Source: Ascidia mentula
Lineage: Eukaryota > Chordata > Ascidiacea > Phlebobranchia > Ascidiidae
Length of the DNA stretch: 64,000 nt
Direction of reading: 5' to 3'
Assembly (NCBI GenBank): GCA_947561715.1
Contig: OX387200.1
Span: forward strand, 17,300,501-17,364,500
The position numbers and the translations under genes were made by a program. Below are positions 1 through 64,000 of the stretch, piece after piece (positions within the stretch are counted from its first letter, which is position 1; each line of letters starts with the position of its first letter). The notes under the pieces were generated by a model. The model was given only the letters and a program-made list of their open reading frames with translations, had not been told where the DNA came from and made no database searches.

Positions 1-3000
1 TTTTCAAATGTTTTCCTGTGAATTTAACGTTTTATCCCACATGCGGTAGATGTACTGCTATTTAGTTTTGTTGGTTTGACCTTAAATAAATTATGTTTAT
101 TACATTGAAACGCAGCGAGGAGCGATATGTATTTTATAGCCAAGTAAGAAAAATACGTGTCACTGAAAGAATACCTCTTCGCCAACAGAATCAGAAAAAC
201 AAATAAATGAAAATAGTATTGCACAGAAAAAGCAGCAATAAATATGTATTTGTACAGCTGTAATTTTAAGCATTTCACTCATATTCAAGTTAATATTTAA
301 ATCCACGGGCGATTGAAACCGGCGGCTTATTCGAATAGTGGTACCGACTCGCAGCGCCATTTTGCGGACAGTCGCGATACAGTCCACAAGTAAGGACGCG
401 CGCTTTGGAAGTAAAACACAAATTACCCTAACCCCCATCTGTCCTTGGTGATTCACTGCGAGGCTGTGTTTACGTCATCGCCGCTGTTTCCACCTTCATC
501 GATTTTAGTTGAGTTTTTGGCGCAACTTCGGTAACGTTCGCGCCGCTGCGTTCCAAACTCAGCGCAATTTGCGGCTCGGCTTCTGCGCACCCTGGCTTCA
601 ACGCAGGCACCCGAGGGCCCTTCACGTGCTCGAAACGCGGTCTGCAAGCGACGGACTGGCACTCAGGGACAGCTGAGCTTCCTCGTTAACGGTTTTCATA
701 CCCGCCCGGCAAATCAGCGAGCCCCAGAATTCGTACTGGGAGCTTTTGTAGTCTCCCGAATTGCTTTGTTCGTTCGCGTGGGGGCCCCCGGAGCCGCCGA
801 GTTGTCCGCTTCCGCGCACTGTCGCAATTATTCCCGCCAGTCGATTGCCGACTTTTCCAATAACTCCGCGCGCGTGTTTTGATTTTGCGCGCGCTGACTC
901 CGGGGGCAACAAAACCACACGCGTATTTGAAATTGCGAGTTCCCGCGGACGAAGGAGGCATCGCTAGGGAAGACCTCATCCCGGTGTTCTCATGACTGTG
1001 TAACATGAAGTTTTGTTGCAAGCGGACATGGAAAACTTTAGTGTAGACCAAAAAATAGCCTTGGTATCAGGTCTTTTCTACAAACAAATTTTGCCGAAAT
1101 ATATGGCAAAAAATTGTCATGTGTTTGTGGTGTGCTTGCCAACATAACACATACGACCCTAAAAAGGAACCGAAACGAAGGTTTTGCCCTCAACCTTCCG
1201 CGTGCAACCTTGTTTCAACGCAAAACCCTCGTAGTGGGGCGTCAAAAAACTAACATGGCTCCGTTCTGTGTACACACACTGGCTACCGCCTCGAAAAACG
1301 TGGGACAGACAAAGCGTTGCATTGGAGGGGTACTTGCAACGAATATTCCCCTCCCTTTGGCATCAAAGTCGTAGTGATGACAGGACACGCGTCACCCTTC
1401 CATGATCGGTATTTAATCGGACAAGTTGCCCGCCCCACTGTACAGTGTCTGTTTAAATACTTGTGCCGCGCCGTTAGCGATAGTTGACGGGCCTAATCTG
1501 ACGCCGTTTGGCCAAGTGCTGGCCATTGTGGCATGCCGACGTGCAAGTGACCGTCTGGCGTCACTCATGAAGTGACTTGTTTGAATTGCACTCAACAATT
1601 TTTGCTTCACACAAAACAAAACTAAATAAACAGACTGTTTTGAACTGGAAATGGAATTTATTGATTTGTTTTGTTGAAAAAAAATCGGCATACGATTCAG
1701 TCACGTGATTTCTAAAACTATGCATATCTTGATGTGAGTAATGTTGAACACATATTTTTATGTTTCTTGAAATTTTTGAAAAACAGAATGAGTAAAACAC
1801 CATAATAAGAATATAAACGAAAATGTGTTGCAATGAATTAATACCTTTCCGTTGAGATATACATGTAATTAAACAGCCACCGTGTGTTTAAGCGGCATTT
1901 ACCCAAAGTTTTTTTGATTCAATGCAAGCATCTAAAAGAGTCGGCCATTTTGCCTTTAAAATATTTCCTCTACCTCATGTAAAAATTAATTTAATTTTTG
2001 CCGAGGCCATTTTTTTGCCACCAGTCGATCTTGAAGAGGTCGCTGTGTCCTTGAAGTCTGGGTCTTCCCGGATGTTTTTTCACAGCGGTCGCGTGAGGTG
2101 CATTCCAATAAAATAGCGGCGTCTCGCTCCGCTGTATGGCCACTTTCGTGCGTTTCATAAAGCCACTGCTTAAGAAACTGTTCACCTGCGGCAAGAATTT
2201 TCCCGAAAAACTCCCAGCTCTCGGATGTGAAGCGGGGCGAAAATTCATCACTCGGCTCATCGATTCGCATCCACGTCATCGCTTTGTTCTTCTCCGGCCG
2301 CTGTTTGGCCCCGAAACGCGGTGTTGGCCCGCATTGCTTGTTTGTCGGTGCGCTCGGCCTTCAAACGCGCTCACGGCCCGGTTGGACCTCCGGCCCGGCC
2401 ACCCCCGTCAATCAGGAGGCTAAAGAGGCTCAGCGCTGCGGCGTGAAGGACCACTTAGGGCCGCGGGACTGATCGCGTCCGAGCGCTGCAACTTTGCCCA
2501 GCTGTCTCGCTGGATTGCCCGCTTTGGCCTATTGTGCTTCGACCGATTTTCGTTGGTGAGATTCCGCGGAGATTGTGCGAAAAACGGCCCGAAAGGTTTT
2601 GTTTTGTCTGTGAGTAACCACCATTGGGAAATATGTACGGAAGGATCAATTACGTGACTCGTCAACAATAAATGCCTATGCTGATCGAAACATTTGCATT
2701 GTGTGCAGCTTACTTGTACCATCACTAAATCTATTACATTTATTGAATCAAATACAATAAATGAACAATAAATCGCCAGGACAAACATAATGTTTTTTGA
2801 ATGTATTAATAATTTATCTATAACTTTAAATTCCATAGAATTAGTATGGTATACTATACTGTATACATACAGTACAATTCTGTTTAAACTTATACATATG
2901 TTCCTAATAAATTGTTACCAGTACATTTGCAACATTGTGGGTCAAGACGATTTAATATACCCCGTTAGATGGCGCCATTAAGTAAGCTAGTGCACAACGA

Positions 3001-3020
3001 TGGCGGTGCTCATCATTGCA
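1..3020. other. No recognised gene; CpG-rich patches
   Basis: I could not assign a gene here. Two patches are richer in G, C and CpG than their surroundings, roughly 310-970 and 2020-2560; a third lies at 3750-4010 beyond this entry. Short open frames occur in them on both strands, for example a 97-residue one on the minus strand at 1986-2279. None resembles a family I know and none has convincing splice neighbours. The patches could be regulatory DNA, noncoding first exons, or remnants of coding exons of a gene outside the window. Confidence 0.4.
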
Positions 3021-3033
3021 ACATAACTAACCG

Positions 3034-3085
3034 TATATATAGGCCACTGCATTGGTAACTTTTGAAATTATTTTAAAAGAAAAAG
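3034..3085 (+). promoter_or_regulatory. Possible claudin promoter and noncoding first exon
   Basis: An eight-base TATA motif (TATATATA) lies at 3034-3041. About 45 bp downstream is a strong donor (AAAAG|GTAAGC) at 3085/3086. A noncoding exon starting near 3065 could splice to an acceptor shortly before the claudin ATG at 4455. Two GATGGCG motifs sit just upstream, near 2968 and 3000. This arrangement is inferred; no transcript evidence is available. Confidence 0.25.
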
Positions 3086-3086
3086 G

Positions 3087-4454
3087 TAAGCATGCTTGTG
3101 CTGATTTAAATCATTATTGACAAATCTTTAAATCCATTACACCATCTAATTTAGATATCGATATAACAAACTTTAAACATACGAATTGTAATGTCACAAC
3201 TATATAGCATGTACGAAGGAAAAAAACAGGCCAGCAATTTATGTCACTCAAAAATTAACATGATTAACAAAATCTACGTACATTCACTGTAGAAGCAAAT
3301 GGCTTATATCACATTGCACAGTATTACGTTTCCACTGGTCCTAATCAACGCTTGATTACCAACGTCATATTATAAAATATTAAGACACATTTACAGTTTA
3401 ATCAAACAGGACGAACCTAATTGGACCGAAAAGTACATTGCTATAAATGGTTTTAATTAAATGGTATTGAGTGTACGCATCAACAAACAGTTCTGTATTA
3501 AACCATATAATTTCCACTTATAGTACCAAGTAATATGTTTGTTTTGTAAAAATAAAACTGTGTCATCACTTAATAAGGGTAACTATGTTTTATTTCTTTG
3601 AAAAAAAGGACAATATCCCAATATATAATGGAGTAATCACTCCAGTATATTACGCAGTACTTCATATTAGTAATCCGGCACAGCATGTAAACCTTTCAAT
3701 GCGCTTTGGTGTTTGTTCATCCCAGTGACGACGACCAAAATTTCCCCGTTTAATCCTATTCTATGCCTGATCGCTTTAATCTCGTCCTCGCACGATCATC
3801 GCCCAAATGTAGGGCAGTAAGTTTTCTCCAGGCAAGTTTCACCCGGCCCGCGTTTGATTGGGAAGCTGTGGCCGATCTCGCTGTCTGGAGTTCGTCTTGA
3901 AGGAGCAAAGTTTGCTGAAAGAATCGCTTGCCACCGACGGAAGTTTGTTTTGATGCCAGGGCGGGTGCGAGATAAGAAATGAATTTTCTGTCTGCTTGTC
4001 TCAACAGTTGCGTTTGGAAGACTCAGTCCGATAAAGGAGAAGTGTGAGATTCAGGAAATGAGGCTCGCCTTATGCCGCAAACTACAAAACACCGCCCTAA
4101 ACACCAGCACGTTTACTCAGCCTTAAAGTTACGGATGTACCTCATCGGAAAGTTAGTTTGTTGTAACGAGGTAGATGCATGGACGTCGGTAGTTTGCTCG
4201 CTTCAAGTAGACAGAATTTGGGTGAAAAGAGTTTATTTAAGTTATTAAACCGAACCTAATTGATTTTCCAAATACATTTGTTACAAAAACGTAAAAAAAT
4301 GAGTTACGATATTTTTTTGTTTAAAATTGTTTCAGTTTTAATTAAAAACACTTTATTAATAGAGAAAACGCTTATAACGTCGCTTATCTATAACTAATCC
4401 TGTGTTTTAACTCTAAAGAACAGCCGGTGCATAATTTATCAAGTAAAAGTTAGT
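3087..4454. other. Gene-free stretch before claudin
   Basis: AT-rich DNA with a GC-richer patch at about 3750-4010. It has no supportable exon other than a possible 5' UTR segment just before 4455. If the proposed upstream first exon is real, this is the first intron of the claudin gene. Confidence 0.4.
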
Positions 4455-6338
4455 ATGTTTCCAAACACGACCGGCCCTAACAACAATTTATTTCCGACTC
4501 TACTCCAACTTTTCGGGTTGGTTTTCGGTTTTTTATGTGACGCCGGATCGCTATGGTGCCTCTTTGATCCCTGCTGGAAAACTTCGAGCGCTGACTTAGC
4601 CGTCCAACCCTACAGCATATGTTACGGTATATGGATTGGTTGCACTGTGAACACCGATGGAAGTTGGGTGTGTGACGGCTATTTTGGGAAAACGGTCATT
4701 GACCGAAACATTAGTCGTAAGTCGTACGTACTGCAGTGATATCTGTGATCTCGCACAGCGCCATTTCGTTAATTACTGTCGAAATTTTGCCGGCTCAACT
4801 GTACAACATTTAAAAGAGGTTGTTATTTTGTGCCCACGACACGACGTGTATTAAAGTAGCTATAGGCTACAATAAAATACTATACATCTTAATCCGAATA
4901 AGAAAAACAAAACATGTGTTTTCTTTTAGTTTTTGTGTGAAACTGTTTCTGAGTTGTGATGTAGCCGGTTTGAAATCAAGTTATTTGATCCATTGAAACG
5001 GGATGCTTTCATGTTCCTGATTTAAATCTTTTTTCACTTTGTAATAAAAACTCTTTTACCTTTGTTGTATAGCGCGGCAGCATTACTGCAGAGCAGCGAC
5101 CATAACGGCTATCATATTCGTTTCATTTTCCTTGCTCCTTGGCGGATATGGGAGTTACTGCTGCAAAATCAAATCCCTTCACGCTCAGCAGAAAGGAAAG
5201 TGTGTCAACATTTCAGGCTGGTTTGCTCTTATCGCAGGTAACATGACGTGGGCAATACCTGTGAAAGAACATGTACTAACAGTTAACAGCTGCACTGATG
5301 AGACCTTACAGGTCGAAACAATGTGTACACCCTGTTTGCACCTCTCAATGAATATAATTGCTTTGTTTGCACATATAACTTGAACTGATATTCCGTTAAA
5401 TGCAGATATTCTTACACAGGGGCCTTGGTGGGTTCGGCTGGTTGTTGGTATCTACTGGAAATTTACAACGAGAGAATTTGGTATCATCAGGCGCAGAATG
5501 CAGGTCTAGGTTACACAATGGGACGTGGAATTTGGATGGCTCTTGCTTCGGGATTGTTTGGACTGATAAGTGGTAAAAATATTGTTTTACGAGAATACTT
5601 TTTTTTCATAGTTACTGTATTTTTTTATGTTATATTATATAACAAGTTGTATCAGGAACACAACTCACGGGTTTTCTCATAATTCTGAGTATAAAGAGAC
5701 TGGCCCATATTGTTATTAACACTGTCATGTTAAAATAAGACGTTTCGACAAAAACTTATGTCATTTTATTTTAACATGACAAGGTTAATAACATTATGGG
5801 CCAGTTTCTTTATACTCAGAAGTTGTATCAGTCTTGTGACACTGAGCTGTACTTTTCTGGTCTTGGCACTGTTAAAAATAGTGATTTTTTATTTGTTTTG
5901 CAAAATTTCAAAAGTATATACCAATTTTGTGTTGTTATCTTATTTTTTTTCATACACAACGCTATTGCGAAATGATCTGATAACTTTTGACTTCCTCCCA
6001 AAATAATATCGATTTCATTGACGTATGATGACCAAAATAGTACTTGTTCTTGGATTTTGTACTTATACCTAAACCAACAGCAAATCTGCGAGAGCTGTTA
6101 CAAATTTTTAAACGTTATTTTAAAAAAAATGATAGGTGTTATAACCATATTTGTTTTCAAACTTTGCACAGGAATCTGCCAGCTAATATCTCGATCGGGC
6201 TGCTTTTTGTACGAAGACTCACAAGAGCTTGACTTTGACAACAAATTCCACAATATACCAATTCCAACGACCAGATCGTATCGACCAAAATACAGTAAAC
6301 GAAACTACGCTCCCAGGAACACATCGGAATACATCTGA
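4455..6338 (+). CDS. Claudin-family tight-junction protein
   Basis: Claudins are four-helix membrane proteins that seal the paracellular space at tight junctions. Exons 4455-4716, 5073-5237, 5420-5572 and 6172-6338 join in phase to 248 residues, normal for the family. The first extracellular loop carries the claudin signature W-GLW-C-C as W41, GIW (58-60), C63 and C73. Exon 2 encodes helix 2, a short basic loop and helix 3; exon 3 encodes extracellular loop 2 and helix 4. The cytoplasmic tail is rich in Tyr, Arg and Asn and ends SEYI, close to the YV PDZ-binding end of vertebrate claudins. The start is the first ATG before helix 1. An AATAAA lies at 6518-6523. Intron 3 holds a palindromic element (5683-5821). 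The gene is convergent with the amnionless homologue 285 bp away. The family is secure from the loop signature; the subtype is not assigned. Confidence 0.9.
5683..5821. mobile_element. Palindromic MITE-like element in claudin intron 3
   Basis: Two arms of about 55 bp, near 5683-5737 and 5765-5821, are imperfect reverse complements (TTCTGAGTATAAAGAGACTG against its complement at the right end) around a short loop. A 12-base direct repeat AAGTTGTATCAG occurs at 5644-5655 and 5821-5832, so the left copy stands about 28 bp away from the left arm. The structure suggests a foldback or MITE insertion. The family is not identified. Confidence 0.6.
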
Positions 6339-6623
6339 CCAACTCAGGATGCATGTTGATGTTGTTGCTTGAAACACGACACGTCGATGTTTTTATTCGG
6401 TTCTGCTGTTTTCGAGTAATTGTATGAAGTAAAAATTTACAAATGTTTTATACTTTTATAAGTGCTGGCGAATTTAAATCAAGATTATTTGCGCTTCCCA
6501 GACATATTTCTCTTCTCAATAAATACAAAAAGCTTAGCGTGATTTTTATGGTGAATTATTTTATGACGTCATATACGAGTGGCTTGATTCCAAAAAACAA
6601 CTTTTGAATTCGGTTAAAATCAT

Positions 6624-9600
6624 CTAAACGTCTTCTTCTCTGTACATGGGATTTCCAAAGGTAATGCCAAAGTCGCTGGTCATGGCGCTCATGCTTGGCA
6701 TACCAGTCACACTTGAATCAAGCGATTCGCCTTCCATTGCTTCAACAGCCGGTTTCTGCGTTAAAAAAATTAAATTACAAGTATCGGCTGAAATATTTTT
6801 TCAAGTTTTAAAATTTGTCAAACGAAAATAGTTTCGACGTGTCAAACAGCAATAAAATGTTTTTACTTCATGAAATCTACTTAACCAGCCACACTTCTTT
6901 CGCGTGACACAAGTTAACCTTCCATTCACCTGTCAAACAGTTAGTGGAGTACAATTCATTGATACTTTACCACATAGCAATAAAATAAAAGCGTAAAGTG
7001 GGCATTTACAATGTGGGGCAAAAACAGTAACTGTTAACTGGTTCGTATAGGAAATAAACGACCACAATCGAATATGCAGAAGCAGACGCGTGCAGATTTC
7101 TGCTGAAATGCAAGGGTTCAATTTCTTTTGGGAAAGTCTAGACATTTCTAATGCAAAACCTCAACATGCGCATTGGTATAGATAGATTTGGTTTGGAATT
7201 ATTTATAAAATATGTGGGTTATATTGAATGACCTACCTGACTATAACCCATATTGTACATGGGGTTTTCCACGTGTGTTGAATCGTCTTTAAACTGAAAG
7301 AGCTTGAACTTCTGTTGGTAAGCAACCCTGGGTGAGGAAACACGAACTATTTTGGTAAAGCACGATCACAAGCAGGTCACGAATTTCAAAAAGGATTTAA
7401 TTCAAAGCTTTGCGAGAATAGGAGGGTGCGCAAGTTGTTGATTTAATTGAGTAAATATTATGACTTTAAGTGGGACTCGTTTTCCAGACCAGCGACGCGG
7501 GCAGGTCAGAACGAATTGGCTTTGTTAGTTTAAAGCGCTTCCATATTGAAACAGACGCACTTGGATCAGCAACCGCTATATTCAAAGGAGAATATTTGTA
7601 GAAACTGACTTTTTTAAACACAGGTAAACGATTTTGTGTGCTGGGTTGTTGTGCGTATATTACATTTTGAATATTGTTTGAAGTCCTGTGGTTAACCCAC
7701 ATTAAAAGCAACTTTTTTTGACACAACATTAAGATATATTTTCCCTCGCCAAGATACCTCGAACTTGGTAAATTCAATCTTCCCAGCGTCAAATATAATA
7801 TTTTGCCAACATAACACCCCATTTTTGCCATGGGAGCACTTCCCATACCGTTTGTTGTAGAAGACCAAACCAGCGGTTATCAACAGTATTCCCGCGATGA
7901 CGCCAATCACAATCCCTGCGATTTGGCCTGATGACAGACCTGAACCGGTTGGATCGCCTGAAGCGCGAACCGTCACGTTTACCGCCCCCATTCCACTCGA
8001 CGCTGAAAGTAAAATTATCACAAATATAAGTCATAGGCAAAAAACTACAGTCGGTCCGAGCAACGTGAAACCACTTGCACAGTCACTTCAGTATTTACTT
8101 TTATTTACAAACCACAAAATCAAGGTGTAACTGAAGGACGTGGTTATAAACTAAAAGAAAACCTGATTTTAAGTAATTGGCGACTTCATTTGCAAACTTT
8201 TGGGCGGATTTTCCATTGTCTTCTGCGGTTACCATAACTTGTATGTAATCGGAACTGGCTCTTGCAGAAATACCTGAGTGCAAACTCGTAATAGTTGAAT
8301 TGGTTTCTTTGAATCAACTTAACTTAGTGCAGCTTGTACCTTGAGTGCCGACACCCGCACGCACGTTCGAAGACGCACCTGACATTGCAAGGCCAATCTT
8401 TGACAAGGCGAAATGGCAACTTCGGTACTAAAATATACAGGTTAATTTGTTTTTTACCGCTTTTACCAACAGTGAACAGTTCTTAGTGAACGTATGTCAG
8501 TGAATTACTTCCGATTTCCCAAGCAAAGTATTCAAATAACTCGACATCGCGTTTTCGGTATAACCCGTTTCGTATTGAAACGTCACCGTGGCGCCGCAAA
8601 GCGGACAGCACTGGCCTGCTGCCTTAATCGGGTCCTTGCACTGCTGTGAACTTTTGCATTGGAATGAGTTGCATATTTGTGCCTGAATTTCCTGTTTTAC
8701 AAATGCATGGATTATTTTTATCGTTCTTTGAAAGTTTATGAATGGATTATGAACCTACTGCTGTATTAGACCCGGTTCTGCATGCACATCCTGTCACATC
8801 TGGGCATTGACTCGGGTTTATGGCCACTTGTCCGTCTCCTTGAAACTGGTAGTAGCCACCACCCGACGAACGGTAGCTAACTAATTCGTTTGTGCCGTAA
8901 GCCTATTTCAAAACAAATTTAAATGGTAAAAAGTTTTATGTGATTTAGACCAAAAAGTAATACAAAATCAGAACCCATGAACTAATTAAAAAGAACTTAG
9001 TTTTAAAAGAAATATTTTCCTATACAACTAGCTCGTTGGAAATCAAGAGAGTTGTTTGCTGGTCAAATAAGAAGCCATAAATTACACGTATGTCATTTGT
9101 ATCGCGGCAATGTGAGAATATATACAGAGTTACGCCATCGCTTTCCATACAATCTATTTAGGTTGCAGCGCATCTTGAACCAATACCTTTTCCCACACAG
9201 AAAATGACTGCAGCCCAAAGTCATAAGAAAGTGTTGTGATCCAGGAATTCTGTTCCGGAAAAAGGGCAGCGTCGTGTTCACATGGTACCTAATATAACAA
9301 AATGAGTATTTACAACAGATAAGATTATTCGCTACGTGTTTTATAAACAATGATCAAAACCTTTTCCACGTCCAACAAGTCCATTGGATTCATTGCATCT
9401 CCACTTCCAAGATTGGCTTGCCAGTTTGCTGCATCAAACCAATTGTCCGGTTGTGAATTGAACCTGATGACTACATGCAATAATGCTAAAGTTTAATACA
9501 GGATTCGGCAGCCTATGTGTGGCATGGATGATAATGCATGGCACACCGAGATATTTACGAGTTTGGAATGTGCCAGGGTTTACCTTGACGTAGTTGGAAT

Positions 9601-11068
9601 TGTTGCGATTGTAAGAAAAGATAAAAAAGGCCAGAATGATTTATTTACCTTTAAAATTGTACATGCTACGTAAAAAACTGTACAAAGTGGCCTCGCGGAA
9701 GTTAATCACATTCTGTTATCACTTGCGTTCATAACGTGGTGTGATATGTAATTATGTAGGTTTTGAAAGATGTTTATAAAAAAAAATATTCTATCTGCGG
9801 TTACCGTGATCGTCGTGGCCATCTTCGTGACATGAGCTTAATGATTCATCAGGTCCCCAATTTACTCCGTCGGCAAATATAAACTCACCATCCAAAGGCA
9901 AAACCTGGGAGTGATAATGAAACTTTCATTCCGGGGAAATTTGTTGTCGCTTTAAATCAGCAATAGTTACTCACGATTTCGGTGATGGTAAAATTGCTTT
10001 GAACAAAGATTGACATTCTCTGAAAAACATGAAAATCTTTATTTGAGACAATCCAGTTCGTAAAACACAAATAGGACAAGCTTGGAATAATTTTACAAAT
10101 TACTATATTCCTCTGAATTTATTGTGTTTACTGTAGGGAACTGAAAATGCCCATGGGCGAAATATATATTCCTGGTCAAAAGCCACGCTGATCTTGCAGT
10201 AAAAAGCTATACTGCTTATTTTTAGTGTGATTACGAAAGTATAGTTTCTGTTATTTTAAAGCATGTATCTCATAAAGCAATAGTGTTTGGACCAGTAAAT
10301 GGAACTTTGGCACGTTAGGGAAACTGCAGTACAAATACCAGGCGACTGGCACAGCTTGTGGAACGGGGCAATTTTATCACCACAATAAAATGTTGTTTGA
10401 CGCACAAAACTGCACCAATAAACTACGAATGCACACAAACTGAACGCATGCTTCTTTGTCTCTTGCAGTAGGTTTAACTATTTACCAACTGGTGTGTCCC
10501 TGTTAAATACAATGTGTTGTTAGTTTAAAGCGCTTCTGCCCAAAATTTTTTCCGTTACATCGGTACACATACTGAGGACAAAAAAGTCTGAACTTCTTTA
10601 TGCACAGACCAATATATACAATATAGGCTAGCCTCAGCTGTAGACTATATTGGAAATCTTACAAATTATTTAAAAAACTTTGGTCTTTTAATCATATCGA
10701 TAGGCGAGCAACTAAAAGAAAGTAACTGCAAAAACATTTGTCCTATGCATTACTCACCGAGTTTTGATCGAACTCGATTTTGTCCCCACCACACGGTATC
10801 CCATGTTCGGCATCAAGCCAACGATCCGGATTTTCAAAGTTGCTGTTTGTAACAAACGTGTGACTCCGGCTTATTGCGCTTCCTTAAACACAGTAAGATT
10901 GACTTGTATTCTTACTTTTTTGCTTGAAATGCATTGTAGATATTGCATTATTTATGGGCACTTGGCAACACATTAACAGTTTAGTTACAATCAGCTTCTT
11001 TTACTATGCTTACCCCTATATATCAACAGAGCTTGCAGAACTATCAAAACGGTTACGGGATGCATCAT
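6624..11068 (-). CDS. AMN: Amnionless homologue (cubilin partner)
   Basis: Amnionless is the type I membrane subunit of the cubam receptor; it carries cubilin to the cell surface and drives its endocytosis. Thirteen exons join in phase: 11014-11068, 10758-10882, 9975-10019, 9805-9904, 9361-9470, 9187-9288, 8759-8902, 8509-8691, 8340-8427, 8163-8273, 7849-8002, 7237-7327 and 6624-6755. They give 479 residues (human about 453). The protein has a signal peptide (MMHPVTVLIVLQALL), then the N-terminal repeat region with family motifs such as IPCGGDKIEF, LPLDGEF and VPCEHDAALF. A Cys-rich segment (about 180-290) contains CPDVTGCAC and GQCCPLCGATV. One transmembrane helix lies near 382-403. The short cytoplasmic tail has two NPMY motifs (427-430 and 471-474) where human AMN has FxNPxF endocytic signals. 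Motif order matches human AMN throughout, so the call is firm. No cubilin gene is in the window. Confidence 0.9.
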
Positions 11069-13039
11069 TTTGCTACAACTGTGACTGCACTTCGTAGTTA
11101 TACAACTTGTTGTACCGTTGAATCAAAACCACTGTCCAATGCCTGTTGAGTGCAGCAACTTGCAAGAAAAAGGGGGCGTGGGCAAATAGTCGAGAGGAAA
11201 GTTGATTTCCAAAAACACTCAAAGTGATGCTAATAATACGTTGTTGTGTGTTTAGATTTTTTAAACTTTTGAACATTATAAAAAATTAAACTTTGAAAGA
11301 CAAGTGATTTTTGTTTTATTTTAATAAACTGTGACAATTTCAAACTTTCGCGTAAGTGTAAATACTATTATCTAATTTTGGGTGAGTTGTTGGTGTAAAA
11401 AAACAGCACACAGTTTCATCGTACTTATCGTTTTTACAACGTACATGAAATCAATCATGAAACGAAGCTGTTGTACACTACTAATCTTTCCAACCTCGGA
11501 CTTAAAAGCTAACACAACGTATGAACTTGCCTCTTAACTGACGTCCGTATCCACGTACTGCAGAGTGCCAAATAACTTTAAAAACTTTGTGGGTTTTACA
11601 AATTTAAAATGCAATCTTTCACGGAGAAACGTTCTTTTATTAGAATAAAGCATGCCACTACGCTATACAATACACAGAATTATTACTCCAAGTTTCGATA
11701 CAATGTGCACATTTACAGTTGCCCCGAAACCAAACAGGCAAACAAGGAAAAATCAAATTACACAACGCGAAATTGATGCTAGTTACATATGCACAAGATA
11801 CAACCAAAATTAAATTACAGCGTCGATTATGTTGGAAGGGACACGGAATCGATATGCAGTATCTTAGAACTTTTTGAAATGGGAGTGTTATACGTATTGT
11901 TGAATACATTTGATGGGTTTTCAGTGGTTTCCAACCAAGTTACAAAATACGTTGACCATATTGGTTAAAATAAAAAAATCATAAGGGGAAATAATAACTG
12001 GTACAAGCAAAATTTGTGTTTTTGATAAATACGAAACAAATTGATGTTCTATTCTTTTGAATGGTGCAGTTACTGCCAACTTAATACCGGACTGTTAATG
12101 TTTAGATAACAACTCCCTTGGGGGAATATATGAATTTTTGACAAATGTTTAATGACAGGAAATTTTAATGCTCAACAATTCAGAAAAAGTAAACACCATC
12201 ATAGCAATGTTTGTTGAAAGTGTGGCGTGTTTGCTTTCAAAGCATTTATATTATTTCTTTAATGCATTGTACAAACAATTTTTTTCCAGAAATTTGAAAT
12301 ATGCGAGAAAAAAACCATTGTACAAATATACAATAAATAATATAAATTCAAGCAGACCCTTCTATGGTATGTTCGCCTCAACCTTCACAAAATCCTTCCA
12401 ACAAAAATGCAACAGACATATAAGTCTAATTTTAACTACTTAGTTAGGCAATTCAATTAAACTTATTTCTGAATAAACTTATAAAACTAGCGAGTAAACA
12501 AAAATTGCATTAGATAAAAAAAAGAACATTTTGTCTATTAAACCAAGTAAATATAATTAGCTTTTGCCCCAGTCTCTGATATTTTTAACTGTATCAAAAG
12601 TAACAACTATGCTCTTATTGCATTAAACCCACCTCAAAAAATAATATTAGTTATTTTTACATTATCATTTAAACTTTAAAAACTGTGTTGAAGCTACATT
12701 TTAAAACTGCGTTATAATGTACAGAATAAAAATCGGGACTGAAGTGACAAAATTACAGTAAATAACATAGTTCAGTATTTGAAGTAGACCTAATGCAACA
12801 AGTGTTTAGTTGCACTTTTGATACAGTTAAAGAACACAAAACAAATTGTGTTTATCCATGTATATAATCTACCAGTAAGATGGTCAACATATTCTGCAAC
12901 AAAAGTTGGAAACCACTGAAGTAACAAACCCCACCAACAAAAATGCTCTTGGCTAACAACATTACAAGGACCTGTTTTCGTGTATTGGTTGCTGAAAGAG
13001 TCATATTTCCAATAAAATGTAAATGTGCACCAGCCGGTT
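11069..13039. other. Intergenic, AT-rich
   Basis: Lies between the amnionless start (upstream region) and the stop codon of the first TRAF gene. It should hold the amnionless promoter on one side and the TRAF 3' UTR on the other. I see no supportable coding exon, RNA gene or clear repeat. Confidence 0.5.
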
Positions 13040-16000
13040 CTAAAAATTCTCCAGGTCAGATATGTCAACCTGAATTCTGACATAGATTGTATCTTCCTTG
13101 ATGTAAGAACTCCCATCAACAACATTGTGAGCCACAAAAAGTGGACACCCTGATGCGATATTCATATCTACACAACAATGGCTCTTGTCTTGTCATATCT
13201 ACCTTTTATTATTACAGATTTATCCTAATTGTGATAATGTACCCTTTAATTTTTAGGGTTAAAAAACAATTTAGGTTCATGAAATGCCATCATCTGCAAT
13301 CATGCGTTTCATACATGTTGGTTATATTACTATTAGGTACCAGAGTTGGGTTTTTTGAATGATGATGAAGATGGATCAGGCCTGAATGTATCTGTAAGAT
13401 GTTTGCGATCAGGGCCTTGGTCCAAAAGAAGCAAAGTCACCTGTGTTGCAATGCAAACATATTATGAAAACTTTAAAAAAATTGTAAAATTTTGATGCAT
13501 ACCTTCTGTCTAAACGGCCATGGCAAAAGTGGGTCATAATCTCCTTTCATCACCACAAAGAACAAAGACATATGTGTTCCCTTGCCTGAAATGTGTGATT
13601 AAAGAGCTCAAAAGGAATTGCTTACTAATTGGGTTACTAAAAGGACTGCTTACATAGTTGTGCCTGTTGTATTACCAAAGGTAACTAATTAATTTCTCTA
13701 GGGAGTGTCTACTTACACGTTGCACCATCGCAGTGCCACATGTCAGGCAAAGCCACATTACACAATTAAATAGCAGAAGCTGTAAGTGGGTGTGAAATGA
13801 CATCCTGTCTGCTATCCACACAGTCATCAGTCAGTTTATTTTCCGTGAAACAAATCATTAAGTTGATCAAATTTAGCAGTTTACTTTTAGAATTTAGTGG
13901 GTGATGCTGGCTAGAGGACACAAAATCCTTAATTTACCGCCAACTCACCATCATATAAATACATGATAAAATACTGTACATTTTTACACTTTTTTTGTAT
14001 AACAAACATATTATTTTAAATATATTAAGCAAAACACATGTATTTGTGACTACATTGGTATTTTTTCAATAATTCCTTTGTGTTGTTCCAACACATTATA
14101 CATTTTTAAGATACATTTTATAGCATTTTTTTCCAAATAAAAAAGGCATATCAAGAAAATACCCATTCCATCTCCATTAAGATAGATGCGGGCACACATC
14201 TTGTATCCATATCGGCTTGTATAAAATGGTTGGCTGTAAAGCGACAAACTTCGTCCGGTGACAGCTTCCCTCTTTCTCCGTGCATAATCTTTGATTTTCC
14301 ACACCAACACTCCATTGTAACTTGTGTTCTCCAAAACCTTATTTTGAATTTTAAAAAGTCTTTTTATATTTGTGCTTTATTCATAAGTAAAGGTCAACCT
14401 TAATAGGTGGATGTGTAAAGAAAGTACGTTGCCATACATGGAATACAAGGTGACCACTACTATATTTCAGAAATCGTACATATATATATTGAGAAATGAA
14501 ATAAAAAATACTGTGCAAGAGTTGAAGCTTCTCCAAAAATAAACTTATATCAAAATTTGCAGCAATGAAATTGGGCGTGGGTAGTGAAATAAAAAACCAA
14601 GTTGATTCATTAAACTATACTTTAGTTTGCTACGTCATATATCACAAGAGTTTACAGATAGACACAAGTAACATAACATGTTTCCTATTAGTTTTTAGCA
14701 ACATTTGTACAAAGTGAAAAAGGTTTTTTGTTTCCAAAACCAGGTAATATTGCAACACTAGGGAACAAAAAAAAACTGTAGTAAGGATATATGGGCTATT
14801 GTGATAATCCACACAGTACTAAGTTGTGTTTTATGTTCCCCTGGGAAAAGCAAAAACAATGTTTTTAGATGAAAACACTGTTTGTTTATTTATATATATT
14901 ATTATCATCAGTCATTATTAACATTTCTAAAAAAGGCTGTTGCATTCGTTTGGAGTGTTTTTGTACTTTGTGAGCACACTCAAAAATATTTTGCTGGAAT
15001 TAATACAAACGAAGGACAAGAAATCTTGTGTAAATTATATGCTTGTGTCAAAGATAGGTTGGTCCAAGCAAGAAAAAAAGGTTTAAAAGTAAATTTTTTT
15101 TGGCTATTATTGGTGAAGTTTCCCTTAATATTGAGGTAACTAATGGAATTTTGCGTCCTTATTTTGTATTAATATAGTATTGAATTTCTCAACAGATTAG
15201 TCCTACAATCCTACAGCAACTTGCATTTGCAAAAGCATGAGTCAATAGCACGTACAAATTGAGACTCCCCACAAGAGAGAACAACCATGGTTATATATGA
15301 AAAGAGGGTAATCACAGTCCTATCAGCATTGGAATAACAGAGTGCGAAATGAAATATCACAGGGCACGAAAAATGTTAAGCTTCCCCCATCACAACACCT
15401 CCCCAACAAGATTTTAATAATGTAACACTAAGATTACATTTGAAATAATTGCACGTGGAATAGGAATGTCTAAGGTTCCAAGGTACCAACACCGGGAGTT
15501 CCAGTACGGTACCTCTCTCTGGAACTACTACTTCATCACCAGGCCCATCATGAACAGACACATGATGATCAGGCCGTGTGTCAGTAATGTTGCTCGGTTG
15601 AGACAGAATCTGCTACCAATCTGAGTCACCGCAAGGCTCCTCGTCTTCTGTGGGAGTGTATCGTGGGTGAAGTTGTTCCACACTGCACCATTTGGATACA
15701 CACGAACATCAACACTGTGTGATCCGTAGTGTTTAACAGCTGTTGCAGGCACATATCGTGCTTGACGTTGATCTTTTGTATCGAAATACAATGTATAGCA
15801 TGGATCTCCTGCTTGATAGGAGATTTTGTGACGATTGATTCAAGCTTCTTCGGGTTAGAAGCAAGTCTCGTTTATAGACCTTGTGCCATGTGTACAGGCG
15901 ATTGCAGGAGAATGTCCAAGTTTGTGTGAATTTGAAGTTTAACAGTTCACTTGTGCTTCTTGAGCTTTTTACCTTCCTCCTCCCCATTCCGGGGAAGGGT

Positions 16001-19000
16001 TTGTCCCAAGTATTCCACTTTTGCTCGATCAACTGGCATTTTTTCAATCGACACTGCAGCCCTTTTCGCTTCAAAGATTTCGCAGATGATTTTCAGATGT
16101 GAAGCCACTAACCAAAATATCATCCAACTCCGGATAGGTCACTTGTAAGATCATCCATAACATTCTGAAATATTCAGGTACTGGAGAGATTCCAAAGGCA
16201 AGACATTTTGCAGCAAAACACAGTGTGTACTGAGAGCTAGTCTTTTACTGCTTTCAGGAGTAAACCGGATCTGTTGTAGGCATCTGCCAGATCAATTTTT
16301 GTGAAACAGTGTCAACCTCCCAATCTCCTCATCAGCTGCTCAGGTAACTGCAACGGGTGTTGATGGGCTTCTAGTTGGTGGCAGAAAAATTTGACCGGGT
16401 AACAAAGCTTTACGAAGCTTAGCCCTCTTGCAAGACAATGGGAACAGCTCTTGGCTTGCAATACAATGGACGTGCATGAGACAAAACTGGACGTCGAGCT
16501 CGTAACCATTGAGAAAACCCAATTTTGATGAAAACAACTGTGGAAACGCTTCACAAAGTCTTTGACATGCATTCTGCAGTTTATCATCGTGAATGGCGTT
16601 AACAGGCCTTGGTGCGTCATTGCTCCCACAGAGAAGTCGGTCAAGGGAAATTTTCAGTCGACGGATGCCGTAACGACCACGAAGGTTGAGTCGTGGAATG
16701 TCAGTACAAGAAACGTTACCTTCGTCGTTTGATAGTTAGAACATTCTGCATCTTCAGTAAAATAACCGAAAACTGGCATAGGATGAGCTGTTGCGGGCTT
16801 GTAGCGCAAATCCGATTTTCCGGTTTTCGAAGTTGCGAGCAACCCAACAATTTCCACACAGCTTTGGATACAAAGTAGCCTCCGGCCGCCGTATCCACTT
16901 CCAGCAAGCAGGACTTTGTGTTGATAAGGCTCAGTACCTCAAATTTCGGTGTTTCTGGTGCATCAACGTTTCATAACACGCAGGACATGCTTCTTCACAG
17001 TATCCTTGAAATATTTCACTGTAATTTTTGCGAAACTTTTCCACCTTGTTCACTAATCCTACGAAAACGATAATTCATCACTCTATTTTATGAAAACAGC
17101 TTTCAGACGAACTTCATTCCCAACATAGCAGATGAAATGAGTCCTTAATGCTTCGTCCAATGGGTCGGAAAGTCACAGGTATTGACGATTGTATGCTGCA
17201 AGTTCCTGGATCGATTTCCCCAGCTTTCGCTTTATTTCCTAACCACGAAACGCTTGGAGTCATACTGTTCATCCACGAAAGCTCTAATATCTTCCATCTA
17301 CAAATCGTGTACTTGTTTGGGCGGGTTACCCTGCCATGCCAGATTGGCCAGAAGCTTGTACACGGTACCAGTTTGATTCGTCAGAAAAACTTATGCTCTT
17401 CTTGCCTCCGAAACTTTGTGAGCCTTTAGAAAAGTGAAAAACCTGGATACATAATCCAGGAATCGAAAGCTCTAAAATTAGGCGTGGTCTGGGGTGCGCT
17501 GATATGGGTGGCAGAAATACCCTCACCTGTTTGTAGTAACGTCATCATAGCTTTCATCTGCTTTTAGTGTCTCCGTTCCTCTTTCCTTGTGCATTTTCTT
17601 TTGATTTTTCTTTTGCTGTTCCTTGTGCTTTTCCCTGTGCTTTTCCCTGTGCTTTTCCCTGTGGTTTTCCCTGTGGTTTTCACTGTGGTTTTTCCATTCC
17701 TTGTGCCTTTTCGTTTTTTCCTTTCGTTTTTCCTTTCGTTTTTTCCTTTCCTTGTGCCTCTCTTTGTGCCTTTCCTTGTGCCTTTCCTTGTGCTTTTCCT
17801 TGAGCTTTTTCTGTGCTTCTTACGCTTCTTTAGTCCTTGACAGTATGTAAAAGGCAGTTTTAAGCCCTTGGGAGTCATTGGCCAATATTCCAGGAATTCA
17901 TTGATATGTCTTCAAATTAAACCTTATTCAAATCAAATAACAATAAAGTAAAACAATGTGACTAACATGCCTGACACAAAGCACACTTCATAACGAACAG
18001 CACTAACCAATAATAACCTCCAACAGTAATAACAAACCACAATGTCATGAGGTCACCAGATAAACACAATCCACCAAAAAAGTGTTTCTATTCTTTTGTC
18101 TATTTTACATTTTCTTCTACCTACTATTAATGTCTGTCACTAAGTTGTTGATCTGTGGTAAATAATATTAATTCTCATCTGAGTGTGAAGAGGAGAGGAG
18201 CTTTAACATTAACAGATGTTAAAGTCCTCTAATACATTTGAACTCATTGAGTTTTCCATATTTTGTCCAAGTTTAATTCTTTTTGTATTTTTGATTTAAA
18301 ACAAATAGTGGTTATTTGTTTACAATTTCTCTTTTAGTCACTTAAACATATCCATGTCCTGTTTAATTTCCTGGATTAAAAGTTTTCCATAAATTCTTCA
18401 AAATTTTATGATCCAGCCCTGCTTTAACAGATCCTTCAAACAGATATACCAAAAAATACTATTTATATACCTGAAATCGAAGATCCATCTCTGCAATCCT
18501 CACATCATACATTCCAAGTTGCCTCTCAAAAGCATCTATCATTTGCATCAGGTTGTCTGCAAAAAATACATTTTACAAGTGCTATCTTCACTGGAAGACA
18601 GTGGCGTATCTAGGAGGGTTCCAGGATGCATCCATGCCAGAAGATGTTTACATATGCAGCATATTAACCTGGAACATGACCACTACCGCTAGATGATCCT
18701 CCACTTCTACTGCTAGATTCAACTTTTCGTTCCAATTCTTCCAACTTTTGTCGGATAACAAGCATTTCAGCTTGTTGTTCATCCAACTTTTTCTTGACCT
18801 CCTCAAGTTTCAAGTCGCCATTTTTGAGACCATCAGCAAGTTCCTTCTTCAGTGCAAGATTTTTGTCTGTCTGTGATGCCACCATTTTCTGTAAATAACC
18901 AACAAATCATTTAAGCTCTTTTTTGACATCGGTTAAATTCCAGGCATTGTTTTCTTGCTGTGGTCACATAAAAAGATGCACAAGTTACAATATTTTGTTT

Positions 19001-21367
19001 ATTAAACTACAAGCCATTAATGAGAAAAAAATAGTTTGAATCTGAAAAAAATAGCATGGGGAGACATAAGAAATATTAATTGTTTCTGTTACAAGTGGTG
19101 CATTTCAGATTATTATAGCACTGGCAAAACATCCTCAAGCAAACCTTCATTTTTCACAGATGTTTGGCAACCTATCCCACAAGACTTAAAAAGAGTTTTG
19201 TCAGAATGCCTTTCTGTACAAGACTGCATCTGGTAAAATCTAAAATTGTACCAAACAGTCTTAACTGCTATGTATTTTAATTAATACACCAGGCTCACCC
19301 TATGTCAATTCACCCAATGACCACAACCCCTACTTCTTTAATTTTAATAAAAAACATATGTAAAGTACTGTGGCACAGGCACACAAGCCAAATTTTAGCC
19401 CACTCAGACTAATAGTTTTCGTTTTGGGTAAATTTTACATCTGTATATAGTTTTGAATTTTTATTTATACTACAAATTACAATGACCTTTTGACCTGTGT
19501 TGTTACCCCAAATTTAATCTTGCCGGATGTCTGACCTGGATGTTAACTCGGATGTTAGCCCTTCAACTAAGTCTACCTTAAAGCCATATTCTTCAATAAT
19601 CTATCTGTGTTATCTATCTGCACTAATTTTGATGTTGGAAGATCAATCTGCTTTACTTATAAGATTTGCAAATCCCAAGACTGCAAAAGTAACTCAGCAA
19701 TTTCATCCCTTTGCAAACAACAAGCTTATAAGTTAACCTGATTGATCCACCAACGAATTGTCCCTTGATGTGGTTTCTTTCACATCAAATCCAGACACAA
19801 AAAAAACAAAGCTTCATTTGAAGTTTGTACGATAATAAAACATGGATTAGCAGTAAAGTATGTGCCTGAAGAACATTGGGACATTTTTATTCGTTTCATG
19901 CATCCCTATGGGCAATCTACATTTTTCTACTGGCCAAACCATGAGGATATTTGATGGACCACTTGAGGAAATATGTGTGTAATAGAAACACAATCATTGG
20001 CCTCATAAAGCGTATGCTATAACAGTAGAGGACAATGTAACATTTATAAAAATGTGGATGTAGATGGGTGCTATGAATATATGAATAAGGTTTGCTTTCT
20101 GTATGCATTTGAAAGAAAACGAAGTTTGGTGTGCAAAAAAATGAATTAGGTACAGAAGGCATGCATGAAAAATCCATTCTGTGCAAAAAAAGGGTTTTAA
20201 CTTAAAAATCACTCGTGCATAACCAAACAAAATGTTTTTTGCCTAAATTTCAGTTTTTAAAGTAATGTAACAAGAAAAAACAATGCCCCTACAATTTTTT
20301 GATATGTTTTAGGTAGGTATAAGTTAGACCAAAAAGTTAATAACCTATGGGTCACACATGAGACAATGCCAAATTCAGAGAATTTGTAACAAAGGTCATT
20401 GTAATAATAATACTAATAAAAGAAAAACCAATCACAGATTGAAGATCTGCATTCAATTCGCTTCCAAACAACAGTAAATTCATCAAAAATGGCCCAGGAG
20501 TTTTTGAAAGTGGTTTAAAAACAGAAGGTATATATACAAATTTTGTCCCAAACAAAATACGTTGGAGCGCAACTCTTGAAACACTGGTCCAATTGGGCTA
20601 AAATGTGTGACTGTGCCATAATACTTAACACATATCCCAAATTTATCAAAATTGAAGAGGTCAGGGATGTTATTGTTTGATTTGACACGGAATGACTGTT
20701 TTCCAAGACAAAAATGGAACCAATTTACCTGCAAGTGAGGTAAACTTTGTACACTGCGTTTTACAGATGATGCATCACTTTTGGCTGAATCAGCTTTTTG
20801 AGAAGCCAAGTTTGCCAAAGATTTACCTTCCTGCACCATACGCTGTAATGACTTAAACTGTAATTCCATGGTTCCCTAAAAAACATAACAAAAATCATAG
20901 AATTGTTTTGTGGCATTAATGCTTTAAAAACCTGTAGTGTTTCATAGTTTTTCTGTGACTCAAAGGATTGAGCATCACTGGGAATTGCCTGTGAAAATTA
21001 GAAATTCTTTTTTTTGGCATTGCTTTCAAGTTGTTCAAAAAATTTACCAGCGAGCTTGCTCCAAATTCACCATTTAATGATCCTGGAGGACCTCGCATTG
21101 CATTCATGTCAGGTATAGAGCTTGAAGATGGTGTAGGAGCTGAGTCATAGTGGTCATCAACATTGTGTGACATCGACTAAAAAATATTAAAATGTCAGTG
21201 GTCATCATATTTTTTTACATCAAATTACTTTAGGTGGACTTCAAAAGTAAATAAATGACAGGGAATATCGGATGCTTTTAAAAAGATGTTGTTCACTCCA
21301 GTTGTTACCAAGAAACAAGCAGAAAAAAAACAGAGCTAGTTGTTACCTGTTCTGGGTCCACTTCCAT
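13040..21367 (-). CDS. TRAF3-like TRAF-domain protein, array copy 1
   Basis: TRAF proteins are trimeric adaptors that bind TNF-receptor-type tails through a C-terminal MATH (TRAF-C) domain. Ten exons join in phase: 21347-21367, 21048-21176, 20932-20988, 20729-20875, 18669-18888, 18471-18556, 14163-14337, 13503-13585, 13341-13440 and 13040-13167. They give 381 residues. Residues 1-69 are a Ser/Pro-rich leader (MEVDPEQ, then [11 protein letters not shown]). Residues 70-190 are coiled-coil with a Gly/Ser linker. The MATH domain runs from about 221 to the end and resembles vertebrate TRAF3 most, with [53 protein letters not shown] and [12 protein letters not shown]. There is no RING and no TRAF zinc finger, and the first coding exon begins with a clean ATG, so this is a TRAF-domain-only adaptor and probably not a ubiquitin ligase. 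The 4.1-kb intron at 14338-18470 contains a retroelement fossil. Confidence 0.88.
15230..18060 (-). mobile_element. Broken Ty3/gypsy-type retroelement (fossil)
   Basis: Minus-strand frames between about 15.37 and 16.65 kb resemble the reverse-transcriptase part of Ty3/gypsy pol. A segment near the low-coordinate end resembles the pol C-terminus, and a basic low-complexity stretch lies at the 5' side. The copy is broken, with many breaks. I did not find a convincing pair of LTRs. Boundaries are estimated from where the homologous intron of TRAF copy 2 resumes (32.37 and 32.46 kb), so this insertion is absent from copy 2. It is probably younger than the duplication or was lost from copy 2. Confidence 0.6.
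17560..17835. repeat. Degenerate tandem repeat, TTTTCCCTGTGC type
   Basis: Back-to-back units of about 12 bases built on TTTTCC(C/T)(T)TGTGC run for roughly 270 bp. They give spurious Lys/Arg/Thr-rich minus-strand and Phe/Cys-rich plus-strand frames. The stretch lies at the 5' side of the retroelement fossil and may have been part of it. It does not look like host coding sequence. Confidence 0.7.
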
Positions 21368-21578
21368 GTTTCTGATTTGTTGTTACCCTGAAATTTACTT
21401 TTTTTAGGAACAGCTTGAAACAAATATATAATTTTTTTCTGAACGAGTTAAACACAATAGATCGATGTATGTTTAAGATTACAAAAACAGAACTGTCAAT
21501 TATTATGCCACCCTTCACGGAAATTTTTTGAAAATGCCCAGGTGATTCCCCTGGTAATGTCATTTTTTTATTTTAGAA

Positions 21579-21855
21579 TGGGGTTCTCAAACCTTTTGGG
21601 CTCGCGGCACACTTGGATCCTCCTAATTCGTTTACGAACGCCAAATTTTTAAGTCAGTTTAAGATTGAAAAGGAAACAACAGGTGGTCCTGGTTAGGTGA
21701 GCGAACTGCTATGATTCGGGGCTGCTATTTTTGTCATTGTCATCAAGGAAACCGACAATTGCAATGGTATTACATTTTAAATAAAAATTCTCGCGCCATG
21801 CCTGAACGCTTCACGGCAGACCAGTGTGCCGCGCCACATTGTTTGAAAAACCCTG
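21579..21855. mobile_element. Degenerate hAT-like element
   Basis: The left end reads TGGGGTTCTCAAACC followed by GGCTCGCGGCACACTTGG. The right end is roughly its reverse complement (CAGTGTGCCGCGCC, then TTTGAAAAACCCTG). This CAGGGGTTCTCAAAC-type terminus is typical of hAT-Charlie elements. I see no clean target-site duplication and no transposase, so it is an old nonautonomous copy. Confidence 0.5.
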
Positions 21856-23401
21856 AGATACCGGTGATCAAAGTTAAGTTTAAACCGTTCCGATCAAAGC
21901 TATACGTTTAAACAAGTGAACAAGTGCAACAAACGGATTTTAATGATAATTTAAGCTCCAGACAGATTGCCACTGTTTCGACGTATTAAGTCTTATTTAG
22001 TTGCGTAATAATAAAACAGTTACTAGGACAAGGTGTTCTTGTGGTTGCAGCTATTATGATCGCTAACGGGATGCATGAACTTCTGCAACCACTCACAGCA
22101 AAACATATAGTAATTGAATTTTAAGGCTGGCAAAGCCCGCTGAGAAAGGCCGACCAAATTAGCTGATTATGCAACACAGTTACACTGTCATAGTATCACT
22201 TTTTGTCTGTCAGTAGCGAGTTTGCGTCATAAATGATTTAATTAATTTGCTACAATCAACCACTATAATGTATTTTTCGCAATATAGTTCGTAACTACAA
22301 ATGTTGGAATCATCAAATTAAAGTCAACACTAAGGTGAGGTTAAAGTTATGACATCACACCCAAAATGACGTCATACAATGTCACTGAGCAAAGAAACGC
22401 ACCATCCCCGTCTTATCGAAGTACAGCGTATGTCGCTGCTGTAATACCCTTTGGTCTTCCCATAATAAGAGACAAATAAGCCTTTAGTTTGTGACGTCAC
22501 AGTGACATATTTTTGTGTGATATAAAACCCTGACCTTTGAGGTAAAGGTAACCTGTGGATTCTCGTATGTTTGAAACTATTCGATATCTGCAATATAAGG
22601 CTGGTACAATGCATTTTTTGACGCGAGCGCCTTGTGTGGCGTCAAATTTGCTGCAGCGAAAAAGCTCTACGATTTTGGTCGTCGCTACTTTTCGTGCAGT
22701 TTTCTGCAATTTTTAGTTGACGTAGAACCGAAAAACTTGGATATATGTTTGTTGTAGATGTTCCTTCAGTTTACGAAAAGTTGCCATGACCGTGTCATAT
22801 GCACTTTATGCCCATTTGAATGTAATGTAATAACTTGCATTGTGCGAAAGGGGTCGGCAAAAAGGGGTAGCAGTCAAACACGAGTCATTTGCAAAACATA
22901 GCCTTTATATGCATCAGACGATTCCATTTCTTTATGCGATGTTTCTATTACTTGCCTTATGTTACTTACACTGATATGGCCTATTATGGGCAATATTCAC
23001 CAGTGTATTGCTAGATTATACGAGGTTAAGGCATATTAGTTAGTATAGATTATACCACCAACAAAAAACTGCTTTTAAGTGCATTAAAATATGTTCTTAC
23101 CTTCTCTTGAAACAGTTCTTCGATGATAGCATTTGTTCATACAATTATGTTGCAATAACAGGAACAATCCAGTAGGAAGGTAGGCTACCGAAAGGGTATT
23201 CCCCTGGTAAAAGATGGTCTTTTGTTTCCAACTCTGCACTGCTCAGCCACAGGGTGCGCTTGACGCAAGATATTTTTTTCGAATGGGCGCGTTGGTGCAT
23301 TTCAATAGGGTGCATTGGTGTTTGGTGTTTTGTTAGCCCTTTTTTGCCACATGACGTATTCTAGTCTTACACATTACCAAGTCTACCACAAATTAACGTT
23401 T

Positions 23402-23516
23402 AACATTTTTTCATTCGTTTTGCCATCTGTGTGAAAAGGTCTTCACAGAGTCTTTCCGTTCAGTAATTTGATAATGCCGTGACATGTATTCAGGTTTTAC
23501 GAAGTACAATCTCCGC
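23402..23516 (-). pseudogene. GNL2 exon 11 fragment (decayed copy)
   Basis: On the minus strand this stretch closely matches part of exon 11 of the intact GNL2 gene (49326-49484), including the part encoding [18 protein letters not shown], with base changes and small length differences. It is one of several GNL2 pieces near the TRAF array, in the same orientation as the functional gene, and is read as the remains of a duplicated GNL2 copy. Confidence 0.75.
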
Positions 23517-25575
23517 TGTCTTGATCACTTGGCAAAAAGCCAAAAACATTATAGCCGGACAAATGGGCAAGAACTTTATCTGTAACGATACTGTGCAAGA
23601 ATTTCCATTGGCAAGTCATTTTATGCTCCAACAACCCAAATATTGGGAGACAAATCCCCGAAATCCCGCCCCCCAGGGATTTTTGACCATGCTTCAACTG
23701 ACATCGGTAATATCTCTCCTACTAAATTGTATATGCTAGTATACAACACACAATAGCCTTGTTTCCATTTTCATGTGATCTACCATTTGAACCGCCGTAC
23801 ATCTGCAGGTTGCTCGGCATTCTACTTTTGTTCAATTCGATTCTGTATTACCGATATGTAGTCACTACCTGCAGCTTCATCTATTACAGTTATTCCGTTT
23901 TGTTATACTGTATTCACACTTATCAATTTGGGCTTTGTAATTGGTAACTAATTGTCTGTCCCAAGTTCGCCAGCGCAGGCTGGCATTGATATTTTCATGT
24001 GAACAGAAACCGAACATTATATTGAATATATTTTTGACACAGCATAGGGTTGCCCAGATAATTTAAGTTATCATGTGACCTGTTTGCAGAGAATTATAGA
24101 TTGTTCGCAATCTCCAGTAAAATCATACAGAACACAAAAGAAACAAAATACTTAACCTGTAAATAAGCACTGCAAAGGAGTAAAACAGAGTTCTTTATAG
24201 AGCACTGTAATGGTTGGTTATTGAGAGGCAAGAGTGTTTCGTTAGAAGTGCACATAAGCTATTTGCTTCATGCTGGACTAAAGAAAATTGTACTGTTTCT
24301 CATAATTTTGTGTTGGTAACAGAATCGACTATTGTACAAAATCTTGCAGTCAAAGAGTAGAACCGAACTGTTGGCAACAGAGCATACTAGGGTAACATAC
24401 CTCTTTTATGTGTGATACATCTTTTTAGGCAAGACCTTTCGAAAACACCAATTGCATTCAGAAACCCAGGCATCGTCTCTATAAAACTGTAAAATTAGTC
24501 TTGAAGAAGATTGACTGATGTCATCAAATCAGCTTTTAAGACAAAATTGAAAAGCAGTTATAATGGTACAATGGGTGGAACATAGTGATTATTGCTGGTA
24601 TCACAGTGCAAATAATGTTTTGTGAAGATTTCGTAACTGAATTATAAACATTTTCATCACAAGGCCATATTTACCGGTGCATCTGTTATCACTTAAAATT
24701 TCCACAAAGGTCAATTCTATCACACATTTCTTTTGATGGTTATTCACTGCTCACTGTTTTTTTGTCAAATCAAAAACACAAAACAACTTATCACCCATGC
24801 TCTAGACAAGTTAGTTTGGAAAATTTCCTTTCATGGTGGATGTAATTGTGTGGATAATGCACGACCTCACCATCCTTTTTCAATAATCAGTTTATTTTCA
24901 CACAACAGATTGCCCCTGTCTGGTACTTGATCCTATGCGCCAGCATTTTCATCCCTGGTAATCAAGTTACAACAAGCACTACTTATATTTGACAAATTTC
25001 GACAAAAATGCTTGAAGTAATTTCACAAAGTTTTATTGTTCACCCTCATACGTACAACTGAACTGAAGAATTTCTTTTGAAGATATTTTTTAGGTACATG
25101 GATAAAACAATGGGTAAGAAGAATACTCCCACATTTAATACTAATCAAACTACTTAAATACAGTAAAAAAACGAATTTAAAAAACAACCTTTCAGCTAAC
25201 CTTTCTTATATCCACTTTCATATTTCTGTAGCATTGTCAAAGCTGGAATTAAATAATTTTGAACAATATTCAGACCCACAGTAAAATATTGTTCTGGACC
25301 ATTTTTTTCGTTGTCGCTTTGATGGTATAGTTTTAGAATGATACGTTACCAAACTCATTCGATGTTTTTATGATTCGTTTGCGATTGCAATCACGCCTCT
25401 TTTTTCAACAAAAGGTTCAAACGGTTATTCCCCTGGTGGTAACAGGCCGTTCTTTTACGTCTTCACAACGATCCAGTTTAAAATACTTGTAGCGAACGCC
25501 ACACCTAATAATTAAAGTATTGTTTTTACATCACAATATCAATTATGGTAAATCATACTTAATATATTAAGACAA

Positions 25576-25656
25576 TATCAAATTACTGGGTGGAGAGACT
25601 CCGAGGACTTTCTTCGCCAGGTAGCAAAGCGAATGGGAAAATTGTTAAAAGTACTG
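25576..25656 (+). pseudogene. Inverted GNL2 exon 11 fragment
   Basis: On the plus strand this reads YQITGWRDSEDFLRQVAKRM and on to GKLLK, then a GTACTG donor, matching the 3' part of GNL2 exon 11 and its splice site. It is a second copy of the same exon within 2.1 kb and lies in opposite orientation to the functional gene. The frame is open over this short span, but no partner exon is attached. Confidence 0.75.
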
Positions 25657-25727
25657 CCATAATTAAAATGTCAAAAACATTTACACAAATATTTTTGTTT
25701 CAGTACACTACCTTTTTCGGAAACCGT

Positions 25728-25883
25728 GACAAACATTAATCCCAACGGATGACGGGTGAAGTCTAGTAGTCTTTGCCTGATCGCATATGGTCGGCAAAGT
25801 TGTCTAGAAGAGTCACACCAAGCTACACTGATGAGATCTTATAGTTCGAAACAATTACCATGTGTCTGCAGCTTACAGAAATT
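25728..25883. mobile_element. Member of the small TIR MITE family
   Basis: Contains the family core (GGCAAAGTTGTC, CACTGATGAGATCTTATAG, TTCGAAACAATTACCA, TGTCTGCAGCTTACA) that is also seen at 30599-30721 and 47236-47381. This copy is degenerate at its left end. Confidence 0.5.
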
Positions 25884-26239
25884 ATTCTGTATGATTGAGA
25901 GCGAGGAAAATACCGTACTTGGCGACTCCCGTTTGTTAAACGATATGTCCTTAGCGAACGTATTGGCCTATGCTAGGATATGCAACACAATAATAACATG
26001 TCACAGCAGCAGTTTCAAATTGTGTGATACACAATTACGAGGAAAAGGCAATTTTGCGCCCGAAATACTATTATCTTTCAAAGTTTTGAAATAGATCAAA
26101 TCCACGCGCAAGTGTTGGTATTTCAGAACGTTTTTCTTGAGCATAAAACTTTAGTTTTGGTCGAATCATCACAAATTATTTGGTTAAAACCGAAACTTCC
26201 TCGAAATTGCTAATTCGGCGAACCGAAGCGTGTTTTTTT

Positions 26240-26480
26240 GGGGGTAGATTTGGTGTAGACACTTTGTCTTAGCATAAACAATATTCTTAGGAAATTATCT
26301 CTACAGAATATGACTTACCACACCCTTTAGGACGATTTCAGTTTCAGTATCGTCGCTTGGTTGAACGATTCCAGGACAATCAACAAAAAAATTGCTTCAT
26401 AAATGTGATGTATTGCTATACCTGGTTAACAGATAAGGAACACCTTCTTGGCAGTTTATATTTTGACACAGTTAGACATA
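26240..26480 (-). pseudogene. GNL2 exon 10 fragment with flanking intron
   Basis: Matches the GNL2 region 49500-49700 including intron sequence on both sides. The exon-10-like part is 26320-26421, with the donor (GTAAGT) still recognisable. It contains changes that break the reading frame relative to the parent (ATGAAGCGAATT has become TTTATGAAGCAATT). It is in the same orientation as GNL2, and it sits in the expected order after the 23.4-kb exon 11 fragment. Confidence 0.8.
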
Positions 26481-28123
26481 TTTCTACTGGTTTATAGCAA
26501 CATTTCATTTACTTTGGAATTTATGTTTACCATATGCATATGAAAATAACTCTAAGGGTCTCAGAGATATTTACAGTGTCTCGATGGCCTGAGCGCGAAT
26601 TGAGCCCCTTCGATTAATAAACCTGCTTCTGCCCCGTCCTATAAAGCACCCAGAACTAGGATATCTTCCCGAATAATTGTATTCATTTCTGTTATCTGCT
26701 TCGGTACATTACAACTTTCAATACAACGTTGATGTAATGTCAGCAAATAGAATGGCGAAGGCTATAAGACCAAATTTACGGGTAAAAACTGGGCCCTTTT
26801 ACGCTTTCCATTATGAGGTCTGATTGATCAATAATATCACGTGATATTACCAAACGGTCAATATAATACAAGAGCATAAAATACAGTACACATCGAGATT
26901 ATCTGTGAGAAGGGATATAAATGATTCAAACGTTGGGAGTCACTGGTTCACATGTTCTGGTGCTCACTAGCGGAAGGAGTTGATCCTTTTTGTATTATCT
27001 GGGACGCATTGAAATAGTTAGTGTAATATAAGAGTTTGTATCCTGTGAGAACATTTTATATGGTAAACAGAATATTAAATGACTCGCTTTACTTGAAAAC
27101 ATTCGATGGCCAAATCATTTGAGTCACATTATGGGATTTTGCAATACAAAGTTGCACGCAAAACATTACGCAATATAAACACTGTTTTCTGTGACGTATG
27201 TTACACATAGCATACATTACACGTGTTTGTATAAATGTTTCATGTCATTCACACATTTTTGGGTGGAGTGTCATATCGCCAATTGTATGCTGACAATTTG
27301 TTTTCTGTGTTGTGATTGTTTGACGTCAACTCAATGTGCCGTTGTTGCGTCGCACGGATCTTAGTGTTAGTGGAATATTGCTGCCTGCTCGTGCTGTCGA
27401 CTTGTTCTTGTCTGTCTGAGCTGCTGACTTATTGTAAATTTTATATTCCAGCCTATTTGCATAAGGATAATTTAAGTGCCGTTGTTTTCCGCTGACTGGT
27501 TGATCTGAAATCTCCCGAAATTTGTGAATCTGTAATAGCAAAAATTGCCTATTTCTCTTTTTGGTTGCTATAATACTGCAACTAGAAACCGCTCAAAACC
27601 TTTAAAACCTTCAAAAGAAAACGGAGTTGTTCGTTTTCACGGAAGTGGGTTGCACGTTGCAACTATTGTAGTAATCCCCCTTTTGCATTGTCCGGGCGCG
27701 GGAGTCACGCCCACCCCCACTGCCAATGACAGCGCAACAGCTATGCAACAACTTTTTGCCATTTCAATCAATGAAACCTTTGCTGGTTTGAAAGGTATGA
27801 CAAATATGTTATAAACAGAGCAGTGGAAACAATTGAGAATTTCAAACATGTTATAGTTTGGATTTGTGGAGACTTAAAATTCAAAAAAATTATGATGATT
27901 GCTTTGAAAAAATGGCCACCACCAACCAATTAGACTAGACGCAAAACGAATATTTTGTAAAAGAAAGGTATGTAGCTGTTGCGGCAGCACATCAATTACA
28001 TGGACATCATTTAAAAGTCCTTCCTTTTTCAAAAGGAAAATTGGAAACCCCTGATGTAACTGACTTTGAACTGATGAGAAAGTGAATAGAATCTTAAACA
28101 CAATACAAAAATTTTAGTGCCAC

Positions 28124-28390
28124 CTGTTCTTGGTCTACATCAGTGTTTCTTAACCTTTTTTGGATCACGAACTCCTAAAACATTCTTTGAAAAGCCATGG
28201 ACCCATTTGCAAGAAACACATTGCAAATGTCGAAAAATCATAAATCGTGGACAGTGAAACCGTATGGACAGAGGAAAATTCGTGGGTTTTCGGAATAATT
28301 GTATTTCGTTTCATGGACCCCTTAAAGCATCTTCTCGGACCCCTTGGGGGTTCATGGACTCCAGGTTAAGAACCCCTGGTCTACATCCAT
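28124..28390 (-). pseudogene. Relic TRAF first exon split by a MITE
   Basis: Ignoring the inserted element, the minus strand reads ATG GAT GTA GAC CAA GAA CAG (MDVDQEQ), the same seven codons as exon 1 of TRAF copies 2 and 3. The following bases are GTGGCA, a weak donor. A 238-bp hAT-like MITE with its 8-bp target duplication separates MDV from DQEQ. I found no further TRAF exons downstream before copy 1, so this is a solitary relic of a fourth unit or an abandoned first exon. Confidence 0.65.
28141..28378. mobile_element. hAT-like MITE with 8-bp target duplication
   Basis: Terminal inverted repeats are CAGTGTTTCTTAACC on the left and GGTTAAGAACCCCTG on the right. An exact 8-bp duplication GTCTACAT flanks it (28133-28140 and 28379-28386). 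Length is 238 bp with no coding capacity. TIR sequence and 8-bp duplication are the hallmarks of hAT elements. Confidence 0.85.
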
Positions 28391-28451
28391 GTTACTAATC
28401 CTTGCTGGCAGCTGATGTTTTTGGTGTGATTATTACGCCTGATAAAATGTA

Positions 28452-29350
28452 GGGAGACCGGGGATACCTCGGACACGGGGATACTTCGGACCAGGTATTT
28501 TACGTCCCAATTAGGTATTGTTAAGACACTTTTACAAAAGCTTTATGTCTCCACCAAACGTTAACAGGAACTTCAGTTAAACCAAGTTTTTTAATTTGTA
28601 TGTGTTAAAGGCTATATATCAGTCACAGTTAATCAAAATGCAGTAAATTTTGGTTGATTGCATATTCAAATACGTATTCTTGGATATAGGGCAATGATGA
28701 TTTTGTGTAACCTTTAAAAATACGGCCAAATTTTAATAATTTCTATGTCGTCACGTGGTCGGTGATACTTCGGACATCATGGCAAGAAATCGCGAGAAGA
28801 CCACACTTTTTGAGTTTTATGAAAAATTATCAGGTCATTGAAGAGAATAAACAGAGGCTGGATGAAATGATCGAATTTTGGCAGTAAGAAGAAGCCCCAA
28901 AGATGAAAAATCGTTTGTTGACCCGAAAATCTATAATATCCGTGCTGTAGGGTCGAAACGATGAGTGGCCACGCCCCGATTCTTGAAAGCTTGAATGATA
29001 TTTTGAGCGCGAAAAGCTTGAATGATATTTTATTTTGAGATATTGCGCCAAGTTTGATTTCGGATATTTGTTAAATAAACAAAAAAACGTCTGTTTAAAA
29101 CTTGCTGTCCGAGATATCCACAGTCACGTCCGATATTACCCCGGTACCGGGGTGACTTCGGACATTTGAGACCTGTTTAAAAAATGGGCTGAATGAGCAT
29201 TTTTTGTGAGATAAAACCAACCAAAACCCTTTCGTTTTTTGGGTAATGCTTTACTACTTACAACAAAGTAAAATTTAAGAATGTGGTTCATAATTAAAAA
29301 AAAATATGAAGAATTTTCCCAAAACCGTCCGAGCTATCCCCGGTCTCCCC
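28452..29350. mobile_element. TA-flanked TIR element, about 0.9 kb
   Basis: Left terminus GGGAGACCGGGGATACCTCG and right terminus ending ATCCCCGGTCTCCCC are inverted repeats of about 25 bp with few mismatches. TA dinucleotides flank both ends (28450-28451, 29351-29352), as in Tc1/mariner-type insertions. Related motifs recur inside (GATACTTCGGAC near 28485 and 28766, GGTGACTTCGGAC near 29151). No transposase frame is visible, so the element is nonautonomous. Confidence 0.7.
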
Positions 29351-29480
29351 TATTTGTCTAGCAGCAATACCATTAAACGACCATAGAAGTCAAACTTTAT
29401 TACTGCTATACAAGTGTACAAAATATAAACAGAAGAATCTTTTACATAGCTCCACATAGTTGCACAAGTACATTTTAGAA

Positions 29481-29892
29481 CAGTGGTTCTCAAACTGTGG
29501 TACGCGGACCACTAGTGGTACGCGAGAGCTTTTCAAGTGGTACGCGATTTAGTCTACTCTATACAATTTGCCGCACTTTGCAGAAGCCAAAACCGCTGCA
29601 AATACATGATGTCGGTTTCTTCATTGTGCATTTGTGACGCAATAGTATCAACGTGAAATTGTTGCACTGTTGAAGTAATTCTGACATCGTGTATTCAACT
29701 GTGCAACAATTTCAAGTTGATACTATTGCGTCACAAACGCACAATATAGAAAACCAAGCAACTGCTGATATTGGCTAAATTGTTATTCATTGGTGTTATG
29801 TCATAACAGTTATGGTATAGTAATACGGTGGTACGCAGTGCATTAAAAAAGAAATGAGCGGTACGTGATTGGAAAAAGTTTGAGAAACACTG
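29481..29892. mobile_element. hAT-like MITE with internal hairpin
   Basis: Begins CAGTGGTTCTCAAACT and ends AGTTTGAGAAACACTG, flanked by an exact 8-bp duplication TTTTAGAA (29473-29480, 29893-29900). Length is 412 bp. Inside, arms near 29626-29680 and 29693-29744 are reverse complements (CGCAATAGTATCAACGTGAA against its complement), giving a long hairpin. No coding capacity. Confidence 0.88.
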
Positions 29893-29904
29893 TTTTAGAA
29901 GGAC

Positions 29905-30035
29905 CGCCTACCGCGTGCTAGTTGGTCAGATAAGTGTCAGAGACTAGTTGGGTGGCAGAGAGAATGTCAAAGAATTAAAGTGGAAACGGGTTACACGTAT
30001 TTAATTAGTTACATGAAAAAAGATCTGTCGTTGAG
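29905..30035. repeat. Dispersed repeat, also at 61150-61290
   Basis: Shares ACCGCGTGC(T/C)AGTTGGT, GTCAGAGACTAGTTGGGTGG and CGGGTTACACGTATT, in the same order and orientation, with 61150-61290. The family is not recognised. Confidence 0.65.
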
Positions 30036-30287
30036 CCGGATGCCACAAGACTGTGAGAGTATATACATCCTTCGGTCCGTATGTGTTCCAAATTCCAAAA
30101 ACGGTTTATAATAGTTGTTACTGTCTTCGTTTCTGAAAATAATTTCAAATAAATAGAAAAAAATCACAAAAGTTAATTTAAATATTAGTTAATTTAGACA
30201 CTTACTGGTTGTGTGGTCTTGTTTGCCAAATGCTTTTCCACTATTTCTAAACAAAAACACACCACAAATTTAAAACAGTGAGGAGCT

Positions 30288-33200
30288 TTAACAGAAAATA
30301 TTTTTGCTACCTCTATGACGGGCGGAGAGAGACAGACCTTCCACTGTTAGGGAGTCCACAAGGGTTCTTCCAAAGGGAGCACCAAAATTATCCAGGTTGG
30401 AAGTAACAACCTGAATTCCAATGAAAATTGTATCTTCCTTGATGTAAGAACTTCCATAAATGACATTTTGAGCCACAAAAAGAGGAAACCCAGATGCACT
30501 GTTCATATCTACACAAAAGATGTATTTGTAGCTTCAATAAAATTTAATTACAATAAACTATTAGCAATGATAAGCAAAGTGGAGTCAATAATATAAATTG
30601 TGTAAGCTGCATACGGATGAAGTCTTTGGTTGGCAAAGTTGTCCATAGTCACACCCAGCTGCACTAATGAGACCTTTTAGGTTTAAACAGTGGCCAACTG
30701 TATGCAGCTTACACAATTTAGCAATGATCTGTTTAATATCAAAAAAAGGAAGTCATTGAGTTGTACTTAACACTTTACTGTAATTTATATAATTTAGTTA
30801 TATTTTTGCTTGCTACCGGAAGTAGGTTTCTTGAAACAATGCAAACGTGGATCAGGACTAAATGAGCGTGTTAGATGTTGACGATCAGGTCCCAGATCAA
30901 AAAGAACAAGGTTCACCTGTGTTTTAATACATAAAACTAACATCACAACAAACAGAAACATCTATACAGACAGTAAATATCATATAACATGCCTTGTGTG
31001 TAAATGGCCATGGCAGAAGTGCATCATAATCTCCTTTCATCAACATAAAGAACAAAGACATGTGTGTGTCCATGCCTGAAACAATTTTTAAAATCAACAT
31101 TAAAATTAAAAAAAAAATTAGAAGGTTAATTCTAGGATTGGTATCCCAAATCTAACATTTTTTACTCAGTAACCCTGTGTAAAATTAATTTTGAAATTCA
31201 TAAAGCAAATTAACAAAATACCCATTCCATGGCCATTAAGGTGGATGCGAGCACATATCTTGTATCCATATTGGCTCGTATAAAATGGCTGGCTGTGAAG
31301 TGACAAACTTCGTCCGGTGACAGCTTCTCTCATTCTCCGTGCATAATCTTTGATTTTCCACACCAACACTCCATTGTAACTTGTGTTCTCCAAAACCTTG
31401 TTTTGAATTTTAAAAGTCTTTTTATATTTGTTCTTTATTCATAAGTAAAGGTCAAGCTTCATAGGTTGAGATGTAAAGAATGTATGTTGCCAGAGTACAA
31501 GTTAAAAATCCAAGTTGATTAATTAAAATATAGTTTAGTTTGTTATATCTTTACAGATATACATGTTTTTTAGTAACAAAGTTTTTTTTTATTTCCAAAC
31601 CAAGTGATGTCATATTGTAACTTGGGGAAGAAAACAAAGCTGTAGCAGGGATATAAAGACAATTGTGATTTTTCACACTGCAAGAAAATAATTTTTCAAA
31701 AGTACAATTTTGTTTGCTATTATTAGTTTAGGATGCATGTTGGTATTTCTATGAAAATAAGTTTTGGTGGTGGGAAATACCCACCAGATAGACCTCTGTC
31801 ACAATGGAAAGAGCATGTCACAAAGTGATGCAAATAAGTCAATTTTTCGGTTGAATGAGCACACATGCATGTGCTGTTGACATGGCGAATTTTAGGGTGT
31901 TTGGGGCAGTTCTCGCGGGGTTTTGGGGTATTTTAATCAGGTGGTTACTGGCTGCTGCTGAAAATTATGGTGAAAATGGAGAACAAAATTCAGATTGTAT
32001 TTTTGGAAAAATGAATCGTTTAAGTGGTCAATTATTCGTGATTTTATGAAAGATTCATCATTCATCCCAGATGAAAAATTTTTGATCAAAGTTAGTCTCT
32101 AGAAAAATAGTTTAGCCACACCCCTTTTTTTAACTTTGTAGAGTATTAGTCCTATGTAAGTCACAAGACCCATCTACGGTCATTGGGAAACAAGCAGAAC
32201 AGTCGCCAGATGCATTACAGCAAAGGGCCTTGAAAACAAGATTTCTCCAATTTAATAATACACATATAGGTCTCCCTCAATGTTGATGTAATTAATGGAA
32301 TTTTGCTTCCTTATTTTGCATTAACTTAGTATTGAATTACTCGGCTGACTAGTCCTACAATCCTACAGCATCTAAGTATATGATGTAAACAGCTATGCTT
32401 TCTACTTGTGGCTTACTGTGAGAATCCTTGAACTCAAGGCTCCTTCGTTGCAAGAAATTTGTTTTTATTCCTATGGCTGTTTTACATTTTTTTTCTACTT
32501 TACAAACTTCTACTAATTTCTGTCACTTGTTGAATCACTGTGGTAAATATTATAAAATCTTCATCTGAATGTAGACTGCATATCAGGAATTCTTTTAAAG
32601 AAGTTTTGTGTGCAGGAAGTGCCCACCTTATAGTCCTCTGTTATAAAGAAAGATGCTATGTAACAAAGCAACCGGTGATGCAGTAAGGTCAAATTTAGGG
32701 TTGAATGAGCAGGAACGCATGTGCTGTTGCCAGGGCCATTTTCAGAGTGTTTGGTGCAGTTTTAGTGCATTATTTGGCCTTTTCGGTCAGCTAGTTATTT
32801 AGTGCTGGGTGTTGTCAAAAAGTTTGTTAAAAAAGCAGCAAAATGTTTAAGGGGATGCAGCTAAAAAATGAATCACAGAGGTATACCTTCATTTGTCATT
32901 TTATGTTAGGCCCTTTGTTTATGCATTTATGTCAAAATTAGTTGCAGGATAGTTGCTTAAAGCAAGGGTTCTCCTGGGTGGTCTGCAGCGACTGCACGGG
33001 GGTCCGTAAAGATATATCTAAAAACATTTCATACAGTGCGAAAGCAGTAATCAATGCAGTGCTTCATAACTAGAGTGGTTTAGTAAGCTTTACAATACGT
33101 ACATTGTACAATTACTTTACTTTTAAATGGTTCACTATCTTTGTATTTTACGATTTCAAAGTTGTTTTTAATTGTTTCTTTTACTATGCGTCTATGATGT

Positions 33201-36200
33201 AAGAATTAACATTTATCGACGATGAAGTTCTAGTGAGGTTAAGGTCGTATTTGCTGTTTTGTTGAGTTAAGTTACAGGTGATTTTGTGATTACACCAAAC
33301 TAAATTGAGTGTCGAGTTGTTGAACTTTAAACTAAAGTAGATTATGGAAAAATTTCTGATATGCAATAGCCATGCCGATAATTCGATTAATTCGGAAAAC
33401 GCAGTTTTAATCAATCAGATCTTGCATCATTCATCATTCTGATTTACCCAGAATACATGCTATATACCTGAAATCCAAGATCCATCTCTGCAATTGTCAC
33501 ATCATACATTCCAAGTTGCCTCTCAAAAGCATCAATCATTTGCATCAGGCGGTCTGCAAACATCATAATTTACTAGTTTCATCTTCACTGGAAGACATGA
33601 GTGTATCTAGGAGGGTCCCTGGATTCATTCATACTAGAAGATGTTCACATATGTAGCGTATTAACCTGGAGCATGACCACTGCCGCTAGATGATCCTCCA
33701 CTTCTACTGCTAGATTCAACTTTTCGTTCCAATTCTTCCAACTTTTGTCGGATAACAAGGATTTCAGCCTGTTGTTCCTCCAATTTTTTCTCGACCTCCT
33801 CAAGTTTTAAGTCGCCATTTTTAAGACCAAGTTCCTTCTTCAGTGCAAGATATTTGTCTGTCTGTGATGCCACCATTTTCTAAAAAAATAACCAATAAAT
33901 CATTTAAGCTCTTTTTTGACATCGGTTTAATTCCAGGCATTGTTTTCTTGTTGTGGTCATAAAAAAGATGCACAAGTTACAATTTTTATTTATTAAACTA
34001 CAAGCCATTAATGAGATCAACTAGTTTGAATCAGAAAAAAATAGCATGTGGAGGTATAAGAAATATTAATTGTTTCTGTTACAAGTGGTGCATTTCAGAT
34101 TATTATAGCACTGGCAAAACATCCTCAAGCAAACCTTCATTTTTCACAGATGTTTCGCCACCTATCCCACAAGACTTAAAAAGAGTTTTGTCAGAATGCC
34201 TTTCTGTACAAGACTGCATCTGGTAAAATCTAAAATTGTACCAAACAGTCTTCACTGCTATGTATTTTAATTAATACACCAGGCTCATCCAATGTCAATT
34301 CACCCAATGACCAAAAACCTACTTCTTTAATTTTAATAAGAAACACATGTGTAAAGTACTGTGGCACAGTAACACAAGCCAAATTTTAGCCCACTCGGAC
34401 TAATAGTTTTCTTTTTGGGTTAAATTTTACATCTGTATATAGTTTTGAATTTTTATTTATACTACAAATTACAATGACCTTTGTTGTTACCCCAAATTTG
34501 ATCTTGCCTGATGTGTGACCTGGATGTTAATTCGGATGTTCGCCCTTCAATTTTTAGGTCTACTTTAAAGCCATATGCTTCAATCATCTATCTGCTTCAT
34601 CTATCAGCACTAATTTTGATGTTGGCAGATCAATCTGCTTTACTTATAAGATTTGCAAATCCCAAGACTGCAAAAGTAACTCAGCAATTTCATCCCTTTG
34701 CACACAACAAGCTTATAAGTTAACCTGATTGATCCACCAATGAATTGTTCCTTGATGTGGTTTCTTTCACATCAATCCAGACACAAACAAACAAAGCTTC
34801 ATTTGTAGTTTGTACAAGAATAAAGCATGGATTGGGACATTTTTATTCGTTTCATGCATCCCTATGGGCAATCTACATTGTTCTGCTGGCCAAACCATGA
34901 AGAAATTTGTTGGACCACTGAAGAAAATATTTTGTGTGTAATGGAAACACAATTATTGGCCTCATAAAGCGGACATATGCTATAACAATAGAGGACAATG
35001 TAACAATTATAAGAATGTGGATGAAGATGGGTCCGATGAATATATAAATAGGGTTTATTTTCTGTATGCATTTGAATTAGGTACAGAAGGCTTGGATGCT
35101 TCAAAGGTAGGTAAATTACATACAAGGCAATAAAAGTCACCCAACTGCCGTATTTGATGCCACAGTTGACAGGAAAATAAGAGTATTGCTAAAATATCCA
35201 TTCTGCAGAAAAGGGGTTTTAACCCAAAAATCACTCTTGCATAACCAAACACAATGATATTTGCCTAAATTTCAGTTTTTGAAATGATGTAACAAGAAAA
35301 AAAAATGCCCCTCCAATTTTTTGATATGTTTAGGTACGGTAGACCAAAAAGTTAATAACCTCCGGGTCACACATAAGACTATGTCAAAAGCAGAGTTGTA
35401 ACAAAGGTCATTGTAATAATAATACAAAAAATACAAACCAATCACAGAATAAAGATCTGCATTCAATTCACTTCCAAACAACACTAAGTTCATCAAAATT
35501 GGCCACTAGTTTTTGAAATATAGTAGTTTTAAAACAGAAGGCATATATCCCAGTTTTGTCCCAAAACAGACACGTTGGAACGTAACTCTTGAAACACTGG
35601 TCCAATTAGACTAAAATGTGTGACTGTGCCATAATACCTAACACAACTCCCCAAATTTGTCAAAATTGAAGAGGTAAGGGATGTTATTATTTGATTTGAG
35701 ATGGAATGACTGTTTTCCGAAACAAAAATGGAACCAATTTACCTGCAAGTGAGGTAAACTTTGTACACTGCGTTTTACAGAAGATGCATCACTTTTGGCT
35801 GAATCAGCTTTTTGAGAAGCCAAGTTTGCCAAAGATTTACCTTCCTGCACCATACGTTGTAGTGACTTAAACTGTAATTCCATGGTTCCCTGGAAAACAT
35901 AACAAAAGTCATAGAATTGTTTTGTGCCAATAATGCTTTAAAAACCTGTAGTGTTTCATAGTTTTTCTGTGACTCAAAGAATTGAGCATCACTGGGAATT
36001 GCCTGTAAAAATCAGAAATTCAGATTTTGACATTGCTTTCAAGTTGTATAAGATTTACCAGCGAACTTGCTCCAAATTCACCGTTTAACGATCCTGGAGG
36101 ACCTCGCATTGCATTCATGTCAGGTATAGAGCTTGAAGAGGGTGTAGGAACTGAGTCATAATGGTCATCAACATTGTGTGACATGGACTGAAAAATATTT

Positions 36201-36932
36201 AAATGCCAGTAAATCATTAGATTTCTTAAAATAAACAATGTTTAGGGTGAAAATATTTAGTGTTACTGATTGTCAAATTGAATTCTCTTGATTTGGCACT
36301 CTTTGATACAACACATTTAATAATTTGATTTTCAACACCCAGGAATCTAAATCATAATTTCGAAGGCCATTGTGACATGATTTGCCTAAGATAAGTGTAT
36401 TCTTGTTTCCCCAATATATATCTGTTAATTTAAGGTACAACATCCCATTGTATATAAAAATGCCATGGCAAAGTTAAGTGTCATACAGGAATTATGCAAG
36501 GCACATACTTAATAAAGCAAAATTTCATTTAGTTTCAGGTGAATAATTTATAAATCCACCAAAACCTACAAATTCAATGTGATAATGACTAAATCAATGA
36601 TGCACATTGGGTGTGATATTTGAACATGTTATAGTGACGTAGAGTACTTTTGCATTTCATGAAAAAAGGGATAAAAATTGTAATGTTTAGTGTATCCCTT
36701 TTTATTATTGTAAGCCTGGGCACCTCATTTTTCATTCGATTATCCTACAAATATTTTTTCAATAAGGAACTGTTGTCTTTAACCCGAACTATGACGTTTT
36801 AGATAGATTAAACTCACACTGTGCTTGAGCATATTTTACCAAAAGTTTCACCTAAAACTATTTAAAAGAGTTACTATAGACAAACAAGGCATGGGAGACC
36901 TAATGTATTACTTGTTCTTGGTCAACATCCAT
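30288..36932 (-). CDS. TRAF3-like TRAF-domain protein, array copy 2
   Basis: Same gene plan as copy 1, ten exons in phase: 36912-36932, 36059-36187, 35946-36002, 35743-35889, 33666-33879, 33468-33553, 31222-31396, 30993-31075, 30817-30916 and 30288-30508, giving 410 residues. It starts MDVDQEQ, then [11 protein letters not shown], coiled-coil, Gly/Ser linker and MATH domain ([59 protein letters not shown]). No RING or zinc finger. The MATH core is less conserved than in copy 1 (LNGHGMG, then FDLGPDRQHLTRSFS). The donor after the exon at 30993 is GC, not GT. The reading frame runs past the usual domain end. It may stop at 30288, or splice at 30311 to short exons 30206-30246 and 30118-30132, ending TTQPKRRQ. 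The coiled-coil exon is two codons shorter than in copy 1. Confidence 0.83.
30599..30721. mobile_element. TIR MITE in the last intron of TRAF copy 2
   Basis: Ends TGTGTAAGCTGCATACGGAT and CAACTGTATGCAGCTTACACA are inverted repeats. The middle carries CAGCTGCACTAATGAGACCT and GTTTAAACAGTGGCC, the same core as the 47236-47381 element. It is absent at the matching place in copies 1 and 3. Confidence 0.75.
31776..31880. repeat. Direct repeat with 32617-32735
   Basis: A segment in the large intron of TRAF copy 2 recurs about 840 bp away in the same orientation. Shared blocks include CCCACC(A/T), ATAG(A)CCTCTGT, GTTGAATGAGCA and GCATGTGCTGTTG(A/C)CA. Probably two copies of one repeat or a local duplication. 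Family unknown. Confidence 0.55.
32148..32275. repeat. Dispersed repeat, also at 41700-41822
   Basis: About 125 bp starting CCTATGTAAGTCACAAGACC and ending ATATAGGTC match 41700-41822 closely, with a few substitutions and a small gap. Same orientation. May be a transposable-element fragment or part of the ancestral duplicated block. Confidence 0.7.
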
Positions 36933-37118
36933 TTTTCTGTAAAGTTGTTCTTCACAAAGCTAAAAATTTAGTTGTTTTTTAGCAACAGATTGAGTCACTG
37001 AGTACTTTGGTTCTAAAAGAAAGCACACCGCTGTAGTTTTGTTGGGATAAAACAAAAAAAAACTTCCGAACCAACACCATAACCACCACACGGTGCTTCC
37101 CCAGGGAAAGTTGGTGGT

Positions 37119-38946
37119 CTCCGTCACGCATGACTTCCAGGAGATCAAATGTGACTTTTTGCATACGAAGAGATAGGAAACTCACAAATAAATTCGAATT
37201 ACTTAAAACGTGGGTAGAGTTTCGAGCTGAATTTTTAGTATGTTAAAGTTAGCACTATATTGATTCCAATAATTAAAAATATTGAATATTTCCTACCCTT
37301 CTTTCCGAGGTACGGTGATGTTTTGTCGAACAGTTTTTGGACACCATGTGTAAATTGGAAGTTTTAAAGTGTAAGTATACCACCTTACGTAATATTTGGT
37401 TTAAGTATGTATAAACATACCTGTGTTGACGTAATAAATCTAGTGACGTAATCAGGACGTCATTTTATAGGCATAAATACGGTTATAAGGTAGCCTATCC
37501 TGTCGTGTTAAACTGCGTTTTTTTAGGTCTTTTGATTTTCATGCAAGATTCAATTCCTAACTACAATGTACATCAACAGATGACCAAAGCTCGAAATGCT
37601 TTGGGGCTGCTTGCTCTGAAATAATGTTTGTGAAACTGGTGAAGTTAAGTAGCCTACCACAGGCAAAAATATTTTTTTTAAGAATATACATACAAATTTA
37701 TGTAATATGATGTGTTTCATAATCACCTACAGTTTTTTCTATGTGAGTCAGTTATGAATTCTTTTAGGTTGTTGTTTACAAAATTAAAAGTGTGGAGAAA
37801 CAAAACTAGATAAAAAATAAGCAATACATAATGTGCGGTGTGCCTGTTAACTTAGATTCAAAAATGTATTTTTCAAAGAAGCTTTGGGTTTCATGTTGTT
37901 GAAATATATTCTGATGCTAGCATGACATGAGTATTTCCTTTGCAATTGTACATAAACAAAGTATCCTGTTTACTTTTTGTGTGGTGATTGGTTTTTGCTA
38001 GACAGGAGTTAGTCATACATTTTGATTTAGAATTTATTATCATACACCATAAAACTTACAATAATTTTAATATTTGAACACATTAAATGTTTTCATCAGA
38101 GACAGAATTCAAGTCAATATTGTGAAACTAACAGAGACAGAATTCAAATGATATAAATTTGTGGAGATTGGTACAAAAATCTTGCTTCTTTCATCTGAGA
38201 ATCTTGAAAATTGTCTGAAATATATTACTTTTGTCATGTTCTGGCAAAATAGTATGTGATAATTTGGACATACAAATTTAGGCAAGGAAGATAGATTAAG
38301 TAGAGTTTTACTTTAAACTGCAACAAGCAAACTTGTGACATAATACCGAAATCTACTAATTTTGTTTGGTCACTTAGTTTGTGGAGTGCATTGATACATA
38401 TCCAACACATAAAAATGACCAAACCCATTAAAATATTACATCAAGATGTAAGATACATGCAAAAATAGATTAGCAGCACATTTATAAATGTCTGAAGACC
38501 CGGAATAACTTCAAAATATAGTCTACATATGGCAGACTACGTTATTTTGCCTTGAAATGTCTTTCTACAACAAACAAAGCGGTTTTAGCCATGTTAGTAC
38601 TCACAATCTGCGTCATGATTACGTCACACTTAGATTACGTCAGCAGAGGCATGTTGAAACACATTTAACAACAAAAACAAATGCAAAGTGGAACGCTTTT
38701 TCATTCCATTTGCACAAGGCCTTCAAAAAATTCTTCGGAAAAACGACGTGTTATTTCAAAAAAGGAAATGATTCATTTCTTATTTTTTTACCCATTCGAT
38801 TCAGTATAATACTTATTTTAACATACTGAAAATTCGTTTTAAAACTCTACCCACGTTTTAAGTAATTCGAATTTGTTTGCGTGTTTCCTATCTCTTCGTA
38901 TGCAAAAAGTCGCATTTGATCTCCTGGAAATCATGCGTGACGGAGT
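37119..38946. mobile_element. Large inverted-repeat (foldback-like) element
   Basis: The left arm, about 37119-37260, is the reverse complement of the right arm, about 38810-38946, with high identity at the outer 100 bp (CTCCGTCACGCATGA at the left edge, TCATGCGTGACGGAG at the right). Similarity fades inward. The loop is about 1.5 kb with no recognisable transposase. At the matching place upstream of TRAF copy 3 the flanks (GTTGGTGGT and GGTGGTACCTTTTTCTT) are separated by only about 35 bp, so this looks like an insertion specific to copy 2. Confidence 0.65.
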
Positions 38947-41900
38947 TTCCCACAGACAATAAAACAAACAAAGAAAATAGGAGCCGTTGCACTACCATAA
39001 GAGTATACTATGGTGGTACCTTTTTCTTAAAAATTCGTCACAACGATCCGGTTTAAAATAGTTTCACCCCACTGATCTCTATTAAACATGTTTAATCAGT
39101 GTTCCACTCTCACATCAAACCTAATATTTAAAATTTCACTAGTTCATTACTATATTTTACATCACAAAATTTATTATATATTAGTTATATGTCAACGCAG
39201 TAATGTTTCATGCAATGGCATGATTGACAGGATTTCAACATTGCGCAGGTCCTTCTTGCTCCAGGTCACAATATAGTTAACACGACCATCAAAACATTGA
39301 CTTAAATTGCCAGCATTGGTCAAGCGCTCGACCCATATAGGCTACCAAGAAGATGTGACGTAATCGGGATTCGTTGGAGGGATATATCCCCCAGCATATC
39401 CCGGCGACGAATCCCGGTGAGGTCAAAATAAGAAAAAAAAAGAAAATGTTACTATTGGCGCATACCAAATGTACAGAGAGGGACAGCAGCAACCTTTTGA
39501 GAAATAGTTTGTTTGTTCATGCAAATCCGAATTTAATTAAACCAGTTTGATTCCGAGTTAATGCAAGTTCTTTCAAAGTTTGAAAAAGGGATGGTGCTGG
39601 TACCACTGGAACAACAGTCGAGGTAGACAATAGAAAGTTTAACTACCTCATGGTCGGGCGATATGGGGAAACCCCATCGCGCCACCGGGTTACTTCAGTT
39701 TAATGACGGACTTGCATCATTGCTGTTTAATGACGGACTTGCAGGTTGTGCTCATCTGTCTTATTGCATCATAATTTCCCCGTTACGTTCACTCGCACTG
39801 ATGCGAAAGCAATTGTCGTTTGACCAAATGCGGTACAGCATTGAATTCTGTAGCAGTGTTGCGACAATGGACAACTTTTCGTACGCATGTCGGAAACCTG
39901 ACGTTATTTATACATTTCAAAATCAGGGGGGCAACCCCCCCGGGAATTGACGTCCATTGTAATGTCACATTATTCAGAGTTTACAAGATGTTCAGAAAAT
40001 AGGTACGAAAACGCATTGTTTTTGAAAAGGCATGTTTTCTTAACAATAGCATTAACTTCATAGGTTTTAAAGTTACGCTGACCTATTTAAAGCCTTAGAT
40101 ATTGCCACAAACTTCACTTAAAAACTACAGTTGTCACCTGTGGTTGATTCACTGCCATATTTCTGAAACGTCGTTCACCACAAAGCTGGTATATACTTAT
40201 CGAGGCAGTTTACTTGTTTTTAGCAACAGTTTGAGCTAAAACATTCAATTTTATTCTGAAAAAATTAAACTATTTACAATAGTCTTCTTTTACATATAAC
40301 TAACACGATGCTTTTTGCAATCTTGCGACACAGAGCGCAATAGTTCGGTTTTTTTCTGTATCAGTACCTGGGTTTTCCCCTGGTATCAGCATCGGGCAAA
40401 CATTAGGCAAACAAGGCAAGAGCCTTCGGCCAGCAAAACATCCAGGCGTATAACGAAAGTTCAGGATTAAAAGTATAATGGTCAACAACTCAACAAGCAT
40501 CGACAGTAATACTTTTACAAGCTTTACTTCGAAATTACAAAACAGACAGATTTGTTCTTTGATGTTTATACATCGCATTTATATATACGTTACGTGTATT
40601 TTCAGGAAATTTGTCACAATTTGCTTCAGAGGGCCAACAGAGCCTTAATGTAGCACTGACCTGCTTCAAGGATATTTGCTGTTTTGTTGTGCGGTTTTGA
40701 CATCAAGTCCGTTCAAGCAAACAATTGAGGCGAATTCGAATGCGCTTCGCTCAATCGCTCATTCCGTTTTATGCGCAAGAGGAGCGACGGAGCGCTCAAT
40801 CGCTCTCGCGCTCTACCCGTTCGAAGGAGGTGCATTGAACTCGCTTCGCTTTCAATCCACTTGGAAAACAGACATATGCGAAGGGTTTCAGGTGTGCTCT
40901 TTTTTAAGTTTGTCACATTGCAATAGATAAAAGATAAACATTAAAAGATAAGTGCTTGACACAGGTTATAAAGTTGTTTTGGGTGTAGAGACCGTTCACA
41001 TTTGCATACAATGTAATGGATTCCAGCACACTTAATCTTTTTAGTTTGTTTCTTGTTTTTTTTTCGATTCCACGGCAAACGGCATATTGGAGAGAAGAAT
41101 ATCGCTTATTTTTATATGTTTGTTTATTTTACCACGTTTTTTTAGGGCCTGACATCACACTGCTGCAAAATTGGCAGAAAATACACTGGTTTAGATAAAA
41201 GTTTTTCATCAAAGCCCATGCAGTGTTAAGACAGAGCAGAAATTCCAAAAATTGTTTCATGTGATACGTTACCAATCTTCTATGATATCTCTTTCTTTGG
41301 GCTATTTGTAATAGATTACACATTACAGCACATAACTGGTTTGCTGAGCGAAAGGCCCACACGGTAATGCACCTGGTAAAGGCCAGTTGGTATTATTTTA
41401 ACGTCCTTACAATGATTCGGGCTCAAATTGTAGCACGCCACACCTATATTTGAAGGTAAATGTATTTTGCACTGCAACCCATTTATGTCAGGCTCCGATG
41501 CGTCCTCGGTTTGGATAATAGAAATAAGAAAGGTATGGCCACATGTTTTTAGTGGTGAAAATTTGGTAGCACGAATTTATGACTTAATTTCAGACATGGT
41601 CGGTCGTAGAAAATGCGGGGCCTACTTAAGAAAGACCTTTTCGGTTATGCGTCGGTATTGAAAAGACATTTCTGCAAAGTAGTATTTTGTTACATGCACG
41701 TCCCTATGTAAGTCACAAGACCCATCAACGGTCATTGGGAAACAAGCGGAACAGTCGCTAGATGCATTAGAGCAGAGGGCCTTGAAAACAGGATTTCTCC
41801 AATGTAATACCCATATAGGTCCTATAGTTTGCTTGATGGAACCCTGAACACAAAACACCAAGACTTTTTCCAGATAAGGATTTATTGTTTTGAAACTAAT

Positions 41901-42026
41901 TAATACACTTTACATTTGAGCTAATATGTATGCTAATATGAAAACTGTAGAGTTGTGAAGAGATAATGGCAAATAATACAAAAAAATTGTGCAGGCATGT
42001 ATTAGCACCACCCAAATGTTTTGCAG

Positions 42027-42097
42027 TACCTTTCCTAACTGATGCAACAAGTTAATTAGAGCGCCTTATCCAAAAGGATTGGTGATTTATACATGCG
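42027..42097 (-). pseudogene. GNL2 exon 8 fragment (decayed copy)
   Basis: Matches the 3' half of GNL2 exon 8 and its donor region at 50107-50176, the part encoding [18 protein letters not shown], with substitutions and indels. It lies upstream of TRAF copy 2 in the order expected if the duplicated unit was TRAF plus GNL2. Confidence 0.7.
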
Positions 42098-42444
42098 TTT
42101 TATGTTAGCCTCAACACCTGGCAGAATAGGTTGGTTGAATGTCACGCATAGACCTACGCTATCGGTCTGCCTATATCTGGCCCTTATAGGTACTAACATC
42201 AGGTATGATGGGTCAGATATTCGCAACCGATCCCCAGTCTCTTAGTTTTTAGTGAATATATTGTGCAGTGAAAGAACAATGAATAAGTACGGCGAAGAGG
42301 CAATAATTATTATTTTGTATTTAATAATGAAGAGTTGGCCCTGAAGCATTGAATTCTGTGCATCAAAAACAAAAATAAAATCAAAACAAAAACAATGATG
42401 GGCAGGTTCATGTGGTGGTCACATAAATTGATATTACCCTCTGG

Positions 42445-45400
42445 TTAGCCCCCAGAAACGTTGTTGAGATCAAATGCAAAAACTTTAAGTTTAATGAAGA
42501 TTGTGTCATCCTTTATGTAACAACTCCAATCAAGATCATCATGAACAATAAAATAAGGAAAACCCACTCCAAAGTTCTTGTCTAAACAATACATGCAGTT
42601 AGAAAGGTATATCATATGCCAGGATATCATATATTATCTGTTTAACAATTATATATTTTGCTTTCCAACTTTTACCTACCGGATGTGGGCCTCCCAAAAT
42701 TTGGAAAAATTGAATCTGGCAGAATCGTGTTTGTTTTATGTTTGAAATTAGGACCTTGGTCCAGAAGACATAATGTCACCTGCGTTCAATGCAAAGTAAA
42801 CATTTAAAACACAAAAACAATTCACACAACAATGATTCACACCTTCTGTCTAAATGGCCATGGTAAATGTTGATCATAATCTCCTTTCATCACCACAAAG
42901 AACAAGGACATGTGTGAACCTTCACCTGAAATTAGTTAAACACAAAACAACAGTTATCAATTAGAACTAGAAGACAATGTATGTAATCTATGCTTAAGTT
43001 CATCAGGTTTTGTGTTGATTTTCGGACAAAATATTTTAATATGGTACAATTTGCAGGTAAATAGTAAAGTATATCTCTCAAGCAGCTAAAGCCAGCAGTT
43101 TAGTATGTGTTTTGTACCATTTAAATATAAAATATAGCTTTGCTTTAGAATACATTGAAGCTGTGAAATTGTTTTCATGAGTTATGTACAACATGTATCA
43201 CTTTAAATTCTTTCTCAAAATTATGAAAATAGGCCTGAATGTTTTCAATATTTGAAATTTGTTTTGTACACAAGCTTTGGCCATGACATACATTTCTTCT
43301 TCAGTAGCATTTCAACATGTGTTCTTATTAGCACTTTTTACAACGAAAAATTCCAAAAGCAAACAAGGAAATACCTAATCCGTTGCCATTAGGATAGATG
43401 CAAGCACACATCTTGTATCCATATCGACTTGTATAAAACGGTTGGCTGTAAAGCGACAAACTTCGTCCGGTGACAGCTTCTCTCTTTCTCCGTGCATAAT
43501 CTTTGATTTTCCACACCAACACTCCATTGTAACTTGTGTTCTCCAAAACCTTATTTTGTAGCAATAAAACAAATCCTTAAAATACAGAAAACTTGGCTAT
43601 AATCCACAAGTAGATATAAAAAAATTCCTATAAACAGTAGTCCGCTAGGAGAAAAGAATGTGCCAATAAGTTATCTCTCTTAGTAATATCACAAACATTT
43701 ATTATTCATTTAGTATTGGGCCTGAAATACATCCTGTAAGTGCGGAGACTGCTTAACTTGAGCAGATTTAAAAACCAATGTAAATTCATCGCTTTGTGCG
43801 TCGAATGTAAAAATTATGTGACCCAGCTACGAGGAGTTGGTCATGTGAACGGGGTTATTGGTACAAATCTTGCATTGGAGCGACAAAGACCCTATAATGG
43901 CTTCCTGGAATACACTTTTTTGACGAATCCAGGATAAATAACTAAATATTACAAACAAGTTACACTATCTAATCTTTTCAGTTTCAAACCACTTAAAAAG
44001 AGTCACTAAAAAGCATAACCTGGAATCGACAATCCATCTCTGCAATTCTCACATCATACATCCCAAGTTGCCTCTCAAAAGCATCTATCATTTGCATCAG
44101 GTTGTCTGCAAACAACACATTTTACAAGTGTCATCTTCACTGGAAAACATAGGTATATCTAGGAGGGGCCCTGGATGCATCCATGTCAGAAGATGTTCAT
44201 ATAAGCAGCTTATTAACCTGGAGCATTATCACTGCCGCTTGATCGTCCACTTCTACTGCCAGATTCAACTTTTCGTTCCAATTCTTCCAATTTCTGCCGG
44301 ATAACAAGGATTTCAGCTTGTTGTTCATCCAACTTTTTCTTGACCTCCTCAAGTTTCAAGTCGCCATTTTTGAGACCATCAGCAAGTTCCTTCTTCAGTG
44401 CAAGATTTTTGTCTGTCTGAGATGCCACCATTTTCTAAAAATTACCAACAAATAATTTAGGATCCTTTTTGACATGGGTCAAATTCCAGGCCTTGTTTTT
44501 TCTGTGTTAAAAAAAGAAATGCACAAGTTACCATTTTTGGTTTATTAGGACACAAGCCATTAATGAGATAAATTAGTTTGAATCAGAAAAAAACATGGTG
44601 AGGTATAAGAAACATTACTTCTGTAACTAGAAATCCATTTCAGATTTTTGTCGTACTGGAAAAACATCTTCAAGCACACCTTAACTTTTCACAGATGTTC
44701 GGCCTTATTAAGCAGAACATATACTATAACAGAAGCGGATGATGTAACAATTATCAGAATGTGGACATAGTGGGGTGCTATGAATACGGCATATTTTTTT
44801 TGTGTATATACGCAAAGAAAAATGAGTTTGGTGCAAAACCTTATGGACAGAAAGAATGCTTCAAAGGTACGTTGGAATAAATGAATGACAATGCAATAAA
44901 AAGTCACCCAACTGCCCTTTTTGATACCACAGTTTACAGGAAAATAACAGTATTGCATTAAAAAAATCCATTCTGTGCAGAAAAAGGGTTTTAATACTCT
45001 TGCATAACCAAACAAAATGTTTTTTGGCTAATGTTCAGTTTTTAAAGTGATATAACACAAAAAAATGCTCCTTCAATAACTTGATATGTTTGAATTAATA
45101 GGTAGACCAAAAAGTTAATAGCCTCCGGTAACACATAACAAAGGTCAGTGTAATAATAAAACAAAAAATTGAAAAACAATCACAGTGGGATCTGTTTTTA
45201 ATTAGCTTTCAAACAACTTATCAAAATTGGCCCAGTAGTTTTTTAAATATAGGGGTTTAAAAACAGAAGGTATATCCTAACTTTGTCCCAAAACGAAAAT
45301 TTTGGAGAGTAACTCTTGAAAAACTGGTCCAATTGGGCTAAAATTTGGACTAAAATGTGTGACTGTGCCGTAATACTTAACAAATATGCCAAATTCAGTT

Positions 45401-46127
45401 ATTATTTGATTTGACATGGAATGACAGTTTTCCTGAAACAAAAATGGAACCAATTTACCTGCAAGTGAGGTAAACTTTGTACACTGCGTTTTACAAATGA
45501 TGCATCATTTTTGGCTGAATCAGCTTTTTGAGAAGCCAAGTTTGCCCAAGATTTAGCTACCTGCACCATACGTTGTAGTGACTTAAACTGTAATTCCATG
45601 GTTCCCTACAAAACATAACAAAAATTATAGAATTGTTTTGTGGCTTTAACACTTTTAAAAACCTGTAGTGTTTCATAGTTTTTCTGTGATTCAAATGATG
45701 GAGCATCACTGGGAATTGCCTGTGAAAATTAGAAATTCAGATTTTGACATTGCTTTCAAGTTGTATAAGATTTACCAGCGAACTTGCTCCAAATTCACCA
45801 TTTAATGATCCTGGAGGACCTCGCATAGCATTCATGTCAGGTATAGAGCTTGAAGAGGGTGAAGGAACTGAGTCATAGTGGTCATCAACATTGTGTGACA
45901 TGGACTGAAAAAAAATTAAAATGCCAGTAAATCATTAGATTTCTTTATGTTAACGATGTTTGGAGCAAAAATATTTAATGTTACTAATTCTCAAATTGAA
46001 TTCTCTTGGCATCTATGACGTTATAGATAGGTTACACTTACACGTGCTTGGGCATATTTTACCGTAAGTTTCAATCACTATTCAAAAAGATTGTATAATG
46101 TATTACTTGTTCTTGGTCAACATCCAT
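42445..46127 (-). CDS. TRAF3-like TRAF-domain protein, array copy 3
   Basis: Third member of the array, with the same exon plan and phases: 46107-46127, 45776-45904, 45663-45719, 45459-45605, 44218-44434, 44020-44105, 43375-43549, 42843-42925, 42680-42779 and 42445-42581, giving 383 residues. It starts MDVDQEQ, then [11 protein letters not shown]. The coiled-coil and the first MATH exon are well kept ([29 protein letters not shown]). The last two MATH exons are the most divergent of the three: after LCLLDQGPN the segment is unlike copies 1 and 2, and MNIASG is replaced by KNFGVG before the conserved [13 protein letters not shown]. No RING or zinc finger. Introns are much shorter than in copies 1 and 2, giving a gene of 3.7 kb. 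Ligand preference may differ. The minus-strand AATAAA at 41881-41886 is a candidate 3' end. Confidence 0.83.
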
Positions 46128-46267
46128 TTTTCTGTAAAGTCGTTCTCCACAAAGCTACAAATTTAGTTGTTTTTTAGCAACAAATTGAGTCACCAAGCAC
46201 TTTGGTTCTAAAAAAGGCACACTGCTGTAATTTTGTTGAGATGAAATAAAAAAATACTTTCGAACAA

Positions 46268-46690
46268 ACCATTGTTGCCAGATTTTTTTTACCAAAAGCG
46301 CCTAATTTTTTGTCTCAACATGCCCAAAAGCGCCAATTTCTGCTAAAACAAAACGCCCAAATGCGCCCGATGTTAATAAAATTTACACATACTATGTACA
46401 CCAATCGTCATTTCATGCTTATGGTTGAACACTTAAACCGTAAACTAAGACCATGAGCAGGACGCAACACCTGTAACACTCATTACTTTGATCACAGTAA
46501 CACTCATTACTTTGACTCATTACTTTGATAAATACGGCTTAAACATCGTTTCGTCGCAAAATTAATGAACTAATTATCAAATTTTTGAATTTCTGAAACA
46601 CGCCCAAAGCGCAAGGGGCAACAAAAAAAAACGCAAACACCCAAGAAAACACGACAAATGAGGCGTGCGTAAAAGCGCACAACTGACAAC
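46268..46690. mobile_element. Insertion upstream of TRAF copy 3
   Basis: The sequence flanking TRAF copy 3 aligns with that of copy 2 on both sides but is interrupted here by about 420 bp. The insert begins TTGTTGCCAG and ends CTGACAAC, a short inverted match, and contains several AAAAGCGCC-type motifs. I could not fix the target duplication or the family. Confidence 0.5.
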
Positions 46691-47159
46691 ACACCATACC
46701 ATACCAAACGGTGCTTCCCCAGGTAAAGTTGGTGGTACCAGAGACTACTACTAAGTACCAAGTAGTCTCTGGTGGTACCTTTTTCTTTTCTTTAAAATTC
46801 GTGGGATGTTAAAAAAATCGCCAGTTAACAAAACTATAAACGCGGATTACTCGGCCGCCCTTCGAGGTAGCAGCATGACTTTTTTACGCAGGGGTATGCG
46901 CTTTACGCGGGGGTAATAAGTTTAATATTTTTGGAAAGTTTGATTTACGTGCTTTCATTAAGTTGTAAATTGAAAATGGGATCACAACTGTGAAAAAAGA
47001 AAAATCGATATTTTTTCATTTTCGAAACATAAATGCATATTTCTGCACTTTTCAAATCGAATATTTTAAATATTTTAATACCCTTTGAAAGAGTTATAAG
47101 CGTCAACTAACATATATCCCTCTAGTCCACCAGTGCTACCGCGAAATGCCAACGAATTG

Positions 47160-47745
47160 CAAAAAATATTTCTATTGAGCAAAATATATTTTGCTTTCCC
47201 GATAAATATTTCGAGATCGCGGAGCCAATGATATGATTTGTGTAAGCTGCAGACAGATGGCCACTGTTTCGACCTATAAGGTCTCTTCAGTGCAGCTGGT
47301 GTAACTATAGTGATATATCAAACGACTTTGCTGACCAATAGGTCGGAACAGTGGCCATCTGTCTGCAGCTTATACACAATTCAAAATATATTTCGCATTG
47401 ACGAAAAATATTAAGAGATCGCGAAATATATTTCGACAGCTACAAATAATACTTTGCAACATCGCGAAATATATTTTCAGTGCGTAAAATGTTTTATTTT
47501 TGCGAAATGCTGTGATTCTCGTTGATTTTACTACGAGTGTATTTTGCGGGTGGCTGACCAGTCGACTAGACATACCTTTAAACAACTAGACTACTGCCAT
47601 GCAGGTATTTCTAACTGATAATAACTTACTAGATGTTTCGCGCATTTAAAATATATATATATATATTTCGCGATGTCGCAATATTTTTCGCGAAGCAAAA
47701 TATATTTTGAGCGATAGAAATATATTTCGCGATGCATTATCATTT
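47160..47745. repeat. TTTCGCGA/ATATATTT-rich repeat, split by a MITE
   Basis: Repeated motifs AAATATATTTCGC, TCGCGAAATATAT and CAAAATATATTTTG recur on both strands at 47166-47220, 47383-47480 and 47640-47745. Short inverted pairs suggest one or more related AT-rich elements. The family is unknown. Confidence 0.5.
47236..47381. mobile_element. TIR MITE, best copy in the window
   Basis: Left arm TGTGTAAGCTGCAGACAGAT and right arm ATCTGTCTGCAGCTTATACACA are near-perfect inverted repeats extending inward through GGCCACTGTTTCGACC. The middle has AGGTCTCTTCAGTGCAGCTG. It lies within the TTTCGCGA-rich repeat. Related copies are at 30599-30721 and 25728-25883. Confidence 0.8.
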
Positions 47746-48526
47746 CGTGTTGGCACTTGTGGGCCACCGTAAGTTTTGTTAAAATGAAATAAAAAAAAAC
47801 AACTTCTGAACAAAGACCACACCACAAGGTGCTTTAAAGTTGATGCTGCTTTTTTCCTATTCACAACGATCCGGTTTAAAATGGTTCCACCCTCACATCA
47901 AACTAATATATTATAATTTCACCAACATTACACACCAGTTTATTAATATATATTTTTATATATGCATGACGCCGTTTGCTAAATCGCGGAAAGCGGGTCA
48001 TGTTCAATTGTCGTTTGGAAGTCGTCCGCCATCGTAATTTCATGAATGGGCGTGGTGTTTTGTTTGACATAAATTTTGGCGGACCCAAGATCTAGGTGGT
48101 TGTTTCTTCGTGATACTCACGTAACTGCCTTTGTGCTGCAGCAAACCTAAGCGAGTCATGAAAGTTTTGTTCAGTAATCATCACCCTTGGGCTTCGTTTG
48201 GGTTTGTTTTGCGCTGCTACACAGACGATATTAGAACGTAGAGCTGATTACTCGACGACAAGATAAATTTTATTAGCGAACATGATTAACGTCGATTTTT
48301 GTTTTTGATGTTTGCTGATTTGTAATATTCGCTTCCGGTCTTTTTCTTCTTTCCCAATCCTTGTTCCTTCCGTTTCTAGAACAACATCGTTAACAAACTA
48401 GTTTGTAAAAGTAGCCTACGTGATACCGTCTGGTAAATTTTCATGTGGGACAAACAACGCTCACCTGTTTGGAAGATTTGGTTGAAAATTCACTTTTTTC
48501 CGTTGTGCCTGAAAAACAAATCATGT

Positions 48527-51500
48527 TTAAACACCTCCCAAAGTAAAATTGTCAACATACGTCCTACCCGTACTCTCCTTCTTCTTCTTGGCCAGCTTCT
48601 TGCCTCTTCTGCGCGCTGTGAGCGGCAGGTCCTCTCTGGTTAGCGAGTCGGTAAAGTTCGCCACCGTCTCAAATCGCCGCTTCTGGCTTGAAGACAAAAA
48701 CTTCCGCAGCTTTTTTACTTTCGCGTCGGCGCGTTTTACCAACTCCGACACATTTTCGTCACAAACCGCTTCTTCACCAGGTACCTCCACCTCGACCACT
48801 TCGGGGCTTGCGCTTGTTTCATGGTCAGTTGCATCCACAGGCGGTTCAGGGGTTTCCATCACGGATTCGTTCGTTTGTTTGTCTTCTAGCGTTTCATCAT
48901 CAAAGACAAGGCCGATCTTTACTTGCGCGAGGTCTTGTTCCACCGGTTGCAGATTCTTTTCCAACTCGGCGGCCGTCGTTTGCTTCTCAGTGTCCCCCTC
49001 GTTGTCAGTGGCGCCTTCGGCTTGCACGTCCGCTTCGGCAGATGCATTCTCTGGCTGAATAAAAACAACAACAAATGAAAGCGCTGTAATTACACAATTT
49101 AAGCGTCCAGTTTAAACCGATTTTTTTGCGAACCCAACACATGTTTCTACAGGTCCATACCTCATCAGTTTTTTCTTTAGAACTGGGTGGTCGGACAAAG
49201 TACGGAATTTTTCCTCTCTGCCAATCATTGAGGACCATTTTCGCAACAGTTTTCCAATCAGGAAGCCCACCCTTAACCACAAGCATTCATTTAAACTGTT
49301 TTTGACATAATAATGATGTGAGTACTTTTAACAGTTTTCCCATTCGGTTTGCCATCTGTGTGAGGAAGTCCTCAGAGTCTTTCCATTCAGTAATTTGATA
49401 CTGCCGAGACATGTATTCAGGTTTTACACGTCGAAGAATCTCCGCAATGTGTTGGTCAGGCTCCTGTACATACTCCACTCGAACCTTTACACAAAAAATG
49501 GGTAGATTTAGGGTAGACACATGGTCTTGAACATAAACAATAATCTGGGAAAATAATCTCTACAGAACAGATTTGACTTACCACACCCTTCAGAATTATA
49601 TCAGTTTCAGTATCACCGCTTGGTTGAACGATTCCAGGACAATCAACCAAAAAAATTCGCTTCATGAGTGTGATGTATTGCCACACCTGATTGACCGAAA
49701 AGGATATGTAGGTATAATATATTCATGCCACTCCTGGCAGTTTATACTTTGACACAACAAGACATATTTCTAGTTTGCAGTAATATTTTATCTATTGTAG
49801 TTTAATGTTTAACGCATGCATAACACACATTACATTTCACTGATATGCATAACCAAGTTAGTATTAAAAAATTTTTTTCCACCTTTGTTTCTCCAGCAAG
49901 TGGAGCAACTTTACAAACTTTCTTTTTCCTCAGCGTGTTGATAATAGAACTCTTTCCCACATTTGGATAACCGATAAAACCACAGCTAATATTTTTCTTG
50001 TCAGAATGAAGCTAAAAAAATTAAATGTGTAATAACCAAAGTTCCATAGAGTTAAGAATAAAAATATTATAATATAAAAAATTACTTAAATGTAAGGTTC
50101 TTTTGAATTACCTTTCCAAACTGTCGCAACAAATTAATTAGAGCACCTTTCCCAAATGGATTTGTGATTGATGCATGGAATGCAACTGTAGGATGTTCCT
50201 TTGACAATGTGGCTACCCAAGCTTTCTAAATTTAATCATAATTAATAAGGTGTTTTGATACAAAACACGACTTGGCACTTACAGTAACCCAGGTCGGCAC
50301 AAGGTCAACTTTGTTGAGTACAAATATAAGATGTTTGTGCTGCTTTTCTTGTTTCAGGTACTTCTCTACTCTGCCACATCTTGTCCCCATAGGATCTCGT
50401 GCATCCAGAACTTCGATAACAACATCAGAGCAATCCAAAACCTTGCACAAAGCATATATTCGAAGTACTGAAAGGAAACTGCTTTATCTTAAATTTACCT
50501 TGTATAATTCATTCCAAATTCTTCTTGACTGGCCAGCGTTATTGTAGTAGGCTGATGCAATATCACGTGTTCCATCATCCAGTCTTACCAAATCTTCATC
50601 TTTCTCAGCATCATAAGCTTCGTTACTACTGGCAATCTTGTATATACACGAAGACAATAATTAAAGATTCTGAAAATTTCATTGCAACAAATTCAGGAAA
50701 ATTGTCTACCTTGCTGTTGAGTTCGGTCAAATCCATGGCAGCGACATTGGGTCTTTTTCGCTTGGATTTTTTGCCAAATGTGGATTCAAAACTTTCAGTG
50801 TCCAATATGTGCACTCTGGCAGTCTGTGGTCAAAACAAATTGGTCAGAATTTTTTGTCATTTCTTCTAAACATACACCAGTCATTGACATTTTACTCTCC
50901 AAGTCACAATTATTCTATTTATAAATGATGTATTTTCTAAGATAATTTTTTTTTTATATAATAGTTTTTTACTTCAATCAATAATTTTTGTCAATAAATT
51001 AAATTCGGCTTAAATTTTCAACATATTGATTGCTGGACAAAATATCCTACAATTCTGTTATTAACTCTGCATAGTTTTGAAAAGGTTTTACCTTTGACCT
51101 TTCATGTAGCAGGGACAATGGGAGCTTGCTTGGCTTCAAAATCATTTGATATGGATCTTTAATAACTTTTCCAATTTCGGTTTGAAACTTCTGCAAACTA
51201 TTTTGTGATATAACTCGTGTGTTGCCTGCAATAAACAAATGAAAAATTGCAGACCATGGTTGGTACTGACAAGAAATATAATTTTAAATTACCAAACCAT
51301 CTTCTGTTAGGTTCCACCCGTGCTTGCACCCCAGATGCAACTTCTGACTGAAATTCAGCGGCCTTTATAACTTGACCTTTACGATTCCTGCAATATATTC
51401 AACTTGATCTCTTATTTTTTCAATATAGCAAAATAGTTTAAATAAATAAATAATAAGTTATGATTAACCTTTATTTAAACATAGTATATGTGTCAATTTA

Positions 51501-51768
51501 ACCTTTCCGCAAAATTATTGTGCAACACACTTCAAAACAGTTTATACCTAATAGGCTTTCCACCTTTGTACATGTTTAAACGTTTGATTGTGGATTGTGA
51601 TCGCATATTTTGTCCGCCTTTGGCAACCACTTGCAGGCGATCTGTAATTCATTTCATTTTATGATTGATCAGATTTCATTAATTTTACAACTTACCTGGA
51701 TTTGTGCTTGCATTGGACTTGCTAATAGTTTTCTTTGCACGGCTCCTAAATGGCCTAAGTTTAGCCAT
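48527..51768 (-). CDS. GNL2: GNL2 / Nog2 nucleolar GTPase
   Basis: GNL2 (NGP-1, yeast Nog2) is a circularly permuted GTPase needed for late nuclear maturation of the 60S ribosomal subunit. Thirteen exons join in phase: 51696-51768, 51548-51641, 51293-51387, 51092-51225, 50710-50823, 50499-50636, 50283-50441, 50112-50225, 49883-50011, 49582-49686, 49326-49484, 49161-49271 and 48527-49054, giving 650 residues (human 731). The permuted order is visible: DARDP (229-233) and NKVD (259-262) come before GYPNVGKS (321-328) and DCPG (365-368). The N-terminus has family motifs [28 protein letters not shown] and [13 protein letters not shown]. After the GTPase fold come [20 protein letters not shown] and [16 protein letters not shown], then an acidic and Lys-rich tail ending DNFTLGGV. 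It is the only intact copy in the window; four fragments lie near the TRAF genes. It diverges from OGFOD2 (788 bp between start codons). Confidence 0.95.
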
Positions 51769-52556
51769 TTTGCTTGTGGTAGTGTTAACTTTTTCTAATG
51801 TATGTGTTGGTATCACACCTTGAGGCAACAAAAAAATTTAATTCAGATATTTTAACATGAAAACAAAATGTTCTCTTCTATATGCATGATCATGATACTA
51901 CATAACAATTGAAATATGTAAAACCTGGAAACACAGGGTCACTCATGCAACATTCAGCTCCTCTAAACTTCAGGGGTACTACCGACACTTACAATTTTTT
52001 TAAATTTGTGTTTTTTTGTCTTTCATGCCTTGCGCTTCGTCACCAATTCTGTACCAATGAACTTAATACTATGGGTTGGCAGACAGGATATTGGTTTGCG
52101 GGAGGGCAAGAGGCTTGGTTTGCTGTGTTTGCCAGGGGCCAAAATCTAAGTTAGGGTTTATGTTAAAATTCCCAGTCAATCCTGAAAACTCCTATCAGCC
52201 CGTTATAATTAGAAGAACCCTGCAATATTACACTTTTTTACAATTCCTTCATCTTCACTCTCATCTCTCGGAAAGCCACGCTGTTTTGGTGTTCATCCAA
52301 GCGTTAATTATTCCACATTAACTTATTTATTTAAATTTTGTAACGTTTAATTTGTTAACAATGGAAGCCTTTTTGGAGACATAAATGATTATTTTTATAC
52401 AAAAATGCTTACACAAAACTTTAATCTTCAGTCCAATGATTTTGATAAATGGTACGACAATCCAAAGGGTATTCACCCGGGTAATTCCAGAATTCCAGAC
52501 TACTTGTAGACCTACTTCACCTTGGTTTTGTTTATGATTTACCAAACAACGTAAAC
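51769..52556. other. Divergent GNL2/OGFOD2 intergenic region
   Basis: The 788 bp between two start codons on opposite strands should carry both promoters, possibly shared. I see no TATA motif near either start, as is common for housekeeping genes, and no coding exon. Confidence 0.5.
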
Positions 52557-53945
52557 ATGTCAGATGCATATGTATGCGCGTGTAAGTTCACCAGAAACTA
52601 TTTTATCCAGAAATACAATATGCATGTAGAATTTAATAATTACCTGGATGAAAATACAGTTTCGGTAATTACAAAAAAAAATACAAAAAGGCTATCAAAC
52701 TTACAACTTGGTTTTGTCTTTACAAAGATATTGCAAAGCAAAGGTGCAACAAATGAGGAAATCAATAAAATCTTGGCAACATTGCAGGAGGAGCAGCAAA
52801 GAAGGAGATATTTGGGTGTGGAGAGTGTGGAAAGGGGTAAATGCATTAAGAAGACTTACACTCCAAGACATCCTTATCTGTATGACTTTAAGGTAGACCA
52901 AAACTATCTTCGAAACAATTTTATGTTTGTTTGAACAAGTAAATTATTGTAAATGTACATAATCGAAAGTAAAATAACTACAAACTACTGGATACAAAAT
53001 ATAAATCCTTAATAGTTCACAGGGGTCGGTAAAATATATGAAATGACAGTTTCATTTGTATATTGTTTAGCCAGAATTTTTGGACCCAAAGTTTGTGGAG
53101 ATTGTAAACTTTGCCAAATCACCGACAGCCACAAGTGAAAGTGTGATTTCCATGACTGAAACATGTGCAGAAAAAGTTTGGAGATTTCCTGTGTTTACGA
53201 AAGAGTTTTGCAATGATTTCGTCAAAGAAATGTGTCACTTCGAAGCACATGATGCACCAAAAGGGAGACCAAACACAATGAACAATTATGGGGTAAATAG
53301 ATCACACATTTTTGGGATAAACAACGTTTTGACTTGACTATATGTTTTTTTTTAGATTTTGTTAAATGAACTTGGGTTTGATGAAAGATTTCTTGATATC
53401 TTTAGACAAAAATATCTTGCACCGATTGCTAAACTATTGCTGCCTGAGTGGGTTGGCACTGGACTGGATTCACATAAAGCGTTTACCGTCAAGTATAAGT
53501 GCGGGGAGGACTTGCATCTCTCTTACCACTTTGACAATGCTGAGGTCACTATCAATATTTGCCTGGGAAAATATTTTGAAGAAGGTAGTTTGTATTTTGG
53601 AAATATGAGGACGGTGAGAACCTGGCTTAATAGATGCTACTAAAGAGTCTATGTTGCAGTTATTTTTATTTCTAGGAGCAGAACAACTTGTTGCACACAA
53701 CCAGAGTGGAACACAGAGTTGGTTACGGCATTTTGCACAGGGGTCAGCATAAACATGGAGCAATGGAAATCAGTGGTGAAAACTCTGAGCGCCACAATTT
53801 GATAGTTTGGATGAGAGCATCGTCTATAAGAAACATGTTATGCCCAATGTGTGGGTGCAAACCTGTTCTGGTGCAACAACCAAAATGGGGAGATGGTTTT
53901 ACAATAGATGAAGAAATAAACACAATGCAAATGTGTGCCATTTAG
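52557..53945 (+). CDS. OGFOD2: OGFOD2, 2-oxoglutarate/Fe(II) dioxygenase
   Basis: A predicted 2-oxoglutarate- and iron-dependent dioxygenase of the prolyl/lysyl-hydroxylase type; its substrate is not established. Exons 52557-52892, 53071-53292, 53356-53613 and 53676-53945 join in phase 0 to 361 residues (human about 350). Strong family motifs in order: a Cys-containing N-terminus (CACKFTRNYFIQKYNMHV), EEQQRRRYLGVES, RHPYLYDFK, APKGRPNTMNNYG, LDSHKAF and SYHFDNAEVTINI. The iron site is HxD at H244 and D246, with the distal His probably H299 in LHRGQHKHG. The 2-oxoglutarate-binding Arg is probably R311 or R319 in ERHNLIVWMRAS. The C-terminus has CPMCGCKP and GDGFT. An AATAAA at 53963-53968 lies only 18 bp past the stop. 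CCDC157 converges 108 bp away. Confidence 0.95.
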
Positions 53946-54053
53946 CATAGAAAGGTACAAGTAATAAACTACGGGCACTCTTTTCCAGTGCTACTACATT
54001 ATAAATATATTTATGCATGCTCCTTGCAACAAAGACATTCTAAATGACATATA

Positions 54054-57000
54054 TCATGTCCAAGGTTTGAGCAGAGCGCTTCTACCAGAGTTTGGAGTTG
54101 AAGTTGATGGTGTCTTACTGCGTTGCTTGCCCGGCCCAATGTGAAAAGATGATCTAACCTGAGATTCCTGAAAAGCGGAAAAATGCAATATTTTGTCTTA
54201 CATAATATTAACAAAATAAAAAATGAGTCATGCATGAATAATAAAACAGACTTGAATAATTTTGGAGTTAAAAGTCATGTGATATGTTATCAGCTGTTGT
54301 TTTTTATGTTTTTGATTATAGTGTGTTATCAGCACCTTACCTTATGTTGTTGTTTGATGTTTCGATATGCTAAAATCACATTGTTTTGGTGTGACTGATC
54401 AGAAAATAAACTTTCTGAATGACGATATCTTTCCGATTTTGAGCTTATCTTTTTTGGTTTCCCGGTTGCACTTAAAGTACAAACGAATCAAGCATTGATA
54501 TCAACTTTATTCATAAGTGTCTCAAAACCAATAATAAATGCTCAATAATTTATTTGTTCATCCCCAATCAACAGAGTTTATTAAAAAGGTTACAATTTAT
54601 GTTTTATCAAAATTCAATACATTCTTACCTAATTTGGCTGCTGGAGTATGAGATACTGTCTTCATCCTTGCCCCGATTCCACAACTGAATAGGCTGCAGA
54701 AAATAATACTACATCTAACACCAATAGTGTATACCAAAACCCAGAACTAATTTCAGAGCTCTTACACTAATTAGATTTTAAGTCATGTAAATCATAGATT
54801 AAAATACTTTACTTTCGGGAACTTACCATAAAAAACACTTACATAATATAACAGTTGATTCATTGACCTCTCTGTTATTGTTAAAATGTTTGTGTAATTT
54901 TGATAATGTGCATCTGATACTACAATTAGCAACTAAATTTGTTAACTCCCAAATCTACTCAAGAATAATTCTAAAAAGGGAGTAAACAGGTATATAGATA
55001 CCTGGACATGGTTTTCATTTTCAAACTGCTCTATATTCTCGTCATAACCCAAAGATTCATTTGTGCCTCGACTCGAAAGTGAAATATTTGACAATGTTTT
55101 CGTGAGGGATCGGTTTTCTTTTTCCAACAGAGTGATCCTTAAGTTGTTGGCTTCAATTTGATTCTGCATATCAGTGTAAACATCACCAGAACCTATGCAA
55201 AACAAACTTTAACTAACAACAAGAATTTTAATAAATGTCTTCGTTGAGGAAAAACAATAAACAACACCGGATCGGTGAACCAAGCCACCCTGGTAGGCTG
55301 TCGATCGATACCGTATCTGTAGTAGCTGAGTACAACTTTTAAGTCAATCTTTCAGACAGCTCTTTTAAAGATGTTTTTTTATTTTTGTCTTTGTTGAGTA
55401 AGTTTTATTCAGTTTTATATCACAAAACAAGCATTTAATCCTGCAAGGGCCTGAGATAATTTATAACCCAAAGTACCGCTAGTCTAAAACTATTTTTCTA
55501 CCAAAAATTATAAACCACTAGTCTAAAACTAAGTGGTGTAACACTGCCAATTTTCCAGAAAAGGAAGGGTCAATATATACTAACTGTTAGGAAGAGGAAC
55601 TTTATTTATGTGAAGATCAGGGTATGCCACCAGCAATCGTTCTCTCTCCAAGTAACTCTCCATTTGTGATTGGAGTTCATTGACCCGTGCTCCTAAATCT
55701 TCTCCTCTTCTTTCCAAAGTGTTTTTGTCCTGCTGCAGGATTGTTGCCAGTTCCTAAGGATTAGAGAAATTCAGAATACGCAGAGATGCTGCCTGAGAGA
55801 TACAATGTTGAATTTGAAAGTGCCCAAAGCCTTTGATGCAAAATTCAAGTTTGTCTCTCCCCTTTTGTACTCAAACTAAATTATCTGATTCACTCGTACA
55901 ATTGTACAATTGCATAAATTTCAAAAGATGAAGAATTGACAATGAAATTTTTTAACATGCATGTAAACTTAATTTACACAAATACATTCTACAAATAACT
56001 AGGATGAAAAAAAATTGTGTTAAACCTCTTTTGCTTTAAGCTTTTCCTCTAGGATTTGAGTTTGCTCAGTGTCACCCCCCGCCTCCTCTTCCATTTGATC
56101 TCTTTCCTCTTCCGCCATCGACAATCTTTCACGGAGGTCTTCACACTCCTCATCAAGTTCATCCAAACGTTTTAGCAAGCCACTTTGCTTTTCCTGCATG
56201 GCCTACCAACAAGAGAGTATGTAGTTACCAGCAACAGTAAAACTAAAATTGACATACTATATTGTTAGGACGTTTCTCCTGCCAATCAGCAAGATTTCGT
56301 CAGGGTTTGGTTCACCAAATGTTAATTTTATGCCAGACAAGCAGTATATTTCTTGCCTTTATTTTGTTTTACTCAAATCAGTCAAGATAAATATGACAAA
56401 ATTACCTTTGAAACATGTAATTTAAAAAATTTTTAAAACATAGTTTACACAAATCAGAACCTGTTCATGACTTGACAAAGTTGTGTTTTTGGCAATTTCC
56501 TTTTCCAGTTGTTCATAAGTCATTTTCAATCTCTCCTCTAGTTCTGTGACCCTTTGATGAAGTTCACTGGCTTCTGATCGTAATCTCATTGAATCTTGTT
56601 GGAACCTTTTGCTTTCCAAAGATTCTGCTTTCAATTTGGCTTTTTCATTTTCTGAAATGGAAGCAAAAATCCAAAATTTGCAAAGCATTTGGCCAGGAGC
56701 TTAAGGCACATTGTGTAAAACCTGTTTGAATAAAGTCTCTGTGCTTTTTCAAGAGCTCATCTTTGATTTCTGACAAATTATTTTTAAGAGAAGTAGAATT
56801 AGTCTTGATTTGAACATTTTCCTTGGTAGTATCAGCAATTTTTGCTTGGAGCAATTTGACTTCCTGTAAATAGAAAAGTGTGGTACACTGTGTTAAGTGC
56901 CATTAAAACAACCTTTTCCACCTAAAGTTAAATATTAAGCAACAGAAACATAATAACAAACCTCATTAAGCTTTTGTTCCCTTCTTCTTTGTTGTTCAGC

Positions 57001-59115
57001 AAATTCTTTTTCTCTGTATTCGGCCAAAACAGTGAGTTTATGTACTTCTGCTTTAGCATCAGCTTCTTGTCTGTTTGCAGCAGAAAGTTGCTCTTTAAGT
57101 GGTTTAATCTGTTTTACGAGACTTTCAAGATGTCGATCCACTCTCGACAAGTCTTTTGTTTGAAGGTTTTTCCATCTAAGAACAAATCGTCAATTTATGT
57201 CCTGAAAATTGCCAAATTTCTTGCACATGTACTGCTGTACAAGCACTGACATGCAAGCAGTGATCAACATTATTGTTAAACTATTGAAAGACACTATTTC
57301 TAGTTTTGTTGCAACTGAGATGTGACTGTGTGAATTTACACAGATCTTACAAGGAAGTATACAAAATGTATTCAATACACACTTGACTTTCCCTACTAAA
57401 ATATACTGAGGGGGCCACTGAAGCAATGTATTTAGGAATTCATGCACTGCCATACACCACCTGGAAATTTCCGCAATCGACATCAGAGAAGAATCAGTTT
57501 GTTTTGAAATATAAACTTCCAATGCAGTTGGGAGTCCCTGTGATTTGCAAACCTTCACAATTGACCTTTGAGCAGAAAAATAGCAACCTGATACTTTGTA
57601 TGCAATTGAAAAATTTTCATAAATGCCATAGGCATCGATTTAGGGGTGACTGGGTTGACATGTCACCCCTCACAAATAAACAGGGGTGACAAAGCATGCA
57701 CTGGATTTCGATTAAATTAAAAATTATTGTCAGAAAAACCACATACATTATACTATGCATTAAGCTGGTTTCAAACGACCTTTAAAATCACCGTCACAAT
57801 CAGGACAAACAAGTGTCTCGTGGATTGTTATGCAACGAAGTGACACGAAACGGAATTTGCGTCGTTTACTGACGTTTAGGGCGATACGACTGACAAAAAA
57901 TTTTTTGCGTGTTTCTAAAACCTGGAAATGTCACCCTTAATATTTTACAAAACGTTAAAAAATCGATGCCTATGAAAAATGTGTTGCCTTACTTTCCAAC
58001 TTCATGAAGACATGTCTGCGTCCTGGAACAAGTTTCACAAGAACTGTAGGCAGTTTCTTCAGTCTGTGTACTACGGTGGGTAGTTTCATGAGAAATGGGT
58101 TGACTCCTTTCAACTACAGAGCATTCAAAGATAAAATAACAGTTTCAAGAAAATAACAAAAGCTTTTAATTGAGGTTGAGGGCAAAATATTCTTACACAT
58201 AAGTAAACTCAAGTAATAATCAAATAGGAAACTCATTTCAAGCAGTATTAGTACATTCAAAATACCGGAAAGAGATTGAGATGTTTTCGTGTCAGAACTG
58301 CTGCTATCTTGTTTTAGTTCATGTAAGATTTTCCCCGATGAATGAGACAAGGCTTTGCTTCTTTCCACCTTGAAATATGTTAAAATAAATACTGAAAGGA
58401 TGCTATGGTGCAAATTTAACGAGGTACAAATTTGTGTAACATCAAACATAGTAAGAAATGTAACAATTTGACATCTCAATTTTAAATCTTCAGAAAACAA
58501 ATACCAAGAAATGTTCAAGTCAGGCCATTGTAGCCTCAAAAAGACTTTTGCAAATTGATTATACCTCCTGTGCTAATTGCTGCATAACACCAGCCAGTTG
58601 TGTCATACGGCTCCAACATCTCTTTGTCGTCAAGCCAGCAGACATGGATGTCAATGATCCTGTATGTTTACTAGGTGACACTGTCTCAGATGACAAAAGA
58701 AGTTCATTGTATCTTGTAAAGCTGTGCAGTGTGTACAGGAGTCTGTGATAAATAAGATTGGGATAAAAGAGCTGATTAATGTTTTACTTGTATGTTACTG
58801 AAGTATTGCCTGTCTATGACTAGGTCATAAAGCATCACATGTGCAGCTTGGTTTGCTTCTTCATCAGTCTCATCATAAGTATAGTCTGCAAGCAGTTCTG
58901 AAATGTTGATATCTGATGATGACTTGTCTGGAAATTTCCATGATTGTGCTTTCACCTGTATGACGACAAACATGGTTTCTGCAAAGTTCAATGAAACACA
59001 AAAATATACTGACCATGCCAACCCTGGATGCAATCTCAGTAATTATTTCTTCAACATCCCTCACATCATGATACAAACTTTCTAGACAGAATTTACTCCC
59101 CAGAAGATGGGCCAT
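54054..59115 (-). CDS. CCDC157: CCDC157 coiled-coil protein
   Basis: Coiled-coil domain protein 157 is a conserved animal protein; vertebrate work points to roles in the Golgi/secretory pathway and in sperm formation. Fifteen exons join in phase: 59014-59115, 58810-58955, 58565-58742, 58266-58368, 57993-58113, 57461-57565, 56962-57175, 56722-56863, 56461-56651, 56026-56202, 55585-55753, 55002-55192, 54629-54693, 54341-54470 and 54054-54167. They give 715 residues (human about 752). The N-terminus MAHLLGSKFCLESL, then SWKFPDKSSSD, ELLADY and LVIDRLLYTL, matches the vertebrate protein closely. A Cys motif region (SSCETCSRTQTC, KVCKSQGLPTAL) is followed by long Glu/Lys/Gln-rich coiled coils across about residues 270-590. 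The second intron uses a GC donor (AG|GCAATA). Intron 5 contains a transposon (57627-57974). The start codon is 649 bp from that of MRPL49 on the opposite strand. Confidence 0.93.
57627..57974. mobile_element. TIR element in CCDC157 intron 5
   Basis: Ends CATAGGCATCGATTTA and TAAAAAATCGATGCCTATG are inverted repeats of about 16 bp. Inside both ends GGGGTGAC/GTCACCC motifs follow. Length is 348 bp with no coding capacity. The target duplication is unclear, so the superfamily is not assigned. Confidence 0.7.
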
Positions 59116-59763
59116 GAAAGCAGTTTTGCATAAACTCTCTACAACAAAAGAATAATAATAAAATTCAGTTGAACATTAGTAATTTTATCCGTTTGTAAAA
59201 AATACATACAAAACAGTTAAAAAACAAGTGGCACCACAAACCAAAAATATTGTTTCCAACATCACCATTTAATTTCAACTTTAGCTTACAGTTCTTAACA
59301 ACAAATTTCTGCGTAAATCCTGAGCTACGTGGTAAATGACACCAGCGTGGTTACCAATAGACCAAATAAATACTAAATGCCAAAATATTTGTCAATACAT
59401 GGCATAATAAAATATCCATGTGTAAAAACGTCAACAGAATTATCCTTTAAAGTGTGTTATTTGTGTTTATCCACCAGTTTAAACTTTTGCACTGATGGCC
59501 ACGGATATGGTGTACTCTTTACCTTACCTTCTGTTAATAAAACAGATTTTCGATTGAAAGATTGCCATGATAAATGTTGCAAATTCGTTTTTATATTTAT
59601 AACCTTATTTATCACGAAAACAACACTCTAAAAAAACGAAAACAACACTATAAAAAAAATAAATTAAAACCAACCGTGAACCTAGTCATGCGGAACACGG
59701 TGACAAAATTTGGAACTTGCTTTTTAATAATTCGAATCTTGATACTCCCGTTTCTGTCCCAAA
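59116..59763. promoter_or_regulatory. Divergent CCDC157/MRPL49 promoter region
   Basis: Sits between two start codons on opposite strands (648 bp), so it should contain both promoters. AT-rich, with no clear TATA element at a suitable distance. No coding exon recognised. Confidence 0.5.
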
Positions 59764-60524
59764 ATGTTTGCTTTGAAAGAATTTGGAAAGGTTGACGTAG
59801 TTTGCAAGTCCTGTCGGCGCATCTTAGACATGACAAAATCCAGACATCCAAATTGTGTTGTAAGTTGATTGTTATAGTTAAACATGTTGCAAAATGTAAC
59901 ACAATTGTATATTTTTTCACAGCGCTACACATCACAAGCACAAGTTCCTCATTCAGATGAGGAAAATAACAATGCGGTAGCATACACTGTTAGCAAGGAA
60001 GACTTTCATTGGGTAAAGCGCTTGTTTCCACCATCAAGGATACCAGATCCACCTAAACATACATCATACCCCACACCTTCTGGTTGGTCACCGCCTGCAG
60101 GTAGAAAATTTAGTTTGGTAGTTTATTACACTTGTATGAGAAAAAATAATTAGACTATTGCCATTTTATATTGTGAATGTCTTTTTTTTAGAAACCCCAC
60201 CAAATGTACCGTATTTTGTGAGTCGCAATCATTACCATGTTCTACCGGTCAATGAGATGAAGATAAAAGTAGTTGTTTACACAAAAGTAAGCAATATTGA
60301 AGGCGACGTCTGGGTAAGCTTGTTTCTTTGCTCCATTTAATTTTATGATGTGTGTGTAATAAAGCAATTTTTGCCAGGCATTAAATGAAGACCTTGCAAA
60401 TCATTTGAGGCCTCGTATCAAATATGACCTTGCAACAACAGTTAATGAAGTGGCACAAAAAATTTATATCAAAGGTTCTTTCCAAGAAGAAGTAGAAAAG
60501 TTTCTTCTTAAAAAAGGGTTTTGA
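59764..60524 (+). CDS. MRPL49: Mitochondrial ribosomal protein mL49
   Basis: mL49 (yeast Img2) is a protein of the mitochondrial large ribosomal subunit. Exons 59764-59859, 59923-60100, 60192-60313 and 60378-60524 join in phase to 180 residues (human 166). The family core is unmistakable: VKRLFPPSRIPDPPKHTSYP, TPSGWSPP, PPNVPYFVSR, VSNIEGDVWALNEDL and the C-terminal LLKKGF. The first 32 residues are basic with a few Cys (KSCRRILDMTKSRHPNC) and are the putative mitochondrial targeting peptide. This first exon is chosen on phase and on its good GTAAGT donor; it is the least certain part. An AATAAA lies at 60656-60661. Confidence 0.93.
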
Positions 60525-61596
60525 TGGTGCCAACCATCAAGGGTTTTGATGTGTTTTGTGATTAGATCTCCAACAGTTAAAATGTAAAATACATTGTTTC
60601 TTAACATGCCATTATTGGAAAGAAAATCTTCTTATTTTGTCCACAGTACACACGAAATAAATTGATAACAAAAAAGGGTGTGGAAGTTTAGTTTAAAACT
60701 GATTTTGAAATGAAGGAGAAACTTTGGCCCCTATGCCTTGTAGGGCTGTTACGTTACGGCTAAGGTAGCCAATAATCCAAGATCAGCTGCCTGGACAAAA
60801 TCAGTAGCCTAAACACATGACTACCGTGGCGGGAAAGGTACATACTTTTATCCAAGAAGGGGTTAACATAAATTTAAATCATTTGCCTTGAACTATGTCC
60901 ATGATAGGTAGCTTCGTTAAACGTTGGAGTATGTGGTCTATACCAACCTTGCACTGTTTCCACATAGGTAGTGCAGCGTTCTTGTAGTTCGGACGGTTAC
61001 TATGAATGAAACTAAGTCCGCTGGGCGTGTTCTACAGCAACTAAATTTGAACTCCGTGAGCAGACATATCTTGTTTTTATAGAAAGACACGTTGCAATAT
61101 CAGGTGGCAATAACTTTATATTGTTCAAGCGCGTTAGTGACTGAGCGAGTAACTTTTACCGCGTGCCAGTTGGTTAGTGTCAGAGACTAGTTGGGTGGCA
61201 AAGAGAATGTCCGAGTGAAGTGCGAACGGGTTACACGTATTGAACAACTTAAATGAAGAAAGAGGTGCGTTAATAAACGTTGAGAGTATATTGCCTATAC
61301 CTTGTGCGATCTGTTCAATATTTACATAAAATAATCTAAATATGTCCAATTTCAGGCCCAATCAGAAAAAAGGGCCACATGCAATTTGTCAAATCTAAAT
61401 TGTTTAAAAAAGGGCAAAGGGGCAATCTGGTTACTCGGGTAGAATGATGGTAAATTTAGGTTAGACCCCCTCTCTCTGCAATCACTTGCATTTGTGAGTT
61501 GTTTTTCGTTGGCTGTGAGTGGTTGGTGCTTGGACGTCTTTTGTCATGCTTTGTGGGAAAATACACTGACTTGGCAAAGGGAAAGGTTGTCATAAA
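60525..61596. other. Intergenic MRPL49 to SLIRP-like
   Basis: About 1.07 kb with the MRPL49 3' UTR at the left and the SLIRP-like promoter at the right. It contains a dispersed repeat (about 61150-61290) shared with 29905-30035. No coding exon recognised. Confidence 0.55.
61150..61290. repeat. Dispersed repeat, second copy
   Basis: Matches 29905-30035 in the same orientation (GTCAGAGACTAGTTGGGTGG, CGGGTTACACGTATT), with indels. It lies between MRPL49 and the SLIRP-like gene. Confidence 0.65.
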
Positions 61597-62317
61597 ATGG
61601 CGTTGCTACAAAAAGTCTTCAGTACGGTTCGACCAAGGTTACAAAGCTTTTCTGTAGTACCCGTATGCTACTATTATCAAAAACACATACAAATAAAACA
61701 TAAAGAGCAAAGAGATGCTTTGGGAGCATTAAAAAGGAAAGCCAACCCAGAATCTTTAATTGTTTTTGAATTGCCATTTACGGCCGCAAGGGAAGACTTG
61801 GAAACATATTTTGGAAATTATGGAAATATCGAGTACATCAAATTTCCTTTTGTAAGTTACTGGTGTTTAGCACCTTGGTGTGTTGTGTAGTGTATGTAGA
61901 CTATATATCAGTATATAATACCATCATGAAATGTAAACAAATTTGTCATTATTTCGCTTCAATAACAATGTGTTTTTAGGATCGTAATGGGTTACCCTGT
62001 AAGTGTGCGGAAATTAAATTTGAAGATACGGACTCTATATCTAAAGTGAAGTCCATCAACAATCATACTATTTGTGATCAAAAGGTACATTAATACCATG
62101 CAAAGTGATTAAAATAGACTCCATATCAACCATTAATAATTTGTATGTCATTAATGCATGCTGATTTTCGATCAAAAATTTTGGCCTGTGCCTTTCAAAT
62201 ATATGATGAATTAAAAGCATTCTTTGTTTTCAGGTATCCTATCATGTCCCTAAGTTCATGCTAAAAAGAGCGAATAAAGAAGAAAACAACGTAAATTTTA
62301 CTGATGTGGCTTCCTAG
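61597..62317 (+). CDS. SLIRP-like mitochondrial RRM protein
   Basis: SLIRP is a small RNA-binding protein that, with LRPPRC, stabilises mitochondrial mRNAs. Exons 61597-61851, 61980-62084 and 62234-62317 join in phase 0 to 147 residues, against about 109 in human. The first 55 residues are basic and Ser-rich with no acidic residues at the start (MALLQKVFSTVRPRLQSFS), as in a mitochondrial targeting peptide. One RRM follows: RNP2-like LIVFELPF near 53-60, EDLETYFGNYGNIEYIKFPF for helix 1 and strand 2, and a degenerate RNP1 (PCKCAEIKFED). It then ends KVSYHVPKF, much like SLIRP's VKVQVHTRRPK. It could be another small mitochondrial RRM protein; the SLIRP assignment rests on architecture and moderate similarity. 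Confidence 0.65.
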
Positions 62318-62726
62318 TTGTCCCAGATTAAAAAAAAATCTAGAAAAAAATTAACCTTCAAATAGGTTTGCAGGCTTGGCAGCCCAGGCATTGCATGAAA
62401 TATTACTGCGTAACCTTCAAATATGTATTTTGTCTGGAGATAGTTTTTGATATTGTTGAAACAATTCTTTTGATGTGACTGTTACTTGAAATTCATCGAG
62501 CATAGAAAATGTGGAAATGTAAAAAAGAGTTGTGAAACTGGTGTGCAAGTTTGAAATTTCTTTAGTAGTTTGTAACACCTAAGCCTGCGAAGTCAATGTT
62601 GTAGTTTATTGCAATTGTAACAGAGGATGTGAAAGTAAAAAGCACCATATACAAAATAGGAGAAATAAACGTGTGTAATTGAACAACACAAAATCGCAGC
62701 TTCCTCCAGAACATTCAAACACTCCT
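62318..62726. other. Convergent 3' region, SLIRP-like and ABCG
   Basis: About 410 bp between two convergent stop codons, shared by both 3' UTRs. An ATTAAA at 62327-62332 may serve the SLIRP-like gene. A minus-strand AATAAA at 62605-62610 is a good signal for the ABCG gene. Confidence 0.5.
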
Positions 62727-64000
62727 TCACTTGAACTTGTTCACGCGCCTTAACTGAACGTACGACAGAAAAAGAAAGCCCACAGCCATGCAACCGAGCG
62801 CCAATATATTCTGCCACATTCCCCACACGCCGTACGGTATCCCCTGTATGTCCATGTAAATCTCGCCTGTCGTGCTAAAAGTGAAAAATATATTTCAAAT
62901 TGAAAATTGTTTTTATCACACACGGAAATAAACTACCGAATGATACACATATCAATATAAAAAAACAATGAAAATGGAAACTTTTGAATAGACTTTAGCT
63001 AAAGCACGTGTTGACGCTTACCAGTTTGGAATCGTTAAGTTATTCAAAGTGCTCCAGCAAGGATTTGGCGAATCAGGGTCAAATCCGGGATAGGATGAGT
63101 TGTCAATGAAAACCAATCCTGTCATTTCATTCACAGTAAGTGCCTATAAACAAACAGTAAATAGCTTTTTTCACTACGCAATAATTGAAACAACTACTAA
63201 GCTTAGCGTTATCAAATTTTCGCCACAATTAACTGCATAGACACACGAAAAACATCACAAAACGCTCAGAAATGTTGAGTGCCGATATGAACGAAAAAAA
63301 TAATTTGTGCAATCTTACGTTGATGCCGTAGCGAAAGATGCTGATATACTTGATCCACTCAAGCCAGTTAAGAAGCGATCCAACATTAACCAGAAATCCG
63401 CCGAAGAGCATCATGAGAATGTAAGGCAACGAAACCACCACGTTCGCGATCGCGAATATCCGCACGGAGGCGCTAACGCAGAAGGCGAGCGAAGAAGCGC
63501 ATACGGCTGTGAGGACGATTGTCAGCAGAAAGAAGAAATACTTTTCGACCGCCAGCTGGAAGCCTGTTTATGCCAGAAACAAACAAATATTAGGTGCAGT
63601 GACATTACATACCGTAAAATTTGTCGTGATTTGTAAATATTAAACCTTAGCTTGCTGCACTCGCCCATAAAGGACAGGAATTAACACGCAAGTTATCCTG
63701 GCGGGTTCGTTTTAACGTTAATTAAGTCCACCCATCACTACTAAATTTCTTTGGTTCAAGGCAATTTATTCTTTTGCCGAATATGTTTTCTGCATTGACC
63801 ACATCATCTTATTATAACAACCATGCTTTAAAGGGGATAGTTTTTTAATACAAAATGACCAAACTAATTTAACTATTCCAAAAATCCACTCACTTACCGA
63901 CCATGAAGTAAATAACGATGGTAAAGAAAATGTTCGGTATCAGACGATTGGGTATGAGATCGGCGAAGACTTGGGCGATAAAATAAACCGAAACCCGGTA
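62727..64000 (-). CDS. ABCG2-type half-transporter, 3' end (partial)
   Basis: ABCG2-family proteins are ATP-driven efflux half-transporters that work as dimers in the plasma membrane. Only the last four coding exons are in the window: 63898 to the edge, 63319-63563, 63022-63143 and 62727-62874. They join in phase and cover the C-terminal transmembrane domain. Motifs align with ABCG2: YYRVSxYF-like YRVSVYFIAQVFADLIPNR, IFFTIVIYFMVG, a long helix pair, GGFLVNVGSLLNWLEWIKYI and SIFRYGIN. The large last extracellular loop includes NPCW and a Cys formed across the last splice junction (PNC before TTGEIY), at the place of the ABCG2 loop cysteines. The protein ends LRRVNKFK. The ATP-binding domain lies beyond the window, so the exact orthologue is not decided. 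Confidence 0.85.

Follow-up and report, generated by a model that had tools for sequence, protein, structure and literature searches.

Among the described proteins that most resemble the genes reported here, the mammalian TRAF3 is said to be both an adaptor and a ubiquitin ligase (PMC3697994). The vertebrate TRAF1 is RING-less and keeps one zinc finger, and its coil forms 1:2 heterotrimers with TRAF2 coils (PMC6305416). The initial annotation of the locus had held that only TRAF1 lacks the RING in vertebrates and that it keeps a zinc finger, a statement that is right as it stands but incomplete as a view of the family, since the TRAF3 of the shrimp Litopenaeus vannamei is reported to lack both the RING and the zinc fingers and is active in antiviral IRF-Vago signaling (PMC7518466). 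In the lamprey, two TRAF3 subtypes have been described, for which a local tandem duplication was proposed (PMC7179693), and the oyster is credited with 15 TRAFs, four of which occur in pairs (PMC4346834). Regarding tunicates, Traf3 has been named downstream of Tlr2 in Ciona (PMC9960688), and a review of tunicate immunity mentions TRAF transcripts in a list (PMC5465252).

Here, a stretch of 64,000 nucleotides from the ascidian Ascidia mentula, hereafter the window, was analyzed, and the presence of three RING-less, TRAF3-like genes in tandem, named A, B, and C, was confirmed at the level of the sequence. Unless a contig is named, the coordinates are those of the window.

Organization of the Array

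The coding spans of the three genes lie on the minus strand at 13040..21367 (A, 381 residues), 30288..36932 (B, 410 residues), and 42445..46127 (C, 383 residues), the A stop codon ending at position 13040 and the C ATG beginning at 46127. The models were built by hand from splice signals and from comparison among the copies. Each of them contains ten exons joined by one intact open frame, and 26 of the 27 introns are of the GT-AG type, the remaining one being intron 8 of B, which is GC-AG (donor after the exon at 30993-31075). The claim of three complete ten-exon genes on one strand thus holds with exact coordinates, open frames, and plausible splice sites. In each copy, a Ser-rich leader is followed by a putative coiled-coil stretch and then by a TRAF-type MATH domain. 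Gene B is devoid of the stop codon used by A and ends in an extra C-terminal tail of 31 residues (30288-30383), absent from A and C.

The starts proposed at MEVDPEQ (A, exon 1 at 21347..21367) and MDVDQEQ (B, 36912..36932; C, 46107..46127) are supported by an in-frame stop above each ATG: a TAA located 18 nt, i.e., six codons, upstream in A, and, for B and C, a stop ten codons upstream that overlaps a possible acceptor AG.

Several repeats were noticed in the same region. Pieces common to 23396-26540, between A and B, and 49294-49822 are found in both orientations with 76-82% identity. They were considered as a duplication of GNL2, an idea that was abandoned, and they are probably a dispersed repeat, since one piece is inverted and the tblastx matches fall in many frames on both strands. 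Besides, intron 6 of A harbors minus-strand open stretches reminiscent of a degraded retroelement polyprotein (15500-17400), as well as an internal repeat on the same strand encoding a Lys/Glu/Arg/His-rich stretch (17581-17818).

Absence of RING and Zinc-Finger Domains

Neither a RING nor a TRAF zinc finger was found by Pfam in A, B, or C. A hidden zinc-binding domain in the leader or the stalk appears very unlikely, since the first 215 residues of every copy are free of cysteine: the first one is residue 266 in B and residue 216 in C, while A has only two, at 268 and 347, both in the MATH region.

The same picture emerges from five genome-wide domain searches, none of which gave a match in the window, so that the absence of both domains claimed for the array is borne out. 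The zf-TRAF model gave seven matches (five over the cut-off), the RING models PF13923 (E 0.001), PF00097 (E 0.01), and PF13920 (E 0.01) gave 41, 60, and at least 121 matches (150 of 151 candidates scored for the last), and the TRAF2/3/5 RING model at E 1 gave six weak matches, none over the cut-off. Three RING-bearing loci, which we take to be TRAF4 (contig C67:18.37-18.39 Mb), TRAF6 (C67:5.96-5.98 Mb), and TRAF7 (C69:9.71 Mb) from their domain layout and general resemblance, served to gauge sensitivity. All three show zinc-finger and RING pieces, accompanied by MATH pieces in TRAF4 and TRAF6 and by WD40 pieces in TRAF7. Their RINGs were recognized in three of three cases by PF00097, in two of three by PF13923, which misses TRAF4, in one of three by PF13920 (TRAF7 only), and in two of three by the TRAF2/3/5 model, two of whose six weak matches are the RINGs of TRAF6 and TRAF4.

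It is highly improbable that RING or zinc-finger exons of the true genes lie far upstream and went unnoticed. Long gaps do occur, as some 11 kb separate the TRAF4 RING exon of this genome, the very one that escapes PF13923, from the first TRAF4 zinc finger below it; in addition, nine codons above the ATG of B and C remain in open frame until the possible acceptor is reached, and a loose RING-core motif matches the minus strand of the window at 14102, 41753, and 53256. However, these three matches lack the C-x-H-x2-C-x2-C tail common to the RINGs of TRAF4, TRAF6, and TRAF7, a pattern that has no match on the minus strand of the window and a single one on the plus strand (43170), and neither the core nor the tail motif occurs in the 10 kb next to the window. 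Besides, no RING or zf-TRAF model matches the window, the next gene on this strand, presumably GNL2-like judging from its sequence, ends only about 2.2 kb from C, and use of an acceptor 20 nt above the ATG of A would leave an in-frame stop inside its first exon. A loose zinc-finger pattern also matches the window at 20385 and 55837 (plus strand) and 57259 (minus strand), and these matches are taken for chance.

TRAF3 Affinity and Other TRAF and MATH Loci of the Genome

The TRAF-type MATH family PF21355 is recognized in all three copies, with E values of 1.7e-48 (A), 1.8e-42 (B), and 2.9e-42 (C), and MATH families are the only Pfam families above the cut-off. The weak matches below it (GrpE, DUF7603, Tup_N, and MATH) are coil-type noise or MATH again. 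Among solved structures, a ranking that covers copy A, the five best chains are all TRAF3, with 304-313 bits, followed by the best chains of TRAF5 (237), TRAF2 (225), TRAF1 (199), an unnumbered "TNF receptor-associated factor" (139), TRAF4 (133), and TRAF6 (79 bits). The likeness of A to TRAF3 is, as judged from these scores, far beyond chance. For B and C, the comparison was with human TRAF3 alone; of 154 MATH residues, 109 are identical to it in A, 96 in B, and 88 in C. Taken together, the chain ranking of A and the PF21355 matches of the three copies uphold the description of the MATH domain as TRAF3-like.

The presence of a full-length, RING-bearing TRAF3 parent in the same genome had been proposed as a check. 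The MATH, zf-TRAF, and RING model searches revealed no RING- or zinc-finger-bearing TRAF1/2/3/5 gene in this genome, and A, B, and C are the only TRAF1/2/3/5-type genes that the domain-model searches found. Since TRAF4, TRAF6, and TRAF7 were each seen once in these searches whereas the window contributes three genes, the notion of a local expansion is also well founded. More precisely, the 12 genome-wide matches of PF21355 are distributed over TRAF4 (one), TRAF6 (two), the window (six), meprin-like loci (two), and an intronless fragment (one), and the 15 matches of PF22486 comprise the PF21355 loci, including five pieces in the window, together with USP7-, SPOP-, and TRIM37-like loci. Five candidates for a TRAF2 were set aside in this process. 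Two of them, C1:18498902 and C1:12086162, adjoin MAM-like pieces, the second one also a membrane span, and are presumably meprin-like; the three others were read as different MATH proteins, which we take, from their resemblance, to be USP7-like (C2:8058877), SPOP-like (C67:9242690), and possibly TRIM37-like (C69:10013001).

The intronless fragment, 198 bases long and located on contig C71 (L026:4983-5180), matches A exons 7-9 with 72% identity and looks like an old processed copy; as it spans these exons without introns, it suggests that a spliced TRAF3-like transcript was once present in the germ line.

Further observations were made during these genome-wide searches. BIR domains gave at least 132 matches (from 150 scored candidates out of 160). 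Some form dense clusters, for instance at C69:5.67-5.73 Mb, C52:19.2-20.6 Mb, and C72:0.76-0.81 Mb, and others are scattered copies of identical score, a pattern that suggests a large IAP expansion in which mobile elements may have played a part. Six PF13920 matches lie in open frames of 2409-2434 residues (C70:11861576, 11894559, and 11942156; C2:6514172 and 6580526; C67:3682608), which may form a family of giant, single-exon frames with a RING. Finally, an open stretch containing COX1 on contig C79 holds 18 AGA/AGG codons, 16 of which lie beyond the beginning of COX1; these presumably fall at conserved glycines, in agreement with the ascidian mitochondrial code, in which AGR is read as Gly, and thus mark the host as a tunicate.

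Two Strata of Divergence Along the Genes

The three copies are not equally divergent along their length. The synonymous difference per site (pS) over exons 1-7 is 0.143 (A-B), 0.151 (A-C), and 0.155 (B-C), whereas over exons 8-10 it reaches 0.490, 0.601, and 0.524, respectively, a gap that was never attained, in any pair, when codons were permuted 5000 times among the exons. At the protein level, the coil block has 141/149, 138/150, and 132/148 identical residues in the three pairs, and exons 8-10 have 71/103, 60/103, and 51/103. The low-divergence part includes exons 2-6, which encode the leader and the putative coiled coil (18471..21176 in A, 33468..36187 in B, and 44020..45904 in C, minus strand). 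These exons are 93-98% identical between A and B, whose introns 2-5 are 80-94% identical in the aligned pieces, and in each of the three pairs introns 2-5 can be matched, with 72-96% identity over the aligned pieces. Intron 6 matches, patchily, between A and B only, that of C giving no match with either, and introns 7-9 show no match in any pair at E 0.001. Exon 7, which encodes the first part of the MATH domain (14163..14337 in A), is still 90-94% identical in all three pairs, with a dS of 0.21-0.27, among exon-by-exon identities that leave out the B-C value for exon 9. Exon 8 is intermediate (dS 0.38-0.73), and exons 8-10 together (minus strand, 13040..13585 in A, 30288..31075 in B, and 42445..42925 in C) have a dS of 0.77-1.24.

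At the other end of the genes, exon 1 of B and C is identical in DNA, while that of A has 17 of 21 bases in common with them and differs at two of three synonymous sites, and so lies outside the homogenized block; of A intron 1, only the last 40-48 bases match B or C. Moreover, B and C have common DNA around and just above exon 1 (36789-37075 with 46013-46269, 80%), for which the self-comparison of the window reported no like match to A, so that the promoters of A and of B/C may differ.

The two strata are likely due to gene conversion in the 5' part, the simplest reading of the identities being that of old tandem genes whose exons 2-7 were homogenized, possibly in separate tracts. Alternatively, a recent duplication of exons 1-7 onto older, pre-existing 3' ends would produce the same strata without any conversion. 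Such a scenario is less probable, albeit far from negligible: the high identity of exon 7 in every pair, flanked as it is by introns with poor matches or none, would require separate tracts, and the intermediate exon 8 suggests a gradient rather than a single break. Since C intron 6 is unmatched while exon 7 is 90-94% identical, any conversion tract at exon 7 would have been little longer than the exon itself.

Besides its sequence conservation, the stalk shows a heptad periodicity that reaches significance in A, B, and C alike only around residues 57-133; at residues 169-203 it is significant in A and B, not in C, and in most other stalk windows it is not significant. The alignment of A to the TRAF3 chain 8zuk extends to residue 82. 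TRAF-N coils trimerize. With a stalk block that is 89-95% identical between the copies, mixed trimers among A, B, and C are likely.

Receptor-Binding Groove

The receptor contacts of TRAF2 have been listed as R393, Y395, F410, L432, F447, S453-S455, F456, and C469 (PMC6125299), and were mapped onto the copies by alignment to human TRAF3. All ten are kept in A, where R393 and Y395 are encoded by exon 7 and the serine finger and hydrophobic pocket by exons 8-10. In comparison, five of ten are kept in B and four of ten in C, the TRAF4 of the same genome having two. The serine triad, SSS in A, reads L-H-C in B and F-P-N in C, so that the serine finger is gone in both; in addition, C469 is replaced by F in B and C, and F447 by I in C. 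The initial annotation regarded all three proteins as receptor-binding adaptors, a view that the alignment supports for A only, as B and C are devoid of half or more of the contacts.

Human TRAF3 and A agree at 109 MATH positions, of which 19 are changed in B and 27 in C. The changes affect contacts more often than other positions (5/10 versus 14/99 in B; 6/10 versus 21/99 in C; Fisher p=0.014 each), an enrichment that is modest, as the three serines are adjacent and so not independent, and that falls to p=0.03 (B) and 0.11 (C) within exons 9-10 alone.

These changes could also be the mark of failing duplicates, in which the 3' exons of B and C drift for want of any further need to bind receptors, the altered groove being mere decay. 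The number of changed positions, the GC donor and the lost stop codon of B, and the pN/pS of exons 8-10 between B and C, whose 95% interval extends over 0.40-0.83, all point in this direction. Nevertheless, the three frames are open with plausible splice sites, and pN/pS is below 1 in every pair (0.21-0.46 and 0.26-0.57 for the two others) despite the high dS of these exons. Such values, indicating that the 3' exons evolve as protein-coding sequence, argue that B and C still make protein, and decay is held to be an unlikely explanation.

Proposed Function

The favored explanation, advanced tentatively as it falls somewhat short of an even chance as a whole, is that of a triplicated RING-less TRAF3-like scaffold, in which A docks on receptors, B and C have altered heads, and the stalk is kept alike by conversion. 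The locus would have arisen when the one gene of the TRAF1/2/3/5 class that the searches revealed in this tunicate was triplicated in tandem, the ancestral gene, with its TRAF3-like MATH domain, having presumably lost the RING and the zinc fingers before the triplication. The genes are presumably expressed. A would most likely be a pure scaffold, trimerizing through its coiled coil and docking through its intact groove on tails of the PxQxT/E type, while ubiquitin ligase activity would be supplied by partners such as TRAF6 or IAPs rather than by A itself; recruitment of such a ligase through BIR/IAP proteins is speculation. B and C, whose stalk is nearly identical, would enter mixed trimers with A and yet not dock on the same tails, thereby changing the avidity of the complex or re-aiming it. 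In such a scheme, gene conversion across exons 2-7 would keep the stalks compatible while exons 8-10 diverge.

In the initial model, the three proteins were thought of as equivalent dominant-negative dampers competing for the same TNF- or Toll-type receptors. The lack of RING and zinc finger in every copy would suit this role, and the vertebrate TRAF1 is said to resemble a dominant-negative TRAF2 (PMC6305416). However, about half of the contact residues are missing from B and from C, and no RING-bearing TRAF2 or TRAF3 was found in the genome with which they could compete; as a model for all three copies alike, this one is improbable. Dampening and trimerization by the array proteins are plausible in themselves, and, within the favored scaffold explanation, the proteins may be re-aimed or act as brakes.

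A more far-reaching version would see in this animal a chordate whose TRAF1/2/3/5 class is RING-less only, with an array built on a common stalk and a variable head, in which conversion keeps the stalk, the heads diversify, and combinatorial mixed scaffolds differ in their docking. This version is regarded as doubtful, markedly more so than the favored explanation.

Comparison with Known Systems

With human TRAF3 (PDB 8zuk, 1flk, 1kzz), the array shares a similar MATH domain, and the alignment of A runs on into the coiled coil; it differs by the lack of RING and zinc fingers, by a Ser-rich leader of its own, by its three tandem copies, and by the altered groove of B and C. Being RING-less, the array resembles the vertebrate TRAF1, but its genes have neither the single zinc finger of that protein, none being detected by Pfam, nor, as far as the scores of A tell, a TRAF1-like MATH domain, the TRAF1 chains reaching 196-199 bits and the best of them standing 105-114 bits below the TRAF3 chains. 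The lamprey genes are similar as a proposed local tandem duplication of TRAF3 but, unlike the array, keep RING and zinc finger (PMC7179693). In the same line, the shrimp TRAF3, unlike the array genes, is reported to be without the coiled coil as well, and the available part of that report mentions no tandem array (PMC7518466).

A TRAF3 without RING and zinc fingers is thus a known kind of protein, which limits the weight of the array, known here from genome sequence. In a literature survey by title and beginning of abstract, partial in coverage and including few subscription journals, no RING-less TRAF3 array was found in a tunicate. Relative to the literature found, the locus is a variant whose new features are the homogenized stalk and the divergent heads of an array, set in a genome from which the searches recovered no TRAF1/2/3/5 with a RING. 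A chordate that apparently keeps only a ligase-less TRAF3 offers a test of how much of the signaling needs a RING of its own, and the array constitutes a natural test of whether changed heads on a common trimer stalk rewire the choice of receptor.
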